Source: Spiroplasma chrysopicola DF-1 (GTDB lineage: Bacteria; Bacillota_I; Bacilli_A; Mycoplasmatales; Mycoplasmataceae). Taken from it: a stretch of 64,000 nucleotides of DNA. The stretch's first letter is position 1. Each line of letters opens with the position of its first letter. Of the stretch, positions 1 to 64,000 are shown one piece after another. Position numbers and translations under genes: made by a program. Under the pieces are notes generated by a model, which ran no database searches, had not been told where the DNA came from, and was given only the letters and a program-made list of their open reading frames with translations. Location: the NCBI RefSeq assembly GCF_000400935.1, contig NC_021280.1, positions 434,001 to 498,000 of the forward strand. The letters run 5' to 3'.

Positions 1-304
1 GCCGGTACAAACAGTTGCGATCTCGCAAGGGGGAGCTAATCTGAAAAAACCGGTCTCAGTTCGGATTGAGGGCTGCAACTCGCCCTCATGAAGTTGGAAT
101 CGCTAGTAATCGCGAATCAGCAATGTCGCGGTGAATACGTTCTCGGGTCTTGTACACACCGCCCGTCACACCATGAGAGTTGATAATACCAGAAGTCGGT
201 ATCCTAACCGTAAGGAGGGAGCCGCCCAAGGTAGGATTGATGATTAGGGTGAAGTCGTAACAAGGTATCCGTACCGGAAGGTGCGGATGGATCACCTCCT
301 TTCT
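1..304 (+). rRNA. rrs: 16S ribosomal RNA, 3' part
   Basis: The 3' end of the small-subunit rRNA. The universal stretch TTGTACACACCGCCCGTCAC lies near 150, and the molecule ends with the anti-Shine-Dalgarno tail GGATCACCTCCTTT at about 289-302. The 5' part lies before the window. The anti-SD sequence fits the AGGAGG-like ribosome binding sites seen upstream of many genes here. The exact 3' end is uncertain by a few bases. Confidence 0.98.
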
Positions 305-609
305 ATGGAGTTATACTTTATAGTAAATACGGCTATAATGAAGTTATGTTTAGTTTTCAGAGATTAGTTTCTCTGAATTAATCGAAATTGAACAAGTAGT
401 TAAATTTTGATTAAAAATTGTTCTTTGAAAACTGGATAATAGACATCTAGTTATTTCATTTTTAATGAAATAGCAAAATAATTCAAATTTTCTGTTATTA
501 AAGTAATTTTTAAATTAATAACTAAAATTTCACAGTTATATTTTGTAAATGATTCTCAAAAAAATTATAAAAACCTTGATTAATTTAATTAATTAAGCAA
601 TGATCAAAC
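305..609 (+). other. 16S-23S internal transcribed spacer, no tRNA
   Basis: About 305 AT-rich bases between 16S and 23S rRNA. I see no tRNA: there is no T-loop GGTTCRA box and no acceptor-stem pair. It holds short complementary stretches that probably form the processing stems around the 23S ends. Spacers without tRNA genes are usual in Spiroplasma. Confidence 0.85.
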
Positions 610-3521
<2,912 letters not shown>

Positions 3522-3591
3522 GAAGAACCCATTTACAAAATAAAAGATTGTTTATTATCTAGTTTTGAGAGGATAATCCCACTCAGCATAA

Positions 3592-3700
3592 TCTGGTGCT
3601 TATGGCATAGTGGTCACACCTGTTCCCATCCCGAACACAGAAGTTAAGCACTATTACGCCGACGATAGCCGCAAGGTGAAAATAGGGCAGTGCCAGGTTA
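3592..3700 (+). rRNA. rrf: 5S ribosomal RNA
   Basis: About 109 bases with the conserved core CCCATCCCGAACACAGAAGT at about 3626-3646. The terminal helix is TCTGGTGCT against the closing GTGCCAGGT. It follows 23S by about 70 bases and is followed at once by a terminator. The rRNA order is the standard 16S-23S-5S. Confidence 0.95.
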
Positions 3701-3702
3701 GT

Positions 3703-3737
3703 AAAAAGGATTCTTGTAAATAAGAATCCTTTTTTAT
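3703..3737 (+). terminator. rRNA operon terminator
   Basis: Rho-independent hairpin: AAAAAGGATTCTT, a short loop, then AAGAATCCTTTTTT running into T's. It ends the rRNA operon directly after 5S. Confidence 0.9.
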
Positions 3738-3923
3738 ATTATAGAATTAGGTAAAACAGTATTATTATCAATTGAAAAAGGACCTTTAGCAAATCAATCA
3801 CTAGCTGAGGGGTATTCGGAATTTTTTAAAGCAAAGATGGAATTAGCAGCAGCAGGAACCCATGATGGGGCTTGCGGTTGTGGAAAACCAGCTGATGTCA
3901 AAGTGTATTTATGAAGTGAATAG
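3738..3923 (+). pseudogene. C-terminal remnant of an unrecognised gene
   Basis: An open frame of about 61 codons runs out of the 5S terminator to a TAG at 3921-3923, with one UGA read as Trp. It has no usable start codon or ribosome binding site. The residues look like real protein rather than random AT-rich sequence: LLSIEKGPLANQSLAEGY, then a segment with AAAGTHDGACGCGKPADV and the end VKVYLWSE. The C-G-C motif suggests a metal or redox site, but I do not recognise the family. The likely reading is the tail of a gene whose 5' part was lost at the rRNA operon junction. A terminator, now split by the IS, follows it. Confidence 0.45.
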
Positions 3924-3943
3924 TAATAAAAAAATAACCTAGC

Positions 3944-5219
3944 TGAATATGTCAAGAAAAATAGACAATTAAAAAGTTACTTGAAGGGATGATTTTCTGT
4001 ATTGAACAGGACTCATTCCTTTTAATTTGGCTTGTGGTCTAAAATTATTGTAAAAATAGATATATTTAGGTAGATTTTCAATAATTCATTTGGCTGTTCG
4101 TTTTTTTCTTTTTATATGATATAAAAATTCAGTTTTCATAGTACCAAATCATGATTCTGTATGGGCATTATCATAAGAGTTTCCACATCTGGACATTGAA
4201 ATCGTAATTCCAAGATAATTGCATAATTTTTCATAATCAGAATTTGTATAATGAAAACCTTGATCTGATTGTAGAACTCAAGTTGATGGCTTTCCAGCTT
4301 TTACTCAAGAATTAATTATGTTTTTAAAGACAAATTCTTTTTCTAAATTATTACTGATTTGGTAGTCCAAAATTTCATTAGTATGAAAGTCTTTTACTAT
4401 TGATAAAAAATAGGTTTTGTCGCTTGTTAATAAATATGTTATGTCTGTTCCTATTTTTTGATTAATATCTGTGGTTGAAAAATCTTGATTCATGATATTT
4501 TCATGTCTTTTGTTACCAGAAGATAATTTATAATTAAATTTTTTTATTCTAATAATTGATTTTAAATTCATATTTTTCATATATCTATAGACAATATGAG
4601 GTTTTAAATTTCAATTATATAGTTTATTAATAATTAGTGTTAACATATTATATCCATAAATTTTCTTAAAAGTTAGAAATAACGTTTTAACTATTTTTGC
4701 AATTGTATTATTCCATTTATTAAAAAGTTTCATTCCAGCATTAAATCATTTATAATAACCAGCTCTAGAAACATTTAAAATTTTGCATAAATATTTAATC
4801 TTGTATTTTTTCTTTAAGGACCAAATCGTTTGAAATTTCTTCTTTTTCGATTTGGGCAAGGACTTTTTTACATCTTGAATCATTTCAATATACTCAATTA
4901 ATTCTTTTTTTGTCATTAATTCAAAATTAAGATTTTTTGGACGCCCTGGTCGGCGAATTCCTTTAGATTGTAGACCATTTCCTGGTTCTAACGCTTTTTC
5001 TCCACTAATTTTAACTGCCTTTTTTCAACGAGATAAAGTTGGTGTTGAAATTTCAAATTTTTTAATTGTTTTTGCTCAACCATTTTCTTTGTAATATTTT
5101 AAAATATTAAGTTTTTCGTTTTTTGTAAATCATTTTGTTCCCATAATAAAAGAATACCTTTCAATAAAATTATGACACATAAGTAACTTTTTATGTGTCT
5201 ATTTTATTTTAGGTATTCA
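3944..5219 (-). mobile_element. IS3-family (IS150-like) insertion sequence, copy 1
   Basis: 1276 bases, ends 5'-TG...CA-3'. The imperfect inverted repeats are about 39 bases: TGAATACCTAAAATAAAATA at one end and TGAATATGTCAAGAAAAATA at the other, both leading to AAAAAGTTACTT. It has the same length as copy 2 (30302-31577) and is nearly identical; in the stretches I compared I saw one difference, in the CGTCGACC/CGCCGACC codon. The flanks share only GC as a possible direct repeat, so no clean 3-bp target duplication is visible. The two copies lie in opposite orientation about 25 kb apart. Confidence 0.93.
3969..5144 (-). CDS. IS3-family transposase, single fused frame (copy 1)
   Basis: 391-residue transposase encoded as one continuous frame once UGA is read as Trp. 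An N-terminal helix-turn-helix (EKLNILKYYKENG to STPTLSRWKK) binds the IS ends. A charged helical stretch (ELIEYIEMIQDV) follows in the place of the usual leucine zipper. The C-terminal integrase-like catalytic domain carries D234 (GTDITYLL), D294 (LQSDQGFH) and E330 (AHTESWFG), spaced D-35-E as the IS3 family requires. IS3 relatives normally make this protein by -1 frameshifting between OrfA and OrfB; here no shift is needed. The protein looks intact, so the element may be active. The sequence matches copy 2 apart from a synonymous-looking CGC/CGT change at the one place I found a difference. Confidence 0.92.
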
Positions 5220-5254
5220 GCTTGGTTATTTTTTTATTATGTTAATTTTTAAAA

Positions 5255-6058
5255 TTAGTAATTCATTGTATAAACATTAATATAGACTTCTTGTTCAACA
5301 AAACCTAATTTTTTATATAAAGGAAAACCATCTGGTGTCGCAATTAATCCGACTGTTTGATAACCTTTTGTTTTAGCATAATTCAATAAATGAATTAACA
5401 TTGCTTTGGCAAAACCTTGTTTTTGAAAGTTTTGATGGGTAGCAATATCATCAACAATTGCTAACTCTGATTCCAAGTATAAATTCCCGGTAGTTGCTGG
5501 TTGGTTATCTTGCGTTAAAATTGTAAAATAGCTAATTTTTTCATCTTGATTAATTTCAAAAAGGCTTTGATATTTCGCTAAATCAATTAGGGCCAAATCA
5601 AAAGCATTATGAATAACATTTTTAACTTTTTTAACATCTTCAGGACTATTTATTGTTTGAAATGTGATATTTTCTGCTAAATCATTAGTCATATTAAAAT
5701 TATTTAAATCCAAAAGCATTACTTGGGCTGTTTCAAAGTGTTCTAAACCCTGTTGTTGGTAAAAATCGCGGTCAAGTTGCTGATTATCTTCAGTGATTGT
5801 ACATCATGTAAAAGATTCATTTGCCTCATGGTATTGTTTAATAATTTTTTTGGCTTGTTCTTGTTGAACGGGTGTCAAAATGTATGAGCTTATCACAATA
5901 TTTAAATTGCTTTTTGATGCTAAGGAATCAATATGATGGATTTGTAGGTCTTGATCAACATTAATTTTTTGCTTTCCGTTATCATGTTTAGGGTCTGTCA
6001 TATAAGTAATGAAATTGGCAATTAATTGGTTAATTTTTTTGTTATTAAAGTTAAGCAT
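5255..6058 (-). CDS. GNAT-family N-acetyltransferase
   Basis: 267 residues. The C-terminal ~110 residues are a GNAT fold that moves an acetyl group from acetyl-CoA to an amine; the substrate is not evident. The acetyl-CoA pyrophosphate loop is visible as QNFQKQGFAKAML (Q/R-x-x-G-x-A type), preceded by the beta-strand ELAIVDDIATH and followed by YKKLGFVEQEVY, the usual GNAT end. The first ~115 residues form a separate N-terminal domain without clear relatives. One UGA-Trp codon joins the two parts. The start at 6058 is chosen for the strong ribosome binding site AGGAGG just upstream. It stands alone, divergent from the next gene, and its 3' end runs towards the IS-split terminator. Confidence 0.8.
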
Positions 6059-6204
6059 TTGTCTTCCTCCTATGTTATTATTTTATCATTTTTCCGATCT
6101 TTTGCCTACTGGTTCAATTGAAAGTAAAAAAAACTTAAAACCTTGATTTTTTTAATTATTGATAGTTTATTAAGAGTTTTTATACACATTTTTTCTTTTT
6201 TTGA

Positions 6205-6210
6205 TATAAT
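6205..6210 (+). promoter_or_regulatory. -10 promoter element upstream of the 6274 gene
   Basis: TATAAT within TTGATATAATTAA, about 64 bases before the start codon at 6274. No good -35 box is seen, only T-rich sequence. It lies in the divergent region between the acetyltransferase and the coiled-coil gene. Confidence 0.5.
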
Positions 6211-6273
6211 TAATTTGTTCTAAGCAAGAATAACATATGAAAAATAATTAAGAAAGTAAAAGGAGTTTTTAGA

Positions 6274-6747
6274 ATGGCGGTAAAAAAAACAGTCGCTCAA
6301 GCACCAACTGCAAATATATCAGATTTAATTAATCAAATTATTAATGAGGGTAGTGATTTACAGACAAAAGATGAGGTTCAAGCAATTCGCGAAAAGCAAT
6401 TACATGAAGAATGAATTAAGAAAAATAATGAAGCATGTATTCTTGAAGCAAAAAAATGAGAAGCTAGAATTGTAGCTGCAAAAGAACGCGAAAAAAAACT
6501 TGCAGCGAAAAAAGCAGAACTTGATAAGGTTGATGTTGAAAAAATAGCTAAGTTAGAAGAACAACAAAAACAAGAAATTATTAAGAATAATGCTTTATAT
6601 GAGGAAAGAACTAAAAAACAAATTAAAATGTCAAATATTGCTCGTGTTAAAAATGCAATGCGTGCTAGAAAAAGCATTTTATCAAAAGAATCTTGAGAAA
6701 AAGAATCTCAAAAATGAGAAAAATTATTGGATCAAGTTTCACGCTAA
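6274..6747 (+). CDS. Hypothetical highly charged coiled-coil protein
   Basis: 157 residues, soluble, with no signal peptide or membrane span. From about residue 30 on it is rich in Lys, Glu, Ala and Gln and is strongly helical (stretches such as AAKEREKKLAAKKAELDK and KLEEQQKQEIIKNN), so one long coiled coil is likely. The start follows AAGGAG, a good ribosome binding site. It has its own -10 box and ends in a strong terminator, so it is a single-gene unit. I do not recognise a family. The composition would suit a structural or nucleic-acid-associated protein, but nothing in the sequence settles this. Confidence 0.75.
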
Positions 6748-6751
6748 TAAA

Positions 6752-6788
6752 GAACTAGGATTTTATGCTAGTTTTTTTTTTTTTTTTT
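6752..6788 (+). terminator. Terminator with a 17-T tract
   Basis: Hairpin AACTAG-GATTTTATG-CTAGTT followed by an uninterrupted run of 17 T's (6772-6788). It ends the coiled-coil gene. Confidence 0.85.
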
Positions 6789-6852
6789 AAATAAAGGCCT
6801 GAATTAAAAGGGCATAACCCTGTTGGGAGGGGACTGTTAAAAGCCTTTATTT
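6789..6852 (+). other. GC-rich hairpin element before the 6902 gene
   Basis: An outer inverted repeat (AATAAAGGC near 6790 and GCCTTTATT near 6843) encloses an inner stem GGGCATAACCC and the G-rich motif GGGAGGGGACT. A TATAAT-type box (GGTATAATATT) follows at about 6857. The GGGGACT motif with a TTAAAA-CCTTTATTTT tail recurs before ispG (39078-39135). It may be a terminator or structured leader; its function is unknown. Confidence 0.4.
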
Positions 6853-6901
6853 TCTGGTATAATATTAAAAAGTAAGTTCTTTATAATCAAAGGTGAGCTA
6901 G

Positions 6902-8461
6902 ATGAAAAGTAATGAAATTAAAATTTTAGATGTAAAACCATTTAAAAAACAAGTTAATATCACTAAAGCAGAAGAAGTAGTGTTGATTCCTGAGCAAATT
7001 AATGTTCATAATATGAATCACCACTTTTTTGTCCAAACAAAAACCCCATTAAAGTCGAAAGCTGTTCCAATTAAAGCAAATAAAGAAACGCCAGCGCGCT
7101 TTGAAAAGTTTAATAATAAAGAAATTAAAGATAATAACCAAAAATCAGTTATAAATAATAACTTATCTGTAGCTAAAACAATTGGGGATGCTAAAAAAAA
7201 TGATAAAAATAATATTTATAACCAAGCCCGATTAATTGCTAAAAAAATTGTTGCTGGGGAAAAATCAAGTTTGAATTCTTCTAATAACAATTTAAAAAAA
7301 GTAAATCAAGATCTATTAAGACCTATTTCAAACCCAGAAGCAAAAAATGCTGGACATATTAAAAAAACGAAAATTCAACCTGTTATTGCCGAAAAAGATT
7401 ATTTAGCACCAGTTCCTAATTTAGTTGATCAGTTTACAAAAGTGGAGGAAAAAATCGTTTCATCCCCAAATATTTTTAAAAAATCAACAGGTTCTTCAAT
7501 AATAACACCGAAAACCCATCATAATTTAGCAAAGCTTTTTCCATATTTTCGCAATAATGATAGTTTAAAAAGTCAAAATACTAACGATATCATGGAAAAA
7601 TATCAGTATAATAATGATAAATTTGAAATTGATATTAACAAACGACCAAATTTAAAAGTTGTGACCCCTGAACAATCTTTTGCAAAAGCAATTGGAGAGT
7701 TACCAAACCAAGAAAATCTAGCAAATAATAAATATCGGGAATTAACCTCTGATGGGGAAAGTGATGTCAATCAAATTAATAATTTTTATGCTAGTTTATT
7801 TAGTCTATCTGAAGACGAAATAGGGGTTAAAAAACAGCAAAAACAAAATAAAAAAGATAATAAAGTTAATATTAATGATAAAAATAACCAACAATTACAT
7901 AATACCAATCCTTCGTTTGGTTATAATTATATGGTGAAGGTTCGTAATAATGGAACACAAAAAATTAAAAGAGTTTCAAAACATAAAATTATTAAATGAA
8001 AAAATCCGCTATTTTTTATTGGCCGTATTTTCACTTTAGTAGGGTTTTGTGGGATTTTAAGTTTAATTTTACTTGCTAATATTATCCCAACGAGGGGCTT
8101 TAATTTTTTCCCCGTAATGGAAGATTTATTAGGTCCAATAAAACTAGGTTTTAACCCAAATTCATATTTTAATTCAGCCAAGGTTTTTAATCTTATTGTC
8201 ATTGCTCTATCTTTACTATTCGTTATTTTACCAATTTTATTTGTTCAAGACCACCGAATCTGATTAGGATATGTCTTAATCATTAATGGTGTATTTGTCG
8301 TTTATTTATTATTTATTCTGATTTATCAATATGTATTATTAATTTCAGCAATTAAGATTGAATTTTTATTTAGTGAAATTGCGCTAGTCGGTTGTTTAAT
8401 CATTAGTCAAATCTGTTTTAGTTTTGGGATAAAAACTTATTTTTCTAAAAAGAGCATGTAA
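6902..8461 (+). CDS. Hypothetical membrane protein with long disordered N-terminus
   Basis: 519 residues in two unlike halves. Residues 1 to ~365 are hydrophilic, rich in Asn, Lys and Gln with short poly-Asn stretches, and look disordered and cytoplasmic. After a UGA-Trp at about 366 come four hydrophobic segments (FFIGRIFTLVGFCGILSLIL; VIALSLLFVILPILFV; VLIINGVFVVYLLFILIYQY; IALVGCLIISQICFSFG) that should anchor it in the membrane. The start follows AAAGGTGAG. It lies upstream of mnmA in the same direction, 62 bases apart. No family is recognised. The plan, a long flexible tail on a four-helix membrane anchor, could suit a scaffold at the membrane, but this is a guess. Confidence 0.75.
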
Positions 8462-8523
8462 GAAAAGATTGCATTTCTTTACAAAAGATGTTTAAATTAC
8501 CTTAAACAAAAAAGGGGATTAAT

Positions 8524-9657
8524 ATGAAAAAAGTTATTGTGGGCTTATCAGGGGGAGTCGATTCTTCTGTTGCTTTGTATTTATTACAACAAGCAGGTTA
8601 CCAAGTTGAAGCCTTATTTATGCGCAATTGAGATAGTAATTTAAATAATGATATTTTAGGTAATCAACAAATTAATGATATTATTTGCCCCCAAGAAGTT
8701 GATTATCAAGATGCGAAAGCAGTTAGTCAAAAACTAGGGATTCCAATTCATCGTGTTGATTTTATTAAAGAATATTGGGATTATGTTTTTACTCATTTTA
8801 TTGCTGAGTATAAAAAAGGACGAACACCAAATCCAGATATTTTATGTAATAAATATATTAAGTTTGATTTCTTCTTAAAAACAGCTTTAGAACAATATCA
8901 TGGTGATTATATTGCAATGGGGCATTATGCTCGTGTTACCTATAATGAAACTTTACAAGAATACCAATTATTAAGAGGAGTTGATGCTACAAAAGATCAA
9001 AGTTATTTTTTATGTCAACTTTCCCAAACTCAGCTCGCAAAAACATTATTTCCCTTAGGAGATTTAACAAAACCAGCAGTTCGTACTATTGCTGAACAAT
9101 TAGGATTACCAACTGCTACTAAAAAGGATTCAACTGGGATTTGTTTTATTGGTGAACGTGATTTTAAAAAATTCTTAGAAAATTACATTCCAAACCAAGT
9201 CGGTGATATTGTTGATATTGAAACAAATAAAATTTTAGGTCATCATTCTGGGGTAATGTATTACACAATTGGTCAACGTCGTGGTCTTAATTTAGGAGGA
9301 ATGGCGCAAGCTTATTTTGTTGTTGGAAAAAATGTCGCTAAAAACATTTTATATGTGGCAAATAGTTCGGAAGAACAATGACTGTATTCAAACAGTTGTT
9401 TAGTTAATGATACAAATTGAATTAATAAACTACAAACAAATAATTTTACTTGTACAGCTAAATTTCGTTATCGTCAAAAAGATATTCCCGTTAGCGTCGA
9501 AATTTTATCACCAACAAGTTGTTTAGTGCGCTTTGTTGAAAAAGTAAAAGCTATTACACCTGGTCAATCAGCTGTCTTTTATCAAGGTGAAGTTTGTCTT
9601 GGCGGGGGTGTAATTGAAGCTGCTTATTTAGATGACACAAAATTATGATATTTGTAA
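8524..9657 (+). CDS. mnmA: tRNA-specific 2-thiouridylase MnmA
   Basis: 377 residues, full length. MnmA adds sulfur to C2 of the wobble uridine in tRNA for Lys, Glu and Gln, using ATP and a persulfide sulfur donor. The N-terminal PP-loop SGGVDSS lies at residues 9-15. Two catalytic cysteines sit in the usual contexts: TPNPDILCN and [17 protein letters not shown] and the C-terminal beta-barrel region ([13 protein letters not shown] onwards, ending in [16 protein letters not shown]) also match the family. Three UGA-Trp codons occur near the C-terminus. The gene starts after AAAAGGGG and is followed 15 bases later by recD2, so the two are probably co-transcribed. Confidence 0.96.
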
Positions 9658-9672
9658 ATAAAAGGGGAAATT

Positions 9673-11826
9673 ATGACAGTAATTAAAGGTTATTTAAAGT
9701 TAATTGTATTTGAATCAGCTAATGGTTATCGAATTTGTAAGTTTCAATTAGAACATGATCGTAATCATCATATTTTTATTAAAGGTTTTTTAATGGAAAT
9801 GCACCAAGATCAACTGTATGAATTAACAGGGGAAGTAAAAAATAATCCTCGTTATGGCCAAAATTTTGAAGTCCAACAAATTAAAAAAATCATGCCCCAA
9901 ACAAAAGATGATTTAATTCGTTATCTATCAAGTGATTTATTTCCAACAATTGGGGCCAAAACAGCTGAGGTGATTATTAATCATTTTCAAGAAGATGTCA
10001 TTAATAAGATTAAAAATAATTTAGCAACATTAAATGATATTAAGGGTTTAACGCCAAATCAAGTTAAAATTATTCAAACAACGTTTAGTAAAATGACCCA
10101 AGAAGATGAAATTAATCACTTATTTAGTCAAAATAATTTATCATTACAAATTTTGTCACTATTAAAAACAAAATATGATGTTGATCAAATTATGGCAATT
10201 TTACAAAAAGACCCTTATTCATTATTGTTAAAAGATAATATTAGTTTTAAAGCCATTGATAAAATCTTTTTAACGTTTAATTCTAACCCAACCGATTATA
10301 TTCGAATTGGCTATTATGCTTGGTATTATGCCAAAGAATTTTGTAATAGCACCGGAGATACTTATTTAGAATTAGAACAGTTAACAAAAATATTACAAAA
10401 GAATTTTGTTACAGTGACAAAAGAAATTATTTTAGCTGGATTAAAATATGTTAAAAATTTAAATTTATTAATTTTTAAAAATGAAAAAATTTATGTCGCT
10501 GAAATTTATCATAGTGAACTTAATATTGCCGCTTTATTAAATAGTTTAAATACTAATGCTGCAATTAGTGTTGATGAGGTTAATACTATTTTTCAGCAAG
10601 TTGAGGCGCAAAAACAAATTAGTTATAATTTGCAGCAAGTTAAAGCAATTAAAGAAGCAGTTTTAAGTAATTTTTTATTAATTGTTGGGGGTCCTGGAAC
10701 TGGTAAAACAACTGTTGTTGATGGAATTGTTAGTATTTTAAAAAAAAGTTTTAAAAATAATAAAATTATTTTAGCGGCGCCAACCGGGAAAGCCGCTAAA
10801 CGCTTGCGTGATAAAACAAAACAAAAAGCAGTAACAATTCATAAATTATTAAAATATGATCCCTTAACAAATCAATTTTTCCATAATGAGAATAATCCAC
10901 TTGAAATTGATATTTTAATTTTAGATGAAGTAAGTATGGTTGATACATTATTATTATCAGCCATTGCAAAGGCAAGTTTAAATCTTAAGAAACTTATTTT
11001 AATTGGGGATGTTAATCAATTACCATCAGTTGCTTGTGGCGATGTTTTACGTGACATTATTGGTACTGACATTTTTAATGTTGTTCCTTTAACAGAAGTC
11101 TATCGTCAACAAGAAGGAAATGATATTTTAGAATTAAGTTATGCAATTCAGCAAGATTATTTTGAATATCATTTTGATAATAAACAAGATGTTAAATTTA
11201 TCAACAGTAGTAATTCAAATGAAATTTTAAACACAGTTGGGGAGTTATATCAAAATTTAGTCAAGCAACATCAAGGGCAATATGATCAAATTCAAATAAT
11301 TGCCCCAATGTATAATGGGACCCTCGGCATTAATACCCTTAACAATTATCTGCAAAATAAAATTAATCCTGATTATGGTCAAAAACATTGTAAAATTGGT
11401 TATCAAGAATTTCGGGTAAATGATAAAGTGATGCAATTAAAAAATCGCCCTGAATTAGAAGTATATAATGGCGATGTTGGAATAATAGTAGATATTAAAC
11501 AAGATAAAGATTTAAATAATATTTTAATTATTCAGTTTGATGAGCAATTAATTAAATATAGTCCAGAACTGTATTATGATATTACTTTAGCTTATGCTTG
11601 TAGTGTTCATAAGCTACAAGGTAGTGAATATGAATACGTTATTTTTGTCATTACAAAAGCTTTTTGAATTATGTTAAATCGTAACCTAGTTTACACCGGA
11701 ATTACCCGTGCTAAGAACCAATTATTTTTATTAGGCGAACAACAAGCTTTACATTATGCTGTTAATAATGTTCTTAAAAAGCGTAAAACAACGCTCGGTG
11801 AAGTTATTAAAGATTTTAAAGGCTAG
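9673..11826 (+). CDS. recD2: RecD2-type (RecD-like) superfamily 1 DNA helicase
   Basis: 717 residues, a 5'-3' SF1B DNA helicase of the RecD2/YrrC type that works without RecBC. An N-terminal OB-like region and a helix-hairpin-helix stretch (FPTIGAKTAEVII, around residues 95-125) come before the motor. Walker A is GGPGTGKTT at 339-347, followed by APTGKAAKRL, the Walker B region ILILDEVSMVD, GDVNQLPSV (motif III) and a C-terminal UvrD-like domain with TLAYACSVHKLQGSEY and VYTGITRAK. One UGA-Trp codon lies near residue 666. Its last 11 bases overlap the 3' end of the convergent gene on the minus strand, with no terminator between them. Confidence 0.95.
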
Positions 11827-12283
11827 TTATTAGCAACATAATAAGACTTGTTGTTAAGACAATGATTGCTGTTGCTAAAATAATTTTTCGCGCTTTTTTA
11901 ATCGTTGCTTCTTCCTCAGTTAGTGTTGGTTGATAACGGCGCCGTGAATCGTTAAAATATTGGGCTGCTTGGCGGTTTTTTTGTCAGCCAAGGATAAATC
12001 ATAAGACTAATAAAATTACGCCAAAACCAACTAAAACTCATTCAATTTTTTTGATATCTTTTAGGAAAACAAGGCCAATAATAAAGCTAAAACCAATAAT
12101 AATTGTGCAAAGACTTAATATAATTAAATAGTGTCAATATTGCAGTTTTTTTCATTTTTGATAATTCTGCAATTTTTCATTTTTATTAGTATTAACTTCC
12201 TTAATTGTGGCAGCCACTTCTTGGGCATGCGCTTTTTTTTCGGTTGATCTTAATCCTTTTAGTTTATTTTTTGTTTTTGCCAT
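11816..12283 (-). CDS. Hypothetical three-span membrane protein
   Basis: 155 residues, readable only with UGA as Trp (five such codons). The N-terminus is basic and charged. Then come two adjacent membrane segments (LIILSLCTIIIGFSFIIGLV and VLVGFGVILLVLWFILGW), a cytoplasmic-looking charged stretch (RRRYQPTLTEEEATIKKAR), and a last hydrophobic segment (IILATAIIVLTTSLIMLLIT) at the very end. No family is recognised. The stop codon lies inside recD2, overlapping it tail to tail by 11 bases. Confidence 0.75.
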
Positions 12284-12395
12284 TTTTTCTTATTCCTTTA
12301 ATTTTTTTATTATTGTAGTTAAATTTTATAATAAAAAGAGCATTTTCTTGTCTTTTTTAATAATTTTTGAATAAATATTTTAATGTTTAGAGAAA

Positions 12396-12424
12396 TTGAC
12401 TATTATTTGGCTCTATGCTAAGAT
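12396..12424 (+). promoter_or_regulatory. Promoter of the 12497 gene
   Basis: TTGACT (12396-12401), 17 bases, TAAGAT (12419-12424). It lies about 70 bases before the start codon at 12497. The -35 box and spacing are near consensus. Confidence 0.55.
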
Positions 12425-12496
12425 TTTAACAATAGAAGTTATGAATTTATTATCATAACAAACTAAGCATACTATTTTGGAAATGAGGAAAATTAA

Positions 12497-13285
12497 ATGA
12501 TTGCTTTTGAAGATTTTTGAATATTTATTGCTAATTATTGAGAAGGAATTGTTGCGATTTTATCTTTTATTACCACAATTTTATTAGGATTAATTTCTTA
12601 TAATGTTCAAATTAAAAACTATAAAAAAAACTTATCGCGCTTAATTAAGCGCGATAATAATAGTTTTCGTAAACTAATTAAAAAAACAAAGGTTGATAAT
12701 AATAGCATTTTATTTAAGAGTTATTTACAAGCAAAAATGGGATTTGTTTTAAATGATGAAAATGGTAATGAAGATAGTCAAAATTATTTTATTTCTTTTC
12801 GGGAATATCAGTTAATTAAATTTATTTTTAAAGAAATTCACAAACATTTAGTTAATTTTATCTATATTTTAAAATTGGTTGAAGAGTACCATATTGATCC
12901 AACTAATCTAGAAATTTCAAAAAAATCAAAACTACCAGAATGTTTGGAACTATATAAAGGTTTGCTTGATGAAAAAAAAATACCTCCCATCACTGAAAAA
13001 GACTATTATATTAATAGTGTTTATGATTTTAGTGGGAAATTAATCACTGAAAATCAAATTGCTGAAGAAACATTACAAGAACAATATAATTTCTTTTTAA
13101 AAAATGACCGTGAGGATATGGTAATTTCAGTTTTAATAAAAACAGATAAAAAAGAAGAGCAAAAAACGCCGACAACTAATAATAAAGTTTATTTTTCGGT
13201 AAATACAGCTGAAAAACGACATTTAATAAAAGCAGCTTTTAGAACGTTAGAACAAAATGATTATTTAAAAAAAGAAGGAAATTAA
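12497..13285 (+). CDS. Hypothetical membrane-anchored protein
   Basis: 262 residues. One N-terminal membrane span (GIVAILSFITTILLGLIS, residues about 17-34) is followed by a basic stretch and a long hydrophilic, mostly helical domain, so it is a bitopic membrane protein. UGA-Trp codons occur at residues 8 and 15, so the gene is easy to miss if UGA is taken as stop. The start has GAGGAAAATTAA upstream. It sits alone between recD2 and the opp operon. No known domain is recognised. Confidence 0.75.
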
Positions 13286-13493
13286 GTAAGATTAATTTGC
13301 TTTTTTATTTATTTCCACTATTATTCAATTAATAAACTTTTTTTAGAAAATAGTTGTTAAAATTGCAATTATTTTTAAACTATGATATATTTAATTAATA
13401 TTATATTTTAATATTAAACTTTGAATTATAAGTTAATTATGCAAGAAATCAATACAGGAACTAGATATTTTAACAAAGGAGGTCGAAAATTAT

Positions 13494-14750
13494 ATGGCTA
13501 ATTTTCAGGATAGTGACAAGCATGAAAGGAAGGAAACTTCTTTATTAGAAAGTAACACAGAAATAATTAAAGATAAATTTGCAGATATTGTTGTGGATGA
13601 TTTTCAAAGTGAGAAAAAATTCTCATTATTAGTTAATTTGAAATATCATTTAAATCTTTATTGACTAAATAGTAAAGAGTTTTTTAATAAGTTCCCATTG
13701 CTAGGATACTCATTAAAAAGAATTTTCTTTTCGTTGATAACTTTAATTTTGGCAATTTGTGCAATTTTTATTTTATTAAGATTAGTAACTCCAGATGATA
13801 CTTATGTTTCAGATATTGATCTTGCTAAATTAAAAATTATTCCAGGATCACCTGAATACAATGCTTTATTGACAGAACGAATGAAAATTTTTGGAGTATA
13901 TGGATCAATCTGAAGTCAATTAGGAACATATTTACGTAATGTTACGCCATTTATTAAAAAAACATTATTAGTTAATACATATTATGATTCTGTTACAGGT
14001 CATTTAACAGGGGATAGTTATGAAACTTGATTTTATTTAGGAACTATTTTCTCAGCAGCGGTTGGTCAACCAGGAGAATTAGTATCAACAGCGTTTGCTC
14101 GGGCAATCCCATATTCTTTTGCTTTTGGTTCAGTTACGGTTTTATTAGCATACTTTATCGGTGTTCCTTTAGGAATTATTTCAGCTAAACATAAAGAAAA
14201 ATCAGTTGATAATGGTATTAATAGTGCAGTTATTACATTATTAGCAATTCCACCAGTTATTATTGTGATTGGAATTTATTTAATTTCAATTTATGTTTTT
14301 AGAGCTCATGGATTATTTAGTTCTGGGGGCTTTAGCACTAAGTTTTGACCAGTTGTCGCAATTTTCTTAATGATTGCACCGCCAATTGTCTTAACAACTC
14401 GTCGTTATGTAATTGATGAAATGACAGCAGATTATACAAAATTTGCTTTATCAAAAGGAATGTCAGATAGTTATGTTTTCTACATTCATATTTTCCGTAA
14501 TGCCGGGATTAGAATTTTCCGTGTTTTCCCAACAGCATTTGTTACAACTATTTTTGGAGCAAGTATCTTTGCCGAACAGAACTGGGGAATTCCGGGAATG
14601 AGTCGCTTTATTGTCGCTGGGGTTGCGGCGAAAGATTCCTTTGTTGTAATGGGTTATATTTTATTAACCGCGACAGCTGGAATTGCAACTAGTTTATTAG
14701 CTGATATTATGATGGCTGTTTTAGACCCACGGATTAAATTAACGAAATAA
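13494..14750 (+). CDS. oppB: Oligopeptide ABC transporter permease OppB
   Basis: 418 residues, one of the two membrane subunits of a peptide importer. A cytoplasmic N-terminal extension of about 65 residues precedes the first span (RIFFSLITLILAICAIFILLR). A large extracytoplasmic loop follows. Spans 2-6 form the MetI-like permease core, including the coupling EAA-type motif (SKGMSDSYVFYIHIFRNA) and the family ending DIMMAVLDPRIKL. The start follows AAAGGAGGT, the strongest ribosome binding site in the region. It is the first gene of oppB-C-D-F-A; a promoter should lie in the 200 AT-rich bases upstream. Confidence 0.93.
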
Positions 14751-14766
14751 GAAAGGGAAAGAAAAA

Positions 14767-15756
14767 ATGAAAAATTTTGTTGGTAATGATTGATTTGAAT
14801 TTAATGACTATGATATCAATAATTTAGATGAAAGTTTATTTGAAATTGTTGGTCCCCAAGAAGAAGCGGTGGAAAAACTATCAACTAAATCATATAGCTA
14901 TTGAAAAGTTGTCGGAAGATTATTAATTACAAGTAAAACATTTATTATTTGTGCTTTTTTCTTAGCATTAATAATTTTATTAACAACAATTGTCCCAATT
15001 GGTAATATTGCCCGTCCATTGCCAGAAGATTTACCATTTCCGAATCAGGAACGACCAATGGCCCCAACATGACAATATATTTTTGGGTTAGGAATGTCAG
15101 GGGAAAACTATTGAATTAAAATTTGAATTGGAATGCGAACAACACTATTATTTACTTTAGTAATTGCAACAATACAAATTGTCTTAGGAATTTTAATTGG
15201 ATCAATTTGAGGATTTTATCGTAAAACAGATATTTGATTTATTGAAATTACAAGATTTTTAAATTTAGTGCCAACGTTAATTTTATGGTTAATAATTATT
15301 TTTGCGTTAGGGAAATCCATGATTGTAATTATTTTTGCCGTTTCTATTACCAGTTGGATTGCTTTAGCAGAAGTTATTCGGGTACAAATTATCTTAGTTC
15401 GTAATACTGAATATAACATGGCTTCAAAAATGTTAGGAACACGTGGTCACCGTATTATTTCAAAAAACATTTTGCCAAAAATTCTGCCAATAATTATTCA
15501 AACAATTTCTTTTGCCGTTCCAATGTCAATTGCAATTGATTCAACATTAAATTACTTTAACTTTGGATTTATTGAAGGACGAGAAAATACAACATTAGGG
15601 TTTATTTTAAATGAAGTATTAGCCTCAAGTAAATGACAAGATTTCCCCCACCTATTAATTATTCCAATTGTCTTTATTGCTGGAACATCAATGCTATTTT
15701 TCTTATTTGGTAAAGTCTTTGCCGATGTGCTAGACCCCAAAAATCATTATAAATAA
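14767..15756 (+). CDS. oppC: Oligopeptide ABC transporter permease OppC
   Basis: 329 residues, the second permease subunit. A cytoplasmic N-terminal ~55 residues is followed by span 1 (FIICAFFLALIILLTTIVP), a short external loop, and the MetI-like core. The coupling loop is VRNTEYNMASKMLGTRGHRI and the end is GKVFADVLDPKNHYK, as is typical for OppC. Many UGA-Trp codons break it up under the standard code. It begins 16 bases after oppB and ends 15 bases before oppD, so it is translated within the operon. Confidence 0.93.
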
Positions 15757-15771
15757 AAGGAGTTATAATAT

Positions 15772-17463
15772 ATGTCAAACGAAGTAATCATTTCAATTAA
15801 AGATTTAGTAATTAATTTTAAAACCAGAGCAAATATTCTAACGGCGATTCGTAATATTTCTTTTGACATTTATGATGGAGAAACATTAGCAATTGTTGGG
15901 GAATCAGGTAGTGGAAAGTCAGTTATGACAAAAACTTTTACTAATATGTTAGAAAAAAATGGTTGAATTAATAGTGGAGAGATTATTTATTATCCATCAC
16001 AAAATAGTTTAGCTGATCAAAATACATATTTTCGTAAGCCAGTTGATTTAGTTGAGTTTAGCAAAATTTCTTTGGAAAATAATTTAATTAAAACTATTTT
16101 AAAATATAATCGTCGCTTAATTAAAAGTTTAAATCATCAAATTACTGATTTTAATAAAATGACAATTGCTAATCTTGATGCAAAGATTTTGCAATTAACA
16201 ACAACAATTAAAGAATTAAAGGCAAAAATAGATTTTAAAGCTTCTCATAAACTTGCCAAAATAATTACTGCCTGCGAAGTGGAGTTAGATAAATTTACTA
16301 ATTTTAAAATAATTTTAACAGATCAAGAAAAATATGATCAAGCAATCAAACGCTTGCAACAAAAAATTGCTTTAGCAGAAGCAGAAATTAAAAAGGTCTT
16401 ACGATTAAATTTAAAAGATCGGATCTTTTTAAAGAGTAATTTAAAAATTTTAAAAAACTATCTTGAAAATAATCAGAAGATTAAGGCAAGTCATCAGCAA
16501 CGAATCTCACGTTATTTTGCGAAAAAACAATTTACAACACCTTTTTTAGAAAAAGTCCAACAATTTAATATTGAGATGTTTAACGGTCAAGAACTTGCGA
16601 CCCAAAATTTTAATGATTTATTAGAACAATGAGAACCAATTAAGAGTTTTGATTTTATTAATAAAAAAAGACTTGCTAAACAAATTACTAAATTACGGGG
16701 ACAAACAATTGCCACAATTTTTCAAGATCCAATGACATCCTTAAACCCTTTATTATCTGTAGGATTTCAAATTTCGGAGGTAATTCGTAAACACCGAAAA
16801 TTAAATCGTGCTCAAGCGAAACAAGAAGCAATTTTATTACTAGAAAAAGTTGGAATTAAAAATGCCAAAAAACGTTATCATGATATTCCTGGAATGTATT
16901 CAGGAGGAATGCGCCAGCGAGTTGTTATTGCAATTGCTTTAGCTTGCCAGCCAAAAATTTTAATTTGTGATGAACCAACAACAGCCTTAGATGTTACAAT
17001 TCAAGCCCAAATTTTGGATTTAATTAAAGAATTGCAAAAAGAATATAAGTTTACGATTATTTTTATTACCCATGATTTAGGAGTTGTTGCCACAATTGCT
17101 GATCGTGTCGCGGTAATGTATGCTGGACAAATTATTGAGTATGGGAAAGTTGATGAATTATTTTTTGATTCTCGTCACCCATATACTTGAGCTTTATTAT
17201 CATCATTACCCCAATTTGGTGCAAAAGGAGAAGAATTATATTCAATTCCTGGGTCACCGCCATCACTTTATACAAAAGTAGTTGGTGATCCATTTGCACC
17301 ACGGAATAAATATGCGATGAAAATTGATTATTTAATTGAACCCCCAATGTTTGAAGTGACCCCAAGTCATTATGCAAAAACATGACTATTAGATTCTCGA
17401 GCCCCAAAAGTGGCCCGCCCAAAACAATTAAAAGATTTAGACAATATTATTCAAAATGATTAA
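15772..17463 (+). CDS. oppD: Oligopeptide ABC transporter ATPase OppD with a large insertion
   Basis: 563 residues, the first of two ATPases that power peptide import. Walker A is GESGSGKS at 43-50, the Q-loop is [10 protein letters not shown] with Gln318, the ABC signature SGGMRQR is at 377-383, Walker B is ILICDE at 396-401, and the H-loop is FITHDLG. The C-terminal opp-specific region (HPYTWALLSSLP) is present. In most OppD proteins Walker A and the Q-loop are about 50-60 residues apart; here they are about 270 apart. The extra ~210 residues (about 75-300) are Lys/Leu/Gln-rich and predicted helical (for example [18 protein letters not shown]), probably a coiled coil leaving the nucleotide-binding domain. 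UGA-Trp codons occur near residues 65, 288 and 473. Confidence 0.93.
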
Positions 17464-17479
17464 AGGAGGAAAACGATAA

Positions 17480-19729
17480 ATGCAAAAAAATGAAGACATT
17501 ATGTTGCGAGTACGAGATGTAGTTGTACAATTTCGCCAAAAGCAAAAACGAGTTAATGCCGTTAAAGGTGCCAGCTTTGACATTTATCGGGGAGAAATTT
17601 TTAGTATTGTTGGGGAATCAGGAAGTGGTAAAACAACAATTGGGCGAGCAATTGCTGGGATTGAACAAATTAAAGAGGGGGCCGTGTACATGAATAATAA
17701 AATTATTCGTGGCAAAGCACCAAATTTATTAAAAAATACCTTATTTATTCAAGAACGTGTTCGTTTAATCACAGCAAATAATACGCTATTATTAAAAAAT
17801 TTGGAAGGATATATTAATGAGTTAAAAATAAGATACTATCAATACTTTGAAAATGTTCGTTATAATCCAACAACAAAACAATTAACACCATATTTAAATA
17901 AGGATTATCAAAGTATTGCCGAAGCAAAAGGAACTTATCAAACAATCTTTGCTCATGATAAAGCAGGAAAACATTTTCGAATTTTACAAGAACAAATTGA
18001 AAATAATATTTATCTGTTAACAATTATTTTAAAGAAATACCAAGCTTTAATTCGTTTTGTTGATAAGTTAAATGAATATATTCCAGATTTAGATTTAGCT
18101 TTAGAAACGGCATTAACAAATTTATTAAAAGCAAATAGTAAATTGTGCCAAGAGTTAATTTTATCTGCGCAGCAACTTTATACTCTATTAGAAATAATCG
18201 TTAAATTGCATAATGATTTATCATCAACATCTAGTGCCGGGGAAATTAAAAAATATTTTGAAGAGGTTTTTGAAACTATTCGTTCAGTCTTAGAACAACG
18301 TCATGAATATTTAAAAAAGCATCAAATCTTAAAGCAAAACAATAAACAGTTGTATCTTTTATTGGCTCCACAGAGGGAACGTCAAAAAATTATTAAAAAT
18401 TATCACAAACGTTATTTTGTCCGAGCAAAAGATTTAAATGTTCTTTTAGACCAACAAGAAAAAAATGGGCTAAACACAGCTACAAAGAAAACAGAACTTT
18501 CCCAGTTAAGACAAAAAGTAGGGGTTTTAGCTAATTTAAATATTAACCCAAACTTAATTGATGAATTATTAATAGTTCTTACTAATACTAACAATGGTGA
18601 TGTTAAAAAAACTTTAAATAATCTAACTGTGAATGAAGTCGGGAAAAAATTAGCTGAATATTTAGCACCATTTGGCAATGATTTATTCCGCCTTACTAGG
18701 GTAGTAAAAGAACTGATATATTTTAAGAAGTATCAAGTTTATTGTGATTTAACAATTATTAACTTATACAATCAACTAATGAATAAACCACAATTATCAG
18801 TCGAACAATTCAACGAAGTAAAACAATTGTTAGATTTATTAGAATTACCAATCTTTGATGATATTATTACGAAAAGTCCATTATTTAAAACTCCTAGTCA
18901 AGCAGAAAACCGTCAAAACAAGAAAAAAATTCAAATGGTTTTTCAAGACCCCTCAGCTTCTTTAAATGACCGAATTTCGGTTGAAGAAATTATTGGTGAA
19001 GGACTTGAGGCATTTCCGGAGATATATAAAAATGATGAGGCACGTAACTTATATTTAGAATTCTATAATGCAAATTTAGCTGAAAATGAAGCGACTATGA
19101 CCTTAAAAGAAGTTAAAGATTTAGATGTTAAACGATTTTTAATTTTAAATATGATTAAAGAAGTAGGGTTGTTACCTGAACACTTATCACGTTATTCTCA
19201 TGAATTTTCAGGGGGGCAACGCCAACGAATTGGAATTGCGCGAGCATTAATTATGAAACCAGAATTTATTATTGCCGATGAACCAATTTCAGCTTTAGAT
19301 GTTTCAATTCGTGCCCAAATTTTAAATTTATTAAAAAAATTTCAAAGTCAAATTAATTTAACCTACATTTTCGTCGCTCATGATTTATCAGTTGTTCGCT
19401 TTATTGCTGATCGAATTGCCGTAATTTATCATGGTCAACTAGTTGAATTGGCCCCAGCGGAAGAGTTGTTTATTAACCCACTGCATCCTTATACAAGGGC
19501 CTTATTATCAGCGATTCCGTTACCAAATCCGAATTTGGAAAAGAATCGCGAACATTACATTTATGATCCTGAAATTGAGCATTATGATTATCATTATGCG
19601 TTACCAGAATTTCATGAAGTTACTCCTAATCACTTTGTTTATGGGAATAAACGGGAAATTGTCACAATTAAACAACAATTAAAAGGACAAGATAAAGCAA
19701 ATAGCAAAGGAGGCGTTAATAATGTTTAA
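17480..19729 (+). CDS. oppF: Oligopeptide ABC transporter ATPase OppF with a very large insertion
   Basis: 749 residues, more than twice the ~320 of typical OppF. Walker A is GESGSGKT at 45-52. The Q-loop is [11 protein letters not shown] with Gln489, the signature [10 protein letters not shown] is at about 576-585, and Walker B FIIADEP is at about 595-601. About 380 residues between about 80 and 480 are inserted in the lobe between Walker A and the Q-loop and are strongly helical. A second small insertion (~35 residues, acidic) lies before the signature. Large Opp ATPase insertions are known in mollicutes; their role is not known. It starts 17 bases after oppD, and its last 8 bases overlap the start of oppA. 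Confidence 0.93.
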
Positions 19730-21902
19730 GAAGAAATTAGCGGCTTTAGCCTCAATCACGGCATTAATCACTGTTGCTCCTAGTGTTGTATCATGTGCGA
19801 TTACAATGGAATATTTAGCTAATCGAACAGTTGACCCAACCGTTTTTCGTTCAATTTTTAAAAAGCCGGTGCAAAGTTGATCAACTGCTAGTACAAATAA
19901 GGTTGATGATAATAAAGTTTTAGCCGATTTAGTCGGAACGTTAGTTGCTACTGATAAATATAACCGTAGTTTTGGTGATTTAGCAGTTCAAGCCGATAAA
20001 AGTAGTCATTTAGTTGGACAAACAAATGAAGATTTTACTGTATGAACATACAAAATTTCGCCAGAAGCAAAGTGATTTGATTACGAAGGTAATTACTTAC
20101 GTAATGTGCAAGCGACTGATTTAATTAATACCGCTAAGTTTGTTTTATTTCCGAAAAACCTGTCTGAAACAGGAGGATTATGACGAACTTTTATTGCCGG
20201 GGCAAATGAAATTTGAAATTATTTTGGAAGTAGTGAATATAATGGTGAAGATTATATTCATGATAAGATTTGAGAAAAATTAGGTATGACTGTTAATGCC
20301 GATAATACGGAAATTACTTTTCATTTAGCAAAATCAGCTTATTATTTTGACACCCTAATGACTTATTTAGCTTTTGCGCCGTTACCAGAAGTTGCTTTAT
20401 CACAGGGATATAGTTATGGGACAAACTATCACAATATTTGATATTCAGGGGCTTATTTACCAAAAAAATATGATCCAGCCTTAGAAATTGTGCTAGAAAA
20501 AAACCCAAGTTACCGTCATCACAAATTGGCATATATTAACAAATTAGTTTATACATATTTACCAACAAAAGATGATTCACGGGAAAGAATTTTATTTGAA
20601 TCGGGAGATGTGACGGAATTTGTTGTTGCTTCAACGGATATTAGTGGTTGAAATAAATATGTTGGCCCTGACCCAGCTAGCCCAATCTTTTCAGGGGCGT
20701 CGAGTATTTTAAACCCTGACCCAACTACTTTTATTATGCAATATAACTATAGTAATGCTAACGTTGTTAATCCAAATTCTGCTTTGAAACAAGAAGCCGT
20801 CATTGCTTCAAAAGCTTTACAATCAAAAGCAATTCGTGAATATTTATCAACACAATTAAACCGTAGTAAATTTGTCAAATTTTATTCTGAATCATATGAT
20901 ACAACTGAAACATCATCGTTTTTACGAAATGTTTATACAGCTCGTAATTTCATTAATAACGAGGGGAAAGATTATGCCCAATATGTTGAAGAGGAATATG
21001 CAAATCGCTTGTTAGGTGGGGATGTTGATGCTGCGCGCTTAGAAATGCGTGATGGTAGTGATGCCTTATTTCAAAATCCCTTGTTAGTACCTGATATTAA
21101 TCAATTAGATGCTGAAATTGGTAATTGGTTAACAGCTAATAATTTACCAAATACCGTGACTTTAAAATTATTAATGAACGGAGTAACTAGTTTAACAATT
21201 AATAAGTTTATTGAAAATATGATTGACACTTTTAATGTTCATAGCTCCCATATTAAGATTCAAGCTGATGTTAGCGTTGATGATAATGATTATAATACTC
21301 GTCAACGAAAAGGGGACTGAGACTTAGCAATTTTAGGATGATCACCAGATTTTGCTGACCCAAGTACTTATTTACAAACAATGATTATTGAAGGTGATTT
21401 GCAAGCCACTTCTGGCACAGCGCGAATTTTTGATGGGCTTAAAATGAATAATCATTATGCACCCAAGTATCAAGATGCTGAAAAGCAGTTATCAAATCAA
21501 TATTGAAAAAATTTACAAACAACTGCCACCGAAGATTTTTATAATTCATTTAAAGATTATAATAATTTAGTTGCTAAAAGTGATGAAATTACTCGCACAG
21601 CCAAAAATCAATTGGATGCTCGTTATGAATCATTTGCAAAAGCAGAATTCAATTCAATTTATCAAGATTATCTCTTTTTACCATTGTATGTTCCAAATGG
21701 ATCATATCAAGTAAAAATTTCATATTCAATGCCACGAACAGCAATTACAGTTGGTTATGGAAGTTCGAAATATAAACACTGAGGGTTACAAATGAATCGC
21801 TTTTTACTAAATGCAAATGAGCGAAAATTTACCGAAATGCGTTACCAAGAACAGTTAGAAATTATTCAAAAAGACTATGGGGCTTTTAGGGAGGACTATT
21901 AA
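19722..21902 (+). CDS. oppA: Oligopeptide-binding lipoprotein OppA
   Basis: 726 residues, the substrate-binding subunit of the importer. A lipoprotein signal peptide ([20 protein letters not shown]) ends in the lipobox VVSC, so the mature protein is lipid-anchored on the outer membrane face. The body resembles SBP family 5 in layout ([37 protein letters not shown]). The ATG overlaps the end of oppF; its ribosome binding site AAAGGAGG lies inside oppF. The overlap with the next lipoprotein gene (TAATG) makes the operon continuous. Many UGA-Trp codons are used. Confidence 0.9.
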
Positions 21903-22531
21903 TGATGAGAAAGCTATTATTAACTTTTAATACAATTAGTATTTTTTCAACTAGTAGTCTTGTTGTTAGTTGCCAAAAAGCAGAAGCTCATGACCAAACA
22001 AAAATAACTCTTTCTGCTATTAAAACAGAATTAGCATTAGTACCGATTATTAATCCTAAACAAACAGTAACAGAGTTTATGTTTGAAGACGCAATTTATC
22101 GCGCTTTAGAAACAGATGATTTTCGGGGAACTCCTAATGATAATGAATTAGTTTTTACTTATTATAGCAATGGGGTTATTACTGACTGAAAGGATTTATC
22201 TTTAACAGAAAGAATTGCTAAAACTGACCGAGTGGAGTTAGAAATTACAGCTGGTCGCGAAGCCAAACATTTTTTGGATAAAACACCCAGAATTTTTACA
22301 ACTTTGTACAAAGAAGAAGTAGCTAGTTTAGAAGATATAAAACTGATCTATGATCTTAATGACTTGAAAGCATTACCAGAAAAGGAGTTACAACATTATT
22401 TTGAATTAAAAAATAAAACAATTTTTTTTAATAATCGCCATGTTATTTTTACAAAAACACCAACAGCAGTTACTATTAGTGCTGTCGATACATCAGATCG
22501 TTATAAAGGAACTTTAACAATTAAATTGTAA
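21902..22531 (+). CDS. Small lipoprotein at the end of the opp operon
   Basis: 209 residues. A signal peptide ([19 protein letters not shown]) ends in lipobox VVSC. The mature part is soluble, mixed alpha/beta and fairly acidic, without a recognised domain. The start codon overlaps the oppA stop (TAATG), so translation is coupled and the protein probably works with, or on, the peptide importer at the cell surface. One UGA-Trp codon lies near residue 96. A terminator follows, so this is the last gene of the opp operon. Confidence 0.8.
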
Positions 22532-22547
22532 GGGAAATGTTATAAGA

Positions 22548-22580
22548 CTAAAGCCAGTTTTTGTGGTCTTTAGTTTTTTT
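22548..22580 (+). terminator. opp operon terminator
   Basis: Hairpin CTAAAGCCA - loop - TGGTCTTTAG followed by seven T's, 17 bases after the last opp-operon stop codon. Confidence 0.8.
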
Positions 22581-22680
22581 CTTGTTAAATTAACCTTTAA
22601 TTGTTATTGCAGTTTATCAAAAAAAATGCTTTAATCAAAGAGGCTAATCATCAATTACATCCTAGAAAGGAAAAAAAGAT

Positions 22681-23820
22681 ATGACAGTTGTAGCATATAT
22701 TTTATTAGGAATAATTTTATTTGTCTTACTATTATTCTTAGTGTTATATTTAATAAAATCAAAACAAAAAAATTTAAATAATAATGATTCAATGGTTTTG
22801 CAAAAAGATATTCAAGCATCAAAAGATTTATTAGAACAGCAAGTTCGCAATTTACAAGAACAATTACAGTATCAAAAACAAGAATTAGCTGCTTTAATTG
22901 GTCAATCAATTAATAATGATCAAAAATTTAAAGAAAATTTGGCGTTATTAGCGCAAGAACTTGGTAATTTTAAATTAACTGCTGATAAGCAAGATAGTGA
23001 TTTAAAAAATGTTTTAAATACACAAGGTCAATCAGTAGCCAAATCATTAACTGATGTTTTAAATAATTTAACAGTTTTAGCAAAATCAACTAATACTTTA
23101 GAGGAAGTTGAAAAAAAAGTTCGTAGTTTAAATGATATTTTTTTAAACAATAGTAAAAAGCGAGGAAACTTGGGAGAGTATTCTTTAGAAAAAATTTTAG
23201 CTGATATGTATGGGGAAAATCAAAATATTTGGCAGCGGCAATATAAATTACCAAATGGAGGGCTAGTTGATGCGGTTTTAAAAACGCAAGGTGAAAAGGA
23301 AGATATTGCGATTGATGCTAAGTTTTCATTCACAAATTACAATAAATATTTAGAAGAAACCGAAAAAACAAATCAGGACCGTTATTTAATCGCTTTTAAA
23401 AATGATTTAAAAGTCCGCGTTAATGAAGTAGCAAAATATATTAATCCGGAAAATAGTATTTCAAGTGCAATTATGTTTATTCCTTCCGAAAATGTTTTTT
23501 CTTTTGTTTATGCGCAATTTCCTGATGAATTAATTTCCTATGCCTTTAAACAAAAAGTATGAATTACATCACCAACCACTTTATCAGCCATTTTATTTAT
23601 CATTGAAAAACACTCACGTGAAATTGCTTTTAATAAAAGTATTGAAGTGATTCGTAAAAATTTAATTAATATTAAAGGGGAATTTGATCGTTGAGAAGGG
23701 CGTTGAAAAGGTTTTCTAAAAAATTATAAAGATTTAAATGGTTCAATTGATGAGTTAGAAATTACGCATAAAAAAATTAATAAAGAATATGAAAAGATTT
23801 TTGATAATAATTTAGAATAA
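22681..23820 (+). CDS. rmuC: RmuC-family DNA recombination-associated protein
   Basis: 379 residues. An N-terminal membrane span (VAYILLGIILFVLLLFLVLY) is followed by a coiled coil of ~130 residues rich in Gln, Leu and Lys. The RmuC nuclease-like domain follows: KKRGNLGEYSLEKILADMYG, then LVDAVLKTQGEKEDIAIDAK with the conserved DAK, and IMFIPSENVFSF. RmuC limits DNA inversions at short repeats in E. coli; the fold resembles restriction endonucleases. UGA-Trp codons occur in the C-terminal part. The gene starts after AGAAAGGAA and stands as its own unit. Confidence 0.92.
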
Positions 23821-23893
23821 GTATATAACTATTGAGATATAATTAGTTTAGTTTATAATTAAAGTGATATTAAATTTTAGAAAGAGGAATATT

Positions 23894-24451
23894 ATGATTA
23901 GTGTAAATGATTTTCGCCCCGGAATAACTTTTGAATATGAAGGTAATATTTATGTTGTTCTGGAAGCCCAGCATTCAAAATCTGGTCGTGGTCAAGCCCA
24001 TGTTAAAGCAAAAGTAAAAAATTTACGAACAGGTTCAACAACAATGATTACTTTTACTGGTGGAGATAAAGTAAGTAAAGCAATGATTGATAAAGTTGAA
24101 ATGCAATTTTTATATGATGATGGATCAAATGCAATTTTTATGGATACTGCAACATATGAACAATTAGAAATTCCTTCAGAACGATTAATTTGAGAAAAAA
24201 ACTTTTTAAAAGAAGGGGTAATGGTATCAGTTAGTAAGTTTGAAGGTGAAGTAATTGGGATTGTTTTACCAGATAAAATTGATTTACAAATTGTTGAAGC
24301 CGAAGCGGCAATTAAAGGGGATACAACATCAGGAGCAATGAAAAAAGCTGTCTTAGAAACAGGTTGAGAACTTTTAGTTCCTTTGTTTATTAAAGAAAAT
24401 GAAATAATTACTGTATCAACTGCTGATGGAAAATACTCAGGACGAGCATAA
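23894..24451 (+). CDS. efp: Translation elongation factor P
   Basis: 185 residues, the usual length, with three beta-barrel domains. EF-P enters the ribosomal E site and rescues ribosomes stalled on proline runs. The start MISVNDFRPG at 23894 follows AGAAAGAGG and matches the family; an upstream in-frame ATG gives a non-homologous extension and is rejected. The tip loop that reaches the peptidyl-tRNA reads HSKSGRGQAH, with Arg32 where B. subtilis and E. coli carry the modified lysine. Domain 3 ends in the usual way (STADGKYSGRA). A promoter with TATAAT-like boxes lies at about 23830-23865. The next small gene is 17 bases downstream. Confidence 0.96.
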
Positions 24452-24468
24452 GTAAGGAGAAAAATACT

Positions 24469-24771
24469 ATGGAAAGTAATAATTTATTGATTGAAAAAAA
24501 TTATCGGGGAGAATTATTAGTTAGTTTATTAGCCGTAAAAAAATTAGTTTCGTATGCTTTACGTGATATAGCAAACCGTTTTTTTATTGATGAAATTAAA
24601 TCTTGTTTATTTGATGATAATTTTTTATTACATATCTTTATTAGTGGGCGTGTAATTAGCGAAGAAAATCTTACTGCCTTAACACAAGAAATTAATGAAG
24701 TAGTTATTAATGAGATTAATTATGCTTTAAAATTAAAACCAAAAAATATTAGTATTACTTTTCATCACTAA
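24469..24771 (+). CDS. Small Asp23/Gls24-like protein (tentative)
   Basis: 100 residues, acidic and soluble. The order of predicted strands and helices, the position directly after efp, and the end (ALKLKPKNISITFHH, a final beta-strand) recall the Asp23/Gls24 (YqhY) family that follows efp or sits near it in Firmicutes. The sequence match is weak and the family hallmark glycines are not clear, so this is a guess from context. It probably shares a transcript with efp, since the gap is 17 bases and a strong terminator follows. Confidence 0.55.
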   Translation: MESNNLLIEKNYRGELLVSLLAVKKLVSYALRDIANRFFIDEIKSCLFDDNFLLHIFISGRVISEENLTALTQEINEVVINEINYALKLKPKNISITFHH

Positions 24772-24813
24772 CTAAAACTTTATTTTAATTAGAAATTATT
24801 TACTTAACAACAT

Positions 24814-24860
24814 AAAAACAGTTTTTCGGATTATTAATCCGAAAAACTGTTTTTGTTTTT
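24814..24860 (+). terminator. efp operon terminator
   Basis: Perfect 19-base-pair stem: AAAAACAGTTTTTCGGATT, loop ATT, AATCCGAAAAACTGTTTTT, then TGTTTTT. It is one of the longest terminators in the window and can work in both directions. Confidence 0.92.
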
Positions 24861-25040
24861 GTAATGATAACAAGATTAATTTTATTATTTTTATTAAATT
24901 AATTGATTTTTAATAACTTTGGGGATATAATAAAAAACATATTATTTTATGATATTTTTTTATTTAAAAATAACTTGGTAAAGGGATATAATATTTTAAT
25001 TTATTATTGGGTTTAAATAGAGAGGAAGCGATATTATTTT

Positions 25041-26825
25041 ATGCGAGAAAAAAAGCAAACAAAAAAATTTAGTTTAGCTGATTTTGTCTGACTAGGTTTC
25101 AACTATACCGTTTCAGTTGGGTTTATTGGTAATTTTGCTGTTTTGTCAAATGTTACATCAGACTCTGATCCAATTGGAATGCATGTTGTGTGAGTTTTCG
25201 CTGTGGAAGGATTAGTGGCGGGAATTTGTGCTTGAGCTTTTGCTAAAATGGCAAAAATTCATCAATCTAATAATAATGGTGCTGCTTACATTTATGTTCG
25301 AACATCATTTGGGAAATTTTGAGGAATTTTTGTTGCTTTTATGCAATATGTTTCATTACCATTTTTAATTACAATCCAAGTTATGATGCTAATTCGCGGT
25401 GCATTTGGCGTTGATTTTGTTGCCCAAGAGGTTAGCAAAGGGCATTATGTATTACCCTGGTATGCTGCCAACTGAGGTGCATTTGGTGATTTATGATTAG
25501 ATTTAATTGGAATTCTAATTTACATGTCAGCTTCGGCAATTATTTTTGGCGGAATGAAATTATATCGAAAATTGGCAAATGGGACAGGGATTGTTAAATG
25601 AGCAACAGCTGGTTTTTTAATTATTGCGGGTTTAGCATTAGCTTTTCAAAAAGGTCCAGAGAATTTATCTTATTGAGGTGAGAATAGCCATTTTTCCTTG
25701 CCGGGTTTTGTAAAAGCGTTTAATTCATGTTTCTTCTTTTTTGCTGGGTTTGAAACTTTTTCAACTGCGGGGAAAAATATTATTAATCCTGAAAAAAATA
25801 TTGGGCGTGGAATTACTCTAATTATGTTTATTAGCACAATTTTTTATATTGTTATTTCAATTATTTTCTTTGCTGCTTTTAACAGTTTTGTCCAAAATAT
25901 GAATATGGGGACATGAAATAGTTTTAATAATAAAGTAATTTTATATGGAGGGCCAATTATAATGATTATTTCCTCCTTTGCCCTCAAAGTAAATGTCGCA
26001 ATGCAAAATGCCCTATATGGTGGAACGTCAATCCAACCTATGGCAACAGAAGGTTATTTACCTGATCGATTTCGTAAACTGAATAAAGATGGTTTACCAG
26101 TTCGAGCATCAATTTTAAATTTATGCATCACTGTATTAATGATTTTTGTTTGATTAGCAATCCCGGATTTAATTAAGGGAATTTCATTATCATTAAAACA
26201 TGGGATGTTTCCAACAATTAATGATATTCTTGCGTATAAACAACCATTTAATATTTCCTCATTAACAGAAGCTGCTTCTGCGATAGTAATTTTTATTTAT
26301 GCAATGGTAATTGCCGTGACTTTAAAATTAGGATTTCAGAAAAAAATTAAAATCAAAATTTGAGAATGAATTGTTTTTCCGGTTGTGTTATTAGTTTTAG
26401 GATTTGTTTTTGGATGACATTATTATAGTTTAGTTAATGGTGTTATTACAAGTTCCCAAGATGATTTTCAAAGTAAATTAACGGGGGCAATTATTGAATT
26501 AGTCTTTATTATCAGTTCAGTTTCATTTGCAACAATTTGATACTTTACGTATTATCGTCGAAAATATCTACAAAGAATGCAAACAAATCCAGCTTTACAA
26601 GCAAAATTAGATAGTGAGTTTGTGATTAGTGATGATTTAAAATATGTCACAAAAGATCTACGTAATGAAGTTATTGAATATTTAAAACGAAATAAAGCAT
26701 TATCAAATGGACAAGAACCACCAAATGAGAATTATCAAACGGCCAAGGCATTACTTGATAACATTAATGGCATCTATGAAAATTTAGAAAAAAAAGAGCA
26801 AGAAAATGGAGAAAATGATGACTAG
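25041..26825 (+). CDS. APC-superfamily amino-acid permease
   Basis: 594 residues with about 12-14 predicted membrane spans. The start resembles APC transporters (SLADFVWLGFNYTVSVGFIG, with the unwound helix-1 glycines). The conserved helix-6 region is seen as FFFAGFETFSTAGKNIINPEKN, and ALYGGTSIQPMATEGYLPDRF is the typical loop after helix 8. A ~80-residue hydrophilic, acidic C-terminal tail ends the protein. The substrate is probably an amino acid but cannot be told. The gene has its own promoter region (TATAAT-type boxes at about 24925 and 24988) and a terminator, so it stands alone. Confidence 0.88.
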
Positions 26826-26827
26826 AG

Positions 26828-26862
26828 AAACAGGTTTTAATTAACCTGTTTTTATTTTTTCT
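26828..26862 (+). terminator. Terminator of the permease gene
   Basis: Hairpin AAACAGGTT - TTAATT - AACCTGTTT followed by a T-rich tract, starting 3 bases after the permease stop codon. Confidence 0.88.
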
Positions 26863-26942
26863 CTTTGGGATTAAAATTAGTAAAAAATTATTCAAAATTT
26901 CCAAATTAGAATAATTTTTTTCTTAAGTTTCTTATTGAATTC

Positions 26943-27003
26943 TTGATTTTTTTCTATTTTTGGTATATTATGGAGTTAATGTTAAATAAAAGTATTTAAC
27001 ATT
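26943..27003 (+). promoter_or_regulatory. Promoter and leader hairpin of the spiralin-like gene
   Basis: TTGATT (26943-26948), 17 bases, TATTAT (26966-26971). The transcript would begin just before a perfect 11-base-pair hairpin, AATGTTAAATA-AAAG-TATTTAACATT (26978-27003), ending 9 bases before the ribosome binding site AAGGAAGG. A 5' hairpin on an abundant surface-protein mRNA could protect it from decay; that role is inferred. Confidence 0.6.
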
Positions 27004-27024
27004 AGTAAGGAAGGAACAATTATT

Positions 27025-28044
27025 ATGAAGCGTTTATTAGCAATTTTAGGTGCGGTCGGTTTAACAGCAACTGGTTCAACAGCAGTAGTTGCATGTAGTA
27101 AATCGAGTGACACAACGAAAGCAAACGATTTATCAAAAATAAAAAGTTTTGAAGCGCCAACAGCCTTTAAAGCAAATGACTATACAACTGTAAAAGAAGC
27201 GGATGTTAAAAAAGCTTTAAAAAATAGTGTTTTAATCGAAGTTCAAAAACTTGTAAGCACTGCAACTGAAAGTGATTATACTTTTGGTGTTTATAATGAT
27301 GGAAGTGGTGGAGAATATGCTCCTGTTGATGTTTCAGAAAACAGTAAAAATGTTTATGTAAAAGTTAAAGCCGCAACTACTACAAAAACAGACCCTGTTC
27401 TTATCGGTGAAACAGGGTACATTAAGGTTACTTTACCAGCTGTACCAGACTTTGTTAAGGGAGATCTTTCAAAGGTTACAGTAATTGCACCAGCACCAGT
27501 TGAAGTAGCTGAAGACCCAAGTAAAGTTACAATGGATGAAGTTAAGGATGCTTTAAAAGATACTGTTTTAGCAGCAGTTAATAGTGTTGCTTTAGCAGCT
27601 GATGGTACAGATTTTACTTATAAAGTTTCTAGTGATGATCAAGGTGTAGAAACAAATCCAATTGATTTAACTACTGAATCACAACCTGTTTTTGTTAAAA
27701 TTACAGCAAAAACTGATAATGCACTTCTTGAGAAAGCAACAAATTTCATTAAGGTTACTTTACCAAGATTTAAATATGATTTAGGATTAAAAGAAATTGA
27801 GATTGAACCAGTAGAAGTTGTAAGAAGTGATAGTGTAGAGGCAGTTCCAAAAACACATGTTATGAATAGTTTAAAAGATAATGTTTTAACTGCAGTTAAA
27901 ACTGTTGTATCTACTGCAACCACAACAGATTATAAATTTGATATTTTTGCTGATGCCTTAGAAACACCTTATAAAGAGGTTGATATAACAACAAATGACC
28001 CTGTTGATCGAACAGTTTATGTTGAAATAACAGCAACAAAATAG
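27025..28044 (+). CDS. Spiralin-like repeat lipoprotein, N-terminal part (frame ends at a frameshift)
   Basis: 339 residues. The signal peptide (KRLLAILGAVGLTATGSTA) ends in lipobox VVAC. The mature part is made of spiralin-type repeats of about 110 residues: each has a DLSK/I-start, a helix with V-T-x-x-E-V-K-x-A-L-K, a middle strand (DYTFGVYND or DFTYKVSSD) and an end VYVK...GYIKVTLP. The string ETGYIKVTLP is, from memory, also found in S. citri spiralin, the main surface lipoprotein of that species. Two full repeats and most of a third are read before TAG TAG at 28042. The next frame continues the third repeat without a gap, so the gene has shifted by one base in the run AAAA at 28038-28041. 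No cysteine other than the lipid-anchor Cys is seen. Confidence 0.88.
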   Translation: MKRLLAILGAVGLTATGSTAVVACSKSSDTTKANDLSKIKSFEAPTAFKANDYTTVKEADVKKALKNSVLIEVQKLVSTATESDYTFGVYNDGSGGEYAPVDVSENSKNVYVKVKAATTTKTDPVLIGETGYIKVTLPAVPDFVKGDLSKVTVIAPAPVEVAEDPSKVTMDEVKDALKDTVLAAVNSVALAADGTDFTYKVSSDDQGVETNPIDLTTESQPVFVKITAKTDNALLEKATNFIKVTLPRFKYDLGLKEIEIEPVEVVRSDSVEAVPKTHVMNSLKDNVLTAVKTVVSTATTTDYKFDIFADALETPYKEVDITTNDPVDRTVYVEITATK

Positions 28045-28765
28045 TAGTGAAATTCTTAGAGGGACATCAGACCCTATTGAAGTAGTGCTTCCAAAAGAAC
28101 AAAGAAAAGATCTTATGACTCTTGGAGTTATTGCTGCTCCATCAATTTGGCCAAATGATCCAAAACACGTAACAGCGCAAGAAATTAAAAATGCATTAAA
28201 AAATAATGTTCAAACAGCAATTGAACAAATTCAACCCAAAGCAAAATTGAATGTTGACTATGATTTTACTGTTTCTCGTGATGATCATGGAGCAATAATA
28301 GATACACTTGATTTTACATCATCTATCGCTGCTAATCGAACAGTTTATGTTATAGTTAGATCACTTGATGATAGTGGTTATCTTAAAAATGTATCAAATG
28401 CTAAGGATGTAGTTTTTACACAAGATACAAGATCAGATATTAGTACAGTTGATACTATTGCTGCTCCATTAACTGTTCCTGCAGAAGATGGTAACGCAGT
28501 AACAGAAGCAGAAGTTCGTGCAGCATTAAACCCCAAAGTTGTTGATGCAGTTAACGCTCTTGATCCAACACCTAATGTAAGCATAAATGATTTAACTTAT
28601 GCTATCTACACAGATGAGCAAGCAGAAACAATTTTACCAGATACTATTGATTTAGTTGGTGATGCTTATCCAGTTTGAATAATAATTACAGCTGAGTCAA
28701 ATAACCAAAAAATTTGAGGAAAAACACAAACTCCTATTAATGTAATACTTCCAAAAATTGTTTAG
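28040..28765 (+). pseudogene. Spiralin-like lipoprotein, out-of-frame continuation (repeats 3-5)
   Basis: Reading on in the +1 frame from the AAAA run gives NSSEILRGTSDPIEVVLP, which completes repeat 3, then two more full spiralin repeats (starting DLMTLGVIAAPSIWPND and DISTVDTIAAPLTVPAED) and a normal end NVILPKIV before TAG at 28763. Without the extra A the whole gene (27025-28765) would encode about 579 residues with five tandem repeats. It has no start signal of its own. The reading frame is otherwise intact, with codon use like that of the first part, so the shift is recent, is a sequencing error, or is bypassed. Confidence 0.8.
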
Positions 28766-28824
28766 CATTAAAAAATTTTAATTTAATAACAAGTTCACAG
28801 TTTTAAATAACTGGGATTTTAAGT

Positions 28825-28868
28825 AAAAAATGCTTTCGCTTCATATTGAAATGAAAGCATTTTTAAAT
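28825..28868 (+). terminator. Terminator after the spiralin-like gene
   Basis: Hairpin AAAAAATGCTTTC ... GAAAGCATTTTT with a loop of about 15 bases, 60 bases after the final stop. Its position after repeat 5 supports the view that the whole 27025-28765 stretch is one gene. Confidence 0.82.
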
Positions 28869-29058
28869 TTAAAACCTTTTTTTATTTATTTCACATATGT
28901 AAATTGGATAATTATTTCGTATATCTTTTACTTCTAAAATGTTGTGTAATTAAAATTTACTGTTATTATTATGTTTATAAAATATTTTTATATTATATAT
29001 TTTTATTATTTACCATGATATGCTAAAATAATTTATGGAAGATATCAAGGGGGAAAAG

Positions 29059-29688
29059 ATGTTAGATCAGAAAGAAGTTCAAATTTTAGCAATTGCTGGG
29101 GGAACAGCAAGTGGTAAAACAACAGTTGCCAAAAAAATTGCCCATATTTTAAAAAATCAAAGAATTGTTTATTTAGCAATGGATAGTTATTATAAGTCAT
29201 TAGATAATCTGAGTTTAGTCGAACGGAAAAAAATTAATTTTGATCATCCCAATGCTATAGATTTAGATTTATTAATTTCACATTTAACTAGTTTAAAACA
29301 AGGAATGGATGTTTTACGACCAATTTATGATTTTACGCAAAATAATCGCTTAAAAGAAACCGAACTTGTTAAAGCAGGAGATGTGATTATTTTAGATGGG
29401 ATTTTGGCCTTAGCAATTGAAGAAATTCGCAAATTATCTAATATTAAAATATTTATTAAAACAGAAGATGATATTCGTTTTATTCGGCGTTTAACTCGTG
29501 ATATTGAGGAACGGGGACGAACTGTCCAGGATATTATTCATCAGTATTTAGCAACTGTTAAACCAATGTATGAATATTTTGTTGAACCAAGTATTAAATA
29601 TGCTGATATTATTGTTCCTTATTATGAAGGAAATGAAATCGCCATTGATATGATTGCCACAAAAGTCAAAAGTTTGTTAAAAAGATAA
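29059..29688 (+). CDS. udk: Uridine kinase
   Basis: 209 residues, phosphorylates uridine and cytidine to UMP and CMP in the pyrimidine salvage that mollicutes rely on. The P-loop is GGTASGKTT at 14-22. AMDSYYKSL, NFDHPNAIDLDLL and the lid RRLTRDIEERGRT, then QYLATVKPMYEYFVEPSIKYADIIVP, are all standard for Udk. The start at 29059 is chosen because AAGGGGGAA precedes it at the right distance; an in-frame ATG 24 bases upstream lacks such a site. greA follows after about 95 bases, the order seen in many Firmicutes. Confidence 0.95.
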   Translation: MLDQKEVQILAIAGGTASGKTTVAKKIAHILKNQRIVYLAMDSYYKSLDNLSLVERKKINFDHPNAIDLDLLISHLTSLKQGMDVLRPIYDFTQNNRLKETELVKAGDVIILDGILALAIEEIRKLSNIKIFIKTEDDIRFIRRLTRDIEERGRTVQDIIHQYLATVKPMYEYFVEPSIKYADIIVPYYEGNEIAIDMIATKVKSLLKR

Positions 29689-29782
29689 TGTTTATTGGTA
29701 CAAAAGATAGTATTTTTTTAAAGAATAATGTTATAATAATCAAGTGTTAAATAAGCAATAAAGTAATTAGAGGAGTGATTTT

Positions 29783-30259
29783 ATGATGCCAAATGAAGAA
29801 ATTTTATTAACAAAAGAGGGAATCAAAGATTTACAAGCAGAATTAGATAATTTAATTAATACTGTTCGTCCACAAGTAATTGAAGAATTAAAGGAAGCTC
29901 GTGCCCAAGGGGACTTGTCAGAAAATGCTGACTATGATGCTGCACGAAATCGTCAAGCTGAAGTTGAAGGACGAATTAAGCAAATCGAAGGTTTATTAAC
30001 AAAAGCTAAAGAAATTAAAGAAGTTAAATCAAAAGCCGGAGTTATTAAATTAGGAAGTAAAGTTACTTTTACAAATTTATTATTAAAAAAAGATTTTGAA
30101 ATTAAAATTGTTGGAGCTGTTGAAGCAAATCCATTTGAAAATACAATTTCAAATGAATCTCCAATTGCTAAAGCAATTATAGGCAAAAAAGTTGGAGAAA
30201 CTGTTGAAATTAAAGGAATTCAAACACCTTATAAAGTAACTATTGTTTCAGTAGCATAA
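29783..30259 (+). CDS. greA: Transcription elongation factor GreA
   Basis: 158 residues, the usual length. GreA enters the RNA polymerase secondary channel and promotes cleavage of backtracked RNA. The N-terminal coiled coil carries the acidic tip in GDLSENADYDAARNRQ (residues about 44-59), with the two acidic residues needed for cleavage. The C-terminal FKBP-like domain ends in KKVGETVEIKGIQTPYKVTI. Two adjacent ATGs start the gene; AGAGGAG precedes them. The natural terminator of this gene is the hairpin interrupted by IS copy 2. Confidence 0.96.
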   Translation: MMPNEEILLTKEGIKDLQAELDNLINTVRPQVIEELKEARAQGDLSENADYDAARNRQAEVEGRIKQIEGLLTKAKEIKEVKSKAGVIKLGSKVTFTNLLLKKDFEIKIVGAVEANPFENTISNESPIAKAIIGKKVGETVEIKGIQTPYKVTIVSVA

Positions 30260-30301
30260 AATAATATTTCTTAATTTAGATCAAGAAAAGAGTTAATGTA
30301 A

Positions 30302-31577
30302 TGAATACCTAAAATAAAATAGACACATAAAAAGTTACTTATGTGTCATAATTTTATTGAAAGGTATTCTTTTATTATGGGAACAAAATGATTTACAAAA
30401 AACGAAAAACTTAATATTTTAAAATATTACAAAGAAAATGGTTGAGCAAAAACAATTAAAAAATTTGAAATTTCAACACCAACTTTATCTCGTTGAAAAA
30501 AGGCAGTTAAAATTAGTGGAGAAAAAGCGTTAGAACCAGGAAATGGTCTACAATCTAAAGGAATTCGTCGACCAGGGCGTCCAAAAAATCTTAATTTTGA
30601 ATTAATGACAAAAAAAGAATTAATTGAGTATATTGAAATGATTCAAGATGTAAAAAAGTCCTTGCCCAAATCGAAAAAGAAGAAATTTCAAACGATTTGG
30701 TCCTTAAAGAAAAAATACAAGATTAAATATTTATGCAAAATTTTAAATGTTTCTAGAGCTGGTTATTATAAATGATTTAATGCTGGAATGAAACTTTTTA
30801 ATAAATGGAATAATACAATTGCAAAAATAGTTAAAACGTTATTTCTAACTTTTAAGAAAATTTATGGATATAATATGTTAACACTAATTATTAATAAACT
30901 ATATAATTGAAATTTAAAACCTCATATTGTCTATAGATATATGAAAAATATGAATTTAAAATCAATTATTAGAATAAAAAAATTTAATTATAAATTATCT
31001 TCTGGTAACAAAAGACATGAAAATATCATGAATCAAGATTTTTCAACCACAGATATTAATCAAAAAATAGGAACAGACATAACATATTTATTAACAAGCG
31101 ACAAAACCTATTTTTTATCAATAGTAAAAGACTTTCATACTAATGAAATTTTGGACTACCAAATCAGTAATAATTTAGAAAAAGAATTTGTCTTTAAAAA
31201 CATAATTAATTCTTGAGTAAAAGCTGGAAAGCCATCAACTTGAGTTCTACAATCAGATCAAGGTTTTCATTATACAAATTCTGATTATGAAAAATTATGC
31301 AATTATCTTGGAATTACGATTTCAATGTCCAGACGTGGAAACTCTTATGATAATGCCCATACAGAATCATGATTTGGTACTATGAAAACTGAATTTTTAT
31401 ATCATATAAAAAGAAAAAAACGAACAGCCAAATGAATTATTGAAAATCTACCTAAATATATCTATTTTTACAATAATTTTAGACCACAAGCCAAATTAAA
31501 AGGAATGAGTCCTGTTCAATACAGAAAATCATCCCTTCAAGTAACTTTTTAATTGTCTATTTTTCTTGACATATTCA
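30302..31577 (+). mobile_element. IS3-family (IS150-like) insertion sequence, copy 2
   Basis: 1276 bases bounded by TGAATACC... and ...GACATATTCA with about 39-base imperfect inverted repeats. It is flanked by a 3-bp direct repeat TAA (30299-30301 and 31578-31580), the size expected for the IS150 group. It is nearly identical to copy 1 at 3944-5219 but on the other strand. It was inserted in the loop of the greA terminator. Intact ends, an intact transposase and a clean target repeat suggest recent movement. Confidence 0.95.
30377..31552 (+). CDS. IS3-family transposase, single fused frame (copy 2)
   Basis: 391 residues in one frame with UGA as Trp. It has an N-terminal helix-turn-helix (to about residue 45), a basic linker (GIRRPGRPKN), a charged helix, the RAGYYKWF motif typical for the start of IS3 OrfB, and an rve-type catalytic core with D234, D294 and E330. 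Only the last part of the core contains long stretches without UGA, so under the standard code it looks broken. The ATG follows GAAAGG. No OrfA stop or slippery overlap is found between the two usual halves, so the OrfAB protein is the direct translation product. Confidence 0.93.
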
Positions 31578-31603
31578 TAAAATTAACTCTTTTCTTTTAT
31601 TTT

Positions 31604-31626
31604 AAAAGGAAATATTCCTTTTTTTT
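31604..31626 (+). terminator. Second terminator hairpin after the greA/IS region
   Basis: AAAGGAA-ATA-TTCC followed by eight T's, directly downstream of the split greA terminator and just before the ribosome binding site of the 31653 gene. It may stop read-through from the IS transposase. Confidence 0.6.
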
Positions 31627-31652
31627 AAAATATAATAATAGGAGGAATTAAG

Positions 31653-31916
31653 ATGGTAAAATTATCAATTACCGAAATGAAAACACTAAAAGCTGGAATG
31701 TTATCGGGGGCTGTTCTTGCTGGAATTGCTGCAATTATTACAGCTTGTACTAGTAGCTTAACAAATTTGGTGTCTTCAGGAGTTTCGGCATATGTAGGAA
31801 TTAAACAGATGAATAGTATTGAAGGAAGCTATAAAACCCCAAATGGTGCAAATTTAACATGGTCGGATAAAAATAATCACTTAAATGATAGCCATTTAAA
31901 TATTTTATTTGTATAA
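31653..31916 (+). CDS. Small hydrophobic peptide with a double-glycine-type leader (bacteriocin-like)
   Basis: 87 residues after a good AGGAGG site. Residues 4-15, LSITEMKTLKAG, match the spacing of double-glycine leaders (L-S-x-x-E-L-x-x-I-x-G-G) with Ala-Gly at the cleavage position. The core that follows is Gly/Ala/Ser-rich and hydrophobic (SGAVLAGIAAIITACTSSL), as in class II bacteriocins, and ends in a hydrophilic tail (SYKTPNGANLTWSDKNN). It could instead be a lipoprotein, since ITAC at 29-32 fits a lipobox. No C39 peptidase transporter or immunity gene is seen nearby. It lies between greA and fib, in the same direction. Confidence 0.65.
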   Translation: MVKLSITEMKTLKAGMLSGAVLAGIAAIITACTSSLTNLVSSGVSAYVGIKQMNSIEGSYKTPNGANLTWSDKNNHLNDSHLNILFV

Positions 31917-32171
31917 AATAAATTATGATTATATTTTATAAAATGAAAAAAAATTATATTATTTTTAATAATATAATTTTTTTTTACTAATTCTTATTTT
32001 TGGTTTTAAAAAGGTTAGAAAAGAAGGTTTTTTAATCATTAAAAACAGTATTTTTTTTCTTTTTTAAATTATTTTAAAAATAAAATTATATTTTATTTTA
32101 AATTATAAAAAAAAAATTATTTTTATTTTAAATAAAAATAAAGTAATATTATATAATTTAATAATTTTTGA

Positions 32172-32241
32172 TTGAAAAAAAGTATAAATGAGATATAATT
32201 ATCTTAGTTGTATTTTCTATTTACAAAAATGATAAATAGAA
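32172..32241 (+). promoter_or_regulatory. fib promoter and leader hairpin
   Basis: TTGAAA (32172-32177), 16 bases, TATAAT (32194-32199). The transcript would begin with a 9-base-pair hairpin, TTCTATTTA / TAAATAGAA (32215-32241). The leader before the fib start codon is about 95 bases. The rest of the gap 31917-32171 is very AT-rich sequence in which I see nothing else. Confidence 0.6.
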
Positions 32242-32299
32242 TTTGCACGGACATAATATATGATATTAGATATATTAAAGGAAAATAGAGGTGTAAAGA

Positions 32300-33838
32300 A
32301 TGATAGGAGTTATTTCAACTGCTTACTTCACAATGAAAGATAAACACAATATTAAAACAGTAAAAAAATACTGATGAAAAAACTGTGTTATCCAACATGT
32401 TAAATACCATGGGAAAACTTTCATTATAGCAACTATCGGATATGGTAAATCTAATGCTGCAATGGCAGTAACTTATTTATTAGAAAAATATCCAGGATTG
32501 CAAACAATTTTAAACGTTGACTTAGCATTGTCAACAAATGATAAACATGATACTGCTGATACAACAATATCAACAAAATTCATTTATCGTGATGCTGATT
32601 TAACAGTGTTCAAAGATATTAAATATGGACAAATTGTTAATGAACCAGAATCATTCCAATTTGATGGAGAGTTTGCTAAAGTTGTTAAAGACTTTAAATT
32701 AGGATTAACTGAAGGAGTTACAGGAACTGCTGATATGTTAATTTATAATTCAAAACAATTCAAAGAAATGGTTGATAAATACGGTCATACAATTGACGTA
32801 ATTGATACTGAAGCTGGAGCGCTTGCTCAAGTTGCTAAAAAATCAAGTGTTAACTATTTAGCATTAAAAATTATTTACAATAACGCATTATCACCATGAG
32901 ATAATGATCCAATTCATAAATTTAAAATGTATGAAACAGTTAATACATTAAAATACTTATTAAGAAGATTATTCAACTTATTAAGTTCAAAATATGTTAT
33001 TGATTTATCACAATCATCAAATGATGATTTAGATACAATTAACGAATTGTTTGAAATTAAACATGATGAATGAATTAAATTATTCAAATCAAATACACAT
33101 AAAATTTTATCTGGATTTGGTCCATCATTAATGTTAGTTGATAAACAAGAAAAATCACCAGTAGCTTTAGATGTTATTCAAGTAATGAAATCAAAAATTA
33201 AAGATGAAGAAGGTCCAAGTAAAGTAATTTTAGGAGAAGATGAATGAAAAAATGCTCCTAAAAAATGATTACGTAAATTATTATTCTTAGAACAAGTTCG
33301 TGTTAACGATGATGAATTATTATGAAATAAATCAGCAAAATATGACTTAAATACTGAAAAACTATACAAAGTTGAAACAGTTGCAAACGAAATTGCTGCT
33401 GCAATTGCTGAAAAATGTCAAGATAAATCATCATATACATATAATGGCGCAACAGTTCCAGAAAAATATTTATTAGTATCTTGTGACGCAAGAATTTCAT
33501 TCTACATTACTCATAATCAATCACATGAGTTTGTGGAAGATAAAGCATTTGGTTCACAATTAGTAGCAAATGAATTTGTAAAATATTTAAATGAAGCATT
33601 AAAAGATGTGGATTCACCATACCAACAAATTGTAATTTATATGGGTGTACCAGCATTAGACTATCGTAAAATTCCTGTATTTATTCCATCAGGAAGAGGA
33701 GCAAACCGTGGAGTTAAATTTGGACAAATGAATCAAAAATTCCAAAGAGATTACACAGTTGTTGATATTACAAGAAACGATTACGACCCAGTTAAAGTTG
33801 GATCATTTAAAGTTACAATTCGTTTAAAAAGTGAATAA
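32300..33838 (+). CDS. fib: Fibril protein Fib
   Basis: 512 residues, matching the size of the Spiroplasma fibril protein. Fib forms the flat inner ribbon of filaments that follows the shortest helical line of the cell and shapes the body. The N-terminal half (about 1-240) resembles 5'-methylthioadenosine/SAH nucleosidase in layout (MIGVISTAYFTMKDKHNI; TIGYGKSNAAMAVTYLLEKY), and this agrees with the known origin of Fib from that enzyme family. The C-terminal half is Spiroplasma-specific. UGA-Trp codons occur throughout. The gene has its own promoter, a ribosome binding site AGAGGTG and a strong terminator. Codon use looks more regular than in its neighbours, as fits high expression. Confidence 0.95.
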
Positions 33839-33845
33839 TTAATTA

Positions 33846-33885
33846 TAAAATAAAAAAACAACAATTTGTTGTTTTTTTATTTTAT
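33846..33885 (+). terminator. fib terminator
   Basis: Perfect stem AAAATAAAAAAACAACA / TGTTGTTTTTTTATTTT with a small loop, 10 bases after the fib stop codon; it can act in both directions. Confidence 0.9.
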
Positions 33886-33919
33886 TTTAGTGTTATACTA
33901 TACTAAATATTATATTTAC

Positions 33920-33935
33920 AAAAAAAAAAAAAAAA
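33920..33935 (+). repeat. 16-A homopolymer in the leader of the YitT-like gene
   Basis: An unbroken run of 16 A's lies 20 bases before the start codon at 33956 and just upstream of the ribosome binding site TGGAGATAG. A TATACT box is found at about 33893. The run would lie in the 5' leader and can change length by slippage. Confidence 0.8.
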
Positions 33936-33955
33936 CTATAAAAATGGAGATAGTG

Positions 33956-35224
33956 ATGGGAAAAAACGAAAAAAATAAAGATGACTTTGCTAACAATGAA
34001 GAGCTCAAAATTAGAGCGGCACGGACAAAGGATTTAATTGCTGAGAAACGAAAAACACGGAATCGAGATCGCATTAGTTTAAATGATTTTAATGTTGGAA
34101 TTAAACAATATTTTAAATCACGTTTATTTCGCGATTATGCTTTTATTTTATCAGCTGCTTTTTTATCAATGATTAGTTATGACTATTTTATTGCCCCAAC
34201 AACAAGTAATGGAATTACCCCAACCGGAATTGGGGCCATTGCTCGGGGAATTTCAATTGCAATTTGACCTAACCAGTCAGAATTATCTTTACAAACAACA
34301 ATGTATTGAGTCTTTTTCTTAACGATGAATGTCCCATTATTTATTTTTGGAGTTTTAAAAGTAGGTTGACGTTTTTCAATTCGAACAATTATTTATGTTT
34401 TATTTCAAAACGGATTTCACTTTGCCTTTGCCTTTATTCCAGTAATTAATCCGACAGAATTTAATCTAATTGTTAACTATAATGATATAAATACGTTCCA
34501 TAATTCCCAGGGAATGTATCAAATTTGGTTGTTTGTTTTTGCCACTGTTGCGGGAGTTTTAAATGGAATTTCTTTTGGAATTGTTTATAAGGGTGGGTCA
34601 TCAACGGCTGGAATTGATTTTGTGTTAGCTTATTATTCAACAAAATATAAAAAATCAATTGCTAATTATAATCGTGTTGTTAACTACTTTATTATTTTAA
34701 TAGTTTTAGCAATTCATACTATTTTAATGTCCTCAACCGAAATTACTCGGGTTTACTTTGGCAATGACTGACAAGATAAAATTGATGAAATTGGTAAAAT
34801 TGTTGGATCTAATAATATTGACCGAGTTAACGGTTTAACAAATTCTGCCTTTGCCATTTATAAAGTTAAATATTTCTTTGGTCCAGCATTATTTGGATCA
34901 TACTTATTTGTAATAACTCAATCAGTAGTAACTGATATTATTTTCCCAAAATTTAAATACCGCAGTTTAATGGTTATTACTTCTCGTGGTGATGATGTTG
35001 TAACAGGATTACAATTTGTAAAATATCCTAATGATATTGTTCGCATTGCTTCAAAAGATCATTATGATGGTAAAACAATTAATAATGAAATTATTATAGT
35101 TTCAACTTCGTTATTAGATTATAAATGAGTTAAAGCGGCAATTGTTGTTGCTGACCCAGATGCTAAAATTCTATCGCATAAATTAGATCGTGTGATAGCT
35201 GACTATTCTGTTTCTAATTATTAA
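33956..35224 (+). CDS. YitT-family membrane protein
   Basis: 422 residues. A basic cytoplasmic N-terminus (~60 residues) is followed by about six membrane spans and a soluble C-terminal domain of the DUF2179 type. The spans include FILSAAFLSMISYDYFIAP, the region NGITPTGIGAIARGIS, and GISFGIVYKGGSSTAGIDFV, the conserved motif of the family. The C-terminal part begins with KYRSLMVITSRGDDVV. The function of YitT proteins is not established. The start at 33956 is chosen because GGAGATAG precedes it; a longer in-frame start lies within A/T-rich leader sequence and gives a non-homologous tail. Confidence 0.88.
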
Positions 35225-35225
35225 A

Positions 35226-35270
35226 AAAGTTAGTTAATAAATTAAAGAATTTATTAACTAATTTTTTTTG
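35226..35270 (+). terminator. Bidirectional terminator between convergent genes
   Basis: AGTTAGTTAATAAATT-AAAG-AATTTATTAACTAATT followed by T's. The last codons and stop of the minus-strand gene (35254) lie in its right arm, so one hairpin ends both transcripts. Confidence 0.88.
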
Positions 35271-36231
35271 CTATTTCAATTCACGCTAAACTTTTAATTA
35301 GAATTTGATAATCATGTTCAAATGTATTTAATATATTATGATAAGTTGTTGTTGGATTTAAGCTAATGGGGAAATTAAATAAACTATCATAATTATCATT
35401 GCCATTATTGCTATTAATTGTTACTAAATGGAGTGATAAAATATTATTTACCAATTTAATGTTTGGAATTAATTTTGTTGTTTGCATTAAAGCTAAGATA
35501 TCTGCTTGAAATTGGGCTGTTAATACTTTATTGTGTTGATCATAGTTGAAAAAATTAGCAAAAGTTAAATTCTTTTTTTGATAATGATTTTTATGAGTTA
35601 TTTCAAAATGATGATTTGTTTTTTGACCCAAGTTAATTGTTAAGAAAAAACAACGATAATAATTTAAATTTTGGGGTTGTAGTTGTAAATTAGGTTGCAA
35701 ATTATCTAACACAGCTGATGTATTAACACTAACTGTGCCCAAATTAAAAGATAAGTTTTCATATTCACCATCAATAATTAAATCATTAAAAGTTTGATTA
35801 ACATAGTAATAATTATTATTGGGGTTAATTGTTCATTGATAGTCTATTTTATTAATTTTTATTATTTGATTATTAATAAGGGTTTGGTAAAATGGCAATA
35901 ATTTTTGATTATTAAAATTTTCTTTGATAATTTTAATAATTTGGTGTTGTTTTTTATGGACCAAAAAAATTAACCCTAAATTTAAAAATAATAAAATTAG
36001 AAAAATGATTGTTAAAATTAAAAACATGTTTTGATTAAGATTATTAAATTTGGGGTTAAAGGCAAAAATTGTACAAGTAATTGTCCCCACCAAAAAAACC
36101 ATTAATCCAAAATATGTTAACAAATTGAATCATTTTCAACTTATGATATGGTGTATTTTATTAAAATGAATATCATCATAAATATTATTGACCATTAGTT
36201 TTAAATCTTTTTTTTGTTCAGTATTAATCAT
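35254..36231 (-). CDS. Hypothetical two-span membrane protein
   Basis: 325 residues, joined across UGA-Trp codons. After ~45 hydrophilic residues come two membrane segments (TYFGLMVFLVGTITCTIFAF and FLILTIIFLILLFLNLGLIF). The remaining ~215 residues form a soluble, Asn-rich domain with many predicted beta-strands (SLHLVTINSNNG; FNFPISLNPTTTYH), probably cytoplasmic by the positive-inside rule. The start at 36231 follows GAAAGGAAAAAAT. No family is recognised with confidence. It faces away from nfo, and its 3' end shares a terminator with the YitT gene. Confidence 0.72.
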
Positions 36232-36330
36232 TATTTTTTCCTTTCTTAAAACAATTTTTTTCTATTAATTAATTATATATATGATATTATAAAAGAGCAA
36301 AGAAATAAAGCACCAGAAAGGAAAAAGATA

Positions 36331-37242
36331 ATGAAAAACTTAATAATTGGTAGTCATGTTAGTATGAATAAACCAGGAAATTATTTGCTAGGCGCCTTAA
36401 AGGATACAATTGCTAATGATGCAAATGCCATGATGATTTATACTGGCCCTCCACAAAATACAATTCGAGTTGATACTAGTAATTTTTTTATTGAAGAATT
36501 TCACGAACAGTTAAAAAGTAATAATTTAAGTCTTGATAATGTAATTATCCATGCGCCATACATTATTAATTTAGGTAATAGTATAAATCTTAGTACTTTT
36601 GATATTGCTGTTGAATTTTTGAAAAAAGAAATTAAACGTGCAGAAGAAATAGGGGTTAAGATAATTGTCCTACATCCTGGTAGCGCAGTTGGTGCGGAAC
36701 GACAAGTTGGTTTAGATCAAATTGTCAAAGGTTTAAATTTAGTTTTAACAAAAGTACAAACAGTTAAAATTGCCTTAGAAACAATGGCTGGTAAAGGTAC
36801 TGAATTAGGCATTAATTTTGATGAATTAAAATATATCATTGATAATGTTAATTTTTCAGAAAAATTAGGCGTATGCTGAGATACTTGTCACATGCATGAT
36901 GCAGGTTATGATTTTGAAAATGATTTAGAAGAAATTTTAGCGGAATTTAATAATAAAATAGGTTTAGATAATTTATTATGTTTGCATATTAATGATAGTA
37001 AAAATCCAATTAATAATCATAAAGATCGCCATGAAAACATTGGTTATGGGTTTTTAGGCTTTGAAACGTTAATTAAAATTATTTATCATCCTTTATTAGA
37101 TGGTAAAATTAAAGTTTTGGAAACACCATATGTTGGGGATAAAGCAAATGCTACCCCACCATATAAAGCTGAAATTGCAATGATAAATGCAAAAAGTTTT
37201 ACTGATCCGTTTCATAATTTGAATAAAGTAATAGTAAAATAA
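36331..37242 (+). CDS. nfo: Endonuclease IV (AP endonuclease)
   Basis: 303 residues. It cuts DNA 5' of abasic sites in base excision repair, using three metal ions held by His, Glu and Asp. Ligand motifs are visible in order: GSHVSM, IHAPYIINLGN, VLHPGSAVG, ALETMAGKGTELG, CWDTCHMHDAGYDF, HINDSKNP with KDRHENIGYG, and LETP at the end. One UGA-Trp codon lies in the WDTCHMHDAG motif. The start follows AGAAAGGAA. The phosphatase gene starts 10 bases downstream with its own AGGAGG site, so the two are co-transcribed. Confidence 0.95.
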
Positions 37243-37251
37243 GGAGGAACA

Positions 37252-37725
37252 ATGTCAGCAAAAAAAATTTTAGACCACCTTTATTTAGGCGATCGTCATA
37301 GTATTCCAACAAGTGCTGAAATTGTTATTTCATGTGCGGAAGAAATTTACCAGGAACAACGAATCAAAATGGCTGAAAAAACAGATAGTAATGATCATTT
37401 TTGAACTGATAAAAAACATGTTTATTTTAATTTTAAAGATTACCCAACATTTCAAGCAATTGATATTAACAGTATTATTCAGGTTTTAAAAATTATTGAT
37501 AATAATATTCGCAATAAAGATATTTATGTTCATTGTATTTGAGGGATTAATCGCAGTGCCACAATTGTTTTTATGTATCTTGTTGCTAAAGGATATTTAA
37601 ATACCGAAGATTTTGATGCAGCCTTAGAAGGGTTTGAACGACTATATCCTTACATTGATCCTAATCCTGGTTGATTTGATTTCTTAATGAGTGAGTTTCC
37701 ATACACCCATTTAATTTCTAATTAA
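37252..37725 (+). CDS. Dual-specificity protein phosphatase-like protein
   Basis: 157 residues. The cysteine-phosphatase signature HCIWGINRSAT (H-C-x5-R-S) has the catalytic Cys95 and Arg101. The start KILDHLYLGDRHSIPTSA is typical of eukaryotic-type dual-specificity phosphatases, and KDYPTFQAID supplies the general-acid loop. It would remove phosphate from Ser/Thr/Tyr residues or another phosphate ester; the substrate is unknown. It lies 10 bases after nfo, behind a strong AAGGAGGAA site. A terminator shared with the convergent cysteine-rich gene follows. Confidence 0.85.
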
Positions 37726-37758
37726 AAAAACTGATTGTAAAATCAGTTTTTTTATCTT
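37726..37758 (+). terminator. Terminator after the nfo-phosphatase operon
   Basis: AAAAAACTGATT-GTA-AAATCAGTTTTTTTAT. The 3' end of the minus-strand Cys-rich gene (37752) overlaps its right edge, so it probably ends both transcripts. Confidence 0.85.
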
Positions 37759-37901
37759 GTTGCTTTACAACATTCACATTTTTTATTAACACAGTCTGTA
37801 CATGAAATACAGATTAAACATGAACGGCAACCAACTTTTGGTTTACTACATGTTCGACATGATGAACAATCATGATTTTTTGTTGGACAACATACTGCCA
37901 T
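37752..37901 (-). CDS. 49-residue cysteine-rich protein
   Basis: 49 residues, 13 of them cysteine. The cysteines fall in regular CxxC series: C12, C15 and C18 (CSSCRTC), then C25, C28, C31, C34 and C37, plus MAVCC at the start and CECC near the end. There is no signal peptide or membrane segment, so it should be cytosolic and hold Zn, Cu or Fe-S, as a metallothionein-like or ferredoxin-like miniprotein. The start follows a good site (GAGGTGGG, read on the minus strand), and the gene ends in a shared terminator; both support a real gene. It is too short for most gene finders. The family is not recognised. Confidence 0.8.
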   Translation of the reverse strand: MAVCCPTKNHDCSSCRTCSKPKVGCRSCLICISCTDCVNKKCECCKATR

Positions 37902-37971
37902 TTTACCCACCTCAATATTTTCTAACATATAATTACTTTATGATTATAACATATTTAGGTTGATAGTTAAA

Positions 37972-39051
37972 TTAACGGACGTTATTTTTTAATCATTGTT
38001 GATATTCTTCATCAATTAGTTTTTTTAGTTCTGGAACTAATTCATCTTGCTGACAAGTTTTAAATATTTTTCCTTTTTTAAAAATAATGCCACCATTTTT
38101 ACCCCCGGCAATACCAACATCAGCTTGTTTAGCTTCGCCAGGGCCATTAACAACACATCCTAGAATTGCAATTTTTAATGGAAATTTCATATTTTTTGTA
38201 TATTCCTCAATTTCTTTAACAACTGTAAATAATTCATATTCTAAACGACCACAAGTTGGACAAGCAATGACATCAACAACGTTTTGATATAAATCTAAGG
38301 CATTTAAGAGTCTTTTGCATACTTCAACTTCTGCAATTGGGTCAGTTGAGAGGCTAATCCGAATTGTATCACCGATTCCTTGGAGTAGTAAAGGAGATAG
38401 CCCAGCACAAGATTTAATTGTTCCAGTGTGTAAACTACCAGCTTCGGTAATTCCTAAATGAATCGGGTAGTTTCATTCTTGGCTGGCTAAAGAATAAGCT
38501 TCAATTGCCATTAATGGTTCGGTTGCTTTTAAGGATAAGACAATATCATAAAAATCTAAATTTTCTAAGATTTCAATATGACGTCGTGCACTTTCAATCA
38601 TTGCTTTGGTTGTTCAACCATATTTATTAACTAAATCAAGTGGTAAACTACCTGAATTAATCCCAATTCGAATTGGGATTTTTTTCTCTTGGCATTTTAA
38701 AACAACTTTTTTAGTATTTTCAATATTTCCAATATTTCCTGGATTAATCCGAATTTTGCTAATACCTGCATCAGCGGCAATTAACGCAAACTCATAATTA
38801 AAGTGAATGTCCGCAACAAGCGGGCAAGGAGCACGTTCAACTAGTTCTTTTAAGGCATTAGCATCATCTTTTCCTAAGACAGCAACTCGGACAAGATCAC
38901 ATCCTTCTTGATAAAGGGCATTAATTTGAGCTAATGTTCCTTCAATATCATGGGTTTTTGTATTAGTCATTGATTGAATAACTACTTTATTTTGGCCACC
39001 AATTTGAATATTGCCAACCATAACTGGGCGAGTGTTAATGCGATTTGTCAT
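37972..39051 (-). CDS. ispG: 4-hydroxy-3-methylbut-2-enyl diphosphate synthase IspG
   Basis: 359 residues. IspG makes HMBPP from methylerythritol cyclodiphosphate in the MEP route to isoprenoids, using a [4Fe-4S] cluster. The start TRPVMVGNIQIGGQN, SMTNTKTHDI, ADIHFNYEFAL, RINPGNIG, PIRIGINSGSL and the C-terminal CPTCGR and LGCVVNGPGEA cluster ligands are all typical. UGA-Trp codons join the parts. The start follows AAAGGAAAA. The leader carries a repeated motif (see 39052-39640). The gene stands alone; other MEP genes are not in the window. Confidence 0.95.
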
Positions 39052-39640
39052 AATTTTCCTTTCTAAACATTTAAAATAGGCGGTAGGGGACTTAAAGATA
39101 CCGGTAGGGGACTTTTAAAACCTTTATTTTAAAGGTTTTTATTAAAGTCATTATTTTTCTTGTTTTTGTTGTTAATATCTTACATTGTCAATCAAGAATA
39201 ATCAAGGTTAAAGTAATTTTTGTTAAAATTTTTATTTCTTTTAATTTAAGATCAATAATTATTCATTAATTTCAATGGTATCCGTATAGGAAGCTAAAGA
39301 ATTTATCAGTATTATAAAATTTGTTCCAAATATTTTCCAAAATTGTTCCAAAATTGTTCCAATTAGAGTAAAAAATTGAAAATTTTAATCATTATTTATT
39401 GTATTTTAGTAATTGAAATATATAATAATAAATGTCTAGAGAAGTGTAAGATTTGTACATTTATTTATAATAATATTTGAACAAGTTTAGCCCTAATTAA
39501 TATGACCTTAATATGACCATACTTTGTATTAAAGTTTTGTCTTATGCTTCTTGGATACCCGATAAAAACAACCTCACCCGGGTTGTTTTTGTTTTTATGA
39601 AGAAAATAAGTTATAATAAATACCTAGAGGTGATAAAAGC
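39052..39640. other. 589-base intergenic region with repeats and hairpins
   Basis: No gene is seen. Near ispG lie two copies of GGTAGGGGACTT (39080 and 39103), then the hairpin AAAACCTTT-ATTTT-AAAGGTTTTT (about 39117-39141), a possible terminator in either direction. Around 39315-39362 there are three close copies of AAAATTGTTCC or similar. Near the right end is a GC-rich terminator AAAACAACC-TCACC-CGGGTTGTTTTT (about 39566-39592), followed by TATAAT-type sequence and GAGGTG before yqeG. A small RNA ending at that terminator is possible. Confidence 0.5.
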
Positions 39641-40237
39641 ATGGCCAAACAAATTTTTAAGAAAAAGAAAAATCGAAATTTATTATTAAATTATTTTAAG
39701 CCATCAATTTATGTCCAAAACGTGAATAAAATTAACCTTGAATCACTAAAAAAACATGGTATTAAGGTTTTTATTTGTGATTTAGATAATACTTTAACCC
39801 CATTTTACCGCCGAATTCCAAATACTGATAATTTAAACTTAATTCAACGGGTACAAAAATTAGGAATGCATTTTGTCTTACTATCAAATAATGCTAAAAA
39901 ACGGGTTGAAAGTTTTGCTAATAAAGCTGGGATTGAACATTATTATTGAAATGCCAAGAAACCGTTATTAAAGTATTTTCGTGTGATTAGTAAAAAGTTT
40001 AACGTCCAATCAAATGAAATTATTATGGTTGGTGATCAATTAATTACTGACGTTTTTTTTGCTAATCGTGCCCACATTGAAAGTATTTTAGTTGTACCAG
40101 TTGCCGGAGTTGATGAGTCAAATCGGTTAGTGCGTTTATTAGATCGTTTAGTTTATAAACGTTTGGCCCAACGTAATATTTTACATAAAGGATTTTTTGA
40201 TGAAGGAGAATATGGAATTGATTATGACATCTTATAA
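39641..40237 (+). CDS. yqeG: YqeG-type HAD phosphatase
   Basis: 198 residues, HAD superfamily subfamily IIIA. The nucleophile motif is FICDLDNTLTP (DxDxT, residues about 45-55), motif II is LLSNNAKKR, and motif III/IV is MVGDQLITDVFFANR. In Firmicutes yqeG regularly precedes the GTPase gene yqeH, as here; its substrate is not firmly known. The start follows AGAGGTG. The gene ends 38 bases inside yqeH, so translation of the two is probably coupled. One UGA-Trp codon is near residue 104. Confidence 0.92.
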
Positions 40238-41303
40238 AACTTGCCATGGTTGTGGAATTACAATGCAAAGTGAGTATTCTGATCAAATTGGTTATGTTAA
40301 AGACTTAGAACAAAATTATTGTTATCGTTGTTTTCGTTTAACAAATTATAATGAATTAATTGATTATGATGTTGCTGAAATTGATTTTTTAAAACAAATT
40401 GTTACAACCTATGATAAAAATAATACATATTGTTATTTGTTAGATATTTATGATTTATACGGTTCACGCAATCTTGAATTAGAAAAATTAATTGTTAATA
40501 ATAATGTTATTATTATCATTAATAAAATTGATTTAGTAATAAAATTAACAAACCCTAAAAAAATCATTAACTATGTTAAATCAATTTTTGTTGATAGTCC
40601 GTTATATAATAAAATTACAAAAATTTTATTAGTTAGTGCAATTAAAAATTATCAGCTTGATAAACTATATCATTTAATTAGCAATCAACAAGGTCCTGTT
40701 TATTTTGTTGGGACATCTAATACTGGTAAAAGTACTTTATTAAATAGTTTGATTAAATTAACAAACCAACAACAAAAAATTACTGTTGCCAATAGTTTTG
40801 CGACAACACTTGCAACAATTGAAGTTAATTTAGGAACTAAAAATAAAATTTATGATACCCCGGGGGTTAAGAATGAACATAATATCATTCATTATTTAGC
40901 CAAAAAAAATCAAAAAGAATTAATAGTTAATCAGTTAATTCGCCCTGTTACTTTTCAGCTTAATAATGAACAAACAATCTTTTATCAAGGATTAGCTAGT
41001 TTTACATATTTGGCTGGGTCGAAAAGTAATTTTCATTTTTATAAAAATAATAAGATTGAGTTGCATCGAACAAAATTAAGTAATAAAAATAATTATTTTA
41101 TTAACCATGCCCAATATGATAATTTAAATTTAGCAGATTATCAAAACTGAAAAGCAACACGATTTAAAATTAAGTCTTCAAAATTATATTCATTATTTAT
41201 TTCTGGTTTAGGATGAATTACTTTTGAAGGCTTCGTTGGCCAAGAAATTATGATTGAGACAAATGAAAATGTGGCAGTTTGATTAAAAATAGGATTTATT
41301 TAA
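40200..41303 (+). CDS. yqeH: Circularly permuted GTPase YqeH
   Basis: 367 residues, involved in assembly of the 30S ribosomal subunit. An N-terminal zinc finger (CHGCG ... CYRCF) comes first. The GTPase motifs follow in permuted order: NKID (G4) at about 117, then VSAIKN (G5), GTSNTGKSTLL (G1) and DTPGVKNEH (G3). The C-terminal ~150 residues match the RNA-binding region of the family. UGA-Trp occurs near the end. The ATG at 40200 is chosen for AAAGGA seven bases upstream; the ATG at 40212 or 40224 cannot be excluded. The gene overlaps yqeG by 38 bases. Confidence 0.93.
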
Positions 41304-41340
41304 TAACTTTTAAACAATCTAATTTATCAAACTTTTTCAT

Positions 41341-41356
41341 TTTTTTTTTTTTTTTT
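41341..41356 (+). repeat. 16-T homopolymer upstream of a lipoprotein gene
   Basis: 16 uninterrupted T's, 38 bases after yqeH and about 118 bases before the lipoprotein start at 41474. A TATAAT box (TTTATAATAATTA, about 41399-41411) lies between. The run could serve as the U-tract of a weak terminator or alter promoter strength by slippage. Confidence 0.7.
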
Positions 41357-41473
41357 AAAAATAACTTTAACAAAATAAAAATATTTTATCTCTTTTTATT
41401 TATAATAATTATATCTCACAAAGGCAACATAAGTTTGTTTGAGACAATTTATGGAAAAAAGGAGAGTAGTAAC

Positions 41474-43342
41474 ATGAAAAAATTATTAACAATTTTGAGT
41501 GTATTAACAATTACTACAACAGGGGCAAGTTCTGTTGTAGCATGTAGTGGTAAAGGACATGTGACTGATAATAAGAAAGAAGTTAGTCAAAAAATAAAAG
41601 AAGTTTTACAAGAATATACTAAAGATAAACCCTTTAAATTAAGCCGAGAAGAAGGCAACAACAAAAATCGTTTAATAAAAGATTTAAAAATGATCTTAAA
41701 TTTAGGGAGCAATAGTAATATTGAAGTTTTGGACCAAGATTATCATGAATCTAATCTTAAAAAAATTAATGATCAAAATGAAAAAGTTAAGGTTGAACCT
41801 GGTGTCGCAATGATTGTTATTAAAATTAATAATAAAGAAGTTTATAAAGATAAAATATTTTGAACTACTTTGCAGAATGGAATTGTTCAAGAGAGTCTAG
41901 AACAGTTTAAGACAATGCAAGGTGAATTAGGAGGTATGGTAGTAAAACAAACAGGGAAAGTTACGAAAAAAATTAGTGATATTAATGCAAACGATATTGT
42001 AAATTCCTTTAAAGCAAGGTTTAATAAAACTTTAAATTTCAAAGTTAATAAAATTAATTTATTACCAAGTTTACGTGCTCCAAAAAATAGAACTTTAGAT
42101 GATAAAGTAATTAATTATGGGACAATCAATCTTGAATGTTGAGTAACTACAGAAAAATCAAAAACAACTATTTATGATGGAACAATTAATTGAGTATCAG
42201 AATCAATTACCGATATTGTTAATGCTAATAGCATTTTAAATAAAAAAGGAACAAGTTCAAATATTACTAATATTGATTTACCATTACCATTTCCAATTCC
42301 CGGCCTTGGTATTAAAACATTTGGCAAATTAGTGACAGAAGTTTTGCCAGGTTTAAAACAATTATTAGCGAAAGATGATGAAGTTGATAAAGTTTATAAG
42401 TCAATTGGGACTAATGAATTTGATAAGAATTGAACAGAGTTCTTAGATTTTATTATTAATACATCTAATACATTATTATCAAAAGATAAATCAGTACAAG
42501 ATGTTTTTAATAAGAATATAAGTGATTTATTACCAGTACCAGCAGGACCAGCTGAAATTGTGATTGATGGAACAGTTCGTGATTTATTAACAAATATAGC
42601 CCCAAGTTTAATTTCCTTATTACATTGATTATTAAGTAATGAATTTGAAAGTCATAATGTTATTTTAGAATTAATGCAATATTTATTATCTTCTGTTGAT
42701 AAAAATGTCAAAAAGGGAATTGGCGATAACTGAGGGGAAGATAGTTTATTTTATAAAAGTACTAAAACTAATTTAGATGCTTTAATTTATGAATTATTAG
42801 TTGGGTATAAAAAAGATTTAAATTTGAGTATTAAAGTTGGGGAAGAGTATCTTACTGATCCTAAACTATTATTTTCCAATGAGAAAGACGCGCTAAAACC
42901 AACTTTACTAATAATAAGGTTTTTAAATGCGCTTAGTAATTTAGATGGAGGGTTAAACTTAAATAAAATTGACCTCAATGTTGGTGATAATAGTTTAAAT
43001 GCTATTGTTGGATTAGCAATTGAAAAGCTTTTAGAACCAAAAATTAAAGAATTGGGTAATGTGATTTTACCTGCGATAAATTCAAATATATTTGATAAAG
43101 TTACAACAAAATTATTACAAGGTAATGCAAAAATAATGTTAAAAAATAAGGATGATCTTTGAGAAGAGTTAAAAGATATGTTTAGGGGGGGCACACCTGA
43201 TTTAAGTCAATTTATGGCAGCTAAAGATTTTAAAGTTCATTTAAGTAATTTACAATTTGAATTAACTTCAACTATTGATGAAAATATTTCTGTAACTACA
43301 TCAGATAATTTATCATTTGATTTTGTTTTTTCTGATTTATAG
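41474..43342 (+). CDS. Large lipoprotein of unknown function
   Basis: 622 residues. The signal peptide KKLLTILSVLTITTTGASS ends in lipobox VVAC, so it is lipid-anchored outside the cell. The first ~200 mature residues are charged (IKEVLQEYTKDKPFKLSREE); the rest is helical with amphipathic stretches (VILELMQYLLSSVDKNV) and ends in beta-strands (FKVHLSNLQFELTSTID). It could belong to the MOLPALP group of mollicute paralogous lipoproteins, but I cannot confirm this. UGA-Trp codons occur about ten times. The start follows AAAAGGAGAG. An in-frame upstream start in the T-rich leader is rejected because it hides the signal peptide. Confidence 0.78.
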
Positions 43343-43488
43343 TTTTAACTTTATTTGAGTAAAAAAATATTAGGTTTTCCTAATAATTTTTTTGTAAAGT
43401 TTTTCCATAAAATTAATTATTTTTTTAATTTTTTTACTTGTTTTTATAATTGTTTTCACATAACATTTCCTTAGAAAGGAAAATAAAC

Positions 43489-45690
43489 ATGGAAAATATT
43501 ATTAACGAGAATTACATATTTCTTAATGTTGATGATGTTAAAGATTTAGATACATTATTTAACAAATATGCTAAAATTGCCCAAGAATATGGTTTAGTAG
43601 AAAACTATCAAAAACTTGTGACCGGCTTTAAGAACCGTGAAAAAATTTCTTCAACAGCTTTTGAAGATGGTTTTGCGATTCCCCATGCGAGAATTCCCGA
43701 AGTAAAAGCACCCGCCATTTTTTATATTCGCTTGAAAAATAAAATTTTATGGAATGCCCTAGATAGTAAAGATACAAAGTTTATTATTATGTTAATAATT
43801 CCAGAAGGAACTGGTAATTACTTAGATATTTTAAGTGGTATTGCCAAAAAATTATTAAAACCTGATTTTCGCCACTTGTTGGAAACAGAAAATGATAAAG
43901 CAGTAATTGCCAAAATATTGTCACAACAAGATGAAGATCAATTTGTTGAACATCAAACTATTAAAAAAGATAATAAAACTATTAATCTTGTTGGGGTTTC
44001 TGCTTGCGCAACAGGAGTTGTACATACCTATATGGCTCGTGATGCGTTATTAGCAGCAGCAACAGAATTAAATTGAAACTTAAGTTGTGAAACTCAAGGG
44101 CAAAAAGGTCAAGAGTATCCTTTAACAACTGAAGAAATTGCAAATGCCGATGGAGTTATTTTAGCAACTGATATTTCCGTTGAAATGGATCGCTTTATTG
44201 GCAAAAAAGTTTATAAAGTTGGAACAAAACAAGTAATTCATAATCCCCAAGCTGAATTATTAAATACTTTGTCAAAAGGAAAAGTGTTAAGCAAAAATGA
44301 AGGAGAACAAAATATTTTTGCTGTTAAAAATAAAAAGGCCTGAATTAATCATATTATGAGTGGGGTCTCTTTTATGATTCCCTTTATTGTTTTTGCCGGT
44401 ATTTTATTTGCAATTGTTACCGGGATTGGAAAAATTATTTGAGGAACATGATTAGACTATAGTGGAACATGAGATTACAACAAAGTTGAGTATCTCCAAA
44501 AGAATGTTACCGAAATAATTAATGGTCACGAAGTTGTATCAGACAAAATCATTAGCGGTTGAGGAATTGGAGCAATGTATTTATTAAATAAATTTGCTGG
44601 GATTGGATTTACTGTTATGATGCCTATTATGGGTGCCTATATTGCTAATTCAATTGCCGGCCGCGCCGCGATAACTCCTGCTTTTGTTTTAACTTTCTTA
44701 GGATGTACTCCGGACATGTGATTGCATTATGCAATTTTTGCTGAAAAAGCAAATTTAATGCAGGGATTAGGGATTTTTGCCGCACTAATTTTTGGTTTTT
44801 CAGTTGGATATCTTGTAAAATGAATTAACACAAAATGACGAATTCATCGTTATATTAAACCAATTATGCCAATTATTATTATTCCTGTTTTTGTCTCTGT
44901 TATTTTTGGAGCCTTATGAATGTTTGTGATTGGTAATATTTTTGGTTTAGCAATTGGCTATCTTTATGATGGTTTAAATCGCTTAGAAAATTCTGGGGTT
45001 GGAATGGCATTAGTCGGATTAGTACTCGGAATTTTAGCGGGAATTGATATGGGCGGACCAATTAACAAAATTGCTTCCTTTTCGGCTACGGCTTTAATTT
45101 TTATTGATGGAGGAAAATCAATGGGAGCAGCCGCAGCATCGTTTGCAATCGCCCCATTAGGTTGTGGAATAACAGCCTTAATTTTCCGCAAAAGATTTCG
45201 AGCTGATAAAGAATTAGCAATTAATGCTTCAATTTTAGGATTTATGGGAATTTCAGAAGGGGCAATTCCGTTTGCTGTTAAATATACTTGAGCTGCAATT
45301 ATCCCTAATATTATTGGATCTGGAGTGGCCGCCATGTGTGCAGGGTTATTCCAAGTTTCTGGATGAGTTGGCGCATGAGGAGGACCAATTATTGCCTTAT
45401 TTGGTGGAGTTACAACTTGATCAATGAGTTATATTGGAATTTTATGATATTTATTAGCTATTGCAATTGGAGTGGTAGTTCATATTATTATCTTCCGCAT
45501 TTTAGTTGAAGTTCAGAGCAAAGGAAAACTAACACGCGAAGATTTTAAAGAAATGTTTCAGCGCAAAAATCACCGTCAAAATAGAAGTAAAGATTCTAAA
45601 AAAGATTCAATGACAGATTTTAAAAAAATTGTTTTTCCGAACCATTATTTAAAATTTTGTTATTATAACTGAATTGGTAATAAAAATTAA
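43489..45690 (+). CDS. fruA: PTS fructose-type transporter IIABC
   Basis: 733 residues, imports and phosphorylates fructose (or a close sugar). The IIA domain (about 1-150) has its phosphorylated His66 in GFAIPHARIPE. The IIB domain (about 165-265) has Cys173 in VSACATGVVHTYMA. IIC (about 290-690) has about nine membrane spans with GVSFMIPFIVFAGILFAI, GIDMGGPINKIA and FMGISEGAIPFA, the sugar-binding region. The ~50-residue basic C-terminal tail is unusual. The start follows AGAAAGGAAAA. No 1-phosphofructokinase or regulator gene adjoins; the gene stands alone with its own terminator. Confidence 0.93.
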
Positions 45691-45703
45691 TCCTGGATAT
45701 TTT

Positions 45704-45742
45704 TTAAAAAGAGTTTTTATTTAAAAATAAAAACTCTTTTTA
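45704..45742 (+). terminator. Terminator of the PTS gene
   Basis: AAAAAGAGTTTTTATTT-AAAAATAAAAACTCTTTTT, a 16-17-base-pair hairpin ending in T's, 14 bases after the PTS stop codon. Confidence 0.9.
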
Positions 45743-46060
45743 AATAGCGAATACAATTCATTATTATAATTTTTTTCAAAATTAGTAAAAAATTATTTAT
45801 TTTAAAATAATTATAAAATTTATTGATTTATTGGATTCAAAGCATATAATAAAAGTAGAAAAACCCTTTATCTAAATTATTCAACAGCTTAAAATAATAA
45901 TTTCTTAAGAAAAAATCTAGATTATCTTTAAGGTCTTTAAATTTTAGCTATATTAATAAAATGTAATTAAAAATTTTCGCAATTAAATTTAGATCATGAA
46001 ACTATTTATATTTTTAAACCCTTTATATTTAATAATTAGCAAGAAAGGAGAAAAAAGGAA
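45743..46060 (+). other. 318-base AT-rich gap before a permease gene
   Basis: No open frame of note. AAACCCTTTA occurs twice (about 45864 and 46015). A possible promoter box TATAAT is seen in CATATAATAAAAG at about 45843-45848. The region ends in AGAAAGGAG, the ribosome binding site of the 46061 gene. I see nothing else. Confidence 0.5.
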
Positions 46061-47209
46061 ATGGAATTAGAAAATATTGAATTAAATCCCGCAAAGAATG
46101 AAAATATTGAATTTATTTCAAAAAGTGACTATAAAAAAAGACTTACTTTTTGAATGATGTTATTTGGTATTGCTTTAATAGTGGTGACATGTAGTTTATT
46201 AATTAATTATTTAGTTTTTTATCCTTGAAAAAATAAAGGTAAAAAATTTAGTTGATCAAGTGAAGAATTAATTGCCTTTATTATTGTTATTTTTTTATTA
46301 ATTTCAGCAATTGTTTTTTGCATCCTATATTTTTGAATCACGTTAAGAGTTAAATACAATGATTCTAATCAAAATAAATATATCGTTGGAGCAATAGGCT
46401 TTACTGGTGGTTTTACAGATACAATTGGGGTTGGATCATTTGGGGTAATAACGGGCTTATTAAAAGCAACGAAATCTATTAAAGATGATTCAAAATTACC
46501 GGGAACTTTAAATGTTGCATTAGGAGTCAGTGCACTAATTGAATCAGCTTTATTTGTTGGGTCAATTAAAGTAAATACTGTAACATTATTTGTTTTAGTA
46601 GTTGCTGTTATCGTTGGAACCTTCATTGGGTCATTATTTGTTTCAAAAATTAAAGACCCTAAAATAGTCAAAATTGTGATGGGGATAACGCTTTTTTTTG
46701 TCGCAATATTAATGATTTTAACCCATCCCCAAGTTAATGTAATTAATACATCAAATATTGGTGATAAAACATCATTAATTGATAAACCATGACGAATTAT
46801 TGTCGCAATAATTATCTTTTTCTTTTTAGGGATGATTCAATCGTTTGGGATTGGTTTATATGCTCCAGCAATGGCTTCGCTATCTTTTTTAGGACTTGAC
46901 CAACAAGTTGTCTTTCCAATTATGGCTTGCGGTTCATCATTATGTATGTTACCAGCAGCTTATAGTTTTATTAAAAGAAAAAAATATTTACAATTAAGTG
47001 CAAATCTCATTATGATTTGATCAATTTTTGGTGTCGTTGCTGCCTTTTTACTGGTATTTGTCGGCTTACAAATGGGGGCCGGAATGAATGAACAAATGTT
47101 TAATAGTGTTCTAAAATGATTGGCAATTGCTGTTATTTTCTATGTATCAATTTCAATGCTTACTGAATATTACTTAATTGTAAAACGAAATAAAAAAACT
47201 AATATTTAG
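46061..47209 (+). CDS. TSUP (TauE/SafE-like) membrane permease, paralog 1
   Basis: 382 residues. Two N-terminal spans (WMMLFGIALIVVTCSLLINY; IIVIFLLISAIVFCILYFW) precede a core with the TSUP pattern of two homologous halves: YIVGAIGFTGGFTDTIGVGS and GMIQSFGIGLYAPAMASLSF. TSUP proteins move sulfite, sulfonates or organic anions; the substrate here cannot be read. UGA-Trp is common. It is related to the larger gene at 61030-62571. The threonine-degradation pair follows after 42 bases in the same direction, possibly the same transcript. Confidence 0.82.
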
Positions 47210-47251
47210 AATATTATGAATTGTTCTTAAGAAAGAAGAGGTGATAAAATC

Positions 47252-48448
47252 ATGAATTTATATTCACGATTACAAGAAGAATTAAATTTAGCAAAAACAA
47301 ATAAAGTTTATAATGTTATTAAAATTTTAGCTACAGCTCAGAGTGATGTAGTAAAAATAAACGATCAGCAATTTTTGAACATGTGCTCAAATAATTATTT
47401 GGGTTTTGCTAATGATGCTATTACGGTTAAAGCAGTTAAAGAGGGGATTGATTTATTTGGTGTAGGTCCCGGAGCTGTCCGAACAATTTCGGGTAGTTAT
47501 TCAATTCATGAAGAATTTGAACAACGTTTAGCGAAATTTAAAAAAGTCGAAAGTACCATTGTGGTGCAAAGTGGATTTCAAGCCAATACGGGTTTAATTC
47601 CAACAATTACAACCGAAGAAGACTTAATTATTTCGGATGAATTAAATCATGCCTCAATAATTGATGGAATTAGATTATCAAAAGCCAGTCGGGAAGTATA
47701 TAAACACTGTGATATGGAAGACTTACATCGGATTTTAGCCAAAAACGCTGATAAAGTTAAAGGTAATATTTTTATTATTACAGATGCTGTCTTTTCAATG
47801 GACGGTGATATTGCTCCGCTTCCTGAAATTAATCGGTTAGCAAAAAAATATCACGCTTATACAATAGCAGATGATGCCCATGGCGAAGGAGTGTTAGGAA
47901 ACAATGGCGAAGGAACTATTGCTCACTTTGGTTTAGAAGGAAAAATTGATATTGAAATTGGTACTTTATCAAAAGCGTTTGGCTTAGTCGGAGGCTTTAT
48001 TTGTGGGAAAGCTAGCTTAATTGAATATTTAAAACAACGATCAAGAGTATTTTTATTTTCTTCATCATTACCAGCCAGTTTTTGCTATGCTGGAATTAAA
48101 ATTTTAGATGAATTAGAAAAAAGTAATCATCGAATTCAAGCACTTTGAGATAATACAAGATATCTACAAAATAAATTTATTGCAAATGGGTATTCAATCG
48201 GAACAACTAAGACACCAATAACACCTTTCATGGTTCAGGAAGAAACAATTGCAACAGATTTAACTAAGGTGTTATTTGAACATAATATTTTAGTATCCCC
48301 AATTATCTATCCTACTGTTCCAAAAGGAAAAGCCCGAATTAGATTAATGATCTCCTCTCTACATACAAAAGAGGAATTAGATCGTGTTTATCAAATTATT
48401 ACAAGTGAATATCAAAAATTAAAAATAAATAAGGAGGAAAACAAATAA
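47252..48448 (+). CDS. kbl: Glycine C-acetyltransferase (2-amino-3-ketobutyrate CoA ligase)
   Basis: 398 residues, a PLP enzyme of the alpha-oxoamine synthase family. With CoA it splits 2-amino-3-oxobutyrate into glycine and acetyl-CoA. MCSNNYLGFAND, GVGPGAVRTISGSYSIHEEFE, the cofactor pocket DDAHGEGVLG, and the Schiff-base lysine K241 in GTLSKAFGLVGG are typical of Kbl. One UGA-Trp codon lies near residue 300. It starts after AAGAGGTG and its stop overlaps the ATG of the dehydrogenase by one base, so the two are translationally coupled and complete a two-step pathway. Confidence 0.93.
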
Positions 48449-49413
48449 TGAAAAAAGTTTTAGTTACTGGAGCATTAGGCCAAATTGGTTCTGAACTTGT
48501 TGTTCGTTTAAGAAATGATTTAGGATTAAATAATGTTATTGCAACCGACGTAAGACATCTTAAAAATAATGCAATTTGTGAAGAAGGAATATTTGAAAAG
48601 TTGGATGTCAAAGATTATGATAAGTTTATGGAATTAGCAAAAAAATATCAAGTAGATACGATTGTTCATTTAGCAGCTCTGTTATCAGCTACGGCCGAAA
48701 AAAATCCAAAATTTGCTTGAGATTTAAATATGACAGGTTTGATGAATGCTCTTGAAATAGCAAAAGAATTAAAACTAAAATTCTTTGCTCCTTCATCAAT
48801 TGCTGCATATGGCCCTGATGCTAACCCTGATAATACGCCCCAAGATACTGTAATGCATCCAACAACCATGTATGGAGTAACAAAAGTGGCGGGAGAATTA
48901 TTGGAAAATTATTATTATCTAAAATATGGTGTTGACTCACGTTCTGTAAGGTTTCCCGGATTAATTTCGTATAAAGTTGAACCAGGTGGGGGAACAACTG
49001 ATTATGCTGTTGATATTTATTATCAAGCAATATTAACAGGAAAATATGAATGTTATATTGCACAAGGAACAAAAATGGATATGATGTATATGGATGACGC
49101 AATTGAAGCAGTAGTAAAGTTGATGAATGCTGATCCAACAAAATTAGTGCATCGTAATTCCTTTAATATTACGGCAATGTCTTTTGCTCCCGAAGAAATT
49201 GCTGAATCAATTAAAAAATATATTCCTAATTTTGAAATGACTTATAATGTTGATCCAGTTCGTCAAGCAATTGCTGAGTCATGACCAAATAGTATTGATG
49301 ATACTTGTGCAAAAGAAGAATGAGATTTTTGTCCAAAATTTGATTTAGATAAAATGACACAAGAAATGATTTCTAAATTAACGGAAAAGTTTAAATCCGA
49401 GGGAAAAATTTAA
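48448..49413 (+). CDS. tdh: L-threonine 3-dehydrogenase, short-chain (epimerase-like) type
   Basis: 321 residues. It oxidises L-threonine to 2-amino-3-oxobutyrate with NAD+, feeding Kbl. It is of the extended SDR type, not the zinc MDR type of E. coli. The NAD-binding motif is TGALGQIGSEL (6-16), followed by HLAALLSA; the catalytic pair is Tyr142-x3-Lys146 in MYGVTKVAGELL; and the sequence FPGLISYKVEPGGGTTDYAV, conserved in this dehydrogenase group, is present. Three UGA-Trp codons are near the C-terminus and one near residue 91. AAGGAGGAAAAC inside the end of kbl is its ribosome binding site. Confidence 0.92.
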
Positions 49414-49422
49414 GTATTTCCG

Positions 49423-49462
49423 AATAAAATTCCATTTTAAATAAAATGGAATTTTATTTTTT
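49423..49462 (+). terminator. Terminator of the kbl-tdh operon
   Basis: AATAAAATTCCATTTT-AA-ATAAAATGGAATTTTATT followed by T's, 10 bases after the stop codon. Confidence 0.9.
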
Positions 49463-49608
49463 AAAATAACATTTTAAAAATACTAAGATAAAATTTTATA
49501 ACTTTTATGGTTTAATTAAAACTTTTAATAATCAAGAGTATTTAGCAGTTTATGAAGGGGTATTTGTTATAAATTTTTTTAATGCTTATAAGTTGTAAAC
49601 ATTCAGAA

Positions 49609-49677
49609 TATAATATTAAGGTAGATGATCAAATGACATATGCTACGATTTTTATCGTATGCATGTGTTTTTTTATT
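49609..49677 (+). ncRNA. Candidate small RNA with own -10 box and terminator, copy 1
   Basis: TATAAT at 49609-49614 is followed six bases later by a unit starting GTAGATGATCAAATGACA. It folds into a hairpin (CATATGC-TACGAT / ATCGTA-TGCATGTG) ending in seven T's. The unit is about 88-90% identical to 50633-50687, and the -10 box sits at the same distance in both. No clear -35 is seen. The rest of the 49463-50015 gap is AT-rich with no other structure I can name. Confidence 0.5.
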
Positions 49678-50015
49678 TGGTAAATAACTATTGAAAGATA
49701 AAAAATATTTTATTTTGTCATTAGAATATGAGACTTTATTAAAAATAATTTAATAATTTCTAAAATTTTGTTAATATTTTTATAATTAATTAAATTTCTA
49801 TTTTTTTAAGAGTTATAATGTAATTGTTATAATACTATTTTGATAATAAAAATAATTCTAAAGTAATAACATTATAATATATATTAATTTTAAAATAAAT
49901 TATATAAATTAAAAAAATCATTTATTTACATATAAACTATCTTATTATTAACTATCAAATAATTATTAATTATTGGTAGGGTTTTGGGTGGGCTTGAAAG
50001 GAAGGATATTTATTT

Positions 50016-50591
50016 ATGAAAAATTTAATATCTTTATTTGGAGTAGTAGGATTAACTACGGCTGGAATAACACCTTTATTAAATAATACTGAAATATTCA
50101 ATGCAGAATATTCGAATAAATATGAAATTGATTTTGCAAAAGCGTTATCAACTCACGCTGGTAGTAGTTCAGCAACTCAGAATCATGAATGATGGACATT
50201 TAAAGTTGATTTTAATCCAAAAGAAGTAAAGGAAATTAAATGATCTTCTTCTGCAACAGATACACTTCGTTGAGGTTGAAGTTATTATTATGATACTGGG
50301 GGAACACTTTCAAATATTCCTTCAAACACTTTTACAAACAATTTACAAAATTGAAAAATAACTAGTAAACAACAAGCTGCATCAGCTGCAACTTATAATT
50401 TTAATAACCAATATATAAAAGCATTTGCAGCACAATATGAAGGTTCAGCTCGCGTTGGATTCACTTATTATTATGAAAATGGTTCATATTATATGCAAGT
50501 AGCATTGGCTGTACTTGCTGAATTAAGACTTTCATTTTCAACAGCAGACCATACAATTACTACTGGTTCAGGTTTCACATTATTTTTATAA
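50016..50591 (+). CDS. Secreted protein of unknown function
   Basis: 191 residues, hidden under the standard code by UGA-Trp codons. The N-terminus KNLISLFGVVGLTTAGITP looks like the lipoprotein signal peptides in this window (for example KRLLAILGAVGLTATGSTA), but the lipobox Cys is missing: the site reads PLLNN. It should therefore be cleaved and released, or kept as an N-terminal anchor. The mature part is rich in Trp, Tyr, Ser and Thr (WSSSATDTLRWGWSYYYDTG; VGFTYYYENGSYYMQVALAV) and mainly beta. No family is recognised. The start follows GAAAGGAAGG. It lies between two copies of a small-RNA-like unit. Confidence 0.72.
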
Positions 50592-50620
50592 AAATTAATA
50601 TTTATAAAATATCTTCATAG

Positions 50621-50687
50621 TATAATAATTGTGTAGATGAACAAATGACACATGCTAAGATTTTTATTGTATGCATGTGTTTTTTAT
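50621..50687 (+). ncRNA. Candidate small RNA with own -10 box and terminator, copy 2
   Basis: TATAAT (50621-50626), then six bases later GTAGATGAACAAATGACACA and a hairpin ACACATGC ... GCATGTGT with six T's. It is the partner of 49609-49677. It also lies at the right place to terminate the secreted-protein gene, so it may be only that gene's terminator duplicated. Confidence 0.5.
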
Positions 50688-50719
50688 TTACAGAAAGTAC
50701 AGAGGAAATTAATATATGA

Positions 50720-51268
50720 TAGATTAATTAAAGAATACAAATCAAAATTTAATACCAGACTATGATTCTTTTTTAATCAAAAAAGAAAGAATTCTAAAAA
50801 CTATGGAAGCAAAAGAAATTTCTTTAATAACCGGAATAGTTAAAATAATGAAACCAAAATATTTGGTAAGATTATCAGAAAAAGCAGTATTTTTTTATCC
50901 ATAAAGTTCAGTTTTTTTAAAACAATTGGCAAATACCTGATGAAAATCCACAAACACATACAAATACAACAGGTGATTTATCAGATACCATTTTAAATGA
51001 ATTTTTAAATATAAAAAATGCAGCTGCAACTTTAAAACTATTTGTTTATTCAATCTAAACAAGTGATAAAACAAGTGGTTATTCTAAATATACTTTATTA
51101 ATAAATGATCCTGAGTTTGAAATTGTCTTACCAGAGCCATCAAATCATTCCCCGGAGCCAAATGCTCTTGATGTTAAATATTAACATAAAGAACTATTTT
51201 GTTCCCAATTTTAGCTTTAGGAATATTACTAACATGGCTTATTATTTGCGTCGTAAAAAAAATAGATA
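50720..51268 (+). pseudogene. Decayed surface-protein gene
   Basis: Several pieces of coding-like sequence in different frames with TAA stops between them: NTNQNLIPDYDSFLIKKE; NPQTHTNTTGDLSDTILNEF; TSDKTSGYSKYTLLINDPEF, followed by a Pro-rich stretch EIVLPEPSNHSPEPNA; and, one frame on, a membrane segment TILFPILALGILLTWLIICV followed by KKIDNY. Pro-rich stretch, one C-terminal span and a short basic tail are the plan of spiroplasma adhesin-like surface proteins. The gene cannot be expressed as a whole. The last ~110 bases recur at 62661-62775. Confidence 0.55.
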
Positions 51269-51545
51269 ATTACTTAAATTTTATTTATTAATAAATAAGA
51301 TTTTTATATTTTTCAATAAAACTAAAACTTATCATAATTTACCAAATAATTTGTCTAAAAAATACTTATTAAGCTTTTTTTTTTTTTTTTTCAAGGAATA
51401 CTGTATAATTAAAGATAGTTATTTATTTTTTTATTGTATCATTTGGAGGTGAATTGAATATGGAAAACAAAGTGCAAGTTTTTTTTGATAGCATGTGCAA
51501 TAGTTGTCAGTATAAGTTTAAAAAAGTTATTAGCGTTGCTAAAAA
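51160..51545 (+). repeat. Segmental duplication, copy 1 (partner 62661-63050)
   Basis: From AATGCTC(T/C)TGATGTTAAATA through the relic membrane segment, the T-tract, the promoter and the first ~90 bases of the surface-family gene, this stretch is highly similar to 62661-63050. The match includes non-coding DNA, so it is a true segmental duplication rather than only protein similarity. Confidence 0.85.
51375..51409 (+). promoter_or_regulatory. Promoter with a 17-T tract (surface-family gene A)
   Basis: 17 T's (51375-51391) followed by CAAGGAATACTG and TATAAT at 51404-51409. A -35 box at normal spacing would fall inside the T run, so length change by slippage would alter promoter geometry. Confidence 0.6.
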
Positions 51546-52936
51546 GAATGCTTTAAAAGACTTAGATGATTTGCAAGTATTTCTTTGTACTGTTGATAAA
51601 AATCGAAGTATTGAAGATGATAATGGCCTTGTTCCATTAGCTTTTATTTTTTGTAAAAAAGATTCTTATGTTTTCTTTTGAAAAGAAGATTTATATAATG
51701 GTGATGGTTCATCTAAAATTAAAATTGTTAATGATAGACTGATATTATCCCAAGCAATAATTGATCGGATTAAAGAGCATAATGCTAATAATAATGAGTT
51801 AATAGTAGTTAAAAAGAAACAAACCCAAGATATTACTTCAAAACTTATTAGTGAAAATAATACTTCAATTGTAAAACATTTTAATCGGCAAATGGCAATT
51901 ATGGGGTTGATATTTTACGAGATTAGAAAATAAAATAATTAATGGTCAAAATCCTAATTATAATTGACGAATTAATTTAAATGAACATTTAAAAGATAGA
52001 GACTTAGGGGAAACTTCGGATAATGTTGAAGAAACTATTTTAGCTGCGGTTAAAGTAAATAACTCTGTAGTTCAAATTGAAGACTTGTATGTTAAAAATG
52101 CTACTAAAATTTCAGCAACAGTTAGGGTTAAATCATCAAGTAGTTTATATGATCCTAATTCTTCTGTTGATGTTCATTTTGGGGCAAGGTATGTAACATT
52201 GGCAACTGATGTAAAGCAACGAAGTTTTCCAAATGTGAATCTTGGTGAAAAGCCAGACCCAGAAAAATTAAAGGCCATAGTTACGGGCGTAGATGTAAAT
52301 AATGATTTAAGAACAGATGAGGTACAAATTAAAAATATTCAAGAAACTAATGGAACTGTCACAGCTGTTTTAACTGTTATTGAAGGAAGTAAAATTTATT
52401 TAGTAACTGATACTTTAAAATTATATTTTAGTAGTAATAATCGGAAACTATTATCAGAAGTTTTAACTAATCAAGAATTAGGTGATATTTTAAATAAGGA
52501 ACCAGAAACTATTATAAATAAAATTGGAGAGTTAAATCCAGAAGTTTATGTTAATGAAATTGAATTTGTTGCAGATTCAATTACTAGTGAACAAGCATTA
52601 ATTAAAGTTAGAACTGATAGTGTTAACTATATAATTAATTCTGAGTCAGTTACAGTTAATTATCGTGTTTTTAATCCAAATATTGGGACAATTAAATCAG
52701 TAGTAGAACAACCAGATGAAAATTTTGATGGAGAAGTATTGTCATTGGTTCAACTTGATACTGGTATTATTTTGGCCGGAACATATCGGGAATCAATTTA
52801 TCAGTTAAATCCAGATGGGACAATCAAAGCTAAAATAGATAATAATCATTATCTTAAATCGCTTGTGCAATTAAAAGATGGTACTATTTTAGCTGCAGGA
52901 AATAAAAGAGACATTTATTATTTGAATAATCAATAA
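51460..52936 (+). pseudogene. Surface-family gene A, broken by an internal deletion
   Basis: The first 150 or so residues match gene B (54041) closely: KVQVFFDSMCNSCQ, LDDLQVFLC, LVPLAFIFCKKDSYVFFWK. At about 51900 the sequence jumps from the juxtamembrane helix (RQMAIM) straight to GWYFTRLENKI, losing about 110 bases that encode the membrane span in B and C, and the frame changes. The upstream frame stops at 51930. The downstream frame (to 52936) stays open and carries the beta repeats and about two propeller-like repeats (LVQLDTGIILAGTYRESIYQ, then LVQLKDGTILAAGNKRDIYY), against six in B. The start has GGAGGT. Both parts may still be translated, but not as one membrane protein. Confidence 0.8.
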
Positions 52937-53089
52937 AACTTGATAGAAATTATTTTTAACTATTTTTCTAAATATAAAATTGTATTTGCATAATTTTTAG
53001 TAAAAACAAATTTAAATTTGTTTATTAAGGTATTTAATTATTATTTATCATTAATTGTTATTTTAAAATAACAATTAAAACATTTAATC

Positions 53090-53122
53090 CTATTTATTAA
53101 ATAGGATTTTTATTTTATGTTA
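53090..53122 (+). terminator. Terminator after gene A
   Basis: AATCCTATTTATTAAATAGGATTTTTATTTT. Just before it is a perfect 26-base palindrome, TAATTGTTATTTT/AAAATAACAATTA (about 53052-53077). The rest of 52937-53233 is AT-rich without a gene. Confidence 0.75.
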
Positions 53123-53233
53123 AGATAAAAATGACTATTTACAGAAAATTACAGACAATTATAGATTACAGAATGTATCAAAGAAAATAAAATATTAGGA
53201 TTCAATCAGATCAGAATAGGGGTAAAAAATATT

Positions 53234-53893
53234 ATGTACCAAAATAGTATTAATTTTTCTTTGTATCAAAATGACTATTCACAAAATATTTTTAAACAAA
53301 TTGAAATGTTTAAGAATTTTGAAGAAGAAGTTAAAAATAAAACTAGAAAAGCTATTCAAGAACATTATGAACAATTAGATTCACGTTTGCGCCAAAAATA
53401 TTCAAATAACAATAAAGGTTATATTCTTTATAGTAAGCGTCCTGCTACTTTAATTACTGAATGAGGACCAGTTACTTACGAAAGAACAAGAATCCGTTAC
53501 TATGATCGAAAATTGTATAAACACAAATATGTATTTTTGTTAGATATTGAAATTGATCGAAAATCATATCAATGTTTGCACTTTGATTTATATATTAAAA
53601 TATTAAAAGAACTTGATAGTTGTAAACGCTACCGGGATATTTTAGACAAATATAAATATTCAGAAATTAGTTTAATGACAATTTCAAACATTAATCGAAG
53701 TATTAATTTACAAGAATATAATACTTTTTGCTCTAAAATTATGAACTTAAAGCTAGAAGAAATTATTTTTTCCGAAATACTTGAACAAAAAGCGAAAATG
53801 ACATTGCTCAATTTTATGAGCCTTATCAAGGTAGCATTACCAATTCTGAGGTCAAAACTAAGGGTTTCATCAGAGCAGTTCGAGGTATTTTAA
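53234..53893 (+). pseudogene. Truncated ISLre2-family (UPF0236) transposase
   Basis: 219 residues with the N-terminal pattern of ISLre2 transposases: a helical start, TLITEWGPVTYERTRIRYYD, then YVFLLDIEIDRKSYQCLHFD and RYRDILDKYKYSEISLMTIS. Full-length relatives are about 400-500 residues; the catalytic middle is missing. Near 53790 the frame appears to slip: the next frame reads KNDIAQFYEPYQGSITNSEV, then KTKGFIRAVRGIL, which looks like the real tail of the protein. So the gene has an internal deletion and a frameshift and should be inactive. Further pieces of the same element lie at 56403-56545. Confidence 0.75.
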
Positions 53894-53970
53894 GTACTAA
53901 AAACTAATATATTCATTCAAAATTTAATAAAAAATTATTAGCTAATTTATTCGAACGAATAAAAAAGTGG

Positions 53971-53999
53971 TTGATTTATTATTTTATTTTAAGTATAAT
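53971..53999 (+). promoter_or_regulatory. Promoter of surface-family gene B
   Basis: TTGATT (53971-53976), exactly 17 bases, TATAAT (53994-53999), 41 bases before the start codon of gene B. Unlike genes A and C, it has no T-tract. Confidence 0.7.
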
Positions 54000-54040
54000 T
54001 AATATTATTTGTATAAAATTATTTTGGAGGGGAATTGAAT

Positions 54041-56140
54041 ATGAAAAACAAAGTGCAGGTTTTTTTTGATAGTATGTGCAATAGTTGTCAGGATAAGTTT
54101 AAAAAAGTTATTAGCGTTGCTAAAAGAAATGCTTTAAAAGACTTAGATGATTTGCAAGTATTTCTTTGTAATGTTGATAAAAATCGAAGTATTGAAGATG
54201 ATAATGGCCTTGTTCCATTAGCTTTCATTTTTTGTAAAAAAGATTCTTATGTTTTCTTTTGAAAAGAGGATTTATATAATGGTGATGGTTCAATTAAATT
54301 AAAATTAATAAATAACACAATCATCTTAGCGCAAGCAACAATTGAGCGAATAAAAGAAAATACAACAAATGATAAAGCAGTGGCTGTTGTAAAAAAAGAA
54401 GAAACTCACGCCATTGCTTCAAAACTTATTAATGAAAATAATAATTCGTTAAAAAATCATTTTAGCCGACAAATGTTAATTATGAATCGTCAGCATCTTT
54501 TATATATGTCAAAAATTAGAAAGTTAATTTTAATTTTAGGATTAAGTTTTGCCCTAATTTTAGGTGCGGCTGGTGGAGTATTGGGTTGATATTTTACAAG
54601 ATTAGAAAATAAAATTGGTGATTCAGAATTACCTAATATTCCCTGAAGAATAAATTTAAATGAACATTTTGCAAATACACAATTAGGAAAAATTTCTGAT
54701 AATAAGGGGGATACAATTTTAGTTACAGCCCAAAATAAAAATTCTTTATTGCAAATTACAGATTTATTAGTCAAAGATATTACTGATGATTCAGCAACAG
54801 TATATGTTAAATCATCAAGTAATATTTATGATTATAGTTCTTCTGTTAAAGTTTATTTTTTTGCGCAATTAAAGACATTAGAAACTCATACAAAAAAATT
54901 GAATTTTTCTAATACAATTATTGATAAAGATTCAAATGAAAATGAATTATTAAATATTGTTAAAAAAGGTAATCAAAAATTAAGAAAAAATGAAGTAATA
55001 ATTGAAAATATTCATGAAACATTTCAAAATACTAATCAAATTATTATAGAAGCTGATTTAGTTGTAAAATCAGGAAGTGAAGTTTATTTACCAGGAGAAT
55101 CATTAAAACTATATTTTAGTAATAGTAACCGTAAAATGTTATCTGAAGTTTTAACAAACTTTAATCTAGGTGATATTAAAAATATTGATTCAGTGACAAT
55201 TTTAAAATCTGTACAAAGAGCAAATGAAAATATTGATATTTCACAAATTGAAATTCCAAATAATACAATTAATAAAGTTAGTGCTACAATAAAAGTGAAA
55301 GAAGAAAGTCAAGATTATATTAGAAGTACTGAAGTTATTGTATATTATCGTGTTTTTAATCCAAATATTGGAGTAGTTGATTATGAAATTAACCAACCCA
55401 ATGATCAAAAATTTGATGGAGGTGTTCGGGTATTACAGCAAATATCAGATGACACAATTTTAGCTGGAACATATGCAGGGTCACTTTATCGATTAAATAT
55501 TAATGGCACAATTAAAAATAAAATTGATGACCCAAATTTTAAAGCCGATGATGTTCGTTCAATCCTAAAACTAGATAGTGGTAATACTTTAGTTGCTACT
55601 AATGGACAACTAATATATGAAATTTATCCTTATGGTTCAGTTAAAAATGTTGTTAAAAATAAACAAGATATTTATTCAATGACCCAATTAAAAGATGGAT
55701 CTATTTTAGGGGGAAGTATTGATGGTAATATTTATAAAATTAATGAAAATGGTCAATTCCAAGAAGATTTATGAACTAATAATGTTGGAGGATTTAGATC
55801 AATAATTCAGTTACACGATAAAAGAGTTGTAGTGATCAAAACAAATGGAACAGTCTATTTTTTTGATACTAATGGTAATATTTTAGATAAAGTTATTAAT
55901 CAATTTTTTCCTGGTACTGTATTTTCACTAATTCAATTACAAGATGGAACAATTTTAGTTGGAACCAATGAACGAGCAATTGTTCATTTAAATGATGATG
56001 GAACAATCAAAGGAAAAGTTCAACAACCACCAGAATATCCAAGTCGGGGAGCAACATTTTATACTTTATTACAATTAAAAAATCAAGCACTTTTTACTGG
56101 AACTAATGAAGCTATAATTTATAAATTAAAAACAGAATAA
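54041..56140 (+). CDS. Surface-family protein B: Cys domain, one span, beta repeats and six propeller-like repeats
   Basis: 699 residues, the only complete member of the family here. Order: a cytosolic domain of about 110 residues with four conserved cysteines (MCNSC, VFLC, FIFC); a charged helix (AVVKKEETHAIASKLINE); one membrane span (LILILGLSFALILGAAGGVL, about 165-185) with no lipobox; three related beta domains of ~75 residues, each with a pattern like ITDDSATVYVKSSSNIYDYS; then six repeats of ~40 residues of the form SLIQLQDGTILVGT + IVHLNDDGTIKGKV, as in a six-bladed beta-propeller. By the positive-inside rule the repeats face outside. The start has GGAGGGG. UGA-Trp codons occur. The family is not recognised; a ligand-binding or adhesion role is an inference. 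Confidence 0.85.
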
Positions 56141-56402
56141 TTAATAAAAATTTCCAACATTATAATTTAAAGTTAATCTTTATAGGTATGATTATGAATA
56201 GAAATTTTTATTTTAAAAATATTTAAAAACTTTGAATATTTTAATTTTTACCCGTGCAGTTTTTAAGCCAATTTTGCATTGTATGCAACAATTGAATCAA
56301 AAAAATATTATTAATTATTTAAAATCAGATAATAAAAAAATGCAATTTAATTTCTATTAGATTAGAATTATCAGATTAATAAATTGAAATTATCATAAAT
56401 GA

Positions 56403-56545
56403 TTATAATGATGAACTTAAAGCTAGAAAGAATTATTTTTTTCAAAATATTTGAACAAAAAATAAAAATGATATTCTTCAATCTTATTAACCTTGGCAGG
56501 GTGGTGTGCCAATATTAAAATCAAAAAATAAAGGCACATCCTTTA
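56403..56545 (+). pseudogene. Second ISLre2 transposase remnant
   Basis: ATGAACTTAAAGCTAGAAAG and the following ~110 bases align with 53740-53860 in the first remnant. The read-out is K-N-D-I-L-Q-S-Y-stop-P-W-Q-G against KNDIAQFYEPYQG there. It is a short, decayed piece. The rest of the 56141-56634 gap is AT-rich with no gene seen. Confidence 0.65.
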
Positions 56546-56634
56546 AGAAATTAGAATTTATTAATTAATAAAGTTGTGTTATAATTACAATGTTAAGTAT
56601 ATTTTTTATTAAATACAACAAAGGGGATTCCTAG

Positions 56635-57372
56635 ATGAAAAAAGATATGATGGTTCTGAAAATTCCAGAATTTATTGCCTTAGAACCGGAAGAAAATATT
56701 AGAAATGTGAAAGCTAATGCTGAATATCAATTTGATTATGGTAGTTGAAAAACAATCGTTTACTCTTCAAGCAAAATTAAGTTTATTTTCCGTTATATGC
56801 AAGGAATTTTTAAATGATTGAGTGATGTTGTTCCATTAGATGATTTTATAATTAGTATTAGTGCAATTTATGCCGATAAGTTTAATATTTCGTTATTTAA
56901 AAATGATATTCATTTATTAAATTGTAATTTAGTAACAGGTTTCTATTTGATTGCTGAATCAGAATGAGCTGATCGCATTACTGAACATCATTCATCAAGT
57001 TTTGATATTGTTGATAATAATCTAATTCATAATACAATTGAGACAAACCAATGAAAAGGGGAAGAAGGATTTGGTAAATTTGTTAGTTTAATTCTAATGT
57101 TAACAAGAGATTTTGATGCCATTGATTTAAATGAATTACCAATTCAATGGATGATTGAATTTAAAGATGGTAAATTATCAATGTCACGGATTCGAATGCA
57201 AATTCAATCACTGCAAAATCGTAATCGGCCAGAAAATGTTTTATTGTCAGAAGAAAACGAAAATGATAATCTTAATGAAGAAGAAATAGACTTTGCGAAA
57301 AGACCTAATTTCGGCAATAATGACCAACCAGTTGAAGAACCAACATGAAATAAATATTATGATAAAAAATAA
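56635..57372 (+). CDS. Hypothetical soluble protein
   Basis: 245 residues, no signal peptide or clear membrane span. It is mixed alpha/beta with a central part (YMQGIFKWLSDVVPLDDFII) and an acidic, Asn/Glu-rich tail (SEENENDNLNEEEIDFAKRP). UGA-Trp codons occur in the first two-thirds and near the end. It starts after AAAGGGGA, with TTAAGTATATTTT upstream as a possible promoter. It lies between the surface-family block and the T-box of hisS. No family is recognised. Confidence 0.72.
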
Positions 57373-57466
57373 ACATCCTAAAAATAGTATGTTTTTTTAT
57401 TCTTTTTTTATTAATTACGATATAATAAAGATGTAAAACTGAAATAATTTTAATTATTTTATTTTT

Positions 57467-57640
57467 TAGAGAGATAAGATTTGGTGAAACTTATTATTTA
57501 AAATAGTTATTTTGACAAATTTCGGTTACAACTAAATAATAAGAGTAAATAAGCGCATTAACTAAAAGAAAATGAAATGGGATGGCACCGCGAGATAATC
57601 GTTCCTATTAATCTTTTAGTTTTTATTTTAAAGGAGGAAA
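57467..57640 (+). promoter_or_regulatory. T-box leader of hisS-aspS
   Basis: The T-box core TGGGATGGCACCGCGAGATA lies at about 57578-57598, followed by ATCGTTCC. This is the antiterminator sequence that pairs with the free NCCA end of uncharged tRNA. Upstream GAGAGATAAGATTTGGTGAA and TTTTGACAAATTTCGG would form stem I. A GAC in the second stretch could be an Asp specifier codon, but I cannot fold it with certainty. AACTAAAAG (57560) and CTTTTAGTTTTTATTTT (57613) can form the competing terminator. Uncharged tRNA would raise expression of both synthetase genes. Confidence 0.85.
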
Positions 57641-57644
57641 AAAG

Positions 57645-58904
57645 ATGAAATTACAACGTCCACGGGGAACCGAAGATATTTATTATGAAAATGCCAAAGA
57701 ATTAACAGCTTTAGAATTAATTTTACGAAATATTGCAAGCCAATATAATTTTCATGAAATTAGAACGCCAATTTTTGAAGGTAAAGATTTATTTATTCGT
57801 TCAATTGGAGCCGAAACCGATATTGTTAGTAAAGAAATGTTTGAATTATTAGATAAAAAAGAACGAGAATTTGTGTTACGACCAGAAGGAACTGTTCCAA
57901 CAGTGCGCAGTATTATTGAAAATAAATTATATGGTAAATATGAATTACCTTTAAAATTATTTTATATTGGTAGTATGTTTCGTTATGAACGTCCTCAACA
58001 TGGTCGTTTACGTCAATTTAATCAATTTGGTACAGAAGTTGTTGGCGTAAAATCATATTTATTAGATGTTGAAGTAATCCTTTTAGGATATAATCTTTTA
58101 AAACTAATAGGGTTAGAACAAGTAACATTAAAATTAAATTGTCTAACTGATTCTGATAATTACCCTAAATATATAGCGGCTTTAAAAGAATTTTTAAGTA
58201 GTGAAAAATTATGTGATGATTGTTTAACAAGAATTGTTAATAATCCCTTACGAGTATTAGATTGTAAAATTGATCATGATAAATTTATCTTAGCCCCAAA
58301 AATCCATGACTATTTATCACCTGAAGAAGCGGCTTATTTTAATAATATTCAAAATGTCTTAAGTAAATTAGCAATTCCTTTTGAACTTGATCATAAATTA
58401 GTTCGTGGTCTAGATTATTATACTTCCCTTGTTTTTGAAATGACAACATTAGATGAAGCGGGTAAAGAATTAACATTATTAGGTGGGGGTCGCTATGATC
58501 ATCTAATTAATGAATTTGACCAACAATTAAATTATCCGGCTGTTGGTTTTGCAATGGGATTAGAACGAATTTTATTAACTCTTGCTAAAAATGGGATTAA
58601 GTTAGCAACTGATGATGAATTAGATGTCTATGTTATTGTTTTGTCAGAACATGCCCGTTATTTTGCTAGTTCATTATTACTATTATTACGTAGTAATGGA
58701 CTATGTGCTGATACTGATTATTTAAATCGCGGTGTTAAAGCGCAATTTAAGTCTTCTGAGCGGTTAAAAGCAAAAAATGTTATTATTATTGGTGATGAAG
58801 AATTGAAAAAAAATGTTGTTAAAATTAAAAATCAAACATCTGGGAAAGAACATGAAGTTAAATTTGAAAAAATTATTAATGTTTTAATGAAAGGAAAAGC
58901 ATAA
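57645..58904 (+). CDS. hisS: Histidyl-tRNA synthetase
   Basis: 419 residues, class II synthetase. It starts MKLQRPRGTEDIYYENA. Motif 2 is MFRYERPQHGRLRQFNQFG, the His-specific HisA motif is LVRGLDYYTSLVFE, and motif 3 is AVGFAMGLERIL. The C-terminal anticodon-binding domain begins at about 325 (LDVYVIVLSEHAR). No UGA codon is used. The start follows AAAGGAGGAAAA directly after the T-box leader. The aspS ATG is two bases after the stop codon, so hisS and aspS are one operon. Confidence 0.97.
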   Translation: MKLQRPRGTEDIYYENAKELTALELILRNIASQYNFHEIRTPIFEGKDLFIRSIGAETDIVSKEMFELLDKKEREFVLRPEGTVPTVRSIIENKLYGKYELPLKLFYIGSMFRYERPQHGRLRQFNQFGTEVVGVKSYLLDVEVILLGYNLLKLIGLEQVTLKLNCLTDSDNYPKYIAALKEFLSSEKLCDDCLTRIVNNPLRVLDCKIDHDKFILAPKIHDYLSPEEAAYFNNIQNVLSKLAIPFELDHKLVRGLDYYTSLVFEMTTLDEAGKELTLLGGGRYDHLINEFDQQLNYPAVGFAMGLERILLTLAKNGIKLATDDELDVYVIVLSEHARYFASSLLLLLRSNGLCADTDYLNRGVKAQFKSSERLKAKNVIIIGDEELKKNVVKIKNQTSGKEHEVKFEKIINVLMKGKA

Positions 58905-58906
58905 AA

Positions 58907-60649
<1,743 letters not shown>

Positions 60650-60752
60650 GATAAAATTGAATTAATTTCAGGGAAATCACGATTTATTATTAAAATATGT
60701 TAAAATTAATAAGAAAAATAGTTTTTATTAAATAAAAGGTAGGTGAAAGAAA

Positions 60753-60968
60753 ATGCCATGATGAGCAGGATTAATAATTGGAATTGGAGCTCTTGTTTTA
60801 GGAGGAGTTCTAGGGTTTATTATTACAAAAAAAATTGTGCAAAAACAACTACGTGATAACCCACCAATTACAGAAAAGCAAATTCGTGCAATGTATATGC
60901 AAATGGGACGTAAACCTTCAGAAGCAGATATTAAAAAAGTAATGAATTCAATGAAAAAAGCGAAATAA
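60753..60968 (+). CDS. UPF0154 (YneF-like) membrane protein
   Basis: 71 residues. An N-terminal span (AGLIIGIGALVLGGVLGFII) is followed by the family's conserved cytosolic part: QLRDNPPITEKQIRAMYMQM and GRKPSEADIKKVM. Length and layout match YneF of B. subtilis; the function is unknown. Two UGA-Trp codons at positions 3 and 4 hide the start under the standard code. The ribosome binding site is AGGTAGGTG. It is a single gene with its own terminator. Confidence 0.9.
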
Positions 60969-60995
60969 AGTATTTGTTAAAAATACTTTTTTATT
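60968..60995 (+). terminator. Terminator of the UPF0154 gene
   Basis: AAGTATTT-GTTA-AAAATACTT followed by T's, immediately after the stop codon. Confidence 0.82.
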
Positions 60996-61029
60996 AAGAA
61001 TATAATATATAAGGAATAAGGTTGACAGT

Positions 61030-62571
61030 ATGGAACAAGGACAGCAAATTGATTGATATCAATTAATTGAAATTCAAAATAAATTAATTACCAAAACAGA
61101 AGAGAAACAAAATGAAATTATTATAATTAAAAAAGAATTAGGACAGCAAAAGCGCTTGGGTCTTAAAACTTTAAAACAAAAATTTATTAATAATGAACTA
61201 TTAAAAACTGATTTTCTGCGAAGAAAAGAAATGATCATTAAGGAATATCAGACAAAAAGAAAGACTCTAGATCAACAACTTGATAGTTTAATTATAGAAA
61301 ATCAAGATCATTATGCGAAATTAGGTAGTTTACAACATAACCCAGCAACAAGAACTTTAAAGAAACAATATCAAGATGAGTTAAAAAACTTACAAAATAC
61401 CAAACCCGCGACAAAAGATAAGCAAAATTACAATCTTTACTTTGTTAATATTAATCTTCAAAAAACTAAAATAAAAAATCTTAGTCCTGCAATTACTAAA
61501 AAAAATTATATATTAACTTTTGTTACAATTCCAATTTTAGTTTTAATTGGTTTTTTAACAACATTCTTATTTTATTTACCACATTCATTAAATCAAGGAT
61601 GGGGCTTTAATTGAATTAATATTAGTTACCTAGGGGCTTTTATTTTAATTTTTTTACTATTAGTAATTGGCACTATTTATACGGTTTTATTGGTTAAAGA
61701 TAGTGCCAAAATGTTAGTCGTTGATCGTGAAACTAGCTATTGAAAAAGTGCCTTTACTGGTTTTGTTGCTAATTTTTTTGATACATTAGGAATTGGATCA
61801 TTTGCTATTTCAGTAGTAATGTTAAATAATTTTAAAATATCCAAAGATAGTAAAAAATTACCAGGAATTCTAAATGTTGGTTGCACAATACCTGTTATTT
61901 TTGAAGCAATAATATTTATGACAGCTGTTAAGGTTGATATTACAACTTTAATTGTTTTAATCGTCGCTTCAATATTAGGAGCTTATTTAGGAGCAGCAAT
62001 TGCTAATAAAATTAATGCTCGCATTATGAAATTAGTAATTGGTGGTTGTTTATTAGTTATTGCTATTTTAATGATTTTATCGCAACCAGGAGTTGATGTT
62101 TTAACTAGTCTAAATGGTAACTCAACAACATTATTGCAACCAGGAACATGATGAAAATTACCAGTAACAGCAATTATTTATGTTGGGTTAGGAATATTAA
62201 TGTCATTAGGAATTGGATTTTATGCTCCGGCAATGGCTGTTATTGCTATGATGGGGATGGATATCACTGTGGCGTTTCCGGTAATGATGGGAGCTTGTGC
62301 CTTTCTAATTCCAGTTGGAGCAACAAAATTTATAAAAGATAAAAATTATTCACCTAAAATTGCGGGGGCAATGGCAGTTGGGGGAGTATTTGGTGTTATT
62401 AGTGCCTTTTTATTAGTTTTTATTGGGATTAAAATTGGACTAGGATTAAGTGACAGTGAATTTTTGATTTGATTTAAGTGAATTGTGATTACGATTAGTA
62501 TTTATACTAGTGGTATGTTATTTTTTGATTTTTGGAAAGAAACAGTTTTGTTACAAAATAAAAAAAGGTAG
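61030..62571 (+). CDS. TSUP (TauE/SafE-like) membrane permease, paralog 2, with coiled-coil N-terminus
   Basis: 513 residues. The first ~150 residues are hydrophilic and helical, rich in Lys, Gln and Leu (EKQNEIIIIKKELGQQ; QTKRKTLDQQLDSLI), a likely cytosolic coiled coil. The remaining part is a TSUP core like the gene at 46061: GFVANFFDTLGIGSFAIS and GILMSLGIGFYAPAMAVIAM are the paired motifs. It has about nine spans. The transported anion is unknown. The start at 61030 follows AAGG. The coiled coil is absent from the shorter paralog, so the two may differ in partners or control. Confidence 0.82.
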
Positions 62572-62660
62572 ACCATTTTATTAATTAAGATTATTATTTT
62601 AAAATTAAATTAAAAAAAGTATAATTCTAATTATTTAAATTATTCTTAATATATTTTAAT

Positions 62661-63050
62661 AAATGCTCCTGATGTTAAATATTAACATAAAAAACTATCA
62701 TAATTATTACCAATGTTAGGTTTGAAAATATTTCTAACCTGGCTTATTATTTGCTGTCGTAAAAAATAGAGAATTATTTAAATTTTATTTATTAATAAAT
62801 AAGATTTTTATATTTTTCAATAAAACTAAAATTTATCATAATTTACCAAATAATTTGTCTAAAAAATACTTATTAAGTTTTTTTTTTTTTTTTTCAAGGA
62901 ATACTGTATAATTAAAAATAGTTATTTATTCTTTTATTGTATTTTTTGGAGGTGAATTGAATATGGAAAACAAAGTGCAGCGTTTTTTTGCTAGCATGTG
63001 TAATAGTTGTCAGTATCAATTTAAAAAAGTTATTAGCGTTGTTAAAAAGA
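62661..63050 (+). repeat. Segmental duplication, copy 2 (partner 51160-51545)
   Basis: It contains the same relic: here the frame reads MLGLKIFLTWLIICCRKK before a stop, matching the membrane segment at about 51215-51260. The same AT-rich stretch, a 17-T tract (62878-62894), CAAGGAATACTGTATAATTA (-10 at about 62907) and GGAGGTG before the gene start follow. 62572-62660 holds only AT-rich sequence after the permease gene. Confidence 0.85.
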
Positions 63051-64000
63051 ATGTTTCAAAAGACTTAAATGATCTAGAACTATTTCTTTGTCATGTTGAT
63101 AAAAATCGAAGTATTAATGAAGATAATGGGGTTGTTCCAGTAGCTTTTATTTTTTGTAAAAATGATTCGTATGTTTTCTTTTGAAAAGATGCTTTTTATA
63201 ATGGTGATGGTTCAAGTAAAATTAAAGTAGTAAATAATACGATTACTTTATCACAAGATACAATTAATTTGATTAAAGAAGGTAATAAGGACAAAAACCA
63301 ATTAGCAGTTGTAAAAAAAGAACAAACTCAAGCAATTGCGACAAAACTTATTAAAGAAAATAATGTTTCAATACAACATCATTTTAATCGCCAAATGGCA
63401 ATTATAAATCGCCAAAATTTATTACATATGACCAAGGTTAAAAAAATGATTTTAAGTATTGGTTTAGTGTTAATTTTATTATTAGCAACACTTGGTGGAA
63501 CTTTAGGATGATATTTTTCAACTAAAAATAATGTTTCTAATCAACAGTTACCAAATTATAATTGGCGGATAAATTTAGCGGAACATCTTAAAAATTCCCA
63601 ATTGGGTGGTATTGTTGATAATCGCGAAGAAACAATTTTGACTGTCGCAAAAGATAAAAATCCGGATTTAAAAATTGAAGATTTATATCTTACAAATATT
63701 ACCGAAACAACAGCGACTGTTATTGTAAAATCATCAAGTAATGTTTATGATTATAATTCTTCGGTGAAAGTTAATTATTTAGCAGACTTAAAAACATTGG
63801 TAACTGATGTTAAAAAAGTAAATTTTCCAAAGACTGTCATAGAAGGTACACCAGAGGAACTATTAGATATTGTTCAAGGAGCTTATGAAAATGGTGATTT
63901 GGTTAGAAGTGATGTTGTAATAGGAAATTTACAGCCACTTGGAGACGTTTTACAAGCTGACTTAACTGTGATTAAAGATAGTAAAATTTATTTAAACAAT
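62963..64000 (+). CDS. Surface-family protein C, cut by the window end
   Basis: 346 residues are visible; the rest lies beyond the window. It has the same order as gene B: a four-Cys cytosolic domain (MCNSC, LFLC, FIFC), helix (AVVKKEQTQAIATKLIKE), an intact membrane span (MILSIGLVLILLLATLGGTL), then the first beta domain (LKIEDLYLTNITETTATVIV, with KSSSNVYDYNSSVKV) and the start of the second. The ATG at 62963 has GGAGGT at the right distance; the in-frame codon six bases upstream is not ATG. The promoter holds a 17-T tract, as in gene A. UGA-Trp codons are used. Gene C shows what gene A looked like before its deletion. Confidence 0.85.

Follow-up and report, generated by a model that had tools for sequence, protein, structure and literature searches.

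The element and its two insertion sites

The window, a stretch of 64,000 nucleotides from the wall-less bacterium Spiroplasma chrysopicola DF-1, holds two near-identical copies of an IS3-family insertion sequence, each of which splits a terminator-like hairpin (Table 1). Copy 2 lies downstream of greA exactly as the earlier note had claimed, with its TAA target in the middle of the 5-nt loop (GTAAA) of a perfect 15-bp stem; the arms and the greA domains agree with that description, and the joined flanks (80 nt) fold at −25.4 kcal/mol. Copy 1 had been said to split a second hairpin near its loop, and the fit is tighter than that: the site has 16 perfect pairs and joined flanks (80 nt) that fold at −18.9 kcal/mol, with the GC repeat at the very centre of the loop. 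The span that had been assigned to the pair, 3926 to 31596, contains two real sites, but its ends take in hairpin arms, and the element proper is 1276 bp long. The suspicion that two such insertions are not due to chance was sound, as just 0.08% of window positions have a dyad scoring 15 or 16 no more than 4 nt away.

Table 1. Features of the two insertions and their surroundings (positions in the window)
Feature	Positions	Strand	Remarks
Left arm of terminator-like palindrome split by copy 1	3924..3939		
Target repeat of copy 1	3942..3943		GC; second copy 5220-5221; centre of 6-nt loop
IS3-family element, copy 1	3944..5219	-	1276 bp; ends TGAATACC...ATATTCA; 99% identical to copy 2, in inverted orientation
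Transposase, copy 1	3969..5180	-	single 403-aa frame, code 4
Right arm of palindrome split by copy 1	5224..5239		
greA, upstream of copy 2 hairpin	29783..30259	+	Pfam PF03449 and PF01272 (GreA_GreB domains)
Left arm of the copy 2 hairpin, after greA	30283..30297		
Target repeat of copy 2	30299..30301		TAA; second copy 31578-31580; loop centre
IS3-family element, copy 2	30302..31577	+	1276 bp
Element left end	30302..30371	+	imperfect terminal repeat of about 40 bp; inner block TAAAAAGTTACTT
Transposase, copy 2	30341..31552	+	single 403-aa frame, code 4; rve and rve_2 domains
Element right terminal repeat	31538..31577	+	same inner block, reverse complement
Right arm of hairpin after greA	31582..31596		

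The transposase scores 248 bits against the IS3 model NF033516 (cut-off, 160), which identifies it as an IS3 transposase, and falls below the IS481 model (64.8 against a cut-off of 224). An integrase-core catalytic domain is present, with Pfam rve, rve_2, and rve_3 all above cut-off. The terminal inverted repeats, about 40 bp long, imperfect, and of the form TGAATA../..TATTCA, fit the same family, and the 70 bases of the left end fold into a long hairpin (−25.0 kcal/mol). Target repeats in the IS3 family are usually 3 to 5 bp; 10 of the 11 copies scored in the S. chrysopicola genome have 3 bp, and one has 2 bp. The two overlapping frames joined by frameshift that are the habit of IS3 elements are absent from both window copies, each of which has a single frame. 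We do not take this to exclude the IS3 family, because the excerpted text of PMC1525189 says only that the frames are "usually" so arranged.

Target sites in the S. chrysopicola and sister genomes

Twenty matches to the element were found in the S. chrysopicola genome, of which nine near-full copies together with copies A and B make up the 11 that we scored. The count leaves out C and D, which have decayed ends and lack a clean repeat, E, which is a duplicated end, and F, a palindrome of 66 bp. In 10 of these 11 copies, and in all four copies of the sister genome, the target repeat is centred no more than 2 nt from a dyad axis, the dyad scoring at least 11. Such dyads occupy 0.4% of nearby positions, a local background against which the placements have probabilities of 1e-23 and 3e-10, respectively. 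By a folding measure, 9 of the 11 S. chrysopicola sites have the target in an apical loop closed by 8 or more pairs, against 21 of 440 control positions. The empty sites of other copies had been proposed as a check; across the 11 copies, 10 support a terminator dyad and 9 do so by folding. The central claim, that the element targets terminator hairpins, is thereby upheld in these two genomes and extends to part of the copies in other lineages. The exception, L009 (1 of 11), has a weak palindrome and lies between divergent open reading frames (ORFs).

All 11 scored copies have a target repeat and 10 retain both hairpin arms; the repeats of L001 to L009 (TAC, CTA, TTT, TAA, AGT, GC, AAT, TTA, and TAA) share no consensus. 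Of the 15 sites in the two genomes, 13 are no more than 45 nt from the 3' end of an ORF and none is inside one (ORFs called mechanically, minimum length 70 aa), and the dyads are flanked by A-rich sequence on the left and T-rich sequence on the right. The hairpins that are hit thus appear to be intrinsic terminators, namely, a stem-loop and a T-tract after a gene. Because the copies are near-identical, the element was probably active recently.

Three other accounts of these sites were rejected. Chance placement fails because dyads this strong are rare (0.08% of window positions, 0.4% of nearby positions, and, at scores of at least 11, 1.8% of intergenic positions). Insertion did not create the hairpins, since at eight aligned sites the sister genome carries the hairpin and lacks the element. 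A single ancestral insertion behind shared sites is contradicted by the opposite orientations in the pairs C/L072, D/L083, and B/L117, for which in-place inversion between the hairpin arms may apply. The arms also differ by paired changes between occupied and empty sister sites (e.g., L005). In the sister-genome alignment the L007 site is partial and the L009 region rearranged; L092 and A have no match among the stretches compared.

Related elements in other lineages

Placement depends on the lineage. Relatives outside these two genomes were judged at a looser threshold, a dyad score of at least 9 rather than 11. Among other Spiroplasmataceae, this level was reached at 15 of 25 sites in G070 (10 below; 25 long copies of 28 matches), at 6 of 12 in G331/G276/G046 (6 below; 14 tried of 56 matches, the rest mostly short pieces, with 12 placed), and at 1 of 3 in G255 (3 used of 4 near-full copies); in G176, from another family, it was reached at 3 of 7 (4 below; 7/7 placed). 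A closer relative in S. ixodetis, by contrast, has 3 of 28 sites at dyads and 20 of 28 inside ORFs, and its inner end sequence differs (..GTAACCTT). That set began with 50 loci, of which 39 (L021-L059) were scanned and 11 lay outside the scan; 10 without paired ends and 1 with a duplicate flank were dropped, leaving 28. A distant element in G012, taken as the control (29% identity; 30 loci taken of 42 matches), has none of 25 sites at terminator dyads when its ends are loosely placed and none of 15 at dyads of at least 9 when they are exact. For the earlier note, insertions that fell within genes or at random AT-rich positions would speak against targeting; such copies are found in the S. ixodetis relative and, in S. 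chrysopicola, at L009, while the other ten scored S. chrysopicola copies sit at terminator dyads.

By-eye comparison, which covered copies with both ends, found terminator-like sites outside the scored counts at L129 and L133 in G012 and L125/L139 in G001/G004, and unconvincing ones at L131 and L135 in G012 and L121 and L123 in G001.

The dyad hits in S. chrysopicola, the sister genome, and the relatives, set against the failure of the S. ixodetis and distant elements, argue for targeting rather than survivorship. That insertion is random and copies survive in terminators alone is scarcely credible: ORFs cover 82% of the window (mechanical call), so that noncoding sites are scarce, but only 1.8% of intergenic bases qualify, the insertions lie so close to the dyad axis (2 nt or less), and the distant element scores 0 of 25.

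Resemblance of terminator arms to the element ends

The terminators that are hit form a subset with arms like AAAAAGTTACTT, the inner block common to both element ends. The arms of 14 hit dyads match this block at 9.2 of 12, against 7.7 for 89 other terminator-like dyads (p=1.7e-5), and none of 500 shuffled tails did as well as the real block; other terminators served as background in one lineage, that of S. chrysopicola, and the test was conceived after the arms had been seen. AAAA stands at −14 to −11 from the axis in both arms of 12 of the 14 hit dyads, compared with 35 of the 89 others, and GTTA or TAAC occurs in the arms of 10 of 14, compared with 18 of 89; arm sequences otherwise vary from site to site.

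The match is orientation specific in five of six sets, and G013, with 4 sites, also gave p=0.025 for the reverse orientation. With the A-tract left out, the match is kept in the S. chrysopicola lineage and S. ixodetis only and falls under the controls in G070, G331, and G176. When whole blocks are swapped, the block of a different lineage fits the G070 and G331 targets slightly better than the native one does. The block is oriented oppositely relative to the cut in element end and target, and the geometry is therefore no simple copy.

The chief competing account is that the transposase takes an extruded cruciform or single-stranded hairpin of whatever sequence, with strand transfer in the exposed loop. 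The target repeats without consensus, the apical-loop placement at 9 of 11 sites, and a weak preference for stronger dyads (p=0.02) all suit it, as does the little primary sequence conservation among IS1272 hairpin targets (excerpted text of PMC4923244). We nevertheless consider it rather unlikely, because a subset of terminators with distinctive AAAA and GTTA/TAAC arms is hit and because S. ixodetis targets, mostly without palindromes, still resemble that element's own end block. Since hairpin and A/T tracts occur together in terminators, readout of structure and of sequence are not fully separable; the balance leans to inverted half-sites like the element's own ends over the hairpin alone.

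A further possibility is that a paused RNA polymerase or a terminator R-loop, rather than the DNA sequence itself, exposes the target. The nearness of ORF 3' ends at 13 of 15 sites is what such coupling would predict, but orientation shows no bias (sites with codirectional ORFs split 4:3 in S. chrysopicola and 5:5 in G070) and many insertions lie between convergent ORFs (3 of 11 in S. chrysopicola, 3 of 4 in the sister genome, and 12 of 25 in G070), which makes it quite improbable.

Proposed mechanism and meaning

Taken as a whole, the likely explanation is a recently active IS3-family element that inserts at the axes of intrinsic terminators, with half-site readout as the most likely means. 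Two transposase protomers would sit on the two terminator arms, read as paired inverted half-sites, each an A-tract plus a GTTA-like sequence resembling the inner block of the terminal repeats; the two-fold axis of the complex would then fall on the palindrome axis. Two strand transfers, offset from each other by about 3 bp and straddling the axis of the intrinsic (Rho-independent) terminator, would leave the 3-bp (once 2-bp) target repeat in or beside the loop. On this reading the protein would bind the arms, and would do so as duplex rather than cruciform.

We propose, more tentatively and at somewhat less than even chances, that the element mimics its target: its ends hold a half-palindrome like one terminator arm (A-tract plus GTTACTT), so that one DNA-binding surface could both hold the ends and find terminators, and a change of inner block, as in S. 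ixodetis, would redirect or abolish targeting. Target choice would in that case be written in the transposon's own ends and could be reprogrammed by changing these together with the binding domain.

Terminators are probably a harmless insertion spot in a crowded genome. The findings suggest a route for insertion sequences to persist in dense, reduced genomes and a reason why some terminators are insertion hot spots. Related transposases with and without terminator targeting form a natural series, with counts, in which one can test directly what decides target choice among IS3-family elements.

Comparison with known systems

Within the open full-text literature, judged by title and the start of the abstract and with most subscription papers outside it, we found no IS3-family element that targets intrinsic terminators generally. 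Group IIC introns share the terminator niche but are retroelements that, unlike this element, insert downstream of the stem-loop (excerpt of PMC3522654). The closest precedents are IS1397/ISKpn1 and IS1272. The former, from enterobacteria, likewise belong to the IS3 family and insert into palindromes, and the transposase is held responsible for target choice (excerpt of PMC1525189). The earlier note's comparison with them was apt, given palindrome insertion in 10 of 11 S. chrysopicola and 4 of 4 sister-genome copies, but incomplete: their targets belong to the repeat family REP/PU, whereas those described here are different terminators with half-sites that resemble the element ends. One conserved repeat family was not found among the targets: their arms differ, even if GTTA or TAAC recurs in 10 of 14. 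IS1272/TnSha1 (IS1182 family, staphylococci) also enters hairpins, several of them shown to be terminators, and like the present element it occurs in both orientations and hits one terminator repeatedly (excerpt of PMC4923244). It is described as leaving no target repeat and deleting part of the hairpin (excerpts of PMC4923244 and PMC5678879); the 11 scored S. chrysopicola copies all carry a repeat, and 10 of them retain both arms (the decayed C and D, without a clean repeat, were unscored). The present element, with a transposase of another family, keeps the hairpin and leaves a repeat of 2 to 3 bp at its axis.

The element and its two copies in the window

The earlier note had proposed that both IS3-family copies split terminator hairpins near the loop and that the element targets such structures. 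Each window copy carries one intact 403-aa frame (translated with code 4), and the protein of copy 2 scores 248 bits against a curated IS3 model with a cut-off of 160. Removing copy 2 and one repeat restores the claimed 15-bp stem, with the repeat TAA central in the loop GTAAA; the same operation at copy 1 restores the second hairpin, of 16 perfect pairs and a 6-nt loop with the repeat GC at its center. The earlier note described both sites correctly. When folded, the element's initial 70 bases (window 30302-30371 and 5150-5219) form a single extended hairpin (-25 kcal/mol) that stops shortly before the ATG at 30377; on this folding model, it could terminate incoming outside transcription or mask the start codon in read-through transcripts. 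Window 1-3734 holds an rRNA operon (16S 3' part, 23S, and 5S) and, after it, a 14-bp terminator-like hairpin (3703-3734) that is free of insertions.

Copies of the element in the window and elsewhere in the S. chrysopicola genome (G000)
Feature	Position	Strand	Basis
IS3-family element, copy 1, 1276 bp, starts TGAATACC, ends ATATTCA	window 3944-5219	-	ends read
IS3-family element, copy 2, 1276 bp, starts TGAATACC, ends ATATTCA	window 30302-31577	+	ends read
Copy A, internal deletion, both ends retained	595.65-596.85 kb of G000		
Copy B, internal deletion, both ends retained	518.74-519.75 kb of G000		

Insertion at the axis of putative terminators

A search of the whole genome (one contig, 1,123,322 bp) returned 20 matches to the element, namely 9 near-full copies (L001-L009) and pieces. 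We scored each site by the longest pairing run (dyad) about an axis at most 4 nt from the center of the target repeat. The score was at least 11 in 10 of the 11 own copies scored, L001-L009 with A and B (axis offset 0 to 2 nt; median 15 over all 11), against a background of 0.40% of nearby positions (p=1e-23); within the window, such dyads lie at 0.39% of all positions and 1.8% of intergenic ones. The exception, L009, scored 4 and is flanked by divergent ORFs. By RNA folding, a measure independent of the dyad score, the target falls in an apical loop closed by 8 or more stem pairs at 9/11 sites versus 21/440 control positions. The two misses are L009 and L002; at L002 the hairpin is strong and the target sits in a small internal loop. 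All four scored copies of the sister genome G013 (1,107,344 bp), which we take to be S. syrphidicola, also lie in strong dyads. Targeting of terminator-like dyads as such is a near certainty.

With ORFs called mechanically (at least 70 aa), a 3' end lies within 45 nt of 10/11 own and 3/4 G013 sites, the closest to the G013 copy L092 being 314 nt away, and none of these 11 + 4 sites falls inside an ORF. Judged by dyad and ORF 3' ends, the target hairpins are putative terminators. Eight own sites (L001-L008, L007 in part only) align across the target to element-free G013 sequence; the region of L009 is rearranged, copy A lies outside the fetched stretches, and the terminator of copy B is occupied in G013. 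Judged by eye, the hairpins are present at these empty sites with paired substitutions in their arms, as at L005, and are thus older than the insertions.

Repeated hits and derivatives

The terminators of three of the four G013 copies carry an own copy too (C/L072, D/L083, and B/L117). Both flanks match between genomes at the first two; at B/L117, one flank matches over 297 nt, and on the other the match is limited to the arm plus a brief run of similar sequence (by eye; alignment score 43). With ~446 such dyads per genome, extrapolated from 379 kb, the chance of at least three common terminators is p=8e-5, or p=4e-4 counting only dyads of at least 13. The element's orientation is opposite between genomes at all three, which might possibly reflect inversion in place; our reading is that these terminators were hit independently.

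Copies C and D (L013/L015 at 856.4-857.0 kb and L014/L016 at 657.5-658.1 kb) each lie between the arms of a terminator palindrome. Because they have an identical internal deletion in common (element bases 186-842), they suggest that a non-autonomous deletion derivative has transposed too. Elsewhere, a 66-bp near-perfect palindrome (L155, ~527.57 kb; L019/L020) consists of two element left ends head to head, with AT-rich flanks and no clear target repeat, and is possibly a miniature derivative. Copy B (L011/L012, 518.7-519.7 kb) has its left end, together with the flank on that side, duplicated ~111 kb away at L018 (630.6 kb), which points to rearrangement at a copy of the element.

Resemblance between terminator arms and element ends

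Both arms carry AAAA at positions -14 to -11 relative to the axis in 12/14 targeted dyads, versus 35/89 terminator-like dyads of G013, and GTTA or TAAC occurs in an arm of 10/14 versus 18/89. Both element ends share an inner block, TAAAAAGTTACTT; arms of targeted terminators match AAAAAGTTACTT at 9.2 of 12 positions versus 7.7 in others (p=1.7e-5), and 0/500 shuffled tails did as well. Across six sets, including an S. ixodetis relative with the inner block ..GTAACCTT, each element's own block matches its target flanks with the A-tract outward (6/6; p 2e-4 to 1e-10 versus random positions). The opposite orientation gave no match in 5/6 sets, and p=0.025 in G013 (4 sites). TTGTAA-like half-sites are readable in several S. 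ixodetis targets, most of them non-palindromic. Once the A-tract was left out, an element's own block gave the best match only in the own lineage and in S. ixodetis, and G070, G331, and G176 targets fell below controls. When whole blocks were swapped between lineages, the targets of G070 and G331 were matched slightly better by a foreign block than by their own. Because these tests failed in some lineages and the comparison was conceived post hoc, once the arms had been inspected, we give moderate probability to the reading, from sequence, that half-sites in terminator arms are read out.

Targeting in other lineages

Among 25 long copies of a relative in G070 (42-43% identity), 15 lie in dyads of at least 9 (background 1.4%, p=4e-22) and 6 in dyads of at least 11. 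Dyads of at least 9 also hold 1/3 copies in G255 (p=0.04), 6/12 in G331/G276/G046 (p=1e-9), and 3/7 in G176, of a different family in the same class (p=4e-6), where the matched frames are free of stop codons. In G012, a distantly related element (29% identity) showed 0/25 in dyads, or 0/15 using exact ends, by which 4/15 lie inside ORFs. The closer S. ixodetis relative (62% identity) has 20/28 copies within ORFs; with 3/28 in dyads of at least 9 (p=0.0065) and 2/28 of at least 11 (p=0.002), a slight dyad preference is still there. It branches among targeting lineages in a tree of ten rows, some partial, with one long outgroup branch and support of only 80/76 on one inner branch; this implies that targeting was lost there or gained more than once.

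S. ixodetis SHM copies (L021-L056) are 1342-1346 bases long, differing by 1 to 4 bases, and have a single continuous frame in some copies and not others (L021 versus L029 and L055); this relative may be under frameshift or slippage control. By eye, L125 (G001), L139 (G004), and L129 (G012) seemingly occupy one terminator, AAAAACTAGTGTTAACACTAGTTTTT, with similar flanks, in different species, by two distinct element lineages in opposite orientation.

Comparison with known systems

IS1397 and ISKpn1 insert in palindromic repeat units (PMC1525189), IS1272/TnSha1 of the IS1182 family inserts in hairpins, several of them terminators (PMC4923244), partly deleting the hairpin and making no repeat (PMC4923244; PMC5678879), and the insertion sites of group IIC introns lie downstream of terminators (PMC3522654). 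The Spiroplasma element shares the IS3 family with IS1397 and ISKpn1, but its targets are different terminators; unlike IS1272, it leaves a short target repeat, and its transposase is of IS3 type; and whereas the introns lie downstream, it sits at the terminator axis. In this element an IS3-type transposase and short repeat go together with insertions centered on the axes of various terminators, and its relatives display terminator targeting gained or lost.

Follow-up and report, generated by a model that had tools for sequence, protein, structure and literature searches.

The lipoprotein gene at the spiralin locus of Spiroplasma chrysopicola DF-1 (27025-28765) consists of five Spiralin (PF05215) domains that are spread over two reading frames. 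The best explanation for this arrangement, and a probable one in our judgement, is that a recent single-base indel truncated a five-domain gene. Spiroplasma chrysopicola is a bacterium from a deerfly, and spiralin, an abundant surface lipoprotein with lectin activity, forms the coat of spiroplasma cells and mediates insect contact in S. citri. According to the summary of Duret 2003 given in PMC4804543, S. citri does not require its spiralin for helicity, motility or pathogenicity, although efficient insect transmission does depend on it. The DNA analysed here, referred to as the window, is a 64,000-nt stretch (positions 434,001 to 498,000) of the single-contig S. chrysopicola genome of 1,123,322 bp. 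Its nearest relative among the compared genomes is S. syrphidicola EA-1 (1,107,344 bases); the two species are 92.2% identical and almost collinear (PMC5091035).

Structure of the spiralin-locus gene

The sequence itself, its translation under code 4, the Pfam search and a domain HMM of 99 positions, which was trained on the seed repeats together with 108 Spiroplasma domains, all agree with the description given in an earlier note on this DNA, namely a five-repeat spiralin-like gene that is broken at AAAA and ends in TAG TAG (Table 1). Pfam Spiralin was detected in three stretches of the frame-0 half (E 4.8e-10, 40.3 bits) and in two stretches of the +1 half (E 1.8e-8, 35.2 bits), with a cut-off of 25. 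The translation begins with a signal peptide that has a Cys lipobox (MKRLLAILGAVGLTATGSTAVVAC). At the other end of the gene, domain 5 is complete and is followed by a strong hairpin with a T run, so that the normal end and terminator that had been proposed after repeat 5 were also found. The five repeats are mutually divergent (about 30-37% protein identity to repeat 2) and are therefore not a fresh tandem duplication. In addition, an inverted repeat lies directly 5' of the ribosome-binding site and has a near-identical stretch in S. syrphidicola; it is possibly an mRNA-stability or regulatory element.

Table 1. Features at and around the spiralin-locus gene of S. chrysopicola DF-1 (window positions unless a contig is named)
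Feature	Position	Strand	Details
Amino-acid permease, upstream neighbour	25041-26825		name read from sequence
Inverted repeat, 5' leader	26976..27005	+	perfect 13-bp stem, 4-nt loop; -9.4 kcal/mol, z -2.4
Ribosome-binding site AAGGAAGGA	27007..27015	+	read in sequence; conserved in S. syrphidicola
Frame-0 ORF, ATG 27025, 339 aa	27025..28044	+	truncated spiralin-like lipoprotein, 2 full + 1 incomplete domain
Lipoprotein signal peptide, lipobox VVA-C, Cys24	27025..27096	+	from translation; DNA 88-100% identical to S. syrphidicola
Spiralin domain 1	27157..27438	+	HMM positions 2-99 of 99, E 9.7e-20
Spiralin domain 2	27508..27765	+	HMM positions 7-99, E 2.2e-20
Spiralin domain 3, last strand absent in frame 0	27826..28041	+	HMM positions 7-81 of 99, E 1.2e-10
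Frame break: A4 run, then in-frame TAG TAG	28038..28047	+	sequence and translation
+1-frame part: rest of domain 3, then domains 4-5	28040..28765	+	241 open codons, then TAG 28763-28765
Spiralin domain 4	28142..28411	+ (+1 frame)	HMM positions 4-96, E 5.6e-16
Spiralin domain 5	28469..28753	+ (+1 frame)	HMM positions 3-99, E 5.9e-17; natural domain end reached
Intrinsic terminator hairpin and T run	28825..28864	+	after +1-frame end; fold of 28780-28880 -25.8 kcal/mol, z -5.7
Uridine kinase (udk), downstream neighbour	29035-29688		name read from sequence
Poly-T tracts	51375-51391, 62878-62894; G000:C1 near 525.1, 578.0, 686.1, 797.5 kb		L139-L144

The frame break and what it removes

Frame 0 ends ACA AAA TAG TAG, with the two stops (28042-28047) directly after the AAAA of 28038-28041. 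Read from 28040, the +1 frame gives NSSEILRGTSDPIEVVLPK..., which is the missing end of repeat 3 and joins without a gap; the HMM match to domain 3 stops at position 81, exactly at the break. The claim that the +1 frame carries the rest of repeat 3 together with repeats 4 and 5 was thus borne out, the frame being open up to its TAG and containing recognizable Spiralin domains. None of 20,000 dinucleotide-Markov sequences of the length of the tail (723 nt) was open, and the remaining two frames of the tail contain 15 and 43 stops. Codon usage is that of coding DNA only in the two frames given here (0.507 and 0.425 bits/codon), the others scoring -1.1 to -1.45.

An AlphaFold model of repeat 2, with the other repeats supplied as the alignment, consists of a long helix and the strands E51-56, E74-82 and E96-100 (pLDDT 85). 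A Foldseek search of the Spiralin domain against the PDB returned no significant match. Judged by the model, the frame-0 product would stop just past the second strand of domain 3, with the loss of the third strand and of domains 4-5. The predicted product of 339 aa would amount to 2.8 domains and still be longer than an ordinary two-domain spiralin. With two full domains and one cut domain, it departs from the length of classical two-domain spiralin (~240 aa), a measure that describes classical spiralin and not the whole domain family, in which multi-domain members exist. Since ordinary Spiroplasma spiralins carry two domains, there is no obvious reason to regard the short product as useless.

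The locus in the sister species and other relatives

The spiralin-locus gene of S. syrphidicola (G013:C1:461659-462408) occupies the same place and is intact, encoding a two-domain protein of 249 aa. The two genes have position, leader and signal peptide in common, whereas the gene of S. syrphidicola has only two domains and is unbroken. DNA identity between the two species stands at ~90% as far as the signal peptide and at only ~50-65% over domains 1-2, and it exceeds 90% again at 29000; beyond ~27800 the alignment vanishes. The best genus-wide matches of the gene are two-domain spiralins, and the genome searches turned up repeats 4-5 in none of the relatives. The statement of the earlier note that S. 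citri spiralin has far fewer repeats is in line with these results, two domains being the rule in relatives.

In two other genomes (G009 and G010), the permease adjoins udk with no spiralin in between, and in a Citri-type genome (locus L018) spiralin lies upstream of pfkA-pyk. Therefore, the spiralin locus appears to have been relocated in the Chrysopicola clade. The udk gene is intact in this clade, and only fragment matches to it were seen in four further Spiroplasma genomes (G001, G012, G007 and G003; L084-L087). An IS3-like transposase of 403 aa (rve, HTH_21) is present in two copies in the window, at 3969-5180 (-) and 30341-31552 (+); both are missing from the collinear S. syrphidicola stretch, and one lies ~1.6 kb downstream of the spiralin gene.

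Compared with the spiralin of S. citri and its relatives (PF05215), the S. chrysopicola gene shares the lipobox signal peptide, the Spiralin domains and the occurrence as a single gene at the locus, but it differs in having five domains instead of two, in being broken in domain 3, and in lying at the permease-udk site instead of the pfkA-pyk site. Multi-domain Spiralin architecture is normal in the S. chrysopicola genome, since three intact genes (L062, 924 aa; L071, 542 aa; L072, 628 aa) contain 6, 5 and 6 tandem Spiralin domains, respectively, without a break. The repeats of L071 and L072 are near-identical copies, in contrast to the about 30-37% identity seen at the spiralin locus. These two genes (L071 1076-2704 and L072 2109-3995 (- strand)) encode lipoproteins, and their repeat arrays could alter in length by recombination.

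The spiralin locus has diverged sharply between sister species in which the flanks are ~90% identical or more, by gain of domains and then, apparently, by loss of the tail. This represents a fast turnover of a major surface protein in a clade that has otherwise been called genomically static. The frame break is ordinary in kind, and the modest interest of the locus lies in its rapid remodelling.

Proposed course and age of the truncation

The mature part of the gene was rebuilt in the S. chrysopicola lineage into five tandem Spiralin domains. In the course of events that we propose, a single-base length change near 28038-28041 would then have broken the continuous frame; the broken frame is the state of the sequence, and the mutation is what we infer from it. 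Transcription presumably continues to the terminator, while translation would halt at the TAG at 28042. The predicted product is a lipid-anchored protein of 339 aa in which domains 1 and 2 are complete and domain 3 is without its last strand. Domains 4-5, which have neither a signal peptide nor a start of their own, would not be made. As the signal peptide and lipobox are intact, the cell probably still exports and anchors the short protein. It would also be longer than the usual two-domain spiralin, suggesting that the loss of the tail is likely to be tolerable, at least in culture.

Several features of the tail bear on the age of the break. Divergence at fourfold sites between S. chrysopicola and S. 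syrphidicola is d ~0.41 (3,584 sites), or ~0.2 per lineage. In a simulation of a neutrally evolving tail, which took substitutions only and in which indels would shorten the estimates further, the first in-frame stop appeared at a median of 0.020 substitutions/site, and 95% of the runs had acquired one by 0.089. The actual tail shows no decay: it has 0 stops in 241 codons, and its codon usage is still coding-like. If the break is real and inactivating, the lack of stops indicates that it is young, well under half of the lineage age. It is then far younger than the divergence from S. syrphidicola and may be very recent. An old, decayed pseudogene was rejected as a description of the locus, as there are no later stops or indels in the 241 codons, unlike in a many-stop pseudogene found elsewhere in S. 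chrysopicola.

Mutation, error or expression switch

The earlier note had offered a recent mutation, an assembly error and a slippage switch. Among these, the recent mutation is best supported, by the lack of decay, the intact sister gene and the clean break, although A4 is an unremarkable site for an indel, the 15 longer A runs of the same gene are unbroken, and a clean break also resembles an error. Only one genome of the species was compared, and in a single genome a fixed mutation, an assembly error and a minority state look alike. We favour an ordinary mutation over a sequencing slip. A sequencing or assembly error, in which case the real gene would run in one frame and encode an intact five-domain spiralin, is less likely, yet its chance is appreciable. 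An error would leave a perfectly clean break and a tail without decay, as are seen here, and in a published survey sequencing errors were expected to account for many of the singleton frame transitions (PMC3711429). The assembly of the sister species, which has been attributed to the same study as that of S. chrysopicola (PMC5091035), has two genes with a clean frame break in the ~165 kb compared, which means that this pair of assemblies does contain indel errors or else fresh indels. In contrast, S. chrysopicola has 0 clean breaks in ~163 kb (181 orthologues in four stretches): only one of the 181 S. syrphidicola ORFs is broken by S. chrysopicola DNA, and that one is the many-stop decayed pseudogene. 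The S. chrysopicola assembly is therefore not generally frame-broken. Furthermore, homopolymer miscalls should favour A5-A6 runs, and all 15 of these in the gene are fine. The published genome (CP005077) is also a complete one, in which only 6 pseudogenes were annotated (PMC4607517).

It is unlikely that this gene yields two spiralins, one of 2.8 domains and one of five, whether through DNA slippage or through +1 recoding at AAAA-TAG. Slippage climbs steeply with run length, which makes a switch at an A4 odd while longer runs are stable; the gene contains 13 A4, 11 A5 and 4 A6 runs, and the longer ones would switch more often. A run at 28038-28041 that varied reversibly in length between cells, giving a short or a long surface protein, would suit a surface lipoprotein with both frames open, and mollicutes do have poly-A frameshift switches, such as that of Mycoplasma hominis vaa with 7, 8 or 9 A (PMC524362). 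We consider it improbable all the same: A4 runs number 642 in the window, the one at the break is below the 7-base minimum applied to phase-variation tracts in the published survey (PMC3711429), truly long tracts are available in the genome (15-17 T at six promoters), and the break is absent from every relative. The commonness of A4, the unbroken longer runs, the lack of a relative with the break and the lack of a recoding signal together speak against this part of the earlier note. Some full-length protein could also arise by programmed +1 ribosomal frameshifting at a shifty stop, for which an AAA-TAR-type motif is used in Euplotes. The site does read AAA TAG and the +1 frame of the tail is preserved, but AAA TAA ends 4 of 32 ordinary genes of the window. 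AAA before a stop is thus a common ordinary gene end, and we reject Euplotes-type recoding on this ground. No stimulatory RNA structure was found downstream of the break (fold z 0.67), and neither an upstream Shine-Dalgarno-like stimulator nor a -1 slippery heptamer was seen in the sequence at the break. In addition, the site is conserved in no relative, and the S. syrphidicola gene, lying in one frame, needs no shift. Frameshifting of this kind is accordingly very improbable. Least credible of all is a pair of genes, the tail being a separate product of reinitiation: a GTG does occur in the tail frame at 28085, 41 bases past the stop, but no ribosome-binding site is evident before it, and the tail begins in the middle of domain 3 without a signal peptide.

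Close parallels come from Mycoplasma hominis, in which vmp-2 is a precedent for the truncation. In this gene, a poly-A tract towards the 3' end has gained one A, which truncates the protein while the frame continues to the terminator (PMC524362). The S. chrysopicola gene resembles vmp-2 as a membrane protein gene that is cut near its 3' part and keeps the remaining frame to the terminator, but the tract of vmp-2 has 9 A and a full-length sister allele is available, whereas S. chrysopicola has A4 and is represented by one strain. The adhesin gene vaa is likewise a surface protein gene with a poly-A frameshift, but its 8-A tract lies at the 5' end and exerts ON/OFF control at a reported frequency (PMC524362), in contrast to the mid-gene A4 of S. 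chrysopicola.

Other frame breaks and long homopolymers

A check for recurrence at poly-A sites among the spiralin-like genes of the genus revealed no break at an A4 site and no orthologous break. In S. eriocheiris, a spiralin-like lipoprotein gene (G002:C1:458821-459692; L068 3822-4693) shifts frame at GAA AAA AAG. This site is a canonical A_AAA_AAG -1 slippery heptamer (A7), and the downstream Spiralin domain is open in the -1 frame; no downstream RNA structure was found at the shift site. This break would be the result of an indel in the A run or of programmed frameshifting. One further genome (G005) contains degraded, frame-broken spiralin-like copies. Judging from these sequences, frame loss recurs in the spiralin family at differing sites, and since none of the sites is A4 or orthologous, a shared mechanism is not indicated. 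The two clean breaks in S. syrphidicola lie near G013:C1:326675 and G013:C1:335785 in genes that are otherwise conserved; one of them is at an A7 run in the gene for a 492-aa protein that is 98% identical, and they represent either fresh indels or sequencing errors.

Six paralogues of S. chrysopicola, the products of which begin with MNMENKVQVFFDSMCNSCQYKFKKV..., have a poly-T tract of 15-17 bases immediately 5' of CAAGGAATACTGTATAAT or a closely similar sequence (a TATAAT-like box), ~60 bases upstream of the start. Because the poly-T sits where promoter spacing would vary, these tracts are candidate phase-variable promoters. No match was found in S. syrphidicola, G009 or G010. Further long homopolymers in the window, one A16 and two T17, are located at 33920-33935, 6772-6788 and 41340-41356.
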